From NCBI RefSeq assembly GCF_907164915.1, contig NC_061862.1, positions 81,867,718 to 81,931,717 of the forward strand: a DNA stretch of 64,000 nt, written 5' to 3'. Made by a program: the position numbers and the translations under genes. This document shows, piece by piece, positions 1 through 64,000 of this stretch. A model generated the notes under the pieces. The model was not told the DNA's origin. It searched no databases and saw only the letters and a program-made list of their open reading frames with translations. The stretch's first letter is position 1. The number at the start of each line of letters is the position of its first letter. Source of the stretch: Impatiens glandulifera (Eukaryota > Streptophyta > Magnoliopsida > Ericales > Balsaminaceae).

Positions 1-1050
1 CCTAAAAATACACAATAACCAGTAGTCAATTTTTGATTAGTTTGGTTAGTTGCCTAGTCGGCATCATAAAAAGCGCGAATATCCAAAGATGAGGTCGATA
101 GAAACAAGAGACTATGATATATCCCCGAAGATAATGCAGAATACGCATAATTGTAGCCCAATGAATAATGTAGGTTAGCAAACAAACTGGCTAACATTGT
201 GAATTGCATATGCAATATCAGGTCGAGTAATAGTGAGGTACACTAGACTACCACCGATTGATCGATATAAAGTTGGATAAACAAGATGATCCCCGTGAGT
301 AGGGTTGTAACGAACATTGACCATATGAGACGAGACTGCTCAAGAATATCTAAACAGTACTTAGACCGAGAGAGAAAAAATCAATTTTCAAAATAAGCTA
401 CCTTAATACTTAGAAAGTAACATAGATTACCTAAATCTTTTATCTCAAAATGATGAGACAAAGTAGTTTTTAGATCTAAGATCTCGTTAGCATCATCTCC
501 TATAATAATCATATCATCAACATACAACAAGAGCAGAATATGACCTACATGAGACGATTTAACAAATAATACTGAATCATGCGAGCTAAAAGTAAAACTA
601 AGTGAAGATACTATATAGGAGAACTTGTCGAACCAAGCTCTCGGGGCTTATTTAAGACCATACAGGATCTTCTTAAGCCTGCTCACTTGTCCTGACTGAT
701 GAGAAACATCAGGTGGAGGAACCATATAGACTTCATCCTAAATATCCCATTCAAAAAAGCATTTTTAACGTTCATTTGTGAAATACACCAACGACGATCA
801 AAAGCTGCTGCAATAAGTACCCGGACAAATATCATTTTTGCAACGGGTGCAAAAGTCTCCTCATAATTCATACCATACTCTTGAACATAACCTTTTGCAA
901 CCAAACAAGCTTTATAGCATTCAATAGAGTCATCAGACTTGGTTTGAATCTTATATAACCATCTAGAACCAATAATTTTCTTACTAATCGATGGAGAAAC
1001 CAAATCACAAGTACTAGTTCTGTCCAAAATAGACAATCCTCATACATAGA
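1..1050 (-). pseudogene. Copia reverse-transcriptase remnant (3' part of a decayed element)
   Basis: On the minus strand, 683-1036 encodes the start of a Ty1/copia reverse transcriptase (GSRWLYKIQTKSD, YKACLVAKGYVQEYG, EETFAPVAKM, then NVKNAFLNG). Farther left, around 500-530, the sequence corresponding to the YVDDM catalytic region is readable only in another frame. Frames change and stops intervene, so the copy is dead. The element continues off the left edge. Its upstream part (gag, protease, integrase) resumes at 4028, across an insertion at 1051-4027. I cannot see its 3' LTR. Confidence 0.8.
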
Positions 1051-4027
1051 TGTAACCCCCAGAAAATCCTTTGTAATTTCGCAGCAAATTCGAGGTTGAG
1101 AATTTAAATCTCGATTTGCGTGTCAGGAATCTTTTTTAAATCAAATATTATTTTAAAATATTTTAAATAATTCCTAAAATCTTTTAAAATTAATTATAAA
1201 AATAATTAATTTTGAGCTCAAGTTTAAATAATCTAGGGATTTTGTAACTAAATTACCATTTAATTTTTTTAGAAATTCGTTATTTAAATTAATTAAAAAT
1301 AATTAATTTAAAAAATCATTTATTTTGAAATAGAGTCAACGTTAATTGATTTATGGGAAATCAATAAAAATGGCATACATGTACAAACACATTTTTAGCT
1401 AGAGTTTTTTTAATTCATAGTTTGGTGATACTCGAGAAAGGACTTTTGTACTTCATCCTCCGTACCCGTTTTGAAAACGATCTCTTCTTATAAATTTGGC
1501 TTTTGAAAATCAATTGTATAACATTTTATTTTAACCAATTATTCTTCTAATCTTAGGCATGCATAAATTTTAGCGTTATTTAAAAAACTGTAATTAACTA
1601 TTATTTAAATGTTAGTACTCATTGCGGATGACGTTAAGTAGGAGGAATACATGAAGAACATCAGTTTAAAAGGCTTTAGGGTTTAAAAATAAATCATAAA
1701 CGAGCCTTTGTCAAAATATTTTTGTGGAAATATCCCACAAATATTTTGGAGTCATTTTCTGATTTTTTGGGATTTTTAGAAAATAGTTTGGAGTTACAAA
1801 ATTACTAAAATAATTTTAGGGTTTTGAAAAGGGAACCAAATATGCCTTAGGACCGGTTTCCTAAGTCCTAGGTTCATTTTATCGGTTAGGGCTAAGAGCT
1901 CTCGGTCCTAGGTTTGGAGTCTCTCGGTCCGGGTAAAAAAGCCTTGGTCTGGGTAAAAAAGCATCGGTCTAAGTGTTAAGGACTCTTGGTCCTATGTTAG
2001 AATTCTCGGTCGAGTGCTATAATTATCGGTCCTAGGTAGAAATCATCGGTCCTGGATTCAAGAGTTCTCGATCGGGTGCGAGATTCCTCGGTTCTATGTT
2101 TGACTTTTCGGTCGGATGTAAAAATCATCGATTGGACCTCTCGGTCCTCAATGAAGAACATTGGTCGGACATTTCGATCAGGGCTGAAAAACCTCGTTCG
2201 GACCTCTCAGTCCTCAGTTAGACCCGTTGGTCCGCTAGAACATTAAAGTTGTAGTTTTTGCAATTTTGATGGAGGCTTGAATTCTTTGATTCAAAGGCCT
2301 GGGTAGTTTCACAAAGATCTTAGGAACATTTAGAACATCATCCCAATGTATCAATCGGCCTAGGTGATTATCAATTCGTTCAAAACAGTTTGTAGCCAAA
2401 AATTGGGTTTTGATTTTAAAGTTGTTTTGAAGTGTAAAGGGCTAGATAATAGCTTTCTTATATTTCATATACTTGATTGATACCAAAAACAAGAACACTG
2501 GTTGTTCGTTTGAACCAATTCAAAAACTCAAAATTTTTAACTATTTTGAAAATTTTAATTTTGATCAAATATGATCGGAATGGATCAAACATGTTAAAAA
2601 GTTTTTGAGTTGTTGTTCTTGAGGATTAACCCAAGAACAACAAAATCAATTTTTGGGATTTTTAAAATTCAAATTGAGGTTTTTTCAGTTTAAGGTTGAT
2701 TGATTGATTCTAACATTAATAGAAAGCTTGGAAATGATCCCAGGGTCGATTTTCAATCCTAAAATTCAACAACCAAACATAATACAAGGTTTTAAAAACT
2801 GAAATATAAGAATTTAAAATTCAAATTGGAAGTATGAATTAAAAGATGATTGGAAGAATATCAAGGATTGGAAACACTCCTTAGACCTTAGGGAAACTTT
2901 TGGGATACCTGGATCCAAGCTTTAGAGCCTTATGCAAAGATTTCGAAAAAGATCTAAAAACTTGAAGCTTTAATGGCAGATTTTGGATTTTTTTTATTTG
3001 AAGTTGAAGAGTGCATCCCTTGGCTTCGGAAGTATTGAGTCCTAAGTCGGTGGAGGCTTCAAGTGGATCAAATTGGCTAAAAGCCATTAATAGCGTTTTG
3101 GTTGTTCTTGGATCCACTTGTTGGAATAGACATGATCACAATCTATTAATGTAGGGGAAATGATCACGATAGTAGGGTGATCATTTCACCTTTTGAACGA
3201 AGTCAAACCGTCTAGAAACGACAAAATTCCAACTTTGAAAAATCAAAGATGGTTATGGATAGTTATCAATTCAGCGCCGCAATGAAGATGGTGATGCGGA
3301 GAAACGACATGATCCAACGTTGTTTTGAGAGTAAACGTGGATGCGGAGCGTTCCGTTCGTGTTCTGTTTGGTTTTTTCACAATTGGGCGCTCCATTAGCG
3401 TTTCAACTAGCGAACGTTAGCCGATCTTATGAGGCGCGGGCGCGCGTTCTTTCGGTTACAACGGGCTACACGGGCGTGTATGGGACATTGTATGACAATT
3501 CAGCACGCATCTATCGGATGTGGTTTCGGCTGTAGCTTTCTTCCGGGGTTTCGGCTACACCCGATTACTAATTTATTTTTATTTTAAAACTTTAAAGAAT
3601 TTGTTTGAAATTGATTTTTCTTTTACCCTTTTACCTTTAATTTTGATCTTCTTAAAATACACCAAACATTAAAATAAATTTTACAAATATTTCGCTATTT
3701 TTTTGTATATTTTTTGGTTAAATAAATAATTTTTTGGGATGAAATTGGTACCTCATTTCATCCTAGAATATTTATTTTAATTTCCTTATATTTCTAAAAA
3801 AAAATTAAGATAAAATGAGTACAAAATTTATCCCAAATAATTTTATTTTTTATTTTAGCCATTTTTCTTAATTAATTAGGTTTTAATTATCACAATAATT
3901 AATCTAATTAATTGTTTTAATTAAGTTTTTGTTTAGGGTTAATTAATTTAATTTTATTTATTCGAAAATAAATCAAAATAATTATTTTAATTTTATAATT
4001 TGGGTAGGTAGATTTTTAGTGCTTACA
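1051..4027. mobile_element. Putative solo LTR nested in the Copia remnant
   Basis: A non-coding block of about 2977 bp separates the RT part of a minus-strand Copia (left) from its integrase part (right). It begins TGTAACCCCC and ends GTGCTTACA, so it has TG...CA ends with a 5-bp inverted repeat (TGTAA/TTACA). The flanks are ATAGA (1046-1050) and ATAGT (4028-4032), a possible 5-bp target duplication with one mismatch. There is no internal coding region, which is what a solo LTR left by recombination looks like. The length suggests a Gypsy-type LTR, but family is an inference. Confidence 0.6.
1850..2240. repeat. Irregular 'CGGTCCTAGG'-type short repeats inside the solo LTR
   Basis: The motif TCGGTCCTAGGT and variants (CTCGGTCC, ATCGGTCCT, CTCGGTCGG) recur at roughly 15-40 base spacing about a dozen times. 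The run is degenerate and not coding in any frame I checked. Confidence 0.6.
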
Positions 4028-6500
4028 ATAGTCTCTTGCCAAAAAAGATCATGAGATGCCTAAGAGTAAGAGATGCCTAAGAGTAAGAGATGATCTCACA
4101 AAGAGAATTGAAAGAAACTAAAAAGGAAGCAAAAGATGTTGTATAACAAGAATAATCAAAATCAGATACCTGAGTAGATCGACGAGTGCGTGTAGAATAA
4201 CGAGGTAAATTTGGATTCGCAGTTATAGGAGGTTCTAAAGCAATCGTAGAAAGAGGATGGATGTCAACATCATTTGTTCTACAAAAATGATGAAACGGAA
4301 TATTCAGTATAGTTTCATGAGGGTTAGCATTTTTATATGGACAATCAGTAGTAAAATGATCAATTTGAATGAGGTTAGATTTCGACATACATGGGAAGTA
4401 GGTGGCATAGTGAAGAAAAGAATATGTTTAATAAAGGAAACATTACGAGAAATATACAATTTTCCAGAAGCTGGATCATAACAGCGATAACCTTTTTGCA
4501 CAAAATCTCATGTCCAAGAAAAACACAAATGGCCATACGAGATGATAACTTAGAACGTTTTGCATGTGGACGAAGAACAAAACATGTAGAGCCAAAACCT
4601 TAAATGAGAATATAATAGGGTGTGACCAAATAATCTAGCATATGGGGAAATCCCAAAATTATGAACGGTAGGGATACTATTAATAAGATTAACATATGTA
4701 ATGACAACTTCTCCCTAAAATAACACTAGTGGATAAAAGCATAGACCATGCGGTCTCAACAATATGCATATGCTTCTCTCGGCTACTCCATTCTGTTGTG
4801 GGTTATCAGTACAAGAGGATTGATTTATTATATTATCAGATTTAAAAATACCAGAAAATCTCCAGTAGTATACTCTCCCCCAAATTAGCTTGAAAATACT
4901 TGATAGTGGCAGAATGTTGAGTTTTTACGTAGGCCTTAAACTCAGCATAAATATGAATAAAATTAGAACGATGTTTCATTAAATAAATTCAACAATAACG
5001 AGTGTGATCATCAATAAATAAAACGTAATATTTAGAGCCTCCCTAAGTGGGAATATGTGTTGGTCCCTAGACATCATAATGAACTAAATTAAAAGATGTC
5101 GAAGAAGTGAAGAATTTAAAATTAAGAAAAAAGCAGAAAATTTTCCAAGTTTACATTCACTACAATCAGAAATATCATCATGTGGTAATCACTAAGTACA
5201 TCAAAAGTACACATAAAACATAATCGAGAACCTGATAAATGACCAAGTCTAGAATGTCACAAATAAAATTTTGAAGATGAAGGTGTCAAATGAAAAGAAG
5301 ACAAATTAATATGCATAGTTGTTATGTGAGTGGGAAGATGTCGTTCATCCAAAACATAAATACCTATCCTTATGCCTTATTCCAATCACTATCTTAGATT
5401 TTAGATCCTGCACATAATAATAATTTGGAAGAAAATCAACAAAACACCCAGAGTCACATGATTGACTAATAGAAATAAGATTCATATGTAATTTATGGAG
5501 GAAATAAACATCAAGTAAAGATAAGGAGGGTGTTTGGATAGAACAAATTTCTTTCAATGAGATTTGTGTATCATCAGCGGTCATAACAAAAATAGATGGA
5601 GGGTCAATAGACATATATGTAAAGGAAGACGAATAATGAGACATGTGATTACCAGTTCCAGGGTCTAAAATTCAGGAATATGAAGGGATACTTGATCCAA
5701 TAGACAGAGATGAGATGGAAGGACATAAAAAAAACATTATTATGAGGGTTCTTTTGAAATTGCTAAAAGGCGAGGAACTTCTTAAATTGGTCGGTAATAA
5801 AATTAGTATCAATATTTACGAAAGACTTTGAGGCTGCCAAAACTGAAGTAGAAAAATTATGCACCCTTTTTAGAGTCTTCAAACAAGTTTCTTCAGCCAT
5901 TAGTTCATTTATTACATCTTCAACAAATGGTAAAGGTTTACGGTGCAGAAGGTCTAAGCGACAATTTCAAATTCCGGACGAAGACCCATAAGTAGTTGAA
6001 CATGGCGATCCTCATCTCTACATTTAATATAAACATAACATGCTTGCAATTCAGTAAATTATGTTTCTAGAGAGTAGTCATTGCACGGAAAAAATAACGG
6101 AAAAAATAATGAATATTCAAGTCATTTTGCACTAATGCACGAATTTAAGATTGTAGTTGATACTTGATAGCAAAATTATTTTGCACAAATAGTCTTGACA
6201 AATAATATCAATTTTCTTTTGCAATTTTAAATTTTGCCAATTAAACACTAATTCTTTGTTCAGTAGAGTTGTTGATCCAAGTGATAATCTTTGAATTATT
6301 TATCTCCCAAGTACGAAATAATTCATCAAATTTTTCAACACCAATTACCAGACATTTGGCGTATTCCCAAACTCCTTTTGCTCTTTAGAAAATTATTCAT
6401 CACATAACTCCAATACGAATAATTTTTTCCATCACCTCTAAACAATTTGAAAAAAAACACTCCAAAACAACAAGCAACGATCTCAAATCTCAACTAATAA
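4028..6500 (-). pseudogene. Copia gag-protease-integrase remnant
   Basis: Minus-strand continuation of the element seen at 1-1050. The region at 5345-5644 encodes a protease/GAG-pre-integrase stretch (LHKLHMNLISISQSC). The region at 4780-4830 encodes an integrase core end resembling DNPQQNGVAER in a broken frame. 4304-4501 carries the YRCYDPASGKLYISRNV block that follows integrase, and 4077-4388 the variable linker before RT (PRYSTRTRRSTQVSDF). Gag-like sequence continues to about 6400. Many stops and indels are present. No clear 5' LTR is visible at the right end. Confidence 0.7.
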
Positions 6501-6943
6501 TCGGTCAAGTCAAACAAAAAAAACAACATGCAATCTCAAAAATAAACGAAATCCAAAATTTAGAGAAGATAAAACCATTCAGATGCGAAAATGAAAATAG
6601 TAAGAAATCTGGAGAGACATCGAGCAATCTAGAATTCATAAATAATGAATTCTTATAAATAATATTAAAAGTAAGAAATATATTGATAGAGAAAGTTTAA
6701 TTTAATATTTATAACAATATATTTGAAAAATGAGTTATTACATTCCTTTAAGATAAATTTTACAATACCCATGTGGGACAAAATACAAATGCAATATAAA
6801 TATATATATGTTAACAACCACCAGTTATTAAAATTACTTGCACAAACTATCAAATGTAAATCTGCATGTCATATCAGATTATAGAAGATGTTCAAAACGT
6901 ATTAACTGATGCGAGTTCTTTAGTCAAATAGAAAAATAATGAT
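6501..6943. other. AT-rich spacer, nothing recognised
   Basis: Between the Copia remnant and the HSP fragment. Only short open frames and AT-rich sequence are visible. It may include the decayed 5' end of the Copia. Confidence 0.4.
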
Positions 6944-7900
6944 ATGAAGAAGCAATCATTCAAATTGAACAGGACATTATTTTTTAGATGCACGTCTACT
7001 TTTAAAACTTCATTTCATTCAATTTCATGTCAAAACAAATCTGCAGGTAATAAAAAGTTGAAGAAAACAAATATACCAGTGTCTGAGATAATTTATGGAG
7101 GAATGCCTCCTTCTGATGAGCAGAAGGCACTAGAAAAAGAGTTTGAAATGATCATACAAGATCGTGTCATGGAAGAAACCAAGGAAAAAAGAATGAAGTG
7201 GAGTCTTATATATGTTTATAACATGAGAAATAAGGTATAATTCTTTATCATTACACATTGTTTACTGGTTCAAGTATTAAAAATGGACTTTTTTTTAACT
7301 AAATTAGTGAATTGTTCTTAACTATCAACATACCAAACCATTTTAAAATTTCTGATTGGATTGAGTTCATCTATTGATTAACCCATAGTTTACTGACCCT
7401 AATTTCTTGGTCTATCAAGAGTTTGGTACTGATATGGAGAGAGAAGGGTTCCTTGCCAAACTGCAAGAGGTGGAGGACTTGGTTATATGAAGATGGGGAG
7501 GACGAGGCCAAAGGAGTGTATGTTGCCAAACTTGAAGAACTCAAGAAGGTACGATTTTTTCATTTATTTTTTTCTACATCTTGAATTCACTATCTCATCT
7601 CAACATGGTTTTTTTTTAGAACGATGTGTTCCGTTGCTCCTATGGAGTGCGACTAATCCCCGCAGGTTAAACACATAGCCCGCAAACACACTTAACCATT
7701 TAATCAGGCGTAGAACTTGCCGTCTGACGGGCTCGAACCCAGGACCTCATTAAGGCCTGAGGGATATCCACCTCTTGTTGCCGCTAGACTAGAAGAAGGA
7801 ATCTCAACATTGTTTTTTTTTTTTTTTTTAACCTTACTTGGGAAGTCAAATTTGTAGCAAGGTGATCCTATTGAAGAGCGTCACATGGAGGGGCTTAGTA
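6944..7900 (+). pseudogene. Fragment of an HSP110/HSP70-14-like chaperone gene
   Basis: The plus strand encodes pieces of the C-terminal part of a plant HSP110-type (HSP70-14/15/16) chaperone: GGMPPSDEQKALEKEFEM and QDRVMEETKEKRM at 7090-7200, YVYNMRNK up to about 7236, then GFLAKLQEVEDL at about 7448-7485, EDGEDEAKGVYVAKLEELKK across frame changes to 7550, and GDPIEERH near 7862. These are probably former exons separated by intron remnants. No N-terminal ATPase domain is present. An indel breaks the frame within MEETKEKRM..., and a SINE sits in an intron remnant. A shorter copy of the same fragment lies at 22616-22800. Confidence 0.75.
7607..7800 (-). mobile_element. tRNA-derived SINE with 10-bp target duplication
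   Basis: The ~194-bp insertion is flanked by the identical direct repeat ATCTCAACAT (7597-7606 and 7801-7810). Read on the minus strand it contains GGTTCGAGCCC, a good RNA polymerase III B-box, and ends in an A-rich tail (the T run at 7608-7617 on the plus strand). The block before the tail, with GATTAGTCG and GGAACACA, resembles the 3' parts of asterid SINE families. It interrupts the HSP fragment. The A-box is not convincing, so transcription competence is uncertain. Confidence 0.7.
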
Positions 7901-8078
7901 AAAGTCTATTTCATAGACCCTAAGTTGATAGTTTCTAAGGAATTAATGGTTTTTTTTTATGATTTTCATTAAGAATCTCTAGTTTAAGAGAAAAATTAAC
8001 TAGACAATTATATTATAATGTAGTTATTGAAAATAAATGGTTTATTCTGATTTATAATTATATAATATAATAGGATAT

Positions 8079-8345
8079 TGTTGAGTTTGGATTCATATTT
8101 TATTAGAGTTTATATATTATAATAGATTTAAAATTTTTATTGGACTTAGTAGTATTAGTTTAGTCTTTTTGGTTTTTGATGTACTTTTATAAATAGAGAC
8201 ATTGTAACATAAGATTACTTGGACCATTGGACCATTATTCCATGGAAAATCAATAGAATTGACGACTCCCAAGAATTGTAGACATTATTGGTCGAACATG
8301 TGTTTAGATTACATATTTTCTCAACAAGTTGTATCAAAGTTAGGT
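8079..8345 (+). mobile_element. LTR with adjoining primer-binding site (5' end of a truncated Copia-like element)
   Basis: A ~248-bp block starts TGTTGAG (8079) and ends CTCAACA (8326), giving an inverted 7-bp terminus typical of LTRs. It contains a TATA-like TATAAATAG near 8191. It is followed by AGTTGTATCAAAGTTAG, a degenerate match to the initiator-Met-tRNA primer-binding site (TGGTATCAGAGC type). No recognisable gag or pol follows, and the second LTR is not seen. Confidence 0.55.
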
Positions 8346-9076
8346 TTTAAAAATATTTAATTTAATCTATTTGTGAAGATATGACGGAAACCCTAACAAA
8401 CATTAAAGAAGTTGTTACAAATTTATGTTTTTGTTGAAGATTGTTGGATGTTTGAGAAAACGATATTGGTTGCATAATAATTAGTCGACGTAAAGATTTG
8501 AGTCGAAATCTTCCGTTGCTAATTAAGAATATGTCAAGAGGGTCGTTAAAATATTTCTTAATTTTGAGTAACAATGTCTTGAGAAAAAAAATAATAAAAC
8601 AAATAGGTGTAGATGACGAAAAAATATGAGATTTTTTTTTTAACATATTTTAATTTGACATATAGTCTATTAAAATATAAAATATATATATATTATATTA
8701 TATTATAATATAATATATAAAGAATGAGTCACTAATTTTGGAAACTGTTAATAAACTAAGACTTTTTCAACTAGATTTTTTTTATCTGTGTAATTTAATT
8801 TTACAAAATCTAATATAATGTAAAGTATTTTGAGTAATAAAATTGAATAATATAATTAAAATTAAAAAAAGTGAAATGATGAATAATTATATTAAAATTA
8901 TTTAAATAATAACTTAATGAAGCATGTTTATATGTTTATAGACTCGTAACATATATCTTTATGAATTTGAAGAAATAGAATGGGATGCACCCGACCGTTT
9001 GATGATTTTACTTCTTATTTTTTAATAAAACATTTTTAAAATGATGATTCATAAATATATTCAATAAAATTAAGTA
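8346..9076. other. AT-rich sequence without recognised genes
   Basis: Possibly the decayed internal start of the LTR element at 8079. Small open frames on either strand have no recognisable family signature. Confidence 0.4.
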
Positions 9077-9085
9077 TATTTTAAA

Positions 9086-9718
9086 GAGAAATGATATATA
9101 CACCACTCTTATACAACACATTAATACAGCACATACTATGGACGAATTTATGTAGGGGCTCGGGTGGGCTGAAGCCCACCCCGAAAAAAAAAATTTTAAG
9201 TAGAAATATGATATTACCCTTAATTTCTTAAAAAAAATTAATATAATTCATTGTTTTTTTATTTAATTATTAAAAAAATGGTAAAACTTTACTTTTATAT
9301 ACTTGTTTTTTTCAAAATTTTCTCGTTATTATTTTAAGTCAACCCTAAATTCTGGGTTCGCCCCTGGCACCTGATGATTTGGCAAGAAAGAGAAAATATT
9401 TTTCTTATTCTTGTATTTTTTTCAAAATATATTTTTTCTTTTTCACCATCAAATAGATATTTTATAAAGAGTAGTGACAAGTGACAGAGAGAGGGAATTT
9501 TGTGAGGCAATTTGGTGAGAGAATAACATGGCATCACGGTTGAAAAATGTAAAATTGAGAGGAAAGAGAGAAAATAGAGAAATTATTTGATTTTTTCACC
9601 GAATAAGATTATGTCAAGTCATTCTCTCACCAAATTCCCTCACCAAAATCCTTCACCTAATTATTTCTTTTTTATTTATAAAGGTGTTATATAAGAATGT
9701 GGTATATATCATTTCTTT
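9086..9718. mobile_element. Mutator-type MITE with 9-bp target duplication
   Basis: The termini are inverted copies of GAAATGATATATAC: left from 9086, right reading inward from 9718, with similarity continuing about 30 bp. The exact 9-bp direct repeat TATTTTAAA flanks the element (9077-9085 and 9719-9727), as expected for Mutator-superfamily insertion. There is no coding capacity. It contains a second nested element. Confidence 0.75.
9136..9369. mobile_element. hAT-like MITE nested in the Mutator MITE
   Basis: The left end (GGACGAATTTATGTAGGGGC) and the reverse complement of the right end (CCAGGGGCGAACCCAGAATT) are degenerate versions of the CAGTGGCGGA-type hAT terminus seen intact at 17387-18796. 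The body is AT-rich with the characteristic TGGGCTGAAGCCCACCCC near the left end. A clean 8-bp target duplication is not visible. Confidence 0.45.
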
Positions 9719-9837
9719 ATTTTAAAATTAATTTCTTCAAAGCTTGATAGCATTGGAAAATTTCAAATTGATCATTTCATTTATTTATAAAAGATAATAA
9801 CACTAAAATATTATATAATTTTATTATCATTTTACAT

Positions 9838-9919
9838 AAAATATAACTAAAAAAAATTGAGTGTAGAAGAAGAGTAAAAACTATTATGGCTAGGTAAGTG
9901 ATTCATTTATTTTTAGTTT

Positions 9920-9986
<67 letters not shown>

Positions 9987-10676
9987 AATAAATAAATTTT
10001 AAAAATAAATAAATATCTCCTTTTAATAAAAATAAGATTAAAAATATTAAATGAGCCAATTTTGTATACGTGTAAATTTAAACTAGTATTTTATCTTTGA
10101 TTTTTTTATTCTTCTATTTTCTGTTCCTCGCAAAAGTATCCCTCAACTTTTACTTGTTTTTAATTCAACCTCAAATTTCCCACAATATAAGGGCATGTCT
10201 GGTTGGCCTCTATAATAGAATTTATTAGTAATTTATATCCGTTAAATTTAAATTTTGAATTTTTTTTATTAAAATGAATTTGTTTATATCTCTATATTTA
10301 TCTTTTATTTACAGTATTTTACCACGTTACCATCTAAATAATTGTAGTGTAGAATTGAAAATTTTGATAGTTAATTTTTATATGAGTTTTCATGTTGTTT
10401 TATAATAATTATTTAATCTATAATGATAGAGAAAGGAATACATATAACTAACAAAGATTTGAGTGTAGAAGAAAGTTAATAACTATCAGGGCTAGTTAAA
10501 TGATTCATTTATTTTTAGTTTTTAAATATACATTAAATTTAAATTTTGATTTTTTTTATATTAAAATGAGTTTGTGTTACATCTCTATCTCTATATTGAT
10601 CTTTTATTTACAATATTTTAATTAATTAGTATAATTTTATTTTATTTTTAGATAAATATAATATTCATAATGAGAC
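9838..10676. repeat. AT-rich block with (TA)n and internal duplication
   Basis: A (TA)n microsatellite occupies about 9924-9983. The stretch at about 9840-9920 (GAGTGTAGAAGAAG..., GGCTAGGTAAGTGATTCATT) recurs with changes at about 10445-10525, and the block around 10290-10370 recurs partly at 10580-10676 and again at 13041. The 3' part is homologous to 22990-23104, upstream of the intact B3 gene. No gene is visible. Confidence 0.6.
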
Positions 10677-10850
10677 TGTTAAAATAATAACTAACGGTAT
10701 ATTAAACCGTTAATTAGTTAGTAACTGATTAGTTAGTTTCGTTACTTAGTTAGTATTGAACTCCTATATAAGGGAGAGATGTAATTGTTTGAAAATAACT
10801 TTTATTAACACAATTTCAATTTATACTTCTTCTCCTTCAAGATTTTAACA
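10677..10850 (+). repeat. 5' LTR (174 bp)
   Basis: Starts TGTTAAAATA and ends GATTTTAACA. It contains CTATATAAGG at about 10763, a plausible TATA box for the element's own transcript. Its partner is 12867-13040. Confidence 0.9.
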
Positions 10851-10868
10851 TGGTATCAGAGCTTCAAG
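10851..10868 (+). promoter_or_regulatory. Primer-binding site (initiator Met-tRNA type)
   Basis: TGGTATCAGAGCTTCAAG directly abuts the 5' LTR and matches the canonical plant LTR-retrotransposon primer site. Confidence 0.9.
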
Positions 10869-11100
10869 TTAAAATTCTTGGAGGTTTTTCCGCTGTCTCT
10901 GTTGGTGGCCGAAGCAGCCATTGATGGAGGGCTTTATTCTATTATTACTGTTGAAAAAAAAGTTGGAGGAAGATCAATGTTTTTCTGATAGCAAACGGTG
11001 TTGATATTGAAGCTATTCTTGAAGGTAAGGAGTAAAGTGTTGATGGCTTGAAAGAAAAAGTCTAATTAAGCCTTAATCCTAATTCATATCTCTTCAAGAA

Positions 11101-11644
11101 TTAATTAAAATAAAGCAGAGGAGTAGATGGGTTTTCTTCTTCTTGATTATCTTCTTCTGGGTTACATTCTGAAAGCAAGAATGATTCAGGGACTTTAGGT
11201 TGTCTAAGCAGTGAATATTGATAGCCAGTCTCCCCAGACCAGACGGTGTTTGTTGTCAGCCATGTCGCTCTCCTAATAGTTTCTGCAATTTTAATATCAT
11301 CTAAACCAATCACATATTTCAGAAAATTGTGCAACGACATGATCCGTTTCTCAAGACTCATCCGCAGAAGTTTCACACCGGACGACATGAAAGATGCAAG
11401 ATCAGTTCTTGAGACGCCCAATGAGAAAGAAATTGAACTTGGGCAAAAGGATCTTGGATGGATTACAAGAGAGTATATACGGGCATGACTTCACAAGTTT
11501 GATGATATGGGTATTATTGAATCCATGGCTTCTGAATAGTGAAATGACCGAATCTGGCTTCTCTGCTGTACCTTTTGAGATAGAGACAGAGAGTCTTTTG
11601 AAGACAACCCTAAAGAAGACGAGATAAGACACTGTTACCAACAA
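11101..11644 (-). pseudogene. Captured fragment of an mTERF-family gene
   Basis: The minus strand encodes tandem mTERF helical repeats in two frames. The 5' part (11402-11644) has SLFRSHGFNNTHIIKLVKSC and PYILSCNPSKILLPKFNFF; the 3' part (11101-11421) has RTDLASFMSSGVKLLRMSLE and HNFLKYVIGLD. mTERF proteins act in organelle gene expression. The frame change near 11415 and the missing C-terminal repeats make it non-functional. It lies head to head with the MOS2 fragment, about 45 bp from its start codon, so a divergent gene pair may have been captured together. Confidence 0.8.
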
Positions 11645-11690
11645 TTTTCTCCTCCGTTATGATCACCATTCTCTCTCAATCGCTCTGTGG

Positions 11691-12440
11691 ATGACCATGA
11701 AGCTTTCCTTCACCAAGTCGTCTTCAAAGCCCAAGCATCAGCAGAATGCTTTCAACGGCGGTAGCATCGTAAACCATGATGCATCAGAGAAGCAGTTCGT
11801 CACAGAGTTCGACCTTCTAAAACCCTAGCATCCAATCAACGTTCACACAGATTCGTGATCCCTCCTAAAGAAAACGAATGGAGACCCCTCAAGAAGATGA
11901 AGAATCTCGAATTACCTTTAGGATCTACCGATGACGACGGAATCGCTCTCCAATTCGAGGTGGCCACCGACACGATTGGGAACGGCGAGGGTTCCAATAT
12001 GTCGTTTGGTCTTAATCTTCGCAATTCGTTGAAGAATGATGCGGATGTTGTCTCCGCTGGACAGTCGATACCTTCCTCAATTGAGACGCTGATGATGCAG
12101 AAATTCAGGGAGGATATGAGTAATTTGCCCGATTCTGTTATGGAGGATTATGACGAGATGCCGGTTGAGGGTTTTGGAGCCGCGTTACTTGCTGGATATG
12201 GCTGGTTTGAAGGTAGAGGTATTGAAAAAAAATGCTAAGGGAGACGTTGATACTGTGGAGTATAAACGCTGGACAGGGAAAGAAGGATTAAGGTTTTCGA
12301 TCAGCTAAACACGTGAATAAAAGAGAGAAACAAGATGGTGTGGAATACAAAGTAGGTCAAGAAATCAGAATCATTGAAGGTAGAGATGCTGGAACGATAG
12401 ATGCAGATGGTGGGTATCGCTCACTTAGGTTCTGCTGAGA
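11691..12440 (+). pseudogene. MOS2: Captured fragment of a MOS2-like G-patch/KOW gene
   Basis: From ATG at about 11697 the frame reads MKLSFTKSSSKPK and KQFVTEFD, then hits a stop (CCCTAGCA near 11825). It resumes at 11855 with IPPKENEWRPLKKMKNLELP and SFGLNLR, then the G-patch core GFGAALLAGYGWFEGRGI at about 12172-12228. Beyond a frame break, EYKRWTGKEGLRF and a KOW-like GQEIRIIEGRDAG follow. Plant MOS2 is a nuclear RNA-binding protein (GPKOW homologue) with a G-patch and KOW motifs. Here the second KOW and C terminus are absent and several breaks are present. The copy has no introns, but plant MOS2 may itself be intronless, so this does not prove capture from RNA. Confidence 0.85.
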
Positions 12441-12562
12441 CAAATGTTTGGGAAAAAAAACTAATGCGGCAAAGTTTGAAAGCTGGAGGCTAATGAATAA
12501 AAGACCATTCATGATGATTGTTGTGGATTGGACTAACGAAGATTGAACTATCTATATCAGGT

Positions 12563-12775
12563 AGTTCGAAGAAAAATGGAGCTTGCTGAATTGGCTTGCT
12601 CGGCTGTCTATGATGGGTAGCTGGAAAAAAAAATGGAGTTTGCTGAATTGGTTTGCTCGGCTGTCTATGATGGGTAGCTGGAAAAAAAAATGGAGTTTGC
12701 TGAATTGAGTTTGCTCGGTTGTCTAAATTGGATAGCTAAAAAAAATGAAGCTTGCTGAATTGGGCTTGCTGAAGA
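12563..12775 (+). repeat. ~66-bp tandem repeat, about 3.5 copies
   Basis: The block GGAGTTTGCTGAATTGG ... TTGCTCGGCTGTCTATGATG recurs with small changes, separated by A runs. It lies between the MOS2 fragment and the 3' LTR and has no coding signal. Confidence 0.75.
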
Positions 12776-12866
12776 CGATGACTGCATGATCGTAGCTTAA
12801 TGTTTCATCGACTTGTTTTGTCAATGTGAAACTTTATTTATACTATGTTTCTCCTTGAAGGGAGGA

Positions 12867-13040
12867 TGTTAAAATAATAACTAACGGTATATTAAACAGT
12901 TAATTAGTTAGTAACTGATTAGTTAGTTTTGTTATTTAGTTAGTATTGAACTCCTATATAAGGGAGAGATGTAATTGTTTGAAAATAACTTTCATTAATA
13001 CAATTTCAGTTTATACTTCTTCTCCTTCAAGATTTTAACA
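12867..13040 (+). repeat. 3' LTR (174 bp)
   Basis: Near-identical to 10677-10850 (about six substitutions by eye), preceded by the polypurine tract at 12856-12866 and followed by the GAGAC target duplication. Confidence 0.9.
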
Positions 13041-13045
13041 GAGAC

Positions 13046-13418
13046 CACACTACAATCTAAATAATTGTAGAGGAGAATTGAAAACTTTGATAAATAAATA
13101 TTTTTATTTTATTTTATGAGTTTTTGTAAATTTATAGATGAAATCAACTCTTTTCATAATAATTATTTAATTTATAGATTAATTATTATTATTATAAATT
13201 TTGAATGTCCTCTTTTTATATAAATGTATATAATTTATATGGTATAGTTTCATAATAATAATAATAATAACGATTATAAAATTTAAAATCATATTTTGAT
13301 GATCCCTCGTACAAAAATTTAAGTAACGAAATTCCAAAATGATGATCTAGTTCAAAATCCTTATAAATATGCTCTTCCCCCTTAATTAATTACCTACAAT
13401 CAATCCACCGACCCAAGC
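13046..13418 (+). promoter_or_regulatory. Upstream region of the disrupted B3 gene
   Basis: Homologous to 23105-23583, upstream of the intact paralogue. Both contain an AATAATAAT microsatellite, the shared block GATCTAGTTCAAAATCCTT, a TATA-like CTTATAAATAT (about 13360 here) and the shared leader ACCTACAATCAATCCA before the ATG. Confidence 0.55.
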
Positions 13419-13585
13419 ATGAAGTCTTTTTTGAAAAGCATTCCTTTGTTTCCACAAGAGCCCGGTAACATCAATTTGCATACTAGTCTTTTCTGTTGCG
13501 ATCGTTTGTCAACAAATGATCAAGAATTAGATAAAGATCGTTTTCTTGGGGATGTTTCTACATGGCTGACATTATCATCATCTAT
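13419..13585 (+). pseudogene. B3-domain gene copy A, 5' part (split by Copia insertion)
   Basis: The frame starts MKSFLKSIPLFPQEPGNIN and runs in register with the intact paralogue at 23584 until the Copia LTR begins at 13586. The remainder of the gene resumes at 20126. The Copia target duplication TCTAT lies at the junction. Before the insertion the two halves were in the same frame. Confidence 0.85.
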
Positions 13586-14135
13586 TGTTGGAGAAATCGA
13601 ATAATAGCACCTGTTTAGCAATTCAGAAATAAACAAGCTACAACAAGGCCTAACAATTCTTTTTCCCTTTTGTGTAATCAAATAGGCATCCAAAACAATT
13701 GAGCATCAAACAATCAAAAACAGAGAGCAGGACATCAAGATTTTACGTGGAAAACCCAAATTAGGTAAAAACCACGGGACACTTCGGCCACTTAAATCAT
13801 CCACTATATCAAATAGGTATACAATGTAGTTCAATACAAGCCTAGAGGTAATCTAACAAAAGTTATCAATTGACCTCATCCTAACTTGTCATTCACATAC
13901 ATTATCATCATCACTAAAGATGGCTAACCAAATGGAGAAGAGATAAAGGAAATCAGAAGAAGAACCTGCTGCTGCAATGGAGGAATTGCTGCTTCAATGG
14001 AGGAAGAACTGCTGGAAGAGAGAGAGAGAAAAATCAACCCAAAAAAACTGCTGTGTTTTTTCCCCTTAATTAAATAAAGCCCTAATGGGCTTTATTAATT
14101 TGTTAGGCCCAGCTGCCAAATGAGCTGACCCAACA
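13586..14135 (-). repeat. 3' LTR of the Copia at 13586-20120
   Basis: 550 bp, starts TGTTGGAGAA and ends GACCCAACA on the plus strand. Adjoins the polypurine tract at 14136-14146. Confidence 0.95.
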
Positions 14136-14146
14136 AATCTCCCCCG

Positions 14147-17100
14147 TCAGCGCAACTTCGCGGGCTCCAATAAACCCGCTCTCTCCCGACAATCTTCAAA
14201 CTTGTCCTTAGGCAAGGATTTTGTAAACATATCGGCACCATTCTCACTTGTATGAATCTTCTCCAAGTTCAGCTCTTTTGCCTCAAGCACATCACGTATC
14301 CAATGATATCTCACGTCGATGTGTTTGGATCTCGAATAAAAAGCTGAATTCTTTGAGAGATGAATGGCACTTTGACTGTCGCAAAACAAAGTAAACTTCT
14401 CTTGCTTTTGGCCCAACTCTTGTAGGAACTTCTTCATCCATAACACCTCTTTACATGCCTCAGTAGCTGCAATATACTCAGCTTCTGTAGTAGACAAAGC
14501 AACACACTTTTGTAACCTTGACTTCCACGAAACAACACCGCCTGCAAAGGTAACCAAAAAACCTGATACAGATTTTCTTGAATCAACATCACCCGCCATA
14601 TCAGAATCTGTAAAGCCTTCCAAAATAGGAGTATCACTTCCGAAGCATAAACGTGCTTTCGAAGAGCCTCGAAGATATCTGAGAATCCACTTAACAGCCA
14701 GCCAATGTTCTTCTCCCGGGTTAGAGAGATACCGACTAACAACACCAACTGCATGTGCTATGTCCGGTCTTGTACATACCATGGCATACATAAGACTACC
14801 AACTGCAGAGGCATAAGGTACATTCTTCATTTCATCTTTCTCTTTCTCACTTGTAGGACATTGTTTAGAACTTAACTTGAAATGACCTGCAAGTGGAACT
14901 GAAACCGGTTTTACATTTTTCATTGCAAACCTCTCAAGTACCTTCTCAATGTACTTCTCCTGTGATAGCCAAAGTGTTCTGTTCTTTGTCTCTTGTGATT
15001 TCCATGCCTAGGATCTGTTTCACTGAACCCAAATCCTTCATCGCAAAAGACTTGTTCAACTCCCTTTTGAGCTTCTCAATTTTCGCAATATCTTGCCCAA
15101 CAATCAGCATATCATCAACATAGAGCAGAAGAATAACATAATCATCAACACTGTATCTCTTGATGAAAACACAATGATCAGAAGTAGTCTTACTGTACCC
15201 ATTTGTTTCCATGAAAGAGTCAAATTTCCTGTACCATTGTCTAGGCGCTTGCTTGAGCCCATACAAGCTTTTCCTCAACCTGCAGACAAGGTCTTCTTTA
15301 CCTTTAACTTTGAAACCTTCAGGTTGTTCCATATAGATCTCTTCCTCCAAGTCACCATGGAGAAATGCAGTCTTCACATCCAGTTGTTCAATTTCCAAAT
15401 CTTGACTAGCAGCCAATGCTAACACAACTCTGATGGATGACCTCTTCACAACCGGTGAGAAGATCTCTTCAAAATCAATCCCCTTTTTCTGTCCAAAGCC
15501 CTTCACAACCAGTCTAGCTTTATATCGAGGTTGTGAGCTATTCTCTTGGTGCTTCAACTTGAATACCCACTTGTTCTTCAAAGTCTTCTTTCCTTTTGGA
15601 AGTTTCACCAAGTCATAAGTTTCGTTCTCTTGCAAGGAATTTATCTCTTCTTGCATTGCCACCGACCACTTGTTCTTGTTTTAATGAGACAATGCTTCTT
15701 GATAGGTTTCTGGTTCTCCCCCGTCAGTCAACATCACATACTCATTGGGAGGATACCTACTAGAAGGTTATCGCTGCCTACTAGATCTTCTAATATGCTG
15801 ATCATCAGGTGGCTCTAGAGAACTATCATCATCTTGTTCAGCTTCCTCTGTTGGCTCAGCATCAACTAAAGGAGTCTCATCAACCTCAACTTGGGCATTC
15901 TCCACATCATTGGTCTGTGATTGTGGTGTACGAATCCTACCATTGTCAGGCAATTCATTCTCTGTAGACTTCGGCTTTTCCTTTTTCTCAAAGTCTTCAA
16001 TGGTCTGATCTTCAAAGAATACCACATCTCTGCTTCTAATGAGTTTCTTGTTAACCGGATCCCAACATCGGTACCCAAATTCTCCGTGACCATACCCAAT
16101 AAAGATACACTGTCTCGTCTTGCTATCAAGCTTAGCTCTCTCATCTCGAGGAACATGAACAAACACTTTACAACCAAAAACTCTCAAGTGATCATAAGAG
16201 ACGTCTTTACCTCTCCAAACTCTTTCTGGAACGTCTCCATCTAAAGGAGTTGAGGGTGAAAGGTTTATCAGATCAACCGCTGTCTTCATTGTCTCTCCCC
16301 AAAAGGATTTTGGCAACTTAGCATGAGACAACATACACAAAATTCTCTCATTGATAGACCTGTTCATCCTCTCTGCAACTCCATTCTGTTGAGGTGTTTT
16401 TGGCACAGTCTTCAAAAGCTTGATCCCATGACTTTTACAGTATTCCACAAATGGTCCTCTGTATTCGCCACCATTGTCCGAACGAACACATTTCAACTTC
16501 TTCCCAGTTTCTCTCTCCACTTCAGCATGAAACAACTTGAAGTAATCCAATGCTTGATCCTTAGTCTTCAAGCAATATGCCCACACCTTCCTTGAGCAAT
16601 CATCAATAAAAGTGATGTAATAATGAGCACCACCTAAAGTCAAGGAATCCATAGAACATATGTCTGTGTGAACCATATCTAGGATATTGGGCTTCCTAGA
16701 TGGAGAGAAACTTTTGAAGGAAACCCTATGTTGCTTACCAACTAAGCAATCTGTGGACTTTAAGCCCTGGAGATCGATTGTCTTGGAGAGAACTCGCATG
16801 CCATTCTGACTTAAGTGACCAAGTCTCTTATGCCAAAGCTGTGATGAACAATCATTAACTGCATTTGCTTCTCCACCATAAGACTTAGTCTCTGTCACAT
16901 AAAGAGAACCGACCTTCTTTCCTTTAGCTATCACCAAAGACCCCTTAGTGAGTTTCCATTTTCCTTCACCAAAGTAACTATGATAGCCCTCATCATCAAG
17001 AATACCAGTAGAGATCAAATTCATCCGAATATCAAGAACATGTCGAACATTCTTCAAAAGTAGTTTGCACGAAGTGTTAGTATCCAAACAGACATCTCCT

Positions 17101-17386
17101 TTTCCAACAATCTTACACGTAACATGGTTTCCCAACGTCACTGAGCCAAACTGTCCACTAGTGTAAGAAGCAAATATATCACAACGATTGGTGACATGAT
17201 AAGAAGCACCTGAGTCTACCACCCATTGTGTATCTTGAGAAACAAGGTTGATACTATCATTGTCGTAAACAATATCAATGTCGTTACCACCCACATCTGC
17301 AACCTTACTACTTCCATCTTGCTTATTCTCCTTTTGTTCCCGCTTCAAAGATCTGCACTGATACTTCTTGTGTCCTGGCTTGCCAC
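14147..17386 (-). pseudogene. Copia pol region: protease, integrase, RT, RNase H
   Basis: Read on the minus strand. 15768-17348 has the tail of the gag zinc knuckle, the protease active-site VDSGASYHVT, GAG-pre-integrase (LWHKRLGHLSQNGM), and an integrase core with DDCSRKVWAY, VRSDNGGEY and PQQNGVAERMN. 14946-15662 is RT (YKARLVVKGFGQKKG, DVKTAFLHGDLEEEI, LLLYVDDMLIVG). 14147-14923 is the RT end plus RNase H (ALSTTEAEYIAATEACKE, CDSQSAIHLSKN, VRYHWIRDVL, ADMFTKSLP). Two in-frame stops at about 15765 and 15690 and a one-base frameshift near 14985 break the polyprotein; the rest is well preserved. Confidence 0.92.
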
Positions 17387-18796
17387 CAGTGGCGGACCCA
17401 GAAATGTTTTCTCGGGGGGGCCAAATATATAGTAACGTAGCATTTTTTGGTGATCAATTAAATAGATTTTCTAATTAAAATTTTACTCGATAATTACATA
17501 AAAATACTAACAAACACAATTACAAAATACTAATAAACACAATCACTAAATTATTCTTGTTCAAGAGTCGGTTCAAAAGAAGACAAATTTATTTTACGAG
17601 ATTCTATTTGTTGAAAATATTACAATATTTGGCTCATTTTCAATTGTTGAGAAAATATCTTTCTCAACATATACAACTAAACTATCATTCATCTATTCAT
17701 CTCCCATTCGATTACGCAAATCAGTCTTCACGGTCTTCATTGCAGAAAAAAACTCTTTCAACGGATGCAGTTGCAACTGATAAAACTAAAGTCAACTCTA
17801 TCAATCGATAAACCAATGGAAAGACTATATATTTTTCTGTTGCAATCAATTTTTGAGTAAGAATTCCCAAGTCTTCAATTTAAGAAAATTGAGGATCATC
17901 CCGCAAATTAAATAAGTAAGCCCGAAGTTGTTGTTCCAAAAATAAATAATCACTGCCTGTGAAATTTTTGGGATAAAGTTTGGCAAGACGAATGAGTTTA
18001 CGAATATCAAATTGGGAGAATGAATTTCTGGGAGGAAGACATGATATGCAGCCAAATAATTCTGTATTAAATTCTGAAAAACGATTATTCATTTATTACA
18101 TAATCAAGTCAACAACCTAACATTAAATAATAAATAATAACTATTAATAAATAATAAATAATAACTATTAATAGATAAGAAATAATTTTTATTATACCTG
18201 ACAAAAGATTTCCACATGATAATGATGAAGATTAGTGATGAGTTCCCCTTTTCTTCTCCGCCTATCATTGCTATAAATTATCATATGCTTATTCATATCA
18301 AATATTAAGATCGAGTGTAATTGACAAAAACTGTTAACTTGGTCCAAAATATCATGTCATCCATCTTCTCTAAATTTTTGTAATTGATTTTTCGAACTCG
18401 AAATCAATGACATGGCTTGAACTATATTTTGCTCTCCTCTTTGTAGGCAAAGTGACAACTCACTTGTAATTCTCAATAATTTTTTCATCAAATGCAACAC
18501 AAAAACAAATTCATAAAAAATTAACTATATAAAAAAAATATAAAAATCTAAAAATTAACTTGTTTATTAATATTAATTTATATTTTCTTATAAATTTTTA
18601 AAATAGTAAACACTATTATTATAATTTTTATTATATGTTTAAATAAATTAAAAGTGAGGCCAGGGCACCTGACCTCATCTTCAGAGTTTGGTTACCAAAT
18701 CAACTGGACTAAAACTTACTTGTCAAATATATATATAAAAAATAATTTATCTTAAGGTTGGGGGAGGCCCGGGCCCCCCTTGTAGGTCCGCCACTG
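17387..18796 (-). mobile_element. hAT transposon nested in the Copia gag zinc knuckle
   Basis: 1410 bp with terminal inverted repeats CAGTGGCGGACC / GGTCCGCCACTG and an exact 8-bp target duplication CTTGCCAC (17379-17386 and 18797-18804). The minus strand carries a degraded hAT transposase C terminus: NRFSEFNTELFGCISCLPP, LIRLAKLYPKNFTG (17880-18092), and farther down the dimerisation-type stretch ATASVERV...TVKTDL (about 17690-17760) in other frames. The N-terminal half is missing, so it is an internally deleted copy. It splits the Copia CCHC knuckle after its second cysteine. Confidence 0.92.
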
Positions 18797-18804
18797 CTTG
18801 CCAC

Positions 18805-19522
18805 AATGATAATATGTAATCTCTTTTCTCGAGCTAGATGTTGACCGTGACCTGTCTGAACTGCCATTGCGATTCTTTGGAGTTTTACTTTTACTTCTAC
18901 CCCTTTTCTCAGTCACGAACACCTGACTTGGAGTCGAGAAGCCCTGTTCTTTTCTTCTAGCCTCTTCATTCAGCACGCTCTCTTTCATCATTTTCAAAGT
19001 GAGCTTACCTTGTGGAACAGAATTGGTAATTGAAACCACAAGTGTCTCCCAACTATCAGGCAGGGAATTAATCAAACACATAGCATGAAGCTCATCATCA
19101 AATTTCATTCCTATCGCAGCCAACTCATTTAGAATCCCCTGAAAAGCATTTAGATGCTCAGACATAGAAGACCCATCTTGATATTTCAACGAGCAAAGCT
19201 TCCTAAATAGAAATGCTCTGTTTTGAGTGTTGTTCTTCTCATACAGTTCACTCAAAATAGTCCACACCTTATAAGCATTAACTTCAGTAGCCACATGCTG
19301 ATACACACTGTTGTCAACCCATTGCCTGATTTTACCAACTGCCTTTCTGTTCAGCTTCTTCCAATCTGTATCTGTCATAGCATCTGGTTTGCCTTTATCA
19401 CCCAAAATAGTGTCTTCATAATCATAATTACACAATAAGTCCTCCATCCGTGACTTCCAGATTGTGTAATTGGTAGCTGTGAGTTTGATCATCGTTCCAT
19501 TACAGCTCAACGATTCTTCCAT
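18805..19522 (-). CDS. Copia gag (interrupted at its zinc knuckle)
   Basis: The frame starts MEESLSCNGTMIKLTATNY (ATG at 19522) and continues through NYTIWKSRMEDLL, the UBN2-type gag core (VWTILSELYEKNNTQNRAFL, SMSEHLNAFQGILNELA, LINSLPDSWETLVVSI) to a basic serine-rich region and YYHCGK, where the hAT element begins. The full knuckle would be CX2CX4HX4C; the H and last C lie on the other side at 17350-17378. Upstream ATGs at 19570 overlap the primer-binding site and are unlikely to be the start. Confidence 0.85.
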
Positions 19523-19554
19523 TTGAATTATACAAGAATCACCACCAAACGAAC

Positions 19555-19571
19555 TCAGCTCTGATACCACT
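19555..19571 (-). promoter_or_regulatory. Primer-binding site of the Copia
   Basis: On the minus strand TGGTATCAGAGCT abuts the 5' LTR (19572-20120), the initiator-Met-tRNA primer site. Confidence 0.9.
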
Positions 19572-20120
19572 TGTTGGAGAAATCGAATAATAGCACCTGT
19601 TTAGCAATTCAGAAATAAACAAGCTACAACAAGGCCTAACAATTCTTTTTCCCTTTTGTGTAATCAAATAGGCAGCCAAAACAATTGAGCATCAAACAAT
19701 CAAAAACAGAGAGCAGGACACCAAGATTTTACGTGGAAAACCCAAATTAGGTAAAAACCACGGGACACTTCGGCCACTTAAATCATCCACTATATCAAAT
19801 GGGTATACAATGTAGTTCAATACAAGCCTAGAGGTAATCTAACAAAAGTTATCAATTGACCTCATCCTAACTTGTCATTCACATACATTATCATCATCAC
19901 TAAAGATGGCTAACCAAATGGAGAAGAGATAAAAGAAATCAGAAGAAGAACCTGCTGCTGCAATGGAGGAATTGTTGCTTCAATGGAGGAAGAACTGCTG
20001 GAAGAGAGAGAGAAAAATCAACCCAAAAAAAACTGTTGTGTTTTTTCCCCTTAATTAAATAAAGCCCTAATGGGCTTTATTAATTTGTTAGGCCCAGCTG
20101 CCAAATGAGCTGACCCAACA
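19572..20120 (-). repeat. 5' LTR of the Copia at 13586-20120
   Basis: 549 bp, partner of 13586-14135. Visible differences are a few substitutions and small changes in GA and A runs near its right end. Confidence 0.95.
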
Positions 20121-20125
20121 TCTAT

Positions 20126-20723
20126 TAGTACGAGGGATCATCAAGAAGAAGATGAAGATCATCATCGTCGTCTCGGGGTTTCAACAACATTATCATCTAG
20201 TAGTAGGACGGAGGAGAATGAAGAAAAAAGGATTGATGATCCGCTGGTGAGATTATTACTTAGCACTATTGGCCCGAGAATTGTGGAACATAAATGGAGA
20301 ATTATCAAGAAGTTGTGCAAGAGCGATGTGGACAAATCGTCGAGACTACTACTAAAGAAGAAGGAGGTTAAAGTCCACATTCTTCCCTTTTTGAAAGAAG
20401 AAGAGAGGAGACCATTATTGTTTGATGGAACGTCGACGGATGGGATAAAGATGAGAATATTTGATGTTGAAAAGGATTGCGGATTTGTGTTGACTCTTAA
20501 GAAGTGGAAAACGGGGAGTTTTGTTATAACTAGTAATTGGGGACAAGATTTTGTACGTAGAAGAGGTCTGGCTGAGAATGACAAGATTGGGTAATTGTAC
20601 TTTGATCAAGACAATTCAAGACTATGTTTTGGTCTTGTCACTAAAGCTCCTCCCATGAAGAATTCATATGAGGAGGCGGCACCGGTCACTTTGGAAAGAA
20701 AGCGTCGTCGAATTATTAGTTGA
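20126..20723 (+). pseudogene. B3-domain gene copy A, 3' part
   Basis: Continues in frame from 13585: the acidic/histidine stretch, then the B3 domain with EHKWRIIKKLCKSDVDK, RLLLKKKEVKVHILPFLKEE, KMRIFDVEKDCGFVLTLKKW and SNWGQDFVRRRGLAEND. Relative to the intact paralogue an extra three bases create an in-frame TAA at about 20593 (after NDKIG), then homologous sequence continues to a TGA at 20721-20723. So copy A carries a premature stop in addition to the Copia insertion. The 3' region with CATGCATGCATG (about 20880) is shared with copy B. Confidence 0.85.
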
Positions 20724-20926
20724 TCATTCAAATAGATAGATGGACATTGTTTCAAGAATTGATCACCAAATAGATATATAGATAGACTTTCATTATTAAT
20801 TCTTGACACTAGTCTTTTTGTTTTTGTTTGATATGTTAGTTTTTAATTCAGTTCAAGAAAGTGTATATTCAATATTAATGCATGCATGCATGATTTATTA
20901 AATATAAAATTTTATCATTTTTCAAA

Positions 20927-22248
20927 ATTAGAACTATTTTGAGTTTAGTTGTGAAAGAAGACCTTCATCTTCAGCAAATGGATGTCAAAAATGTTTTTCT
21001 TCATGGTGATTTGGATGAAGAGATTTACATGCGACAATCATAAGGCTTTGAAATTAAAGAAAAATATGAGCTTGTGTGTAAGCTTCAGAAGAGTCTGTAT
21101 GGTTTGAAACAGACTCCAAAGCAATGGTACAAGAAGTTCGATAACTTTATTAAAGTAACAATTTTTTGAGGTGTGAAGCTGATCATTGTTGTTATATCAA
21201 GAGGTTTGATAAATCGTACATTATTTTGCTCTCTTACGTTGATGATATGTTGATTGCTGGAGTAAATTTGTATGAGATTAACAAGCTCAAGAAAGAGTTG
21301 TCTGAAAAGTTTGCAATGAAGGATTTGGGTGTTGCAAAACAAATTTTTGGGATGAGAATTTTCAGAGATGAAGAAGTCTCAAGCTTTCATAAGAAGAATA
21401 TGTAAATAAAGTTCATAGTATGTTCAACTTGTATGATGCAAACCAGTTATTACCCCTTAGCTAGTCACTTCAGACTATTTAAAGATCAATCACCTTCAAT
21501 AGAGGAGGAGAAAATTACATGGCCACTATTCTGTATGCCTCTGTCATTGGTTGTATTATGTATGCGATGATTTTCACAAGACCAGACATAGCACATGCAG
21601 TGGGAGTTGTTAGCAGATTAATGAGCAACCCGGGTAGACAACATTGGGAAGTAATAAAATAGATACTACGATACTTAAGAGGAAGTACGGGTCTCGCTTT
21701 GTGTTTTCGAAAGTCTAATATGGGTTTAGAAGGATATATTGATGATGATCATGGTGATGATGTTGATAGTAGGAAGAGCACAATAGGGTACATTTATACT
21801 CTAAAAGGTACTGCAATTAGTTGGGTTTCAAAATTGCAGAAGATTGTTGTTTATTCCAGTTGTGAGGCATAGTATTTTGATGTGACAGAGGCTATTAAGG
21901 AGATGATGTGGTTACAACCCTTTTTGCGAGAATTGGGTCAAGACTATGAGGGAAGTGTGTTGCGATGCGACAGTCAGAGTGTCATTCATTTGGAAAATAA
22001 TCCAATATATCATGGAAGGACAAAGCTATACATGTTCGTTATCATTTCATCTGGTCAAATTTAGAATATATAGTATTAGCTCTTAAAAAGATTCATGGGA
22101 GTGAGAATCCAACTGATATGCTGACGAAAGCTATGACAAATGAGAAACTGAAGTTGTGTGCAACTTCAGTTGGTCTTATTTGTTAAGACACCGGATGGAA
22201 AGCCGCTACCGATGGAGAGATAATGAAGTTAGTCTCCAAGTGTGAGAT
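20927..22248 (+). pseudogene. Copia RT-RNase H remnant (plus strand, 5'-truncated)
   Basis: Begins mid-RT: QMDVKNVFLHGDLDEEIYM near 20975, VCKLQKSLYGLKQTPKQWY near 21075, LLSYVDDMLIAGVN at 21223-21265, then KFAMKDLGVAKQIFGM. The region 21540-22190 has TRPDIAHAVGVVSRL, the RNase H piece EAIKEMMWLQPFLRELGQ, CDSQSVIHLENN and NPTDMLTKAM. Frameshifts and stops are common. Its left end abuts the 3' flank of B3 copy A where copies A and B stop matching. It differs in family from the element at 13586-20120. Confidence 0.85.
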
Positions 22249-22615
22249 TGTTGAGTTATAGAGCCTACACTTATAATAAACTCTACAATTTTTAATTAGA
22301 GTTTATTGAGTTTGTATTTGGTTTTGGGCTTGGTCCTGACAAAGAGTTATTTATGTTTTATTACCTTAATGTTTACCCTATAAATATGTGATTATTAAGA
22401 GTTTACATAAACAAGACAGAATTTTAAAGAGATAAACTGTGAGGCAAAAATTATATATTCATTCTTTTTCTTCATAGTGAAATCTGTTAGCGACTGAAAT
22501 GGACGTAGCTCAATTTTAGTGAACCAATATAAATCTGTGTGTCTTTTTGTGTTCTTCTTTCTTGCATTTTTACCGATCGTTTTAAACCGGTCGAATTTTG
22601 GAGATACAAATCATA
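22249..22615 (+). repeat. 3' LTR of the plus-strand Copia remnant (right end approximate)
   Basis: Starts TGTTGAGTTATAGAG just after the purine-rich CCAAGTGTGAGAT and contains a TATA-like CTATAAATATG near 22380. The right boundary is not sharp; homology to the HSP fragment begins at about 22618. The matching 5' LTR is not in the window. Confidence 0.55.
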
Positions 22616-22800
22616 ATATTTACACGATCGTGTCATGGAAGAAACCAAGGAAAAAAGAATGAAGTGGAGTCTTATGTTTATAACATGAGAAATAAGATAA
22701 TTCTTTATCATTACACATTGTCTAATGGTTCAAGTATTAAAAATGGACTTTTTTTTTTTTTTTACAAAATTAGTGAATTGTTCTTAAGAATCTTAACTAT
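22616..22800 (+). pseudogene. Second copy of the HSP110-like fragment
   Basis: GATCGTGTCATGGAAGAAAC ... AACATGAGAAATAAG, followed by the same intron-like sequence (TTCTTTATCATTACACATTG, GTTCAAGTATTAAAAATGG), matches 7162-7300 closely. Only the end of one exon and part of an intron are kept. It marks the boundary of a tandem segmental duplication that also contains the B3 genes. Confidence 0.8.
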
Positions 22801-23286
22801 CAACATACCAAGCCATGAGTGGATGGAGGAGAAATTGATGAAAATGTTAATGACTTGTATAAATAATATATTAAAAATAAAATAATATTCAAAATAATTT
22901 AACCAGTTAAATATAAAATAACAACGTTCATTAGAAATACTAAATATAAAAAAATAGTGTAACTAGATTTGAGGAGGGTCTAAATTTGACAAAATCTTTC
23001 AAAATCTTATATTTCTCATTTATATCTATTTATCTTTTATTTACAATATTTTAATTACTTAGTATAATTATATTTTTTTTAAATAAATATAATATTTATA
23101 ATGATACCACGCTACAATCTAAATAGTTGTAATGGAAGATTTTCAAATTTTGATAAATAATTTTTTTTTATGAGTTTTCGTATTGTTTTATAATAATTAT
23201 TATTTAATTTAGAGATTAATTATTATTATATATTTTAAATGTCCTCTTTTTATATTAATGTATATAATTTATATGCATGGTAAAGT

Positions 23287-23331
<45 letters not shown>

Positions 23332-23583
23332 TTTAAAATCAAATAATAAATAAGTTAGTTAAATTAAAGAAAACGAGTAAATTTAAATTTAGGAAAGAAA
23401 AAAGACTAAAATTTTCCTAATCTCAAGGATTAATTTCCAAAACTAAAGTAATTTAATTAGTTCCAAATTTTAAGTAAAAAATTCCAAAATTTATGATCTA
23501 GTTCAAAATCCTTCTTATAAATATACTCGAATCCCCCCTCTTCTCTTTTTTTAATTACCTACAATCAATCCAGCGACCGAAGC
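22801..23583 (+). promoter_or_regulatory. Upstream region of B3 copy B
   Basis: AT-rich, with an (AAT)n microsatellite at about 23288-23330 and a TATA-like CTTATAAATATACTC near 23514, roughly 70 bases before the ATG. It is homologous to sequence before B3 copy A, and at 23085-23125 shows the uninterrupted form of the site where the MOS2/mTERF retroelement landed at 10677. Confidence 0.5.
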
Positions 23584-24336
23584 ATGATGTGTTTTTTGAA
23601 AAGCATTCCTTTGTTTCCACAAGAGCCCGGTGATGTCAATTTGCAAACTAGTCTTTTGTGTTGCGATCGTTCGTCAACAAATGATGAAGAAGAATTAGAT
23701 GAAGATGGGATTTCTACATGGCTGACATTATCATCATATCATCAAGGAGAAGACGAAGATCATCATCGTCGTCTCGGGGTTTCAGCAACATTACCATCTA
23801 GTAGTAGGACGGAGGAGAATGAAGAAAAAGGGATTGATGATCCGCTGCTGAGATTATCACTCGGCATTGGCCCCCCGAGAATTGTGGAACATAAATGGAG
23901 CATTATCAAGAAATTGTACAAGAGCGACGTGGACCAATCGTCGAGGCTACTATTAAAGAAGAAGGAGGTTGAAGTCCACATTCTGCCCTTTTTGAAAGAA
24001 GAAGAGAGGAGATCATTATCGTTTGATGGAACGTCGACGGATGGGATAAAGATGAGAATATTTGATGTTGAAAAGGATTGCGGATTTGTGTTGACTCTTA
24101 AGAAGTGGAAAACCGGGAGTTTTGTTTTAACTAGTAACTGGGGACAAGATTTTGTTCGTAGAAGAGGTCTGGTTGAGAATGACGAGATTGGGTTGTACTT
24201 CGATCGACACAATTTAAGACTCTGTTTCGGTCTTGTCACTAAAGCTCCTCCTCCCATGAAGAAGAATTCATCGGAAGAGAAGGCGGCGGCGGCACCGGTC
24301 ACTTTGGAAAGAAAGCGTCGTCGAATTAGTAGTTGA
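23584..24336 (+). CDS. B3-domain protein, intact copy B
   Basis: A single-exon frame of 250 codons. The N terminus (MMCFLKSIPLFPQEPGDVN) is followed by an acidic/histidine linker (about residues 45-75), then a B3 DNA-binding domain at about residues 105-220: EHKWSIIKKLYKSDVDQ, LLLKKKEVEVHILPFLKEE, KMRIFDVEKDCGFVLTLKKW, SFVLTSNWGQDFVRRRGL, NDEIGLYFDR. It ends in an alanine-rich basic tail (LERKRRRISS) that could be a nuclear localisation signal. The domain resembles the short plant B3 proteins of the At2g33720/At1g05920 type, putative nuclear transcription regulators with little known function. The start was chosen by the in-frame ATG shared with copy A. It is the surviving member of a tandem pair. 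Confidence 0.88.
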   Translation: MMCFLKSIPLFPQEPGDVNLQTSLLCCDRSSTNDEEELDEDGISTWLTLSSYHQGEDEDHHRRLGVSATLPSSSRTEENEEKGIDDPLLRLSLGIGPPRIVEHKWSIIKKLYKSDVDQSSRLLLKKKEVEVHILPFLKEEERRSLSFDGTSTDGIKMRIFDVEKDCGFVLTLKKWKTGSFVLTSNWGQDFVRRRGLVENDEIGLYFDRHNLRLCFGLVTKAPPPMKKNSSEEKAAAAPVTLERKRRRISS

Positions 24337-25236
24337 TCAATATTCAAATAATAGATGGACATTGTTTCAAGAATTGATCACCAAATAGATAGACTTACAT
24401 TATTAATTCTTGACACTAACTAGTCCTTTTGTTTGATATGTTAGTTTATAATTTCAGTTCAAGAAACTGTATATTCAATATTAATGCATGCATGCATGCT
24501 TTATTAAATATAAAATTTTATCGTTTTTCAAGTGTTTGTTTGATTTGGAACTAATACTTTTGTATATTGTTGAGTGCAAATTCTAAACAAAGTAGTAGAG
24601 AGAACCGGTTCTAGGGTTTTGCTTCTACTATTCTATTCTGATTCTATCGTAGAATTGGAGAAGAGACATGTTATCATCATCCTATTCTTTCTTTACCTGC
24701 TACATTTGAACGAAATGGATTTTGTTATGCTTATATCTGATTTATAGACATTATATCTAAAGGGATTTTGTTATGTTTGAAGATAAAAAGAAAGTTAATG
24801 TTGGCCTTCAAAGATGAAGAGAACATCATGTACAATTTTATACTCACATTCCTAATAATAATATTATTATTTGTTTTTTGCCTCCCTTATAAAATTACAT
24901 TATCCAAAATTATTTCCTAGACCTGTCTAACTCTATAAATTCTTTAATTAACAAAATAAAAAAAATATTCTTATTTATTTACTTGAAATAAAATTTTATA
25001 TAAAGTCTCGTGAAGAGCATTATTATTATTATTATTAAACAATTAATAATCTTAAATTAATATTATTTAAATAATGATTACTTAAAAAGTAATTAATAGT
25101 GGTAACTTTGAGGAATGAAAGGTATTTTTTTAATAAAAAAAATATTGATATATAATAATAAAATAAATTATTATACTTTAAATAAATAGTATTTTAATAT
25201 TTTGATTAATAAATTAAATGATATTATTAATGAGAG

Positions 25237-25324
<88 letters not shown>

Positions 25325-25890
25325 GAGAGTTTATTATTATTAGGTTTTTCTCTCAAAATAAAGTTATGAAAAAAGTTGTAAAATATTTTGTTTGCCTCGT
25401 CTTCCATCACTGTTACCAAAAATAAACATTCAATCTATAATAAAATGATATACCCATTTCATCAATCATAGATATTATAAAGTTTGAAGCAAAAAAAAAA
25501 AAAAAAAAAACTTTCTTGAAAAAACTGCTTTCTCTTAAAAATATTCACCTCACCCACACAAGGCCTCACCAGTTACACCCAATTATTTCAAATAATATAA
25601 GAAACTATCAATTTCCATATAGGCTCGTACTTTATTTCCATTGAGTCGTGTATGTTGGAACAGACACATCAAGAAACAGGGACTTAGCAACAGCAATAAG
25701 AAAATTATTATAGATGGAAGGCAAAAAGGAAGGAACAGAAGAACCATGAGCAAATCCTCAAATGGAATCTCCAAAAATTGAAATTATTTTCCTACTATCA
25801 GTACCAAAGATGAAAACACATCTTTCTGTTCATATCAGGAAGAAACCAGGAATTCTTCAATACAAAATGAATTAAGTCGCTGAAGTTTCT
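24337..25890. other. AT-rich intergenic region with (TA)n
   Basis: The first ~200 bp are the B3 3' region shared with copy A, including TGCATGCATGCATGC at about 24484. A long (TA)n tract spans about 25239-25320, an ATT triplet run lies at about 25019-25040, and an A run of ~18 is at 25492-25510. The 25520-25890 part is probably the 3' UTR of the SUCLA gene on the minus strand. Confidence 0.6.
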
Positions 25891-28800
25891 TTAACTGGCG
25901 GAGGCTTTAACTGCTTTCTCAGCTGCATCATCCAAGTCTTCTGCTGTAATTAGAGTCATTCCGCTTTCCTGCAAGTTAGAATGTTTTATTGTCAAGAAAG
26001 GAACATGCGAGAATGATGACGATAAAACCAGAAACCCTTGTACCTTCAGAATGCTCTTTCCTTGATCAACATTAGTGCCCTCAAGCCTGACAATGACTGG
26101 TACTTTCAATTGCACCTAAAGCACAAGATAGAGCAAGAAATTTGAACAATCAATATCATCAGACAAAAAAAATGTTTGCAGGCTTTCTTTATCTGATGAT
26201 GAGAAACTAACCAACCTGTTTGGCGGCATTTACAATTCCACTTGCTATCACATCACATTTCATAATTCCTCCAAATATATTCACCAGAATTGCTTTCACC
26301 TTATCATCAGATGTCAAGATTTTAAATGCCTCCACAACCTGTCCACAACAAATAGAGAAAAGAAAAAAATATGAAGTTTCAATCTGATTGTATAGCTGGT
26401 TAACTTTTGAATCTGACTGTTAAGTTGAGATTAATTGTTGTCTCCTTAAGGATGGATTGAGGTGAAAAATTCAACTTAAGTCTTGATGTACTTGAGGTAA
26501 CTTATGACTGAATCATATCTTTTAAGCTCACTCAGTGAAAAAGTGAACGAGGTCTGGTGATTGGAGATATGTGAAGTGCATGGAGTTACTTTGCATTGGA
26601 GATGCAATGTGAATTAGCTAAAAATAGGAGTCGCAACTCTTATCATCGGGGTAAAGAGAAATATGTTCTAAGACAACTTGCTTAAAATGGTGATATAACG
26701 GATTTATGGCTATGGGATATGGTTAGTATAAATTAAATTTTAATGTTTTATGCGCTATATGACCTGTTTTCCAAACAATATTTAGGAAAGGAAAATCCTA
26801 TTAATCACTTATGATATGAATGGTGTAGTGTTTGCCTTCTCTTCCTATAGTCTCATCTCCTCTCTATTTTAAAATGACAGGTTTTAGGGGAGTTATATGT
26901 TGACAAGAATTGGTATTATCAAGCCCATCCCTGTTTATAGAATATAGGATCATGAGTGTAATATGATACTTTCTATTTTGTAATATACTCTTAACCCCAG
27001 AAACAACAAAACAAAAGAAGAGCATTATTACCTGGCCTTCAGAAGCATTCCCTCCAACGTCAAGGAAATTGGCAGGAGTTCCACCATGTAATTTGATAAT
27101 ATCCATTGTAGCCATTGCCAATCCAGCACCATTCACCATACAGCCTATCTCTCCATCCAAGCCAATATAATTCAAATCTGCTTTTGCAGCTGCAACCTGT
27201 CAGAAGTGGGAGAGAAATGAAAAATAAAATTGAGTAAATACTCAATTTTAAGTTTTATCCCTGTAACTAAGAAGCTTATTACCCATAATATATAAGATAT
27301 ACATGAAGTGCTAGTTCATTTTGAAAGCGCAATGAATAAATTCAGAATTATATCAAACAATTGCAGTTAACAAGATCTTGTTATCACATATCAAGCCAGA
27401 AAAAGAGAACAGTAGAAGGATGAACCTCACGAGGATCTTCCTGTGTAGGATCACGCAGAGAAAAGATCTCCTTTTGACGGTAAGCAGCATTATCATCAAA
27501 GTTCAGCTTAGCATCAGCAGCCACCAGCTTGTTATCTGAAGTTTCTGCTAAAGGATTTATCTGACCAAACATGATAGACATAATAGGTAAGCCAAACAAA
27601 ATAAGAATTGGATATAAGTATCAAAGAGAACACATAAAATTAGTCAAGTTCCACAAATACAGATTGTTACATACTTCCAACATAGTGCAGTCACAAGAAC
27701 AGAAGAGCTGATATAACTTCTTCACTTGTTCAATTGAATCGGCTCTATCAGCCACCTTGGGAGCCAAACCGTCTACAACCTTGGCAGCATCTTCATCTGT
27801 AATGCCCTTGAAAACATCAATAGGAACCTACATGGGCAGACAGTTATTCAAGGTAATTAGTTAATCGCTGAAGATTAATATTGATGTGGAGACACCACAT
27901 AAAAAATAAATAATATATACAACCTTAATAATCATATCAGGGTACTTCTCGGCAAGGTCCTCAATACTCGTTCCTCCCTTTCGACAAGCTATAATAAGCT
28001 GAAAACCAAAAAATAAAAATTAAGAGCATGTACACACTTTCATGTGGAGGAAATGAAAAGATATCCATCACTGAAAATACAATAAAATAAAGCAAAGATA
28101 TGGAGAAGTGAAAAATGAATACATATTGAATCAAGGACAAATCCATTGGGTACAAGAAATAAATAAATAAATAAATAAATGGTATGGCCTAAATATTTCA
28201 GAATAAAACAAAACTTCAAGACTTCACAGAACAAGCGATACGAAGATCAAAGAAAAGTAAACAAAACTATTATATCCATATCTCAGTATATTACTAACTA
28301 AACATACTATTTTCATCTTTCAGGAGATTCATTTAGCAGCTAAATTGACCAATAATATCTACAAGAAGCTATTCAACCAGTATAATAACTGTCACAGGGT
28401 AGTCCAAATACTACATATAATGCCGGTGTGGCATAATGGACCTTTTGGTCAATGTGTTTCTGATTTATTCCACATAAAGATTTCTCATGTATACATCATC
28501 TTCAGTTTACATGTCTACAATTCAAATTAAACAGTCTAGGCTTATTCTAAATAAGGCCAATGAATCGTTGCACAGATAGACCAATTTCCCTAAACAGAAC
28601 CTAATGGTTATCAGAATCATATCAGGACAACACTCCGATTGGTGGGTAAAACTTATTTCTGAAAGCAAGGTAAACTTGAAACAAATATACCACAATCACA
28701 AAGAGAAAAAAAGGAATGAAGCATGACTGAACTAGTGCCACAAACTAGAAACTTTTAAAAATGAAACATCAACTTCAGAACAAAGGAAAAAGCTAGGTGA

Positions 28801-31800
28801 AAATGAAGCTTCAGAAATGTTCAATACCACTTTGGTAAGCACAGATTTAGTAATAAATAGTTTAGGACATATATGACCAAAGGAACATGAAGATATAAAG
28901 AATAGTGAAGGAACATACAGGGCCAGCAGTTGTGCGATCTAAAGTGATAGCAAAGTACATCTCATTGACCAGCGACAACTTCTCACATAAGTAAACCTGT
29001 TTGTATAAAGCAAAATCATCAATACTTAGGCAATAAGAAACATTAACTCCACCAATATCAGCAATAACAAACTTAATTCTACAATGGATTTGAACAATCA
29101 ACATCAAATTCAGAAGCTTCTTCTAAAAAAATTATCGCCTTACCATTTCCTCGTGAAATCATTTTCCAAAAATGTCACTTAGCAAATTCAATAAACAAAC
29201 ATCACTTCAGATAGCTTCTATGAAAAAAGATCTTATCAAGGCTACTTTCCTTATGAATATCCTATGTGGTTCCTTTAACAACTTATCCCATTCTATACTT
29301 GTGCCTTTAAAATCCTTATTACTCGCAAATTAATAACCCTTGTTTTTCATATTCTGCAACATAAAACAATTGCTCGTTATCTTTTCAAGACATCTCAATG
29401 ATCAGGTTCATTTAATGTTATGCCTTCATTTGGAGAAAGGTGAAGATAGAGAAGAAAATTAACTAGGAAGGGGCAACACTGTGAGCTAGCAAAAAGAAGA
29501 AAAGAAGAAAAAAAACTGCTGACTTGAATATTGTGGTCATGAATATTTGAACAATGAGAAAAAAAAATAAGTTACTAACATAAATTGGAAAAACATATGA
29601 TAAAATACCCCCAACAAGAATAAAGTTTTGCATTTATTAGTTCCCTGCTCTTAAGCCACTTATGTAAGAGATTACGGTCATTATATGGCCGACTATTTAA
29701 ATAAATTGTCAAAGAATGTTATGTATAGAGACAAAAGAAAAAGAACATAGCATTGAAGTATTATGAGAGTCATCAAACTTAGGTGAAAAAGGTTTTGGAT
29801 TGGATTATTGTTTGACAAACTAGGAAATTAAAAAATAAATAAAATGTAGTTAAAACCATCACAATATGTGCTCCACCTTAGCAAGAAGCAAAGACAATAA
29901 ACTTTTCTAAAAACAAAATATGATAGCAGCTAACTGAAAACCCATCTGTTATGCTTTTGGGTTTGAAATTAAGTTAACAAACACTTTTCATATTCCAATG
30001 ATAAAATGACTAGAAGGGAACAAGGACATTTTAAAATAGGTGTCTGGGCTCAATACAAAAGGTTTTCCTCTGTTGATTTTCTCTATCCATATCTAATGCT
30101 AACAGAAGAAGCTAAATTATGTTTAAGTAAAAAATGCATAGTTCCATTGCATATGGGGAAATACAGGTTCACAGAAGGTCATGTACGTCACCAAGATATA
30201 TATCATATGTATAAATCAAATAATATAAAGCAAAAGCGAAAGTGGAAAAATAACGCACCTGACTCACTACTTTCCCCTGAGGTCCAGTTTGTTTAGTCAC
30301 TAATATTTGCCCGAGCATCTTCCCTGCACGTGGCATAAAATAGTTAATAAGCAAATACAATAAATTGTAGTCTAAACCTAGTTATATAACTATTGACATA
30401 GCTAAAGTACTAGTTCAAACTGCAATTTTACATATAATACTGTCAACTAATGGAACAATTATAAAAAATGATAGAACACAAAAGATAATTGTAATACAAG
30501 TTCTTGTAACAAAGTGGAGAAATGACACCTAAAGACAACAACACATATTGTCATGTTTAAATATCCAAGTAATAACATCAAGAAAGAACAAAAGTCTGTA
30601 AGTTTAAGGAGAAGGTGATGCAGGAAGAAAAGTTTTCCAAGACCAAATCTGGAGAGAGTAGGACAAATGAGTAAGATAGCTATCGATACCAAGTTTATGG
30701 TACATGTGGGGTAACAGTATGTAACATGTAGCAAGATTTTCATATGATTTTTGTTACCAAATGAAACAACAAAAACCTCACTAATATGAATAATCAATTA
30801 ATCATGATCTAAAAAATAATCTTATCATGATAAAAGAAAATTCTTACACCAAACGAAGAAAAAGAAAACCATTCTCAATTTTAACTTTGATGATTTTCAA
30901 TTGGGATCGTGATTGTGACAGAAACCAGTTTCCAAAAAGGCTAAATAGAGGAAAGTAAAATTGCCTCCTTCCATTTCTCAGCACAAGGTCTGATGCTTTA
31001 GTTCATGAAACTAATGATATTATTCATATGAGGGAACATGTTGTTGTTTATGAAGAACTAAGAAGGATCGTGCATATGTACACAATGAATGATTCATGGA
31101 CTAGCCTTACAAGTACACAAAGTGCAGCTGACAAAATGAAGGAAATCAATCCTCACTTAGTAGAGTATAAGAAAAAATAGTCCTCCATACCAGCAATATC
31201 TTCAACTTGGTCTGCCTTAACTATATGAACTCCACCTTGAAGGCCACTTTTGAAAGTTCCCAAGCCTCTACCTCCAGCAAGAATTTGACTTTTAACAACC
31301 AACTACATACAACAATGGGAATCAAATTAACCATTCCAGTTCTTTTATCAGATTTACTATGCAAACTAGAAGAGAAAAATGAAGTAGAAATAGGAAATAA
31401 GAAAAACTCTCCAAATTCACCATAGCACACTTCTATATTTATTAACCATTTTGTTTATGAGCCTGCATAAGATCAAAATTACCTCTTTCTCATTGGGAAA
31501 TGTATCCTGAATCGCCTTTCTTACTTCCTCAATTGAACCAGCAGCAATACCTTTTGGAACATTGATCCCATGTTTACCCATTAATTCAGCTCCCTGTTCA
31601 AAGTAAAAAATAACTATGATTAAACCGATTGACTCTCTTTCTCTCTCCAGAAAAGAACTAAGAAACATAGATCAATCTACAAATCTGAACTTTGTTGGTC
31701 TAAGATCCATCCAAAGTTAACAGTAGAAATCGGTCGTAAGATCTGGGGAATATGAACGAGGAAAGAAAGGAAACAAAACCTGATACTCGTGGATGTTAAG

Positions 31801-31881
31801 ACGGCGGAGTTGTTGTTGCTGCCATTTTCCGGCGACGGACAAAGAACGAACAACGAGGTTATTGATCAAACCTCTTACCAT
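25891..31881 (-). CDS. SUCLA: Succinate-CoA ligase [ADP-forming] beta subunit, mitochondrial (12 exons)
   Basis: Beta subunit of the TCA-cycle enzyme that converts succinyl-CoA plus ADP and phosphate to succinate, CoA and ATP in the mitochondrial matrix, acting with the alpha subunit. Minus-strand exons joined by GT-AG introns: 31780-31881, 31483-31593, 31191-31302, 30259-30323, 28919-28996, 27924-27998, 27675-27827, 27426-27560, 27032-27196, 26216-26338, 26044-26115, 25891-25968. Lengths keep phase throughout and give 422 codons, matching the plant family length of about 421. Residues 1-26 are a basic, Ser/Arg-rich presequence, before RRLNIHEYQ. An ATP-grasp domain follows ([15 protein letters not shown] at about 78-92), then the ligase-CoA domain ([12 protein letters not shown] at about 298, [12 protein letters not shown] near 355, [10 protein letters not shown] near 384-393). 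No stop or frameshift was found. The tail AVKASAS ends at TAA. Confidence 0.97.
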
Positions 31882-33025
31882 GTTTCAGATTAGTTTAGTA
31901 TAGGATCGAATCGAAAGAGGAAACGCCGGGAACAGAAACGACCACGCCGGAAACAGAGAAGCAGGCAGGCCCTAGTCAGCTCTCGCACAGTCTGTCGGAT
32001 GCTTTTTGTTCAATGAGAATTTTCCATTACTTGAAAGGGAGTTTTATTCTTTTCTCCTTCTATTTCAAGTGTTTTCACATAATAACCCTTTTATTTACAT
32101 TCTACTAAAAGGAACCCATTTATTGACTAAAATTATTTTATTATAAACAATTATGCTTTTTTTTTTTTTTTTTTAGGAATTTAACTATACACTTAGAGTA
32201 ATGATCTCACAAACCATTCAAAATATTTTAAGTGAAAATTGAATTTATAATTTTTTTATATCTTAAATATAATTTTTAGTCACTTAAATTATCATTTACC
32301 ACTAATGACTTTAAACCAACTATTAAGATTAATGATGAGTAACAAAACTAACTTTACTCATGACATGCTTTACTGAACGATTCGAAAAAAAATGTTAACT
32401 CAATAAATTACGATTCAAAATAAATATAGGGGACTGATGGAATAGGGTAGAACTGTCTCACCAAAACAACTTCTTTTTTTTTATAAATTAAAAATTCCTA
32501 AAGAAATTAGCCTCCTTCTTTGTCTCTTTGTTTTCTCCTAATAGAAAATAAGAAAAACAGTGTTGAATATTAAGAATTTGCAATTTGCTAAGAAATGATG
32601 GAAGAAACTAGGTATGCAATCTTTGTTATAACTCAAATTTAAAATATATTATTTCACTCTCCCTTCTCTTCTCTCCTTTCTTCGTTATATTACTCAATTT
32701 ATTAATTAAAATATTATTTATTTTAAATTATTATTTTTTATTTTAAATTATTATTTTTTATTTTACTATTATATATAATACATTTTAATTATTTTTTATC
32801 AAAATAATAATAATAATAATAATAATAATTTACACCTTGTGAAAATTAGAATCAATCATTAGTTTTTAAATAAATATTAATAAGTAATAGTTTAGAATTT
32901 CTAATCATGTTTGAAAAATTGGATTCTAACTTTCTATATTTAATATTTTCACAAATATATTATTTTATTAGCTATGTAGAGAAGAACTAAAGAAGTATAT
33001 TTTAGTTGTAAGCCCATAAGTAACA
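31882..33025. other. SUCLA upstream region, AT-rich
   Basis: Contains the SUCLA 5' leader and promoter (minus strand, no unambiguous TATA). It also has T-rich tracts, a small TTTTAAATTATTATTTTTTA duplication near 32715-32765 and an (ATA)n run near 32804-32830. The giant Mutator-like element starts about 1150 bp upstream of the SUCLA ATG. Confidence 0.55.
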
Positions 33026-33034
33026 CTATATAAT

Positions 33035-33507
33035 CAATCCAGATCTTCTGCTACCGATTGTCGTGTTCCCCTGTGGCGGACCAATCAGATTGCAGCATTA
33101 TTATTTTAATAATAAATCAATCTGGGTAGGAGACGGAGGGAGGTAGAATTCGGAATCCAGGTTTCGTCCCGGGTTCACACAAGACGTCGTTAACGGAAGC
33201 GCCTGTTAACGGCATCACTTAATATAATATTCATATAGCACACGGATAAGATATCTTCGCTCAGAGCACCGTGTTAGAGGGAAGGGTGAGATGCGATGGG
33301 AGCGAAGATATACACGCCCGTTGCCCTGACTCTCATGTAAACCCCCCATACCCACCAATGAAAAGACCGCTTGCCTTCCATGAAAATACACTTACACGTC
33401 TATGTAAAGACCAAAATGACATGGATTTTATATTTCCGTTTATGAAATAATAATTTAATTTATTAAAAATCACATGCAGCGATATAATATTCGCCTCAAT
33501 TACTTGG
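33035..33507 (+). repeat. Left terminal inverted repeat of the giant MULE
   Basis: About 470 bp matching the reverse complement of 55434-55901 with scattered substitutions. It includes a CCAATCAGATTG segment, the near-palindrome GTTAACGG...CTGTTAACGG and the first GCGAAGATAT motif. Confidence 0.93.
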
Positions 33508-34160
33508 CTCTAATTTTTTTTGTTTTTTTTAATTTAATTTTTTTGGCCTGGAGACCCTCATGAGCGAAGATGTATTTGCTTAAATAAATTTTAATAAAAA
33601 CATCATGTAAACCCCCCATACCCACCCATGAGAAGACCGCCTGCCTGCCATGGCAAGACACTTACCCGTCTATGTGAAGACTAAAATGACATGGATTTTA
33701 TATTTCCGTTTATTAAATATTAATTTAATTTATTAAACATCACATGCAGCAACCGAACAAATCTTCGCCTCAATTACTTGGCTATTTTTCTTTTGTTTTT
33801 TTTATTTAATTTTTTTTGCCTGGAGACCCTCATGAGCGAAGATATATTTGCTTAAATTAATTTTAATAAAAACCTCATGTAAACCCCCCATACCCACCCA
33901 TGAGAAGACCGTCTGCCTACCATGGAAAGACACTTACTAGTCTATGTGAAGACCAAAACGACATGGATTTTATATTTCCGTTTATTAAATATTAATTTAA
34001 TTTATTAAAGATGACATGCAGCAACCGAACAAATCTTCGCCTCAATTACTTGGCTATTTTTTTTTATTAATTTTATATTTCTGTTTATTAATAAATGTTA
34101 ATTCAATTAATTTAAAATGACATCCAGCAATATAATATTCGCTTCAATTAATTCATTCAT
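33330..34160. repeat. Subterminal tandem repeat, three ~270-bp units
   Basis: Units start at about 33331, 33600 and 33876 with TCATGTAAACCCCCCATACC. They continue through GAAGACCG..., CACTTAC.CGTCTATGT, GACATGGATTTTATATTTCC and GAGACCCTCATGAGCGAAGA. A fourth diverged unit follows to about 34350. They are the reverse-complement counterpart of modules at 54590-55620. Confidence 0.85.
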
Positions 34161-34339
34161 ATTTTTTTTTATTTAATTTTTTTTGCTGGTAAAGAATATT
34201 TGTTCGCCTAGACCATGTTCCATGTAAAATGGATTGAATAGTCGCTTCTCGAGAGAACACTTATTCGCCCCTGGTCCCTGTGTCATGTGACATGGAATGA
34301 ATAGTCGCTTTTCGAAAGAAGACATGTTCGCCCCGGTTA

Positions 34340-34482
34340 CATGAATATATATACCCCCTAATATGATTATTTTATAATCATTTCCGCCCGATTCATCTCT
34401 CTCTCTTCCTGCCTCCTTTCACGGCGATTCGCAACCTGCTCCCCGTCGACCAAACCAGAAGCAACATCTTCACGTCTCCAAA
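34340..34482 (+). promoter_or_regulatory. Promoter/leader of the BRCT gene
   Basis: GAATATATATACCCCC near 34345 is a TATA-like element about 140 bases before the ATG, followed by a CT-rich leader (CATCTCTCTCTCTTCCTGCC) typical of plant 5' UTRs. Confidence 0.5.
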
Positions 34483-35654
34483 ATGGTACGTATTCATGAA
34501 TAGTAACTTTTCATATTTAGGATTATGGAACTACTAAACTAGATTATGTTTTGTGATGTCGTTGTCTCGTTAATCTTTAGGAAACCCTACTCTCAAAATG
34601 TCACCTTCAATGAAAATCCATCGTATTTAGGAAAACTTACCTAGTGTTAGGTTTTGGGATATTATTTCCATGAAACCCTAGTATACTAACAAAGACCGTT
34701 TTTTTTTATGCACGTGCAGGCAACCGCCACAGCATCCGTCCAAAACTTTGGCAAAGACTGGATTTTATGCCCAAATCAATTAACAAGTGAAGAGATAGTA
34801 CTATTCTTGACATATCTCCCTTTTTTTCCATATTGTTTAAGTTTTCATCCTGTTTATCTGAAATATTTATGATTGTTCTTAAACAGCACTTGATGCAACA
34901 ATATGCTAACACATGTGGTGCCACGGTGACAATGAGGTGGCGAGACGATGTGACCCACGTCATAGCATCCACCGATTCTAATGGTGGATGCAGTCGCACT
35001 ATCAAAGTATTGAAGGCAATATTGAACGGGAGTTGGGTCCTTACCATTGATTGTGAGACTCTGTTATTCTTAACCCTTTACTCTTAACTCAATATTCATT
35101 TTCACATATATGAAACTAAAAATACCTATTGCTTTTGTACAGGGATAAAATCATCAATCAGATTTAACTGTTACGTGGACGAGGAACCATACGAGGTGCA
35201 GCGAGATAATCATGGGACTGTGGGTGGTCCAAGAGCTGGCAGAATGCGGTATTTGAACAATGTAAGTTTTGTCTTATTCCTACTACTCCTCCATATGATA
35301 TTCAATTCTCCATGATTACTAAAAATGTTTTGTATTTTCTTTCAGCTGCCGAAACTTTTCGACAGTTACACCTTTATATTTGCAGGGGAATTTATCCCGG
35401 CTTACAAACTGGATCTTATGGGGTTTGTAATTGCTGGAGGAGGTACAACTAAAGAAATGGAGAATCCATTTGTTGAGCCCGAGGATGACAAAACTATAGT
35501 TGTATACGACAAGTCTCGGCACGATGTTGATGAACTTGTTTGGGTATTTGAGGCAGAGAATCCTTTGACGACATATTTGGATGTATTTGGTGTTCCTCAC
35601 ACAAGCTTGCTAGAATCTATTGTTGCTTGTGATTTGCAGCCTTTGTTGTTGTAG
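34483..35654 (+). CDS. Tandem-BRCT protein resembling the BARD1/BRCA1 C terminus, inside the MULE
   Basis: Five exons with GT-AG introns: 34483-34485 (ATG only), 34720-34797, 34887-35052, 35143-35261, 35346-35654. The sum is 675 bp, 224 codons plus stop, phase preserved throughout. Visible features are NFGKDWILCPNQLTSEEI, then BRCT 1 with ANTCGATVTMRWRDDVTHVI, ASTDSNGGCSRTIK and LNGSWVLTIDWIKSSIR. Next come DEEPYEVQRDNHGTVGGPRA and RMRYLNN, then BRCT 2 with PKLFDSYTFIFAGEF and LMGFVIAGGG. This order and spacing match the C-terminal phosphopeptide-binding BRCT pair of plant BARD1/BRCA1, nuclear DNA-repair and chromatin factors. The RING and PHD-type parts are absent. The second BRCT is followed by an unusual tail lacking a clear terminal BRCT tryptophan helix. 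The protein may be expressed; function is unknown. Confidence 0.85.
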
Positions 35655-36269
35655 ACATGTGTTGGTTGAATTTGTTACTGAATATTTGAATAGTTTGCAT
35701 TCTTGAATTTGTTAATGTTATATTTGATTTCAGTTTTCTCTTTTTTGTTCTTAGAATTGTGTTTTTTTAAAACACCCGCCTTATATTAAACTAAATCTTG
35801 AAACATGAAGAAATAATGTATAACTTAAGTATAAATTTTTATTCATTTATTAATACATAGCAATCTATGTAACTTAATCGTCCCTAATGTGATAAATAAT
35901 TAAAATGTTTTTAAACAACTGTCAAAATAATATTTCTAACACAATTGTCAAAATAATAATGTGAAGCAATCTTCGCTTTCTGATTGATTGATTGATTTAT
36001 TAATATTAATTCATAATAATTTTAGTAATTTAATTATTAAAATGAAATATTTTTTTATTCAAGTCACCTCACCGCCACCTAACACCTGCAACCTTTTCAT
36101 TAAATGCTGCATGGCAGCAAGGCATGCTGCTAAGCTAGACAAAGTTTGTACTGTTTTCTCTCTCACCTGTACGACCATTTCTTCGCCGGAGTGATACTCC
36201 ATTGTCTACCATCGACCTCTCCTTCGCCGGAGACTTCATTATAATATCAATCCATCTTCCTAAATTAAA
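35655..36269. other. Spacer with the BRCT 3' region and transposase leader
   Basis: AT-rich 3' sequence, then a C-rich stretch from about 36060 (GTCACCTCACCGCCACCTAA, TTCTCTCTCACCTG) that probably forms the 5' UTR of the transposase gene. No other gene is visible. Confidence 0.5.
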
Positions 36270-39022
36270 ATGGTATGTTCTTGAAGGTCATCTATACCTT
36301 CTTTACTTTTCGTCCCAACCTTTTTTATGTTTTTTGAATACTCGACATGAAATGTTCTGTTCTGGTTGATTATCAGGAAGGAACACATATGAGCGAGAAT
36401 GATATGAACGAGAATGATATTAATGATTTAAGGTAACATGGTTTAACTTTTCTAATTTTTTTCGTGCATATGTAAGCGAAGATCTCTTCACTAGGAGCTT
36501 TTTTGATAATATCTTATAAAGCGAAACTCTATTCGCCTAATATTACAATGTTATTAATGTTGAAGTGAAGCGCTCTTCGCTTATATTGTCTTCATTTTAC
36601 AATAATCTACAAGTTTTGGTTAGTTGAACCTTTATTTTCCACGTGTTCAAATTGAACAGCGAATCTGCTACTTGTCGTCGTCAATTGAATTTCGATGGAA
36701 ACGGCCAACCTTTGGAGGACATCGAAGCCAACTTAATTCCACATTTAGGTAGGGAATTTGAGAGTGAAGAAGAAGGCTACGTATTCTACTTAGCATACGC
36801 TAAACTAATAGGATTTGGTATAAGGCGCAGTTCAAAACATGTAGACAACGATGGTAAAATACTGGATAGAGTTTTTTGTTGTAGTGCACAGTGTGAACGG
36901 GGAAAAGACAAACGTGATGTCTATGTGAGACGTAGCCGTTCTGTGACGAGGTTCGGTTGTGAAGCGAAATTGAGGATAAAGAGGTCAGACAATGGAAAGT
37001 TCCAAGTGGTAAATTTTATTAGTGATCATAGTCATCCTCTTGCAAGTCCAAAGAAAACTCACCTGTATAGATGCCATAGGAATATTTCTACAGTTGCAGG
37101 CTTACATATCGAGATGGCCACTAACGTGGGAATTCCTCCTAAGTCATCACATGCTCTAATGTCTAAACAAATCGGTGGAAGGGAGAATCTAGGTTTTCTT
37201 CCTGAGGATTACAAAAATTACCTGCGCACGAAAAGAACCAGAGAGTGTAATTTTGGGGAAACTGGGGGTGTATTAGAGTATTTGCAGAAAAACAATCCAG
37301 TGATCCTGGTTTTTATAATGCTTTTCAACTTGATGCGGACGATTTGATAACGGATATTTTTTGGTGTGATTCCAACATGCGGTCCGATTATTCATACTTC
37401 GGAGACGTTGTCAGTTTTGACACCACATACAAGAAGAAGAATGAAGGTCGTCCAGTTGCGCTTTTTGTAGGTGTCAATCATCACAAACAATCAATCATTT
37501 TTGGAGCAGCTCTATTATACGATGAAACTGCGATGACTTTTGATTGGTTGTTTGAGACTTTCACCAAAGCTATGCGTGGGAAAAAACCAAAAACCATTCT
37601 TACAGATCAAGACGCGACCATGGCTAAGGCCTTGGCGTCTACATGGCCCGAAACAAATCATCGTCTCTGTATTTGGCACATATTTCAAAATGCAGCCATA
37701 CATCTTAGCTCCGTGTTCCATAATTACAGAGAATTTTCTAAGGATTTTTCTTCTTGTATATATGATTTTGAAGAAGAGATAGAGTTTGTTGAAGCTTGGA
37801 ATCAAATGTTGACAAACTACGGGCTTGAAAACAACGATTGGTTGAAACGCATGTTTAGCATTAGGCGAAAGTGGGCATTAGTCTATGGACGACAAATGTT
37901 TTGTGCTGATATGACGACAACACAAAGAAGTGAGAGTATGAACAGTTTGTTGAAAAGGTACTGCTCCTACAAACACAAGTTTTTAGAATTTTTCAAACAC
38001 TTTGAAAGACTAATCGATGAAAGAAGATATGATGTGTTGAAGGCTGATTTCAAATCAATTACCAGTCAACCAAGTCTTAACTATCCAGTTTTGATCTTAA
38101 AGGATGCCTGCAAAGTTTACACCCCAGAGGTATTTAAGTGATTTGAACAACAATGGTTTTTGTCGCATGATTGTGGTGTAGAAATGTTAGAGGATGTCGA
38201 CACACACAGAAAATATAAGGTAACACCCCACACTAGGAGATGCTCTCATACAGTTACAGTTCATAAGAATGATGATAAAAATATCGAGTGTAGCTGCTGT
38301 AAATTTGAATTTAGAGGGATTTTGTGTGCTCACATCCTAAAGATTTTCACAATGATTGACGTGTTGAAGATTCCTCCGGCGTTGATATTGAAGAGGTGGA
38401 CAAGAACAGTCAAAGATGGAATATTTGGAACTGATCCCATCGTGGACAGTAGTAATGTTGATCCGAGTGAGCTTCATAACATAAGATACAGAGATTTGTA
38501 TGGCTTGTCCATGCATTTATTTACCAAGGCAGCCGAAAGAGATGACACTTATAAGCATGTCAAAGAAATTATGCTTAGCCAGTGTACGTTTGTGGATAAA
38601 AAATTACAGGAGAGTATAAATATGCAAACTCCACCAACCGGTGTATCATGTTCTGCCGAGGGTGCCCCTGTTCAAGCGAAAGGAATCAAAACTAAGAAGC
38701 CAACAAAGTCTGGTAAGAGAAGGAAAGGTGGACTGGAGAAGAACTCAAGAAAAAGAAAATCAACAAGAATAACTAGCGAATCACAGATTCTGGTATGAAT
38801 TTGTTGACTTACCTTCTTTACTAATAATTGGGTTATTAATATTCATTTAATAACATACTTTTAAATAAATTTGATATACCTTTCCAGCCATCAATTGCAA
38901 TGCCAACGACCACTCCTCAGTTCTCAACTCCTCAACAATGGGACGAAAGTTTCAGCATGGACGCCAATACTCCGTTCACTGTTCTTTTGTCATCTCAACT
39001 ATTGAATTCCAGTTTCATGTGA
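36270..39022 (+). CDS. FAR1-type Mutator-like transposase (one frameshift, one stop)
   Basis: Exons: 36270-36272 (ATG only), 36377-36432, 36660-38792, 38888-39022. Order of domains: FAR1 DNA-binding zinc domain (EFESEEEGYVFYLAYAKLIG, FCCSAQCERGKDKRD, ISDHSHPL); MULE DDE transposase with first D in VVSFDTTYKKK, second D in ILTDQDATMAKAL and E in TQRSESMNSLL; SWIM zinc finger CSCCKFEFRGILCAHIL; a basic tail (KSGKRRKGGLEKNSRKRKS) and a final short exon. It would bind and move the element's ends in the nucleus. Two breaks: the frame shifts by one at an A run near 37280-37286, and an in-frame TGA sits at 38139-38141 before FEQQWFLSHDCG. Otherwise all catalytic residues are kept, so decay is recent or the breaks are read or assembly artefacts. 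Confidence 0.9.
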
Positions 39023-39269
39023 AATCCGAAATTTATTTGTATGTATATTTGATTTGAAACCGAGAAGAAGGTAGAATGTATGCATGCGATGTTTTATGTA
39101 ATAACAAATGAGTGACAACACTAATTAATTTCTAAAAATCCAAATACCTAAATCAATCGAATATTTATTCGCCCCCAGTCGACTCCTATTAAGTATCCTT
39201 TTAATTAAAATTTCAGAATTTAAAACCTAAAACTGAAGCGAATATGTATTCGCTTCAATGAAAACAAGT
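39023..39269. other. 3' flank of the transposase gene
   Basis: Non-coding, with the first ATTTATTCGCC motif at about 39165 and GCGAATATGTATTCGC near 39238. No gene is seen. Confidence 0.5.
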
Positions 39270-40025
39270 ATATGAGGCGAATATTTATTCTCTTCATATT
39301 TCTTTGCTTGAAATTGATATTTTTGTACTATTTGGTATTCACATGTCAGGGTAAGTGTAATGACAGGACAATTAATCCGGCTTCTCATGGGTGGGGTGGG
39401 GGTTTTACATGAACAATAATTTGAGGCGAATATTTATTCGCTTCAATAAAAAGTAGTATTTGAGGCTATTATTTATTCTCTTCATATTTCTTTGCTTGAA
39501 ATTGATATTTTTGTACTATTTGGTATTCACATGTCAGGGTAAGTGTAATGACAGGACAATTAATCCGGTTTCTCATGGGTGGGGTGGGGGTTTTACATGA
39601 ACAATAATTTGAGGCGAATATTTATTCGCTTCAATAAAAAGTAGTATTTGAGGCTATTATTTATTCTCTTCATATTTCTTTCATGAAATTGATATTTTTG
39701 TGGAATTTGGTATTTACCTGTTAGGGTAAGTGCAATGACATGACAATTAATCTGGCTTCTCATGGGTGGGGTGGGGGTTTTACATGAACAATAATTTGAG
39801 GCGAATATTTATTCGCTTCAATAAAAAGTAGTATTTGAGGCTATTATTTATTCTCTTCATATTTCTTTCATGAAATTGATATTTTTGTGGAATTTGGTAT
39901 TTACATGTTAGGGTAAGTGCAATGACATGACAAGTAATCCGGCTTCTCATGGGTTGGGTGGCGCTTCACATATAAATTTTAGCATAATTTTTTAAATAAA
40001 CAAAAAGTGTTTGAAGCGAATATTT
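39270..40025 (+). repeat. Internal tandem repeat, four ~189-bp units
   Basis: Each unit contains GCGAATATTTATTCGCTTC (first exact palindrome 39426-39441), ATTTATTCTCTTCATATTTC, AGGGTAAGTG.AATGACA and TCTCATGGGTGGGGTGGGGG followed by TTTTACATGAACAATAATTT. Units repeat at about 188-189 bp intervals and the last is degenerate. It separates the plus-strand gene pair from the minus-strand genes. Confidence 0.9.
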
Positions 40026-40308
40026 ATGCGCTTCATGTTTCTTTCACTTAAATTATTCGTTGAATACATAAATGAACAAGTATTTGAAAATCAAATTTCA
40101 TTAAAAACAATCTGCATATATACATGTTCACCATTGTCAAAATGTGAAGTAAAATTTTTTGAAAATTTAAATTACACAACATATTCAATATTGTACAAAT
40201 GTGAGTTAAAATTATATGAATAGTTTAATTACTCAATCTGTAGGCATACTAATGTCAACTAAAATTATTTGTAAAATTTAATTACACAATTTGTATACAT
40301 TTCCAAAT

Positions 40309-43300
40309 TCATTGACTCGTCCATTTAATGTAGGAATTGTAGACCTTGCTTCTGGCTTTGTTGAGCTCCGAGCCAATGACACGCCAACAATATCCCATCC
40401 TCAAGGTCTTTATTTGTTCACGTACATTTTTTTAACGCCAAAGCCAGTTTTCCAACCCTTCACCTCACCTTCATACGTCTCCATGTGTCTCATGCAAAAA
40501 ATGCTGCAGTCAGTGTAATTTTTGGAATCCTGCCATGACAATTTCAAACATATCTTTTCCAAACCGCCATACTTATCAGCAAGAACGGGGTCTACGTCGT
40601 TCATATATTGTTGAATGTAGTCATCCTGATACATCATTACAAACCACATGATGTAATCTATTTTAGTGCTACTAGAATTTAATCATTGAACTAGTTGAAA
40701 ATTTAATTGCAGTGTCATACCAAGATTTGTGCATTCTTATATCTTCTTTCGAAGGGCGATTGCATAGGTGTCTGCCTGTTGTCAATTACTTGAAATTGTC
40801 TTTTTATGAAGTTATAGCAAACCAAGTAGAAATGTCTGTCATCAATGATTGGGAAAAACAACTATGGATAGAATTAAAACAAATTAGATTTCAACTGAGT
40901 TTTATATGCTATTATAAGGTATCACAGAGAGAGATGTACTTACGAGGTCCACATCCAAGAGGTCCCTTTTCGAAATTTGGAAAGCCCGACCTTCACGACA
41001 GAACCTTTCATTGAATTGGTCTCGGTTAGTGATCCCACCTTCACGAAAAATCTGTTTACAGCAGTCTTTAGTCTCACAAGAATAACATAATTGATAAATA
41101 ACAGTGCTAGTACAACTTACGGTGAGCACGGTTGTGTAGAAAATCTTATTGTAACGACGTTTTACATTTTTCCTACACAGGTCGTGCAACATGTATGACC
41201 AAATGTCAATAATCATACTGTCTACCCAGGTTTGATCAGCCATTGTAAGCATGTCCCCGCGCGTCACGTGTAGACTTAGTTTGTCCCCAATAAATAACAT
41301 TTCACTACATGAAACCAGAAAAACATGTTTCAGAATGAGGTCCAACTTATATTTTTTATGAATAAGTAAGTATGTCCAGGAAACATTACCTTTGATCAAG
41401 TCCTGTAGCAAATATGAAACCCACAAAAATCTTCTGAATGTTTGTCATTTGTTTTACATCCCTAAACATTTTTATTGAAATATGGGGTTTTCAAAGCTGG
41501 AGGCAATTCCAATGCTTTAAGCCATTCTTTCATTTCCATTTGTGGACGAGAAGAGGTAGTTTGAAGTGGCGGTGGTAGACTGGAGATGCATTCTCCCGGT
41601 TCAATTTTTACTATCGCCAAAGAAGGGGAGTTGTTGTTGGTTTCGGTGTTGAGGACATCGGTTAACCAATCCGTTTTCAAATTCCGGGGGACTTTTCTGT
41701 AGACATTTAAGGCATTTGAAGGTCCGGCTTCTTCTGTTTTTGGGATAATTTGGGGAGGAGGCAAGGCTGGGGTTGTTGGAGTGCTGGTGTTCGTGTGGGT
41801 TTCTGTTTTGGGAGTAATGGGGTTGGCTTTGGGTTTGGCTTGTGCCATTGGAGGGGTTGGGGTTATGGTTAGAGTAATGGGGTTGGGTTTGGCTTGTGCC
41901 ATTGGAGGGGTTGGGGTTTTGATTGGAGGAATGGGGTTGGCTTTGGCTTGTGCCATTGGAGGGTCTTGGGTTGTGGTTAGAGTAATGGGGTTGGGTTTGG
42001 CTTGTGCCATTGGAGGGGTTGGGGTTTTGATTGGAGGAATGGGGTTGGCTTTGGCTTGTGCCATTGGAGGGTCTTGGGTTGTGGTTAGAGTAATGGGGTT
42101 GGGTTTGGCTTGTGCCATTGGAGGGGTTGGGGTTTTTATTGGAGAAATGGGGTTGGCTTTGGCTTATGCCATTGGAGGGTCTTGGGTTGTGGTTAGAGGA
42201 ATGGGGTTGGGTTTGGCTTGTGCCATTGGAGGGGTTGGGGTTGTGTTTAGAGGAATGAGGTTGGCTTTGGCTTGTGCCATTGGAGGGTCTTGGGTTGTGG
42301 TTAGAGGAATGGGGTTGGCTTTGGCTTGTGCCATTGGAGGGGTTGGGGTTGTGTTTAGAGGAATGGGGTTGGCTTTGGCTTGTGCCATTGGAGGGGTTGG
42401 GGCTGTGGTTTTGGTTTCTGTTTTGAGTGGAATGGGGTTCTTGTGGGATTGGGCCGTTGGTGTGAGGGTGGTTTGTGTGTTGTCTTGGTGTGAGGGAAGG
42501 GTGTTGGCTTTGGCTTGGTTGTTGGCGTTGATTTTTTTTGGATGTTGGGAGAAAGGGTGCTCTTGTTGGTTTGGGCTGTTGGATTGGTGTTGGCTTTTGT
42601 CTTTGTTTCGGTGGTGGGGGTTAATGTGTTCTTGTTTGCTGGGGCCGTTGGAGTGGTGTTGGCATGGATGTTGGGAGGAAGAATGTCTGCTTTCGCTTGG
42701 GTGGTGGTTTCTATGTTGGGGTTAGTGCCACTTCCTCTTGGCTGCTGATGTTTAGTTTTGTCCAAGCTCCGTTGTAACCCTTCCCTCAGGATTGAATGGG
42801 AGTTTAGTACAGTGGCCAATGGCTCAAAGGCAGACTGTACAAGTTCCATGGCGTTTATCTGGTGCATCTCATTCAGATATTTAGCCCCTTGTTCCAATTC
42901 GTTTGTAGCGGCCGCAACCTTCCTCAAACATGATGCCAGGTTTTGTGGAATTGGAGCCTGCTCAGTTTGATTGTCATCTCCAGTTTGTGGTGGTGTTGGC
43001 TCCACATTTTGTTGAATCGGTGGTTGCTCATTCGGAATGGCTATGCGAGCAACTACCCTACCATGTCCAAACCGCCCCTGTGCAGCCTCATACTCAACCC
43101 TTTCGTACATCTTCTTCTCGTCCCAGCATCCTAAAATAGGAAAACTCCTTGAGATCTGACTGTTTACCTTGAACTCAACCACACGGTCCAAGTAGCACAA
43201 CTGATACATTAGCATAAACAAATATATGTTACGTTCAAACTCATGAAAATTTTTGAAGGTACAACCTACAGCAAATAGATTTCTACACTCACCAAAAGAA

Positions 43301-44396
43301 ACGTTAATGGTCCATGGAAATAGGATGTCTTTTTTTCTTTCCACTTATAAACACTGTTGACTAGTCCGTCTAACGTGAACTTGCACCAGTTGTAGTCTTT
43401 GATTTTAGATACATCCTGGAGGGATTTCAGTACTTTGAATCTGTACATAAAAAAGGAGTGACTCAAGCCAGTTAAAATGACATTGAAGTTCTAAATGAAA
43501 TCACAGAATTAATGCTAGGTTCTTTGGGTATACCTACACTGTGGATTTTGGGATGTCCACAAAAAACTGGATACAACAAACACCACGAAGTCCATCTTGA
43601 AGTTACTGTCTCATGCTGTGTTCTGTAGAATTTTGTCAGGCATTTGGTAGGTTGAAGGACCTCCACTGTTCTCGAATCCCCATCTCCTTCTCCACGCCGT
43701 GAGATGGTCCTTGTACACATTGTCGTCCGTGTGATTTCCTAAACACTCTGTCACTACTAATTCCCCTCTGGGTATGTTCAATACACATTGAACATCCTCT
43801 TCATCAATCTGCATCTCCTCTCCACTGTGTAGGACGATGCTCCTCCTTCTGGGATTGAATAGACTCACAATGCACCGTGAGAATTGAAGTGGGCATTTTG
43901 ATATGCCAAGTGAAATAAGGGAACCAAATCCTATGTCCCTCACAGCCTGCTTCTGTTCTTCGGATAACCTGTTAATCAGGTTATGAAGGCCCGATGGAGA
44001 GGTTCTGCTCTTAAAATCAACATCTAGGTCACGATTCCTTCTTCTTTTCTTCTTAACCTGGTTCTCATTAATTGCTTCATTAGCCGCGTTGGCCAGAATA
44101 TCTAGTGGTGTCGTGGGCGTGCCTTATGCCTCGGGTTTTCTTTTCCTTTGTTGAACACTACATTAACATTACCAAATTCGATGACATCCATAATCCCAAA
44201 ATAGGCAAATTTGAACATTTTCTAACATTAGCGTAATTACCTTAGTGTGTTAACTTCCGTCGTGGATTCAGTATATGGAACTATTTGCATATCGGAATCC
44301 GGATTCTGAGATGATAGAGTCACATTTAGATTCAAACGAACTCAAATTAGAAAACGAAAAAGACCCACGCATGCAACCGTAAACACTTCTTACCAT
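40309..44396 (-). pseudogene. Ulp1-type (C48) SUMO-protease-like gene A, broken
   Basis: Minus-strand multi-exon gene. It starts with an ATG-only exon at 44394-44396 followed by GTAAG, then an exon at about 44240-44310 and the N-terminal domain (RDIGFGSLISLGISKCPLQF, IDEEDVQCVLNIPRGEL). Further exons carry LKSLQDVSKIKDYNWCKF, LCYLDRVVEF and PILGCWDE, then a proline-rich repeat region (41820-42400). The catalytic exons are GDKLSLHVTRGDMLTMAD (41121-41304), 40944-41051, 40721-40861 with the catalytic H codon at 40832-40834 (DDRHFYLVCYN) and D at 40791-40793, and 40426-40625 with C at 40506-40508 (YTDCSIFCMRHMETY). Stops at about 44124, 43611 and 42164, plus homopolymer frameshifts near 42535 and 41465, break it. 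The family removes SUMO-like modifiers; the catalytic triad is still visible. Confidence 0.85.
41836..42395 (-). repeat. 54-bp coding minisatellite, about 11 copies, in Ulp1-like gene A
   Basis: The unit encodes PPMAQAK(P/A)NPI(T/P)L.TT.. on the minus strand, 18 residues per copy. Plus-strand anchors (GGCTTGTGCCATTGGAGG) fall about every 54 bases. Two subtypes alternate, ending GGGTTGGGGTT or GGGTCTTGGGTT, which suggests expansion of a two-unit block. The seventh copy carries the CAA-to-TAA stop at 42164. Confidence 0.92.
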
Positions 44397-47281
44397 TTTG
44401 GCAGCAGCAGAAGATACTAACCGGAAGAGAAATGGATTCGTAGTCGAAAGGCCGGAGACGACAGCGCTAGGTCAATTAGTAGAATAACCTTGGTGTATGA
44501 CGGCCGGAGTCGAGCTTGAGATATTTTAGTTTCTTAAGTGCTCTATTAGTGTGAATGTATTTTCATGAGGCCGTATCGGTTTTTACAAACATGAATTAGG
44601 AGTTTTTCATGAACTTCATATGAGTCGAAACGATATTCGCTCATGGAATGTGACATGTAATTCTGCATTTTGAAAAGAAAGCATACTAGAATAAGCGATG
44701 ATGGATTCGTGTCGAATGCCGGATTGTACGAATATATGTTCGCTTAGGACATGTATAACTAGTGAATGTATTGAGAAAAATAAATTACAAAAGGTGAGCA
44801 ACTATTCGCTTCTCCATGCGGAAGAAGCGAAGAAATCTTCGATCAGCAAATCCAACAGATCTTATACAATCTAAAGGATTGACATTTGATTGGATGGTAG
44901 CAGTGGAAATGACCTTCCGTGGTCACAAAGCCTGAGACTATGTGACAGTTGAATTGACAGTACAAAAATGTTTTGACGCTTCATTTTATTTATTTAATTT
45001 ATAATTGAGATGTTAATTAAAATTAATTTATTTTTCTTTAAATCTAAATAACAATATAGATATTCTAATTTTACACGGATGTAATAAATATAATTTTTTT
45101 TATGTATGAATAATTTAATATTTCATATAATGTTAAGTATAGTAAATGGAATTTTTGATTTATGAGCGGAAGATTGAGCGTTTATTTTTATAAATTATTG
45201 GTTTATATAATAAAACACACCAAGATCAAACAGCACCTCTAATTTTTGTTTATACTTTTTGATTAACAATATATAAATTATGAATGATGTTTCCTGTCAA
45301 AAATACTGAAGACTGGTCCGATTCGATATTTAATGATTACTTGAAGATATGATATACCGTATAAAAACATTTCATTAAAGAAATAAAAAAAATTTGAAAT
45401 GTTAATTTAGGGATAAAATTTTTTAAATAGATTCGAACGAAGATTTATTCGCTGCGTGTCTTTTCCGCCAACATTCATTAGTAAATGGAAAATTAACTTC
45501 GATTATAATTCCGGTCTTCACATACATGCCTTTGTGTACTTACATCAGGGGTAAAAGGTCTTCTCATGTGAGGGTTGGGGGATTCACATGTACGTCAGCT
45601 TAGAATTCAATGAAGCGAAGATTTATTCGCTTCATATATGCCTCTCATAAATTACAATTTTCATTGAACACGAATATGTTTTCGCTGCTTTTCATTTTTA
45701 ATTAGTTGCATTCATATGTAAGAAATGTGAATATAAAATTAATGTTAATTTGGGCATTTACATACAAGGGTCAGTGTGTTTCCATGACAGGCATATGGTC
45801 TTCTTATGGTTGTGTTAGTGGGTTTACATGCAGGACATTTGAAAAATAATTAAGCGAACATTTATTCGCTTCCCACCGACACTCCGTACCAAAAGCATTT
45901 TTGGAAAAATCTAAACGTAAACCTATAGTATTTTATGAATTCCTTTAATGAATAATATTTTAAATGTAAATAATATTCGATATTATTTTGTTTATAAAGA
46001 AATAATATTATATTTAATATAAATTTATACTTATTTCCTAACATAATTTTATCTACATAAAAATAATACATTATTTAATATAATGTTAATTACATTTAGG
46101 AGAACACATAAATACTATTGTTACAATACTTTATCAATAATGAAATATAATTTATGTGATGTGACAAAAGGACTGCACACTGTTCCGATTTGATATATGA
46201 TCACGGACTAACTACTTTTTCTGAATCCATAGATATGAAATGATTTCTATATAGGGTTTTATACAAAAGCACACTTCTTGTTCAATAATTAAATATAATT
46301 TATTAATGATGTGACAAAACAAAGGACTGCTTACTGTTCCGGAAAAATATTTGAGCACGGGTAAATTAATTTTTCCTAATCAATAGATATTTATTAAAAA
46401 TTGATGTCGAAATTACTTAAACCATCCAGGTCGACATGAAAAATTTCGTGAGCATGAGCATTTCTGTTAAACATGCTCCTCATGAATTAAAATTTTCATC
46501 AAATAAGAAAGAAAAAATTTCAAGAAATTTAAGCGAATATTTGTTCGCTGCGTGTCATTTTTACTAAATTATTTTAATAATTAATAACCGGAAATATAAA
46601 ATTCATATAATTTGGTCTTCACATACACGGTTTAGTGTATTTCCATGACAGACAAGAGGGCTTGTCATGGTTGTCTTGGGGGGTGTACATGTGGGACAAG
46701 TAAAAAACGAATCAAGCGAAGAAATCTTCGCTTATGAACGACTCCCCGTAAATAATGATGTTTGAAAAAATATAAACATAAACATGAAGTTATTTTAGCT
46801 AAGATCTCTTCGCTCTTCGAATTAATTTTTTTAGCAGATACACGAAACCTCCAAATTCATGTTAATTTTGGTAATTTGTGGGATATTAAAATATTTTCAC
46901 GCTTCAATTGAATGTTTTCAATAAAATATATTTTAATTCTTATTTATCTTCAATATAATTGTCTTCATATAGCAATAATATTATATTGAATACAATTTTA
47001 TAATTATTTATTAAAATATTATTATGAAAATAGAAATAATTTATTATGTAATATAATGTTAATTACAATATTGAATTATTTTTTTTATTTCAAAAAATTA
47101 TTTCTAAACACATACCAAAAAAACTCTGCTATTGTTATTACTTTTTCGTTAATGAAATTACTTTTTCATGATGTGACCAAATGACTGCAAACTGTTCCGA
47201 TTTGATATTTGATCACGGGAAAATTACTTTTTTTAAATCAATAGATATAAAGATTTATTAAGAAAACAAATTTTCTGTTTG
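44397..47281. repeat. Repeat-rich spacer of the MULE
   Basis: Contains dispersed copies of the element's module: GCGAAGATTTATTCGC (45615-45630), GCGAACATTTATTCGC (45854-45869), GCGAATATTTGTTCGC near 46533, GCGAAGAAATCTTCGC near 46715. G-rich TTTACATG-type blocks lie at about 45557, 45803 and 46657. Diverged partial copies of the sequence before and at the start of the orphan gene lie at about 46158-46260 and 46301-46490. No intact gene is seen. Confidence 0.7.
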
Positions 47282-47320
47282 CTATAAATAGGGATTACAT
47301 AAACAATCTTCGTCGGCAGC
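47282..47320 (+). promoter_or_regulatory. TATA box and short leader of the orphan ORF
   Basis: GCTATAAATAGGG at about 47281 is a strong TATA box about 36 bases before the ATG. Confidence 0.6.
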
Positions 47321-47611
47321 ATGAAATATTTCGTGAGCATTGTTGTTGAGAGTGTGTGTTTTTTTCAGATAGTTTGTTGGGATGTATCATTTGGGAGATT
47401 CTATGTGATGGAAAACTTGTACAATGAAGATCAACTGGTGGAAAACATCTTCAGTTACTTCGAATTCTTCATACCTCAAGTAGAAACTACCGATCAAATG
47501 AAGATCATTCGTGTCCACTGCTTGTGGGAAGCGCCAACTGTGGGAGATTCCCTGGGATGGAAAACATCTCAAGAGATAACTCAACAGGTGTATGACCCCA
47601 GTTATGCGTGA
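47321..47611 (+). CDS. Unidentified small protein gene inside the MULE
   Basis: A 96-codon open frame. I do not recognise the family. As a single exon it starts with a hydrophobic MKYFVSIVVESVCFF that could be a signal peptide. Alternatively GTGAGC...TTTTTTTCAG just after the fourth codon looks like a very short intron (about 50 bases), giving MKYF joined to IVCWDVSFGRF in the same frame. The rest is acidic and aromatic (ENLYNEDQLVENIFSYFEFF, WEAPTVGDSLGW). A TATA box precedes it, and decayed relatives of its upstream region and first codons (GACATGAAAAATTTCGTGAG near 46431) lie just to the left. It may be an element-specific gene. Confidence 0.5.
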   Translation: MKYFVSIVVESVCFFQIVCWDVSFGRFYVMENLYNEDQLVENIFSYFEFFIPQVETTDQMKIIRVHCLWEAPTVGDSLGWKTSQEITQQVYDPSYA

Positions 47612-48471
47612 GAGATCCGCTGTGGTCGCTTCAATGGAGATGCATTGAAGCTGGATATGCAGATGAATAGTGTTAAAATGTAAAAATGTTTATGAAACGT
47701 AGAAATGTTTATGAAACTTGTAATGAAATTTTGTTCATCGAATTATAATAAATATTTGTTATTTATATTTTCATGCACATTTCATTAAACATTTATAAAA
47801 TATCGAATTTATTAGAAATAATAAAGTATTATCATATCTACTCTTCTGGCTAAGTATACGTTTCCCATAAGTGAAATCATTGCCATAATTGTAATATGAC
47901 GTGACATGTAATGTAAAATGTTTTGGCGCTTCTTCAATCATTCAACCCTTGATTGGATTTAATATACAAGCGAATACATTTTCGTTCAATGTTGTAGACC
48001 TCAAATATGAATATCAAGCGAATTGTATTTCGTTTCGTAACAATGTTGGGTTTAATATAGAAACTTACAAGCGAATGATTCTTCGTTTTCAATCACATGG
48101 TTAAAAGTAATACACTAACAAACAAACGAAGAAATGTCCGTTCGATTTACTAATTAGATACTGTGTGATGAAGCGAACAACCAATCGATGGATCAATGTA
48201 AGGGGTTTACATGAACACATCAGTTGTTTTACATTATACTTTGAATTGATAATGACATACAAATTGCAATCAAACAATCAAACATAACAATAATGATTCG
48301 ATTTATATCACTCCTAAATAAACTAACTACATAATGTAAAATATAACTTCAGAATATAATCAAACATAACTTCATAATATACCCTAAACACAAAAACATT
48401 CCATAATCCGTTTACATAAGTACTACACAGATTAACCAACAAAATAGCTGTTCAAAAATACAAATGAAGCT
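47612..48471. other. Non-coding spacer with motif copies
   Basis: AT-rich 3' sequence of the orphan ORF and the PMD-like gene. Short forms of the element's TTCG/CGAA motifs occur (GCGAATACATTTTCG near 47970, GCGAATGATTCTTCG near 48072) with a partial TTTACATGAACAC block near 48208. No gene is seen. Confidence 0.5.
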
Positions 48472-49626
48472 CTAGTCTGATTCATGAGAGGATGACTCGT
48501 CAATCGGTCCTGTCATCGACACGATCTCATGTTCGATGACGGGTGGAATGTATAGATGAATGGCTTCGTTCACAGCATTGATCCATCGGTTGGGGATTGA
48601 AACCGTAAAAGAATTTTCAATTATTGATGCGTACTCTAGGTAAAGATGGTGAGGAGTAAGCATGAAGTCCTCCGGAGGATTGAGTCCATTCGAAAGTAGT
48701 GGATTCCGTAGGCCAAATTGTCTGAATATGACAGTTGTGCAGTAGGAGGTAGTTCCCTCAAGGCCCAACAAAATGATGAATGGAGAACCCCTCATCTTGT
48801 ACATCATTACACTAAAGAGATACCACGGAACAATGAACCTAATTGGGTGAATATCCGAAATAAAATTCGGAGGCACGAGTCCATTGACCCTTTGCACTTG
48901 TAGATTGGCAAAGGAAGTGTAGGGAATTGAAGGACGGGGCAACCAATGCAACTTGTCTAACAACCAGAGGTAGAGAACCAAAGGTGATCCACGGCGAGAA
49001 TAGTTGTTTTCCTCTGGAACAAATTCGTTAAGACCAAGTAATGTCTCAGCAAGTACAAGGCTAGCCAGGTTTGGGGCGTTTCCCATCAGTGCAGGAACTA
49101 CCTGCAGGATCCTATCCGAAGGCCGTCGTCCTGCAGTCGGACATATAAAAAAATGAGCCAGAATCACAAGCATGATCAGTTTGCTTTGTGTGTGGTTGAT
49201 GGTCCTCTCAGCTCCCTGGACACGCCAAATGTACTCGTCTATGTTTGTCATATTCAGAAATCCATGTTGGAGGGTAAACAAAAGAGCATCAAACATTGTA
49301 CATCCATAGAAGCTGTTGCAAATGTTGAAGGCTCTATGAGGATCTTGATTGACAGGCAAAATCATGAGTGCAAGACTACCACACCTAAGGATTGAAGCAA
49401 AGTCCTCTATCGTCGGGCATATGTGCATTTCCCCAATAACAAAAGAACGAGAGTCCGTATTCCATCTGCTTTGCATGTGGGCCATCAGTCCGTCGTGAAC
49501 GTTTATTCGTAAAAGAGGTAGAATCTCATCTACATGATAGACACTAAAAGGGACAGGGTCATCGTTGATCAGACTTAAGTATCGCTCCAGCTGTTGCTGC
49601 GATAAAACCAACATGTCTGGGTCCAT
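48472..49626 (-). CDS. Aminotransferase-like / plant-mobile-domain-type protein, intact
   Basis: A single-exon frame of 384 codons starting MDPDMLVLSQQQLERYLSL (ATG at 49626; an upstream in-frame ATG at 49707 is possible but its leader looks like UTR). It has VDEILPLLRINVHDGLMAHM, then the domain core with SRWNTDSRSFVIGEMHICPT and IEDFASILRCG, and a long alpha-helical region (LAHFFICPTAGRRPSDRI, VPALMGNAPNLASLVLAETL, YLWLLDKLHWLPRP). It ends acidic (DESSSHESD). This resembles the plant mobile domain and its DUF7745-type relatives, common in transposons and in a few silencing-related host proteins. No stops or frameshifts, so it may be under selection in the element. The family call is by pattern only. 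Confidence 0.65.
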   Translation of the reverse strand: MDPDMLVLSQQQLERYLSLINDDPVPFSVYHVDEILPLLRINVHDGLMAHMQSRWNTDSRSFVIGEMHICPTIEDFASILRCGSLALMILPVNQDPHRAFNICNSFYGCTMFDALLFTLQHGFLNMTNIDEYIWRVQGAERTINHTQSKLIMLVILAHFFICPTAGRRPSDRILQVVPALMGNAPNLASLVLAETLLGLNEFVPEENNYSRRGSPLVLYLWLLDKLHWLPRPSIPYTSFANLQVQRVNGLVPPNFISDIHPIRFIVPWYLFSVMMYKMRGSPFIILLGLEGTTSYCTTVIFRQFGLRNPLLSNGLNPPEDFMLTPHHLYLEYASIIENSFTVSIPNRWINAVNEAIHLYIPPVIEHEIVSMTGPIDESSSHESD

Positions 49627-49859
49627 CTCTATCCATCTTATGAGTTTTACACTAAATGACTGAAGGAAAGACACCGGTAGATAGAGATTTGGGAAGGAAA
49701 GAGTCAAAACAGAGAGAGAGGTGAGAGTGAGAGTGTAGTGTGAGAGTGAGAGTGAGGGTATGAGAGTGATGATGTTGATACATCAGTAGTTGAAGTAATA
49801 AATGAGTTTTCATTCTTGAAATCACATCAATACATAACTCCGGTAGGTGCATTACATGT

Positions 49860-50300
49860 TGTGAAGATATCTTCGTATTATAATTTTTAGTTCATGTAGT
49901 TACGAATATATATTCGTCTAGGAATTTAAAAACATATATTGAAGAAGATATCTTCGTCTCTGATTTTCAAAATATCGATTGTACCCCAAAAAAACTTAAG
50001 AAGATATCTTCGTTTAGGAATTTGAAAATATATAGTGAAGAAGATATCTTCGTTTATAAATTTGCAAACATATAGTAAACGAAGATATCTTCGTCTCTGA
50101 TTTTCAAAATATGGATTGCACCAAAAAAGAACATAAGAAGATATCTTCGTCTAGGAATTGGAAAATTTATAGTTAAGAATAGGGCCACAAGAAGACATAA
50201 GAAGATAATTTCGTTTCAAAGGTGGTCATCATGTCAATATTACGGTTGCAAGTTTATCAGTTTCATCATGTTAAGAATATATCTTCGTTTAAGAATATTA
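49860..50300. repeat. Cluster of GAAGATATCTTC palindromes
   Basis: GAAGATATCTTCGT or near variants occur about eight times (around 49863, 49945, 49995, 50038, 50084, 50136, 50192, 50277), spaced about 40-80 bases, upstream of the PMD-like gene on its minus-strand reading. The stretches between are short AT-rich repeats such as AGGAATTTGAAAATATATAG. Confidence 0.85.
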
Positions 50301-50555
50301 CAGTTAAGAAAATAACCTCGTTTAGGATTTCAAAAATATGGGTACAAGAAGACATATCAAACATCAATACATTATAAGCAATTCATTATAACTCCATACA
50401 TTAAGATCTGAATTGCATTCCATACATTAAGATCTGAATTGCATTATAAGTTATAATTCAATATCAAACATCCATACATTAAAAATAGGTTAATTGACCT
50501 GTGTAAACATAAGAATTACTGTACAAGTATAATTCCATATAACACATACAAATCC

Positions 50556-53500
50556 CTAATATCTTGATCTAATTGCAGTCTTTAACTTGAACCTATTGAC
50601 ATTGTGCTTAGACATAATAATTCTGTATAAATATTTTATCCTCAATGTACTCAAAGCTTCTTTGGCCTTCAAAAGAACAAGAGAAAGTATAAGAACATTT
50701 AAAATTGTTAAATGTCATAGAATAACATATGGTATAACACTTACATTATTTTCGTTGATGTCAATAGACCAACCCTTCATCGATCCTCTATATGTTTCCA
50801 TATGTCTCATTAAATATACACCACAGTCTGTCTTGTTTGTTTGGTCAGTCCAAGGCAGCTTTGGGGCCGTTATCCTGTATTTCTTAACCTTTTCCGCCAA
50901 TCTTTGTATGCCTTGCATTTCCAAGAAAGTCGAAAAACTATCGACTTGATTCCTCAAATGGACATACTTGTCCAAAATTTTCATTCGATACGGACGACCG
51001 AAGTTGTCTAGTACATTGATGTGGGAGTCTATAATATTCACACATACAAGAAAGAAATGTCCGGAAATGACGACAGGTAGGAATATCTGTAAAAAGAACA
51101 TAAACATTTATTATTTTATTGCATTCTCGTTACTTGGAATTGAGGGATATGTACATACCAGGTCAGCGAAGATGAGGTCTTCTTTTGTGACATGGTAGTT
51201 TCTCATGTCTTCTTCAAGGGCTTGGCAAAATAAGAGAGTATCATGCTCCAGACTAACCTGCAAAATAAGGGTGGAGACTCAAAGCAAAATAACATGGTAG
51301 TTTCTCATGTCATGAACATTGAAGGATACATAGCACAAAACAAGAGAAGCACTTACATGTGAAATTGATGAAAAACAAATTATTCGTGGTTCATGCCTTG
51401 GCAACCTACGGCATTTGAAGTGCACAATTATGGACCAAGCGTCCACCACTTCGCTCGCAATTTCTTTACCCATTTTCACTATTTGAAATAGACTACGGGT
51501 GATATTACCCGGTGCACCTTCGTACAGAACGTCCCTGCAAAATACATTCATTTAGAAGACCATAACTAACTAATTTCATATTTCAAATTTCGAAAAGCAT
51601 GAGAGGTAACTTACATTGGAGGCAGGTCTTCATCAAACACAAAATCGGCTAATCTCTGTTCCTTGTTGGTTATTTTGTGGTCCAACATATCCGCAACCTA
51701 TTGCATGTAAGGGGATCGAAGGTGCACAGGAATTTTCGTGATCTTCCTCCTAGGATATTCTCTAATGTTGATGCGTCCCCCCCATCATCTTCATCTTCAG
51801 AAGATTCAACGGCCTTAGAAGCCTCAACCTTTTCCTTGCCGTCACCCTGATCATTTGGTGCAACAGACTGAGCTTTGGGTTCCGCAACATGTTCCTTCCC
51901 TTCACCCTGATCATTTGGTTCAACATGCTGCGCTTTGGGTTCCTCAACCTATTCCTTCCCTTCACCCTGATCATCGTCTTCAACAGTGGGTGTCTGCACT
52001 TTGGGTACCTCATCCGGTTCCTTCCCTTCACCCTGATGATCAGTTGGTTCAACACTGGGTGAGTCATCTTTGTTGGGCAGAACTGCATCCTCAGGTTTGT
52101 CCTGTTGAGAAGGGGGTGACTTGGCTTGAATGGGCTGAAATGCAGCCTCTACATCTTCATGTTCAACAAGGAGTGATTCATCGTCAATGTCCTGACCTAC
52201 ATCCTCAACATTTTTCGGTTGAACAGGGAGTGACTGAGCTTCATTGTATAGAACGGCATCATCGAGATCATTCGGTTCAACGTGATCTGAGCGATTTTCT
52301 TGATTTGGCATAACTGCATCCTCAAAATCATTCTGTTCAACCCGTGCTGGTGGATTGTCTACATGGTCCTCCACTGCAGTCTCATAGGGGTATTCAACTG
52401 GGGGACTATTGATTTTCAAGCCTGCACACAGTAAAGTGTCCCCAAGTGCCTCACTTGGAGGATCTTCCACACCTACACGAACCTCACCATCGTTCAACAC
52501 CTTCAAGTGTTTCATGAACCCTTCAGACTCTCTTAGGTTCAGGAAACCGGCCTCAAAAAAAGGCTTCGGATCGATGTTGCGTTTCTCCAACTCCCCTGAT
52601 AGGTAATTCAGCTGTTGGGCTGTATCTTTAAAAGTTTGCAGGATTTTGGATGTCAACATCTGTACATTATGAAAAACAGATTTCATTAATCTTGAAAACA
52701 GGATAATATAGACAAATGGGAGTCAATTTCTTGTTTCCACATACCTCATCATCGTCTTCTTTTACTTCAACCGAGTCAACTAGATTCTCGGGTTGTTTAG
52801 CTGCTAGGCGCGCCCTTGCACGGCCCAACCCAAAACCACCGGCACAAACTTCTAGGTTGGTGAACTCTAACACTATGACGTCATCCCAACAAGAGATTAT
52901 TGGAAATTTTCTTTCGTAGGGCAGACGTTCACCTTCCACAAAAACACCATCTAGGTAGCAAATCTGGAGTAAAGGAATGGGAAACATGTTAGAAAATATT
53001 TGATGTCTATAAATCATATACAAGAGAGGCAACATTACTTACCAATAAAAGGGTTATAGGTCCATCAAAATATGGATTTTTATCTTTACTTGCTTTTTGT
53101 TTCCAACTTCTTACACTGTCAACCAACCGTTGGAGTGTGAAGTGGCACCAGTTCAGTTCCTTTATGTTATCAACATCCATTAAGGATTTGAGAATTTTGA
53201 ACCTGAAATGAAATAAATACATGTGTCAGTATTCACAAATACAATTAGATATATAATAGGTTTGAATACATGTTTACCTGGCTCGTGAATTTTGAACTGG
53301 ACATAAAAAACTTGAGACAACAAAGACAACGAAGTCGATTTTGAAATCGTTGTCTGCACTTGTGTTACTTAATATCTTGGGGATCATAGAAAGTGTTTCG
53401 GGAGCTTTTGAGTCTTCCCCGGTCCATCTGGTCTTCCAATCCCTCAAGAAATTATAAAAATCAGGGTCCTTAGTTTTGTCCCCCCCAACGGACTCAACTA

Positions 53501-54336
53501 CGTTCATTGCCCCTCTAGGGAGGTTCATCACCAGCTGTACGAGATCTTCATCGATAAGGATCTCCTCACCGTTGGCCAATACCAGAGAACTCTTATCCGT
53601 GTCAAAAGCTTGGATTACATGTCTGGAAAAATGCGTAGGGCACTTGGAGACACCCATTGTAAGAAGAGAACCAAACCCGATTTGCTTCACGGCTTCCCTC
53701 TGTTCTACGCTCAATTTAGGAATCAGTTGAGCAAGGCCATGAGGTGATGATCTTGTTAGAAATGTCAGTTTACGTTTCTTCATGGTTTTGTTTTTTTGGG
53801 GAGATGGTGGTAACTCTTCATCGAATGGTGTAGTACACGGAGAAAGATTAGTGGTTTCTAGGGGTGGTTCTGGTAACTCTTCATCAACTGTTGGAGTGGA
53901 GGTAGGAATAACATCGGGTTTTTTTTGAGGGGGAAAAGGTGGTGGTATAATCTCATCAAAATGTTGAGTACCTACAGAAATATCAGTAGCTTCGACAGCA
54001 ACTGTGGAAACTGATTCAGCAGTTGATGACGACTTCGTATTCGTCTTCGGATTTCTCTTCCTCTTCCTTTCATAAACCAAGTTATTAAACCTCGAAGTGA
54101 TTATTTTTGGTGGGATAGCATAAATCAGTATTCAACTAAATAAATTGAATAAACATGTGTAAAATTAGTATAAACACAATAAGATTAACCTACCTCTCTG
54201 GTTTATTGCGGGGATTGACGTTGGATGCGGGATTGGGGGCAGTTTCGTTTTCGTTTATGCTCCTACAGACTTGCAAGACGACCTCTCGGGAGTCGATGGT
54301 ATCCACTTCCATGTTGTTGACTTGGTTCTCTGACAT
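50556..54336 (-). pseudogene. Ulp1-type (C48) SUMO-protease-like gene B, nearly complete
   Basis: Nine minus-strand exons with GT-AG junctions: 54194-54336, 53278-54090, 53043-53202, 52745-52963, 51615-52659, 51357-51534, 51159-51257, 50745-51086, 50556-50666. The N-terminal domain has QIGFGSLLTMGVSKCPTHF and IDEDLVQLVMNLPRGAM; then LKSLMDVDNIKELNWCHF and ICYLDGV, an acidic repeat-rich linker exon, and the protease domain. Catalytic codons: H 51057-51059 (ISGHFFLVCVN), D 51006-51008 (INVLDNFG), C 50823-50825 (TDCGVYLMRHMETY). The last exon ends RIKYLYRIIMSK ... SRY. All exons keep phase except the linker exon, which has a TAG at 51949, a frame change near a G7 run (51772-51778) and a TAG at 51698. 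A cryptic intron removing this stretch cannot be excluded. Paralogue of gene A. Confidence 0.85.
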
Positions 54337-54589
54337 CTTCAGAAGAAATCCTTGTAGAATAAAAGAAATCTCTAGGGTTTCGACGTTGAGTGTTTGGATG
54401 ATCGTCGGGAGATAGAGAGAGAAGAATATGAACAGTTTCTTATGAAAATGAAAATGATGGAGAGTGGGATTGTAACGGGAAATTGAAATTGTATCAACAA
54501 GTAATGGAAGCGAATAAATATTCGTTCGATATCGTAACTTCTTAAAAAAATTCATAAAATAAATTGAAAATAAAAACTATTATTCGAAG

Positions 54590-55620
54590 CGAAGATTTAT
54601 TCGCGGGATATAAATGCACGGGTAAGTGAATTTACATGACAGGCAAGTGGTCTTCTCATGGGAGGGAAGGGGGTTTTACATGAACGTCAGCCTAAAAATA
54701 TGTGAAACGAAGAAATATTCGCTTTCAATCGTCTCCTCGTAAAAAAAATAAAAAAAATTAAAGTGAAATAATTAAAGCGAATATTTGGTCGTTTCATGCA
54801 TGTCATTTTAAATTAATTGAATTAACATTTATTAATAAACGGAAATAAAAAATTAATAAAAAAATAGTGAAGTGATTGAAGCGAAGATTTGTTCGGTTGC
54901 TGCATGTCATCTTTAATTAATTGAATTAATATTTAATAAATGGAAATATAAAATCCATGTAATTTTGGTCTTAACATACATGGGTAAGTGTCTTTCCATG
55001 GCAGGCGGGCGGTCTTCTCATTGGTGGGTTGGGGGTTTACATGATGTTTTTATTAAAATTAATTGAAGCAAATATATATCTTCGCTCCTGAGGGTCTCCA
55101 AGCCAAAAAAATTAAATAAAAAATTAAATAAAATTCCTAAAAAAATGAATGAATTAATTGAAGCGAATATTATGTCGCTGCATGTGATTTTCAATAAATT
55201 AAATTAATATTTAATAAACGGAAATATAAAATCCTTGTAAAATTGGTCTTTACATAAACGGGTAAGTGTATTTTCATGAAAGGCAAGCGGTCTTCTCATG
55301 GCTGGGTATGGGGGTTTACATGAGGGTCAGGACAACGGGGCGTGGAGATCTTCGCTCCTGCATGTCATTTTTAATTAATTGAATTAATATTTAATTTTAG
55401 GAAATATAAAATTCCTAAAAAAAATGAATGAATTAATTGAAGCGAATATTATATCGCTGCATGTGATTTTTAAGAAATTAAATTAATATTTAATAAACGG
55501 AAATATAAAATACATGTAATTTTGGTCTTTACATAGACGTGTAAGTGTATTTTCATGAAAGGCAAGAGGTCATCTCATGGGTGGGTATGGGGGGTTTACA
55601 TGAGGGTCAGGGCAACGGGC
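54590..55620. repeat. Right subterminal repeat array
   Basis: Four modules, each with ACATACATGGGTAAGTGT-type, CATGACAGGCAAG.GGTCTTC and CATGGGTGGG..GGGGGTTTACATGA parts, at about 54615-54690, 54975-55040, 55250-55330 and 55535-55610. AGCGAAGATTTATTCGC or AGCGAATATTATATCGCTGC motifs lie between them. This is the inverted counterpart of 33330-34160. Confidence 0.85.
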
Positions 55621-55901
55621 GTGTAGATCTTCGCTCCCATCGCATCTCACCCTTCCCTCTAACACGGTGCCCTGAGCGAAGATATCTTATCCGTGTGCTA
55701 TATGAATATTATATTAAGTGATGCCATTAACAGGCGCTTCCGTTAACGGCGTCTTGTGTGAACCCGGGACGAAACCCGGATTCCGGATTCTCCCTTCCTC
55801 CATCTCTTACCCAGATTGATTTATTATTAAAATAATAATGCTGCAATCTGATTGGTCCGCCACAGAGGAACACGACAATCGGTAGCAGAAGATCTAGATT
55901 G
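55434..55901 (-). repeat. Right terminal inverted repeat of the giant MULE
   Basis: Reverse complement of 33035-33507; ends GCAGAAGATCTAGATTG at 55901. Directly followed by the CTGATATAAT target copy. Confidence 0.93.
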
Positions 55902-56095
55902 CTGATATAATAGACTAGTAGTAAGATTTTTCAAATTGTTATATTGTGATAAGATTGTATTTGATATTTTAAAATTATTAAAGTATATTTTAGTTGTAAG
56001 CCCATAAGGAGCACTGATATAATAGACTAGTAGTAAGATTTTTCAAATTGTTATATTGTGATAAGATTGTATTTGATATTTTAAAATTATTAAGA
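55902..56095. repeat. Tandem duplication of the MULE target flank
   Basis: The block CTGATATAATAGACTAGTAG ... TTTTAAAATTATTAA occurs twice (55902-55980 and 56014-56093). The link between the copies, GTATATTTTAGTTGTAAGCC ... CATAAGGAGCA, is also the sequence immediately left of the MULE (32996-33025). So the original target region appears on both sides of the element. Confidence 0.85.
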
Positions 56096-56109
56096 AACAA
56101 TTTGAATGT

Positions 56110-56779
56110 GAATTTGTGGATAATAAGATTGTATACTAAAAAAAAAAGGGTCAAGAACCAATATCTAAAGTGAGAAATGATAAAATATTTTGCAGAGAGA
56201 AATACAAGGTGAATGGATATTTATAGTTGAAAATTAAACTTATAATCAATTCTTTAATTCAACGGTCACTAATTCAGCATTCTCCATCCAACGGTTATCC
56301 TTGTTTGCCTTTTATCATCCTTACTTGTCTTTTATCATCCTTACAAATTACATCCAACAATAAGTATTTTATAATAACAATAAGTATTTTATAGTTACAA
56401 TAACAATTAACACAATTTGTTAAATTCCTCATTCAATACATTAATGTTGATTGTAACAATTAACAAAATTTATTTTCATTTGGACTAAATTTCACCTTAA
56501 TTCACAATGAATTTGATGTGAATTTCATTTGAATTAATTTTACCTTAATTTACATTGAATTTAGTGTGAATTTCATTTGGATTAATTTTCACATTAATTC
56601 ACATTTGAATTTGGTGTGAATTTCATTTTGATTAAATTTCACAATTAATTCACATTTAAATTTGGTGTGAATTTCATTTGGATTAAATTTCACCATTAAT
56701 TCACATTTGAATTTGGTGTGAATTTCATTTGCCCAAATATCATTTTCATTTAAATAATAGAATTAGTTTAATTCCAACA
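56110..56779 (-). repeat. 3' LTR of a minus-strand Copia (left end approximate)
   Basis: On the minus strand the LTR begins TGTTGGAATTAAAC at 56779, just after the polypurine tract TTGTGGGGGAT (56780-56790). The other end lies somewhere near 56110-56170 and is not sharply defined. The internal minisatellite at 56490-56745 is part of it. Confidence 0.55.
56490..56745. repeat. ~55-60-bp minisatellite inside the LTR
   Basis: About five copies of the unit with GAATTTGGTGTGAATTTCAT and TTGGATTAAATTTCAC plus ATTAATTCACATTT. Later copies are more alike than the first. Confidence 0.85.
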
Positions 56780-56790
56780 ATCCCCCACAA

Positions 56791-59680
56791 TAATATAAAT
56801 TGAAATATTAACCCGGTAAAAGGTTCAATTCTACATAGGATAGATAAGTGTAACCTTTTGAACATTTCCTTATAAAAGTAGATACTTTACTAACCGATTA
56901 GTAGACTCGATATCCTTGAACTATTTTGTCTTTTGTGTAAACGATTACACACTTTCACATAGAATTCTTCTTGATGCATGTCAGTTCTCATGATTGTGTT
57001 CGTTTTGGTCATGAACACTCACTTGGTTTAGTGAGAGGGTCTAGAATTGAGTCGTGCAATTCTTTTGAAGCGCCCCCACTTCTCTCTCACATAAGTGATC
57101 TCTTTGTTCACAAGGAATTATTAAAAGTCTGTGTGCTTATCCTTTCCCGAAATACTATTTTATCATAAGATTTTTCACCCATAGTAATTTACCAAGTTTA
57201 GTACAATTAGGTTGTCTCATTGAACCTAGTTTTGGGGATATCCAATCATCATAGGTTGGGTTTCCCTTCATACTAACTTATTGTAGGCTTAAGTCTCATT
57301 CCTTGTGATGATTTTAACACCAACTTTCTATTTAACCCTTTGGTTAGCGGATCCGCAATATTATCTTTTGATTTTATGTAATCAATTGAGATAATTTCAG
57401 TAAAGATAATTGTCTAATGGTATTATATATACGACGTATATGTATAGACTTACCATTATACATATGACTCTTAGCTCGTCCGATCGTAAATTGACTATCC
57501 CAATTAATACAAATTACTTGTACGGACTTAGACCACATTAGAATATCTTCTAAGAATAGACGTATCCATTCATCTTATTCACCACATTTGTCAAGAGCTA
57601 TAAATTCAGATTTCATTATAGATCTAGCAATAATAATTTGTTTAGAAGATTTCCAAGATATAGATGCACCTCCAAGTGTAAACTGTAAATACATATTCAC
57701 TTGTTGACTTAAAGTCTTTCATATTTGAAATCCAATTAGTAGCAGTGTACCCTTCGATAACAACATGATGTCTCGTGTAGTGCAGACCAGAATCATGAGT
57801 ATTTCTCAAATACCTAAGTAATCGTACAATGGTTTACCAATGTTTATTACCCCGATTACTCGTGTATCTATGTAGTTTGCTTACTATATAAGCTATATGT
57901 GGTCTTGTACAACTCATTAAGTACATTATACTCCTAATTATTTGAGAATATTCTAATTGAGAAACATTATATCCACGATTTTTAGATAGATGTTGACTCG
58001 TATCTATCGGAGTCTTAGTCAATGCAGAATCATCCTTGTTAAATTTGTCAAGGATCTTATCCACATAATGTTATTGACTTAGAAGTATCCCTTCCGATGT
58101 TCTATTCACTTTGATTCCAAGAATCACATCAGCCAATCCCATATCTTTCATGTCAAATTTTGAATTTAACATATCTTTAGTTGATTTAACCATTTATCAT
58201 TACTTCCAATGATAAGTATGTCATCTATATAAAGACATAAAATGACGTAACAATTTTTTGTGTCTTTAATATAAATACATTTATCACATTCATTGATCTT
58301 AAATCCACTTGAGATCATAGCATGATCAAATTTCTCATGTCATTATTTTGGAGCTTGTTTTAAGTCATACAAAGACTTAACCAATTTACAAACTTTATTT
58401 TCTTGCCCTTGAGAAGAAAACCCTTGAGGTTGATCTATGAAAATTTCTTCTTCCAAGTCTCCATTTAAGAAAGTTGTTTTTACGTCCATTTGATGAACTT
58501 CTATATTACGCAAAGAAGTAATCGCAAGAATCAATCGAATAGAAGTTATTCTCGTAACCGGAGAATATTTATAAAAATAATCAAGAACTTCTCGTTGATG
58601 ATATCCTTTATCACCAGTCTTGCCTTATATTTATCAATTGATCCATCAGCTTTCATTTTCTTTTGAAAATCCATTGGCAACCTAGTGGTTAATTCCCGGA
58701 GGCAGATCCACTAGTTCTCATGCATGGTTTTGCAAGAAAGATTATATTTCACTATTAATTGCCTCTTTCCATTGAGGTCCTTCAAACGAAGTAATTGCCT
58801 CATTATACGTTTGAGGTTCACTTTCCATCATGAAAGTGATAAAATTTGGACCAAATGATTTTTTCGTTATAGCTCGTTTACTTCGTCTAAGTTCAACCTC
58901 AACTTCATTATCCTTTTCTTGTTCATCTAGTTCATATATGGAAGTACATGTTCAAAGAACGATGCATTTCTCAATTCAAATATTGTATTCTTATGAATAT
59001 CCAGAATGTCCGATTTAAACACAAGAAAAAGATAAACACTATTGTTATGTGCATATCCAATAAATATATAATCAATAGTTTTTTGGTCAAACTCTTACCT
59101 TTTTAAGTAATGGTACAACTACCTTAGATAAACACTTTCACATTTGTAAGTATTCATATGATGGTTTTCTTTTATTCCATAACTCATATGGACTCTTATC
59201 TATCTTCTTTGGTGGAATCTTATTTAAAATGTAATTAACCGTCAAAATCTAGCTTCTTTCGTGAAATCTTATTTAAAAGATAATTAACCGTCAAAATAGT
59301 TTCTCCCCATATGTTCTGTGGTAGACCAAAACTTAATATAAATGAATTCACCATTTTTTTAATGTTTTATTTTTTCTCTCAGTCGTACCATTTTGTTGAG
59401 AAGAATAAGGTGTTGTCGTCTAATGGATTATACCATGTTGAGCACATAGCTCGGGAAAAGGTGATTCATATTTACCTCATCTATCACTTCTTAACACCTT
59501 GATCTTTTTACCAAGTTGGTTTTTAACCTCATTTTTATAAAGAGTGAATTTCTCTATGACCTCATCTTTACTTTTAAAAATATACACATAACAATATTTT
59601 GTGTTATCATCAATATAAGTAATGAAGTATTTGTTGGGTTTTGTAACAATAAAACTATGGATCTTCTTAGAAATCAAAAC
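56791..59680 (-). pseudogene. Decayed Copia (integrase-RT-RNase H), interrupted at ~59680
   Basis: On the minus strand, the integrase piece NKYFITYIDDNTKYCYVYIF and KIKVLRSDR lies at 59477-59677. RT has VHQMDVKTTFLNGDLEEEIF and CKLVKSLYDLKQAPK (58343-58534), with a YVDDM-like segment near 58210-58230. RT-connection/RNase H sequence includes YLMSCTRPHIAYIVSKL (57834-58064) and further pieces to about 57300. Multiple frame breaks. The upstream half (gag, protease) is missing because another Copia lies to the right. Confidence 0.8.
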
Positions 59681-59689
59681 CTATAACAA

Positions 59690-60123
59690 ATTAGTTTCCA
59701 AATCGTCTATGACGAACAACAGACTTACCAAGAACTGAAATAGCACAAAATAAATGACAACACAATATACATGGTTCGGTCAAAATCGACCTACGTCCAC
59801 GGGAGGGATAAGTTTCACTAAATCAAACAAATGTCAATAGTAGAAACTTACATGCTCTGCTCTCAAATGAAAGAAGTGATTACACTAGGAATGGTTAGAA
59901 TCCTCCATAATCAAAAGTTTTCCCAACCTCTCACTCTAGATCAGCCAAAGAACAAGAAGAAGTAGAAAAACCCTAGATCGGTTTACTCTCTCTCAACCTT
60001 ACTGTGTCATGAAGAAAATACCCAAAAAAAGTATTTATACTCTAATCCGTTTTCATAACAGAAAACCCTAACCCGTTTACCCAGAATTTAAAACTCGTCC
60101 GCAATGGCAAGGAACACCTCAAC
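59690..60123 (-). repeat. 3' LTR of the right-hand Copia (boundaries approximate)
   Basis: Lies between the broken integrase at 59677 and the polypurine-like tract AAGGGGGAGAATCG (minus strand, about 60124-60137). It begins TTGAGGTGTTCC on the minus strand. It contains a TTCGGTC...TACGTCCACGGGAGG block and AT-rich promoter-like sequence. Clean TG...CA ends were not resolved. Confidence 0.5.
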
Positions 60124-60137
60124 GATTCTCCCCCTTC

Positions 60138-63100
60138 CGAGCCATGGGAGAATGTTGCTATAAACATTCATCATCGTGACACTCTTGCCAGAACAATTCC
60201 GACTTTGGCACAATATATCTCATGCTTGCCTCTTGGCAAGCCCTTTGTCATCATATCTGACCTGTTCTCATCTGTATGCACTTTCTCCAAGTATAACTCC
60301 TTCTTCTCGAACACTTCACGGATCCAATGGTACCTTCTTTAGATGTGTTTTGAACGTGAATGAAAACTTGGATTCTTGCTCACATGTATATCACTTTGTG
60401 AGTCACTAAACACCACAAACCTATTTGTGCAATGCCAATTTCTTTCAACAATTATTTCATCCATCTCATTTCCTTACAACATTCAGTAATGACAATATAT
60501 CCAACTTCTGTAGTAGACAAAGCAACACATTTCTGTAGACGAGACTGCCATGATACATCTCCTCCTCCAAAGGTAAACAAATACCCTGAAGTTCATCTCA
60601 CTGTGTCAATATCACCACTCATATCTGAATTAGAAAACCCGTCAACATGTGGTTTTCTAGTACCATAAAACAAAGCGTATTTGGAGGTCCCTCGAAGATA
60701 TCTCATTAGCCACTTAACCGCTTTCTAGTGTGTCTTATCGGGATTTGAAAGGAAACGACTAACTACTCCAACCGCATGAGTTATATCTGGTCTTGCACAA
60801 ACCATTGCATACATCAAACTGCCTATTGCTGAAGCATATGGAACACTGCACATTTCTTATCTTTCCTCTTCATCCTTGAGAGACATTGTCTTGTTTATTT
60901 TCAAGTGTGTAGCCAATGGACAAGCAACTGGTTTTTCCTTGTCCATACAAAATTGTTTTAGAATCTTCTCAATATATATCTCTTGAGACAACCATAGTCT
61001 TTTCTTCACCCGATCACGAATGACCTGCATTCCAAGAATTTGTCTTGTTTGACCCAAGTCTTTCATCTCAAAAGACTTAGCCAAATCCTTTTTCAACTTG
61101 GTAATCTTGAGTTTGTCTCTCCCTACAATCAACATGTCATCAACATATAGGAGAAGTATAATAAAATCATTAGAAACAAACTTTTGTACAAAGACACAGT
61201 GATATGTAGACGTCTTCTTGTACTCATGGATGGTCATGAATGACTCAAACTTAAGATACCATTGCCTTAGTGCTTGCTTCAAACCGTACAGACTTTTGAC
61301 AAGTTTGCACACCTTGCTTTCCTCACCTTTCTTATTGTAACCTTCGGGTTGCTCCATATAAACATCTTCATCCAAATCATCATGGAGAAATGCAGTCTTG
61401 ACATCAAGTTGTTCAATTTCAAGATCTATACAAGCAACTAGACCTAACACCACCTGGATAGAAGTCATCTTCTTTACTGGTGAGAAAATTTCATCATAAT
61501 CGATTCCATGTCTTTGGCCAAAACCTTTGATAACCAGCCTAGCCTTGTATCTTGGTTTGCTATCATCACCTTCTTGCTTGATCTTGTACACCCATTTATT
61601 TTGTAATACTTTTATGTTCTTTGGTCTTTCAACTAGTTTATATGTGTTATTTTTCAGCAATGACTTCATCTTTTCATCTATGGAAGCTATCCATTCTTCC
61701 TTATTAGCATCCTCAAGAGCCTCCTTATAGCATATAGGCTCCCCACAATCAGTTAAAAGAACATATTTTGTAGTAGGGTACTAAAATTTTGATCTTTTCT
61801 CCCTAGTAGACCTCCTAAGTACCTCTGTTTGTTGATTCTGTTGATTTCCATCTTCTTGTTGAACTTCAAAATTAGCCTCAATATTATCACCAAAATCAGT
61901 TTTAGTATTATTTCTATGGCCTACAGCTAGACCTTGAGGAACATCATCATCACTATCTGAGTCTGAAACTACATGTGGTTTTGTCTCCTCAACATCATGA
62001 GACAACTCAAGACCAGAAAGATCATGTATGTATGCATCAAGATTTTCACCATCTTCAAAATTCTCAATAGTCTAATCTTCAAGGAATACCACATCTCGAC
62101 TTCTCAAAACCTTCTTGTCAACTAGGTCATAACACTTGTATCCCCACTTTTCATCACCATAACCCAAAAATATGCATTGCCTGGTTTTTGCATCTATCTT
62201 AGACCTCTCATCTTTTGGAACATGCACAAAAACTCCGCAACCAAAAACACGTAAATAGTCGTAATTAACATTTTTACCTGACCAAACGCTTTCTGCACAC
62301 TTATTATTCAATGGCTTGGAGGGAGAACGATTGATCACATACACTACAGTGCTTATGGCTTCAGCCCAGAAATGCTTAGCCAACTTGGCATGGGATAGAA
62401 TACTCCACATCCGCTCCAACATTGTTCTGTTCATCCTCTCTACCACTCCATTTTGTTGTGGAGTCCTGGTCATAGTCTGTTCATGTTGAATGCTCTTTGC
62501 AATAATCATCAAATGAGTTTATGTACTCTCCCCCATTATTTGACCGCACCCTCATCAGTTTTCTTCTTGTCTCTCTTTCAACCAGCTTGTGAAAGACCTT
62601 AAACCTTGCTGCAACCTCATCCTTGGACTTTATAGCATATGCCCAAACCTTCCTAGATGCATCGTCTATGAAGGTTACAAAATAGGAAGCACCACCTATG
62701 AATTTAATCTTCATAGGACCAAAAACATTTGTATGGACCAGTTCAAGGACATTCTTTTTTAGTTCCACTTTTGACTTACTGAAGGAAACTCTGTTCTATT
62801 TACCCTTCAAGAAATGCTCACAATTTTCAAGATGAACATCCTTGAGATTCAGCAACTCATTCCTCTTGATCAAAACATTCAGCCCCTTTTCACTAATGTG
62901 ACCTAGTCTCTTGTGCCACATATCAGAGGATGACTCCATCACGACAAAATATGCTACATCATAGACAATTTTCAAATTTGTCTTATATAAGGAACAACAT
63001 TTCTTACCTCGTGCAACAACTAATGAACCCTTGCTTAACTTCCATGCACTACCACTAAAAACATTATGGTAGCCTCCATCATCGAGCTTACCTACTGAAA

Positions 63101-63995
63101 TCAAGTTCATTCTCAAATCAGGAACATGTCTTACATCTCTCAATATCAGGAAACAACTCATGTTTGTCTCGATTCTAACATCACCAAGACAAACTATCTT
63201 GGACACGCCACTATTACCCATGCGCACATCACCATAATCACTAACTTTATAGGACTGGAAATAACCTTTATTTGGAGTAATATGGAATGAGGCACATGTG
63301 TCAACAATCCATGTTGATTCATTTGAAGATGCACTAAGACATGAGTCTTGACAGTTAGAAGCATATGTCAGTTCACCATCTGAAGCATAAATAGATGTAT
63401 CTGCACTCTGTTCTTTTTTCTCTAGGCTTCATTGTACCCTTTGCTTTATAATTTTTAAATTTCCAGCACTCGTTTTTTCAATGACTCATTTTGCCACAGT
63501 AATGGCAAGCACCATCCTTCTTTGGAGCTCTAGAACTGCCCCTGCTCGAACCACTTCTATTATCCTTTGATCTTCCTCTATCAGTCACTAACATATCAGA
63601 CTTAGAGATTTATCCCCCTTTCAATTCTCCTCATTAAGTAAGGAACTGGTGACAAATTCCATGTTGACTTTACCATTTGGTGTTGAGTTGCTGAGAGTGA
63701 TAATAAGTGTCTCCCAACTTGTAGGCAAAGATCCAAGGACTAAAAGTGCTTGCACCTCATCATCAAAGTTTATCTTAATACTACTCAGCTGATTCAAAAT
63801 ATTTTGAAATTCATTCAAGTGCTCAACAATTGATTTATTATCAATGTACTTCAGATTCACCAACCTTTGTACCAGTGTTGCTTTATTCCCTGCTGACCTT
63901 CCAGCGTAGAGAGCTTCAAGTTTGCTCCACACACCATACGTCATAGTCTCGTTCTCAACCTGATGCACAACATTTACACCAACCCAGGAACAAAT
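60138..63995 (-). pseudogene. Copia internal region (gag to RNase H), 5' end outside the window
   Basis: Minus-strand order from the right edge: gag (63621-63968: MHQVENETMTYGVWSKLEAL, SIVEHLNEFQNILNQLS, LGSLPTSWETLIITL), then CCHC and protease remnants (63240-63560, broken) and GAG-pre-integrase (62796-63227, DMWHKRLGHISEKGL). Integrase follows (62481-62768, VTFIDDASRKVWAYAIKSKD; 62072-62512, TPQQNGVVERMNRTMLERM), then a linker (61781-62005). RT (60857-61669) has YKARLVIKGFGQRHG, DVKTAFLHDDLDEDVYM and LLLYVDDMLIVGRD. RNase H to about 60200 is frame-broken. It is related to, but distinct from, the element at 13586-20120. It appears to have inserted into the Copia to its left. Confidence 0.88.
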
Positions 63996-64000
63996 AAAGC

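Follow-up and report, generated by a model that had tools for sequence, protein, structure and literature searches.

The DNA between positions 33035 and 55901 of the window, a 64,000-nucleotide stretch of the Impatiens glandulifera genome, is one mobile 22.9-kb Mutator-like element (MULE) of the terminal inverted repeat (TIR) type, and not a patchwork. It belongs to a recently mobile five-gene family, which probably spreads because its two Ulp1-like proteins serve as motif-guided anti-silencing factors, a reading that we modestly favor.

The element and its genomic copies

Inverted arms of 508 nt (33027-33534 and 55402-55909) are 92% complementary and correspond to the pair of ~470-bp inverted repeats reported in the initial annotation. 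The element termini lie at 33035 and 55901, and the other fetched copies end alike, in some cases apart from a few outermost bases. Further genomic copies were found for the left TIR (33035..33534, + strand), and the right TIR (55402..55901, - strand) was placed by comparison of the arms and the ends of other copies. The subterminal parts are built of ~272-279 bp tandem repeats, which form unstranded arrays at 33332..34076 (~272-bp units with CGAAGAT motifs) and at 54797..55637 (~279-bp units). The near-perfect 9/10-bp target duplication noted earlier is present as CTATATAAT on the left (33026..33034) and CTGATATAAT on the right (55902..55911), with a single base absent on the left. Copia-type retrotransposon sequence flanks the element on both sides.

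Eight further TIR-paired copies (E1-E8) were fetched from the 654-Mb genome, along with copies from younger subfamilies. All eight TIR pairs have an exact target duplication of 9-12 bp across both ends, and every one is different. The full gene order is present in four of these copies and the other four carry internal deletions; E5 and E8, deletion derivatives without most genes, still bear flanking target duplications. Y1 and Y3, which represent younger subfamilies, are likewise full length and retain this order; Y3 is flanked by the duplication CAAAGTACT. Among six additional young end pairs, two have exact duplications, and at the ends predicted for the other four no clean one is seen. The target duplication, 9-11 bp in TIR-type MULEs, is exact at 11 of the 17 loci read (E1-E8, Y3, and two young end pairs); among the remaining loci, the window has its one-base indel and the duplication of Y1 is unreadable. 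The five-gene order is common to all seven full-length copies, with segments in the same orientation, and is constant across subfamilies that are ~5-20% apart in DNA. Thus, the genome search proposed in the initial annotation as a check on its claim of one mobile unit recovered just such full-length copies, with the same gene order and differing target duplications.

All five protein genes are open in copy Y1 (C1:55.02 Mb); their complete exon structures and intact frames encode a 722-aa transposase, a 223-aa BRCT protein, two Ulp1-like proteins (1146 and 1103 aa), and a 388-aa PMD/DUF7745-like protein. A young copy on another chromosome (C5:11.23 Mb) is identical to Y1 at 2700 of 2701 transposase-region bases, and thus the family has moved very recently; the transposase is open in both. 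Furthermore, one identical score is common to 18 of the 136 scored ULP2 matches. All 40 scored BRCT matches (from 766 candidates) are at 96-100%, which marks this gene as core cargo. A convergent ULP2 match lies within 40 kb for 13 of these 40 BRCT matches, versus 0.16 expected; one of the 13 pairs straddles two neighboring elements, and four are copies already counted.

Five genes and their constraint

Six gene-like units had been proposed between the TIRs. Gene models uphold five of them (transposase, BRCT, two Ulp1-like, and PMD/DUF7745-like), and the sixth, an orphan gene, is not supported. The FAR1/MULE/SWIM transposase gene (36404..38798, + strand; exons 36404-36432 and 36660-38798) was correctly recognized from the outset, as a domain profile search finds PF10551 (E 1e-28), FAR1 (5.8e-21), and SWIM (1e-8), and Y1 carries the 722-aa open frame. 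In the window, the gene is interrupted by a frame change near 37288 and a stop at 38139. An intron was considered as the explanation of this stop but rejected, since the frame continues through the site in other copies. The gene is broken in all eight window-type copies retaining it, and in Y3.

The stand-alone tandem-BRCT gene (34483..35654, + strand) has a TATA at 34346 and an exon 1 that consists of the ATG alone (34483-34485), followed by GTACGT; its further exons are 34726-34797, 34887-35052, 35143-35261, and 35346-35654. The best structure match of its product is BARD1 chain 3fa2_A (E 1.4e-14, covering residues 15-170 of the 223), in keeping with the BARD1-like identity first assigned. 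The protein resembles BARD1/BRCA1 in its tandem BRCT, with BARD1 nearest among solved structures, and is 44-47% identical to plant relatives, which are 57-67% alike among themselves. Unlike BARD1/BRCA1, it stands alone at 223 aa, from a gene model without RING or PHD.

The two Ulp1-like genes are paralogs in which constrained end domains surround a tandem-repeat middle. ULP1 (40309..44290, - strand) has eight exons, catalytic H/D/Q/C codons, and a variable middle with a tandem peptide array of 54-bp units (41829..42410, - strand). ULP2 (50556..54336, - strand) has nine exons encoding a Peptidase_C48 domain, and its array consists of 60-bp units (51822..52041, - strand). Their proposed identities are borne out by C48 scores in Y1 of 21.3 bits for ULP1 and 41.3 for ULP2, above the Pfam cutoff of 20.7. 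Catalytic H, D, and C are kept in 9 of 9 ULP1 and 11 of 11 ULP2 copies covering them. Both genes contain stops in the window, where ULP2 also has T in place of the catalytic Gln. DUF1985, the VANC domain, matches ULP1 below threshold (14.2 bits, E 0.044, cutoff 35.1) and is absent on ULP2 in the same profile search. A PDB search with the C48 part of ULP2 yielded SENP matches alone, none better than E 0.012, and a word-based protein database search with ULP2, which does not prove absence, gave one weak match in Tagetes erecta (E 4.5e-3).

Selection was measured in 13 chosen pairs per gene, none involving E1, E4, or E5, and is given for pairs with at least 80 shared codons; for the ULP domains, 10 chosen pairs were used, covering those with at least 30 codons. 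The lowest dN/dS values between Y1 and window-type copies are those of BRCT (0.14-0.20) and the transposase (0.26-0.33). In the Ulp1-like genes, values are 0.18-0.44 for the N-domains, 0.38-0.67 for C48, and mostly near 1 for the middles; intervals of the end domains reach above 1 in single pairs (ULP1 N-domain, Y1-E3, 1.08; ULP2 C48, Y1-E0, 1.27). Between Y1 and Y3, the dS of ULP2 C48 is 0.28 versus 0.011 for the transposase, which was counted as module exchange. Among window-type copies alone, dN/dS is 0.78-1.11 for ULP1, 0.64-0.93 for the PMD-like gene, and 0.62-0.90 for ULP2. Such ratios, often nearer 1, are as expected from decay after insertion.

The remaining gene is single-exon (48472..49636, - strand), and its PMD-like label is weakly supported, given that both DUF7745 (21.8 versus 26 bits) and PMD (PF10536; 11.8 versus 34.9) fall below their cutoffs. 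The dN/dS confidence interval of this gene is wholly <1 in 4 of 10 pairs with a young copy. Its product had no match in the word-based protein database search, which does not prove absence, and nothing useful in a PDB search; one fold prediction gave a mean pLDDT of 34.7. The putative coding stretch at 47303..47611 (+ strand), which had been called an orphan gene, is conserved but is not counted as a gene. Judged by eye, its alignment contains indels, and many substitutions between subfamilies alter an amino acid, leaving its coding status unconvincing. A sorting-nexin FERM match to this stretch (20.1 bits, cutoff 26.7) was distrusted.

Motif arrays and the proposed function

Two short motifs are concentrated in the element. 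CGAAGAT occurs 28 times, whereas 40.8 kb of flank contains 7 and shuffles average 2.06; AGCGAATA occurs 19 times, versus 0 in the same flank and an average of 0.50 in shuffles. These counts are inflated by tandem duplication. Exons account for 10.5 of the 22.9 kb, and 27 of 28 CGAAGAT and all 19 AGCGAATA sites lie outside mapped exons. The unstranded arrays include a 187-bp tandem array with AGCGAATA motifs (39234..39961) and a noncoding array of tandem GAAGATATCTTCG-type units (49863..50179) that is like an array in Y1. In a side comparison, CpG is changed in 8 of 448 cells within motifs and in 92 of 1773 elsewhere in noncoding DNA. This signal is weak and is not main evidence, since the cells are not independent and the same copies served to define the motifs.

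The best reading of the noncoding motif arrays, together with the constrained ends and fast-evolving middles of the Ulp1-like proteins, appears to be motif-guided anti-silencing, and this pattern fits that described for the anti-silencing VANC proteins of Arabidopsis VANDAL MULEs. The role in chromatin or repair suggested by the initial annotation might thereby be made more specific, as sequence-specific anti-silencing by two Ulp1-like proteins. Each protein would be guided by its N-terminal domain and its variable middle to the CGAAGAT/AGCGAATA arrays, which lie in promoters, introns, and subterminal repeats, and its C48 domain could there strip SUMO from silencing proteins. Methylation and repression would then be lost over the whole element, after which the transposase would be expressed and the element cut and pasted via its TIRs. 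The weakest parts of this mechanism are the roles of the other two proteins: BRCT might be a phosphoprotein- or chromatin-reading adaptor at arrays or at breaks, and the PMD-like protein might interfere with MAIN/MAIL-type silencing.

The arrays could instead be by-products of subterminal amplification, or transposase-binding sites, with the Ulp1-like proteins acting elsewhere. MULE transposases bind TIR and subterminal DNA, and many CGAAGAT sites do lie in the subterminal repeats adjoining the TIRs. However, internal motif clusters occur far from the ends (39.2-40.0, 44.6-46.7, and 49.9-50.3 kb), and we regard this alternative as rather unlikely. It is somewhat less likely still that the extra genes serve transposition or repair rather than anti-silencing, with BRCT and the Ulp1-like proteins modifying SUMO- and phospho-dependent repair factors for excision and re-insertion of the whole 23 kb. 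BARD1 is a double-strand-break repair protein, and the gene matching it is the most constrained of the element. The phosphoserine pocket, which is Ser-Gly in BRCA1/BARD1, is nevertheless P-N-Q or similar here, and a repair function leaves unexplained both the motif arrays outside exons and the fast-evolving tandem-repeat middles. Size argues in its favor, as the element is far above the 7 kb quoted as the length limit of reported Pack-MULEs (PMC6431247), and help with large cargo is therefore plausible.

The extra genes might also be passengers, old captured sequences with no role for the element. MULE-captured gene sequences are known, and most decay (PMC13317346); the target duplications of E5 and E8 indicate that copies without most genes either transposed in that state or lost sequence once inserted. 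Deletion copies can be mobilized in trans, however, and the low dN/dS in BRCT and the ULP end domains, the intact structures of Y1, and the shared order of all seven full-length copies make passengers quite improbable. A patchwork of separate insertions, although Copia-type sequence on both sides suggests that insertions are common here, was rejected as extremely improbable given full-length copies elsewhere in the genome with identical segment order and orientation, and the excess of convergent BRCT-ULP2 pairs.

Motif-guided anti-silencing can be extended, tentatively and from sequence features, to a self-sufficient giant MULE equipped for the control of chromatin. Its two diverged Ulp1-like proteins, with halves swapped between subfamilies, might be deSUMOylating anti-silencers guided by motifs; together with a BARD1-derived BRCT reader, the most constrained component, they might have allowed a 23-kb DNA transposon to escape silencing and amplify very recently.

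Relation to known elements

The family shares with VANDAL elements such as Arabidopsis Hiun/VANDAL21 (PMC5735166, PMC10398659) a MULE transposase and an additional protein in which conserved domains accompany a variable stretch of tandem peptides. The short motifs bound by VANC stand in noncoding tandem arrays (PMC5735166), and such arrays are also present here. This element differs in its ~500-bp TIRs, in carrying two such genes, in having no DUF1985 match above cutoff in its Ulp1-like proteins, and in a length of ~23 kb rather than several kb.

An Ulp1-like gene that runs opposite to the transposase is described in KI-MULE (Kaonashi), where VANC with Ulp1 is named KIU (PMC13317346). Melon, rice, and grapevine have ULP1-bearing MULEs of this kind (PMC13317346, PMC2528002), which van Leeuwen 2007 reportedly also treats. 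This arrangement is shared, whereas the second Ulp1-like paralog, long TIRs, BRCT, and PMD/DUF7745-like gene are additions. The element is not filed as VANDAL or KI-MULE because of its long TIRs, those groups being non-TIR (for VANDALs, PMC13317346). MULEs of grasses and Amborella also carry a PMD-related protein, a captured PMD-C for which the authors suggest anti-silencing (PMC5418596); there it is fused to the transposase, whereas the gene here is separate, single-exon, and below the PMD cutoff. Pack-MULEs likewise hold host-derived sequence between MULE termini, but they lack transposase and carry fragments, in contrast to whole genes plus transposase.

The family can serve as a test system for the open question of why transposons often carry Ulp1-like genes. 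Its young copies are near-identical, the two diverged Ulp1-like paralogs have functional zones that can be discerned, candidate target motifs sit in defined arrays, and the largest differences between subfamilies are in the Ulp1-like genes. A host-type BRCT gene has been kept whole and under constraint by a DNA transposon, whereas most captured sequences reportedly decay, within a multi-gene MULE three times the quoted Pack-MULE limit (PMC6431247).

The element as a mobile unit

The window corresponds to C1:81867718-81931717 of a 654-Mb assembly whose gene content is that of a plant. The stretch at window 33035-55901 is one mobile unit of the MULE type. It is delimited by inverted repeats (TIRs) of ~500 bp (508 nt, 92% complementary), with 272-279 bp repeat arrays directly internal to both, and its termini are CAATCCAGATC and CAATCTAGATC. 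Both the inverted-repeat pair and the near-perfect target duplication described in the initial annotation are present, the duplication being imperfect (CTATATAAT on the left, CTGATATAAT on the right). Scoring in the genome-wide TIR, BRCT and ULP2 searches was limited to the best candidates, so the copy counts are lower bounds. With the left TIR (best 40 of 1268 candidates), at least 10 converging pairs, 12-23 kb apart, were found, the window copy included.

Eight of the nine other pairs (E1-E8) were taken for comparison. Their termini match those of the window copy, apart in some cases from the first few bases, and in all eight an exact stretch of 9-12 bp is common to both ends, no two being alike (GGAAGACAA, CACCACCAT, GAAAAGTAC, TATATAAAT, TAAAACATA, CAAAATAAT, CTAAGCTAAT and ACCAAATAG, where stretches longer than 9 bp may take in one element base). 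The entire gene order of the window copy is present in four (E2, E3, E6 and E7; 21.9-23.0 kb, 94-96% identity). Internal deletions are carried by the remaining four: E1 lacks window 41428-47304, E4 lacks 41056-48806, E5 lacks 40390-50525, and E8 lacks 34488-42697, with loss of BRCT and transposase. The complete gene orders and the exact, differing target duplications thus bear out the original proposal of one mobile unit.

The right host flank (window 55902-56095) is a tandem duplication of a ~113-bp unit, part of which also ends the left flank; the insertion therefore seems to lie within a short repeat of the host. The base absent from the left target duplication is visible as well. Copia-type retrotransposon pieces (RVT_2, integrase, gag) flank the element on either side, at window 14949-19600 and 60860-63428, both on the minus strand. 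A plus-strand open frame with a G-patch_2 domain match (window 11780-12235) is possibly part of a host gene.

Younger subfamilies and recent movement

When the genome was searched with the N-terminal exon of ULP2, one of the two Ulp1-like genes, all 136 scored candidates (best 136 of 2576) matched, and 112 of these are stop-free inside by our own count. One identical score is common to 18 matches, which points to a young burst. Full-length copies with the window gene order are represented by Y1 (C1:55020727-55043654; 22,928 bp) from this identical-score group and by Y3 (on C8; 23,258 bp) from another young group, and their main segments are ~80-93% identical to the window copy. The target duplication of Y3 is CAAAGTACT; none is readable for Y1, where an assembly gap interrupts the flank ~30 bp outside the left terminus. 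Of six further predicted end pairs examined in the identical-score group, two carry exact duplications (AAATGTAGG and CCAAAGTCT), two have both ends without an adjoining duplication, and two have a single end only. The C5 copy with the AAATGTAGG duplication, compared with Y1 over the transposase stretch only, has 1 difference in 2701 bases, the mark of a very recent move. The transposase frame is open in both, with one amino-acid difference.

At the low end of the C6:6731660 copy, about ten extra bases lie between the CTATTAATA duplication and the terminus, perhaps an altered end. Two copies with identical young ULP2 scores, C2:2158622 (minus) and C2:2162902 (plus), are oppositely oriented with 4.3 kb between them, which makes them adjacent or inverted young insertions.

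Genes and their constraint

In Y1, each of the five gene models is complete and has an open frame, in agreement with the transposase, BRCT and two Ulp1-like genes originally annotated. The annotated PMD-like gene is likewise an open frame (single exon, 388 aa), but its similarity to DUF7745 and PMD is sub-threshold, leaving the protein below the PMD cutoff. The putative sixth "orphan" unit near 47.3 kb is not supported as a gene.

The stand-alone tandem-BRCT gene, with an upstream TATA box in the window copy, has a first exon consisting only of ATG followed by four more, and encodes 223 aa. Its best solved-structure relatives are the tandem BRCTs of BARD1 (1.4e-14) and BRCA1 (1.5e-10). Identity to plant relatives is 44-47%, versus 57-67% among those plant proteins, so either the capture is old or the element copy has been evolving faster. 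The transposase has 722 aa in Y1, and FAR1, MULE and SWIM domains are found in the window pieces. Among the window-type copies (the window copy and E1-E8), the eight that retain the gene all have it disrupted, each stop or frame change being private to one copy, and Y3 has a broken version too.

ULP1 (1146 aa, eight exons) and ULP2 (1103 aa, nine exons), as modeled in Y1, are both oriented opposite to the transposase, as is the Ulp1-like gene of KI-MULEs (PMC2528002). They are paralogues, with 49% identity in the N-terminal part (alignment of 292 positions) and 29% over 309 in the peptidase domain (C48). Every copy covering the catalytic residues H, D and C retains all three (9/9 ULP1, 11/11 ULP2); the catalytic Gln is T in window ULP2.

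Compared with window-type copies, Y1 gives a dN/dS of 0.14-0.20 in BRCT, 0.26-0.33 in transposase, 0.46-0.62 in ULP2 and 0.40-0.65 in the PMD-like gene. In ULP1 it is 0.66-0.72 where the gene is near-complete and 0.31 over the 436 codons remaining in E8. For the PMD-like gene, the interval lies wholly below 1 in only four of the ten pairs that include a young copy. Constraint is strongest on BRCT, suggesting that its protein is useful to the element. Within window-type copies, values for ULP1, ULP2 and PMD-like lie nearer 1, as expected for decay after insertion. Zones behave alike in both ULP proteins when Y1 is compared with window-type copies: 0.18-0.44 in the N-domain and 0.38-0.67 in C48, with a few intervals extending above 1. 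The middle of tandem peptide repeats is mostly near 1 (exceptions: 0.58-0.79 in some ULP2 pairs, 0.35 in a short E8 piece). The BRCT, transposase and PMD-like genes of Y1 and Y3 hardly differ (dS 0.011-0.015), but dS reaches 0.28 in the part of ULP2 that holds C48, most simply explained by exchange of that half between lineages.

Noncoding motifs and candidate anti-silencing factors

The strongest noncoding words in Y1 are CGAAGAT and its extensions. GCGAAGAT occurs 24 times in Y1 noncoding DNA, against 0.21 expected and ~1 from the coding count scaled to equal length. The window element has 28 CGAAGAT versus 7 in 40.8 kb of flank (shuffled element DNA: mean 2.06, maximum 5) and 19 AGCGAATA versus 0 in flank and 0.50 shuffled. 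By the exon map, 27/28 and 19/19, respectively, lie outside exons, which make up 10.5 of 22.9 kb. Tandem duplication explains part of this excess, as it does for VANC targets.

VANC21 acts on VANDAL21 by binding YAGTATTAY motifs in its noncoding tandem repeats, which causes whole elements to lose methylation (PMC5735166); the same noncoding regions are RdDM targets (PMC10398659). KIU genes are VANC genes that carry an Ulp1 domain, whose role is stated as unknown (PMC13317346), and an anti-silencing role of PMD is suggested for PMD-bearing MULEs (PMC5418596). The VANC and KIU features, noncoding motif arrays among them, recur in the window element with different sequences. Given this recurrence, the best-supported reading is that ULP1 and ULP2 may be motif-guided anti-silencing factors. 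Guided by the noncoding motifs, they would lift silencing of the element, with SUMO removal from silencing proteins as the presumed chemical step. The BRCT protein might, as a guess, serve as an adaptor on chromatin or at breaks.

Because its TIRs are long and no DUF1985 match is above cutoff, the element is set apart from VANDAL and KI-MULE elements and classed as neither. In the literature covered, which excludes most subscription journals, a single paper combines MULE, BARD1 and transposon, and by its title it is a general DNA-repair review. For BRCT together with transposons, no element of this kind was found among the 20 matches listed of 30, as judged from titles and the openings of abstracts.

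The young copies Y1 and Y3 contain a second noncoding word, CATGTAAAG, 12 and 8 times, against 0-1 occurrences per copy in four window-type copies that were counted, a difference suggesting that target-like words may change between subfamilies.
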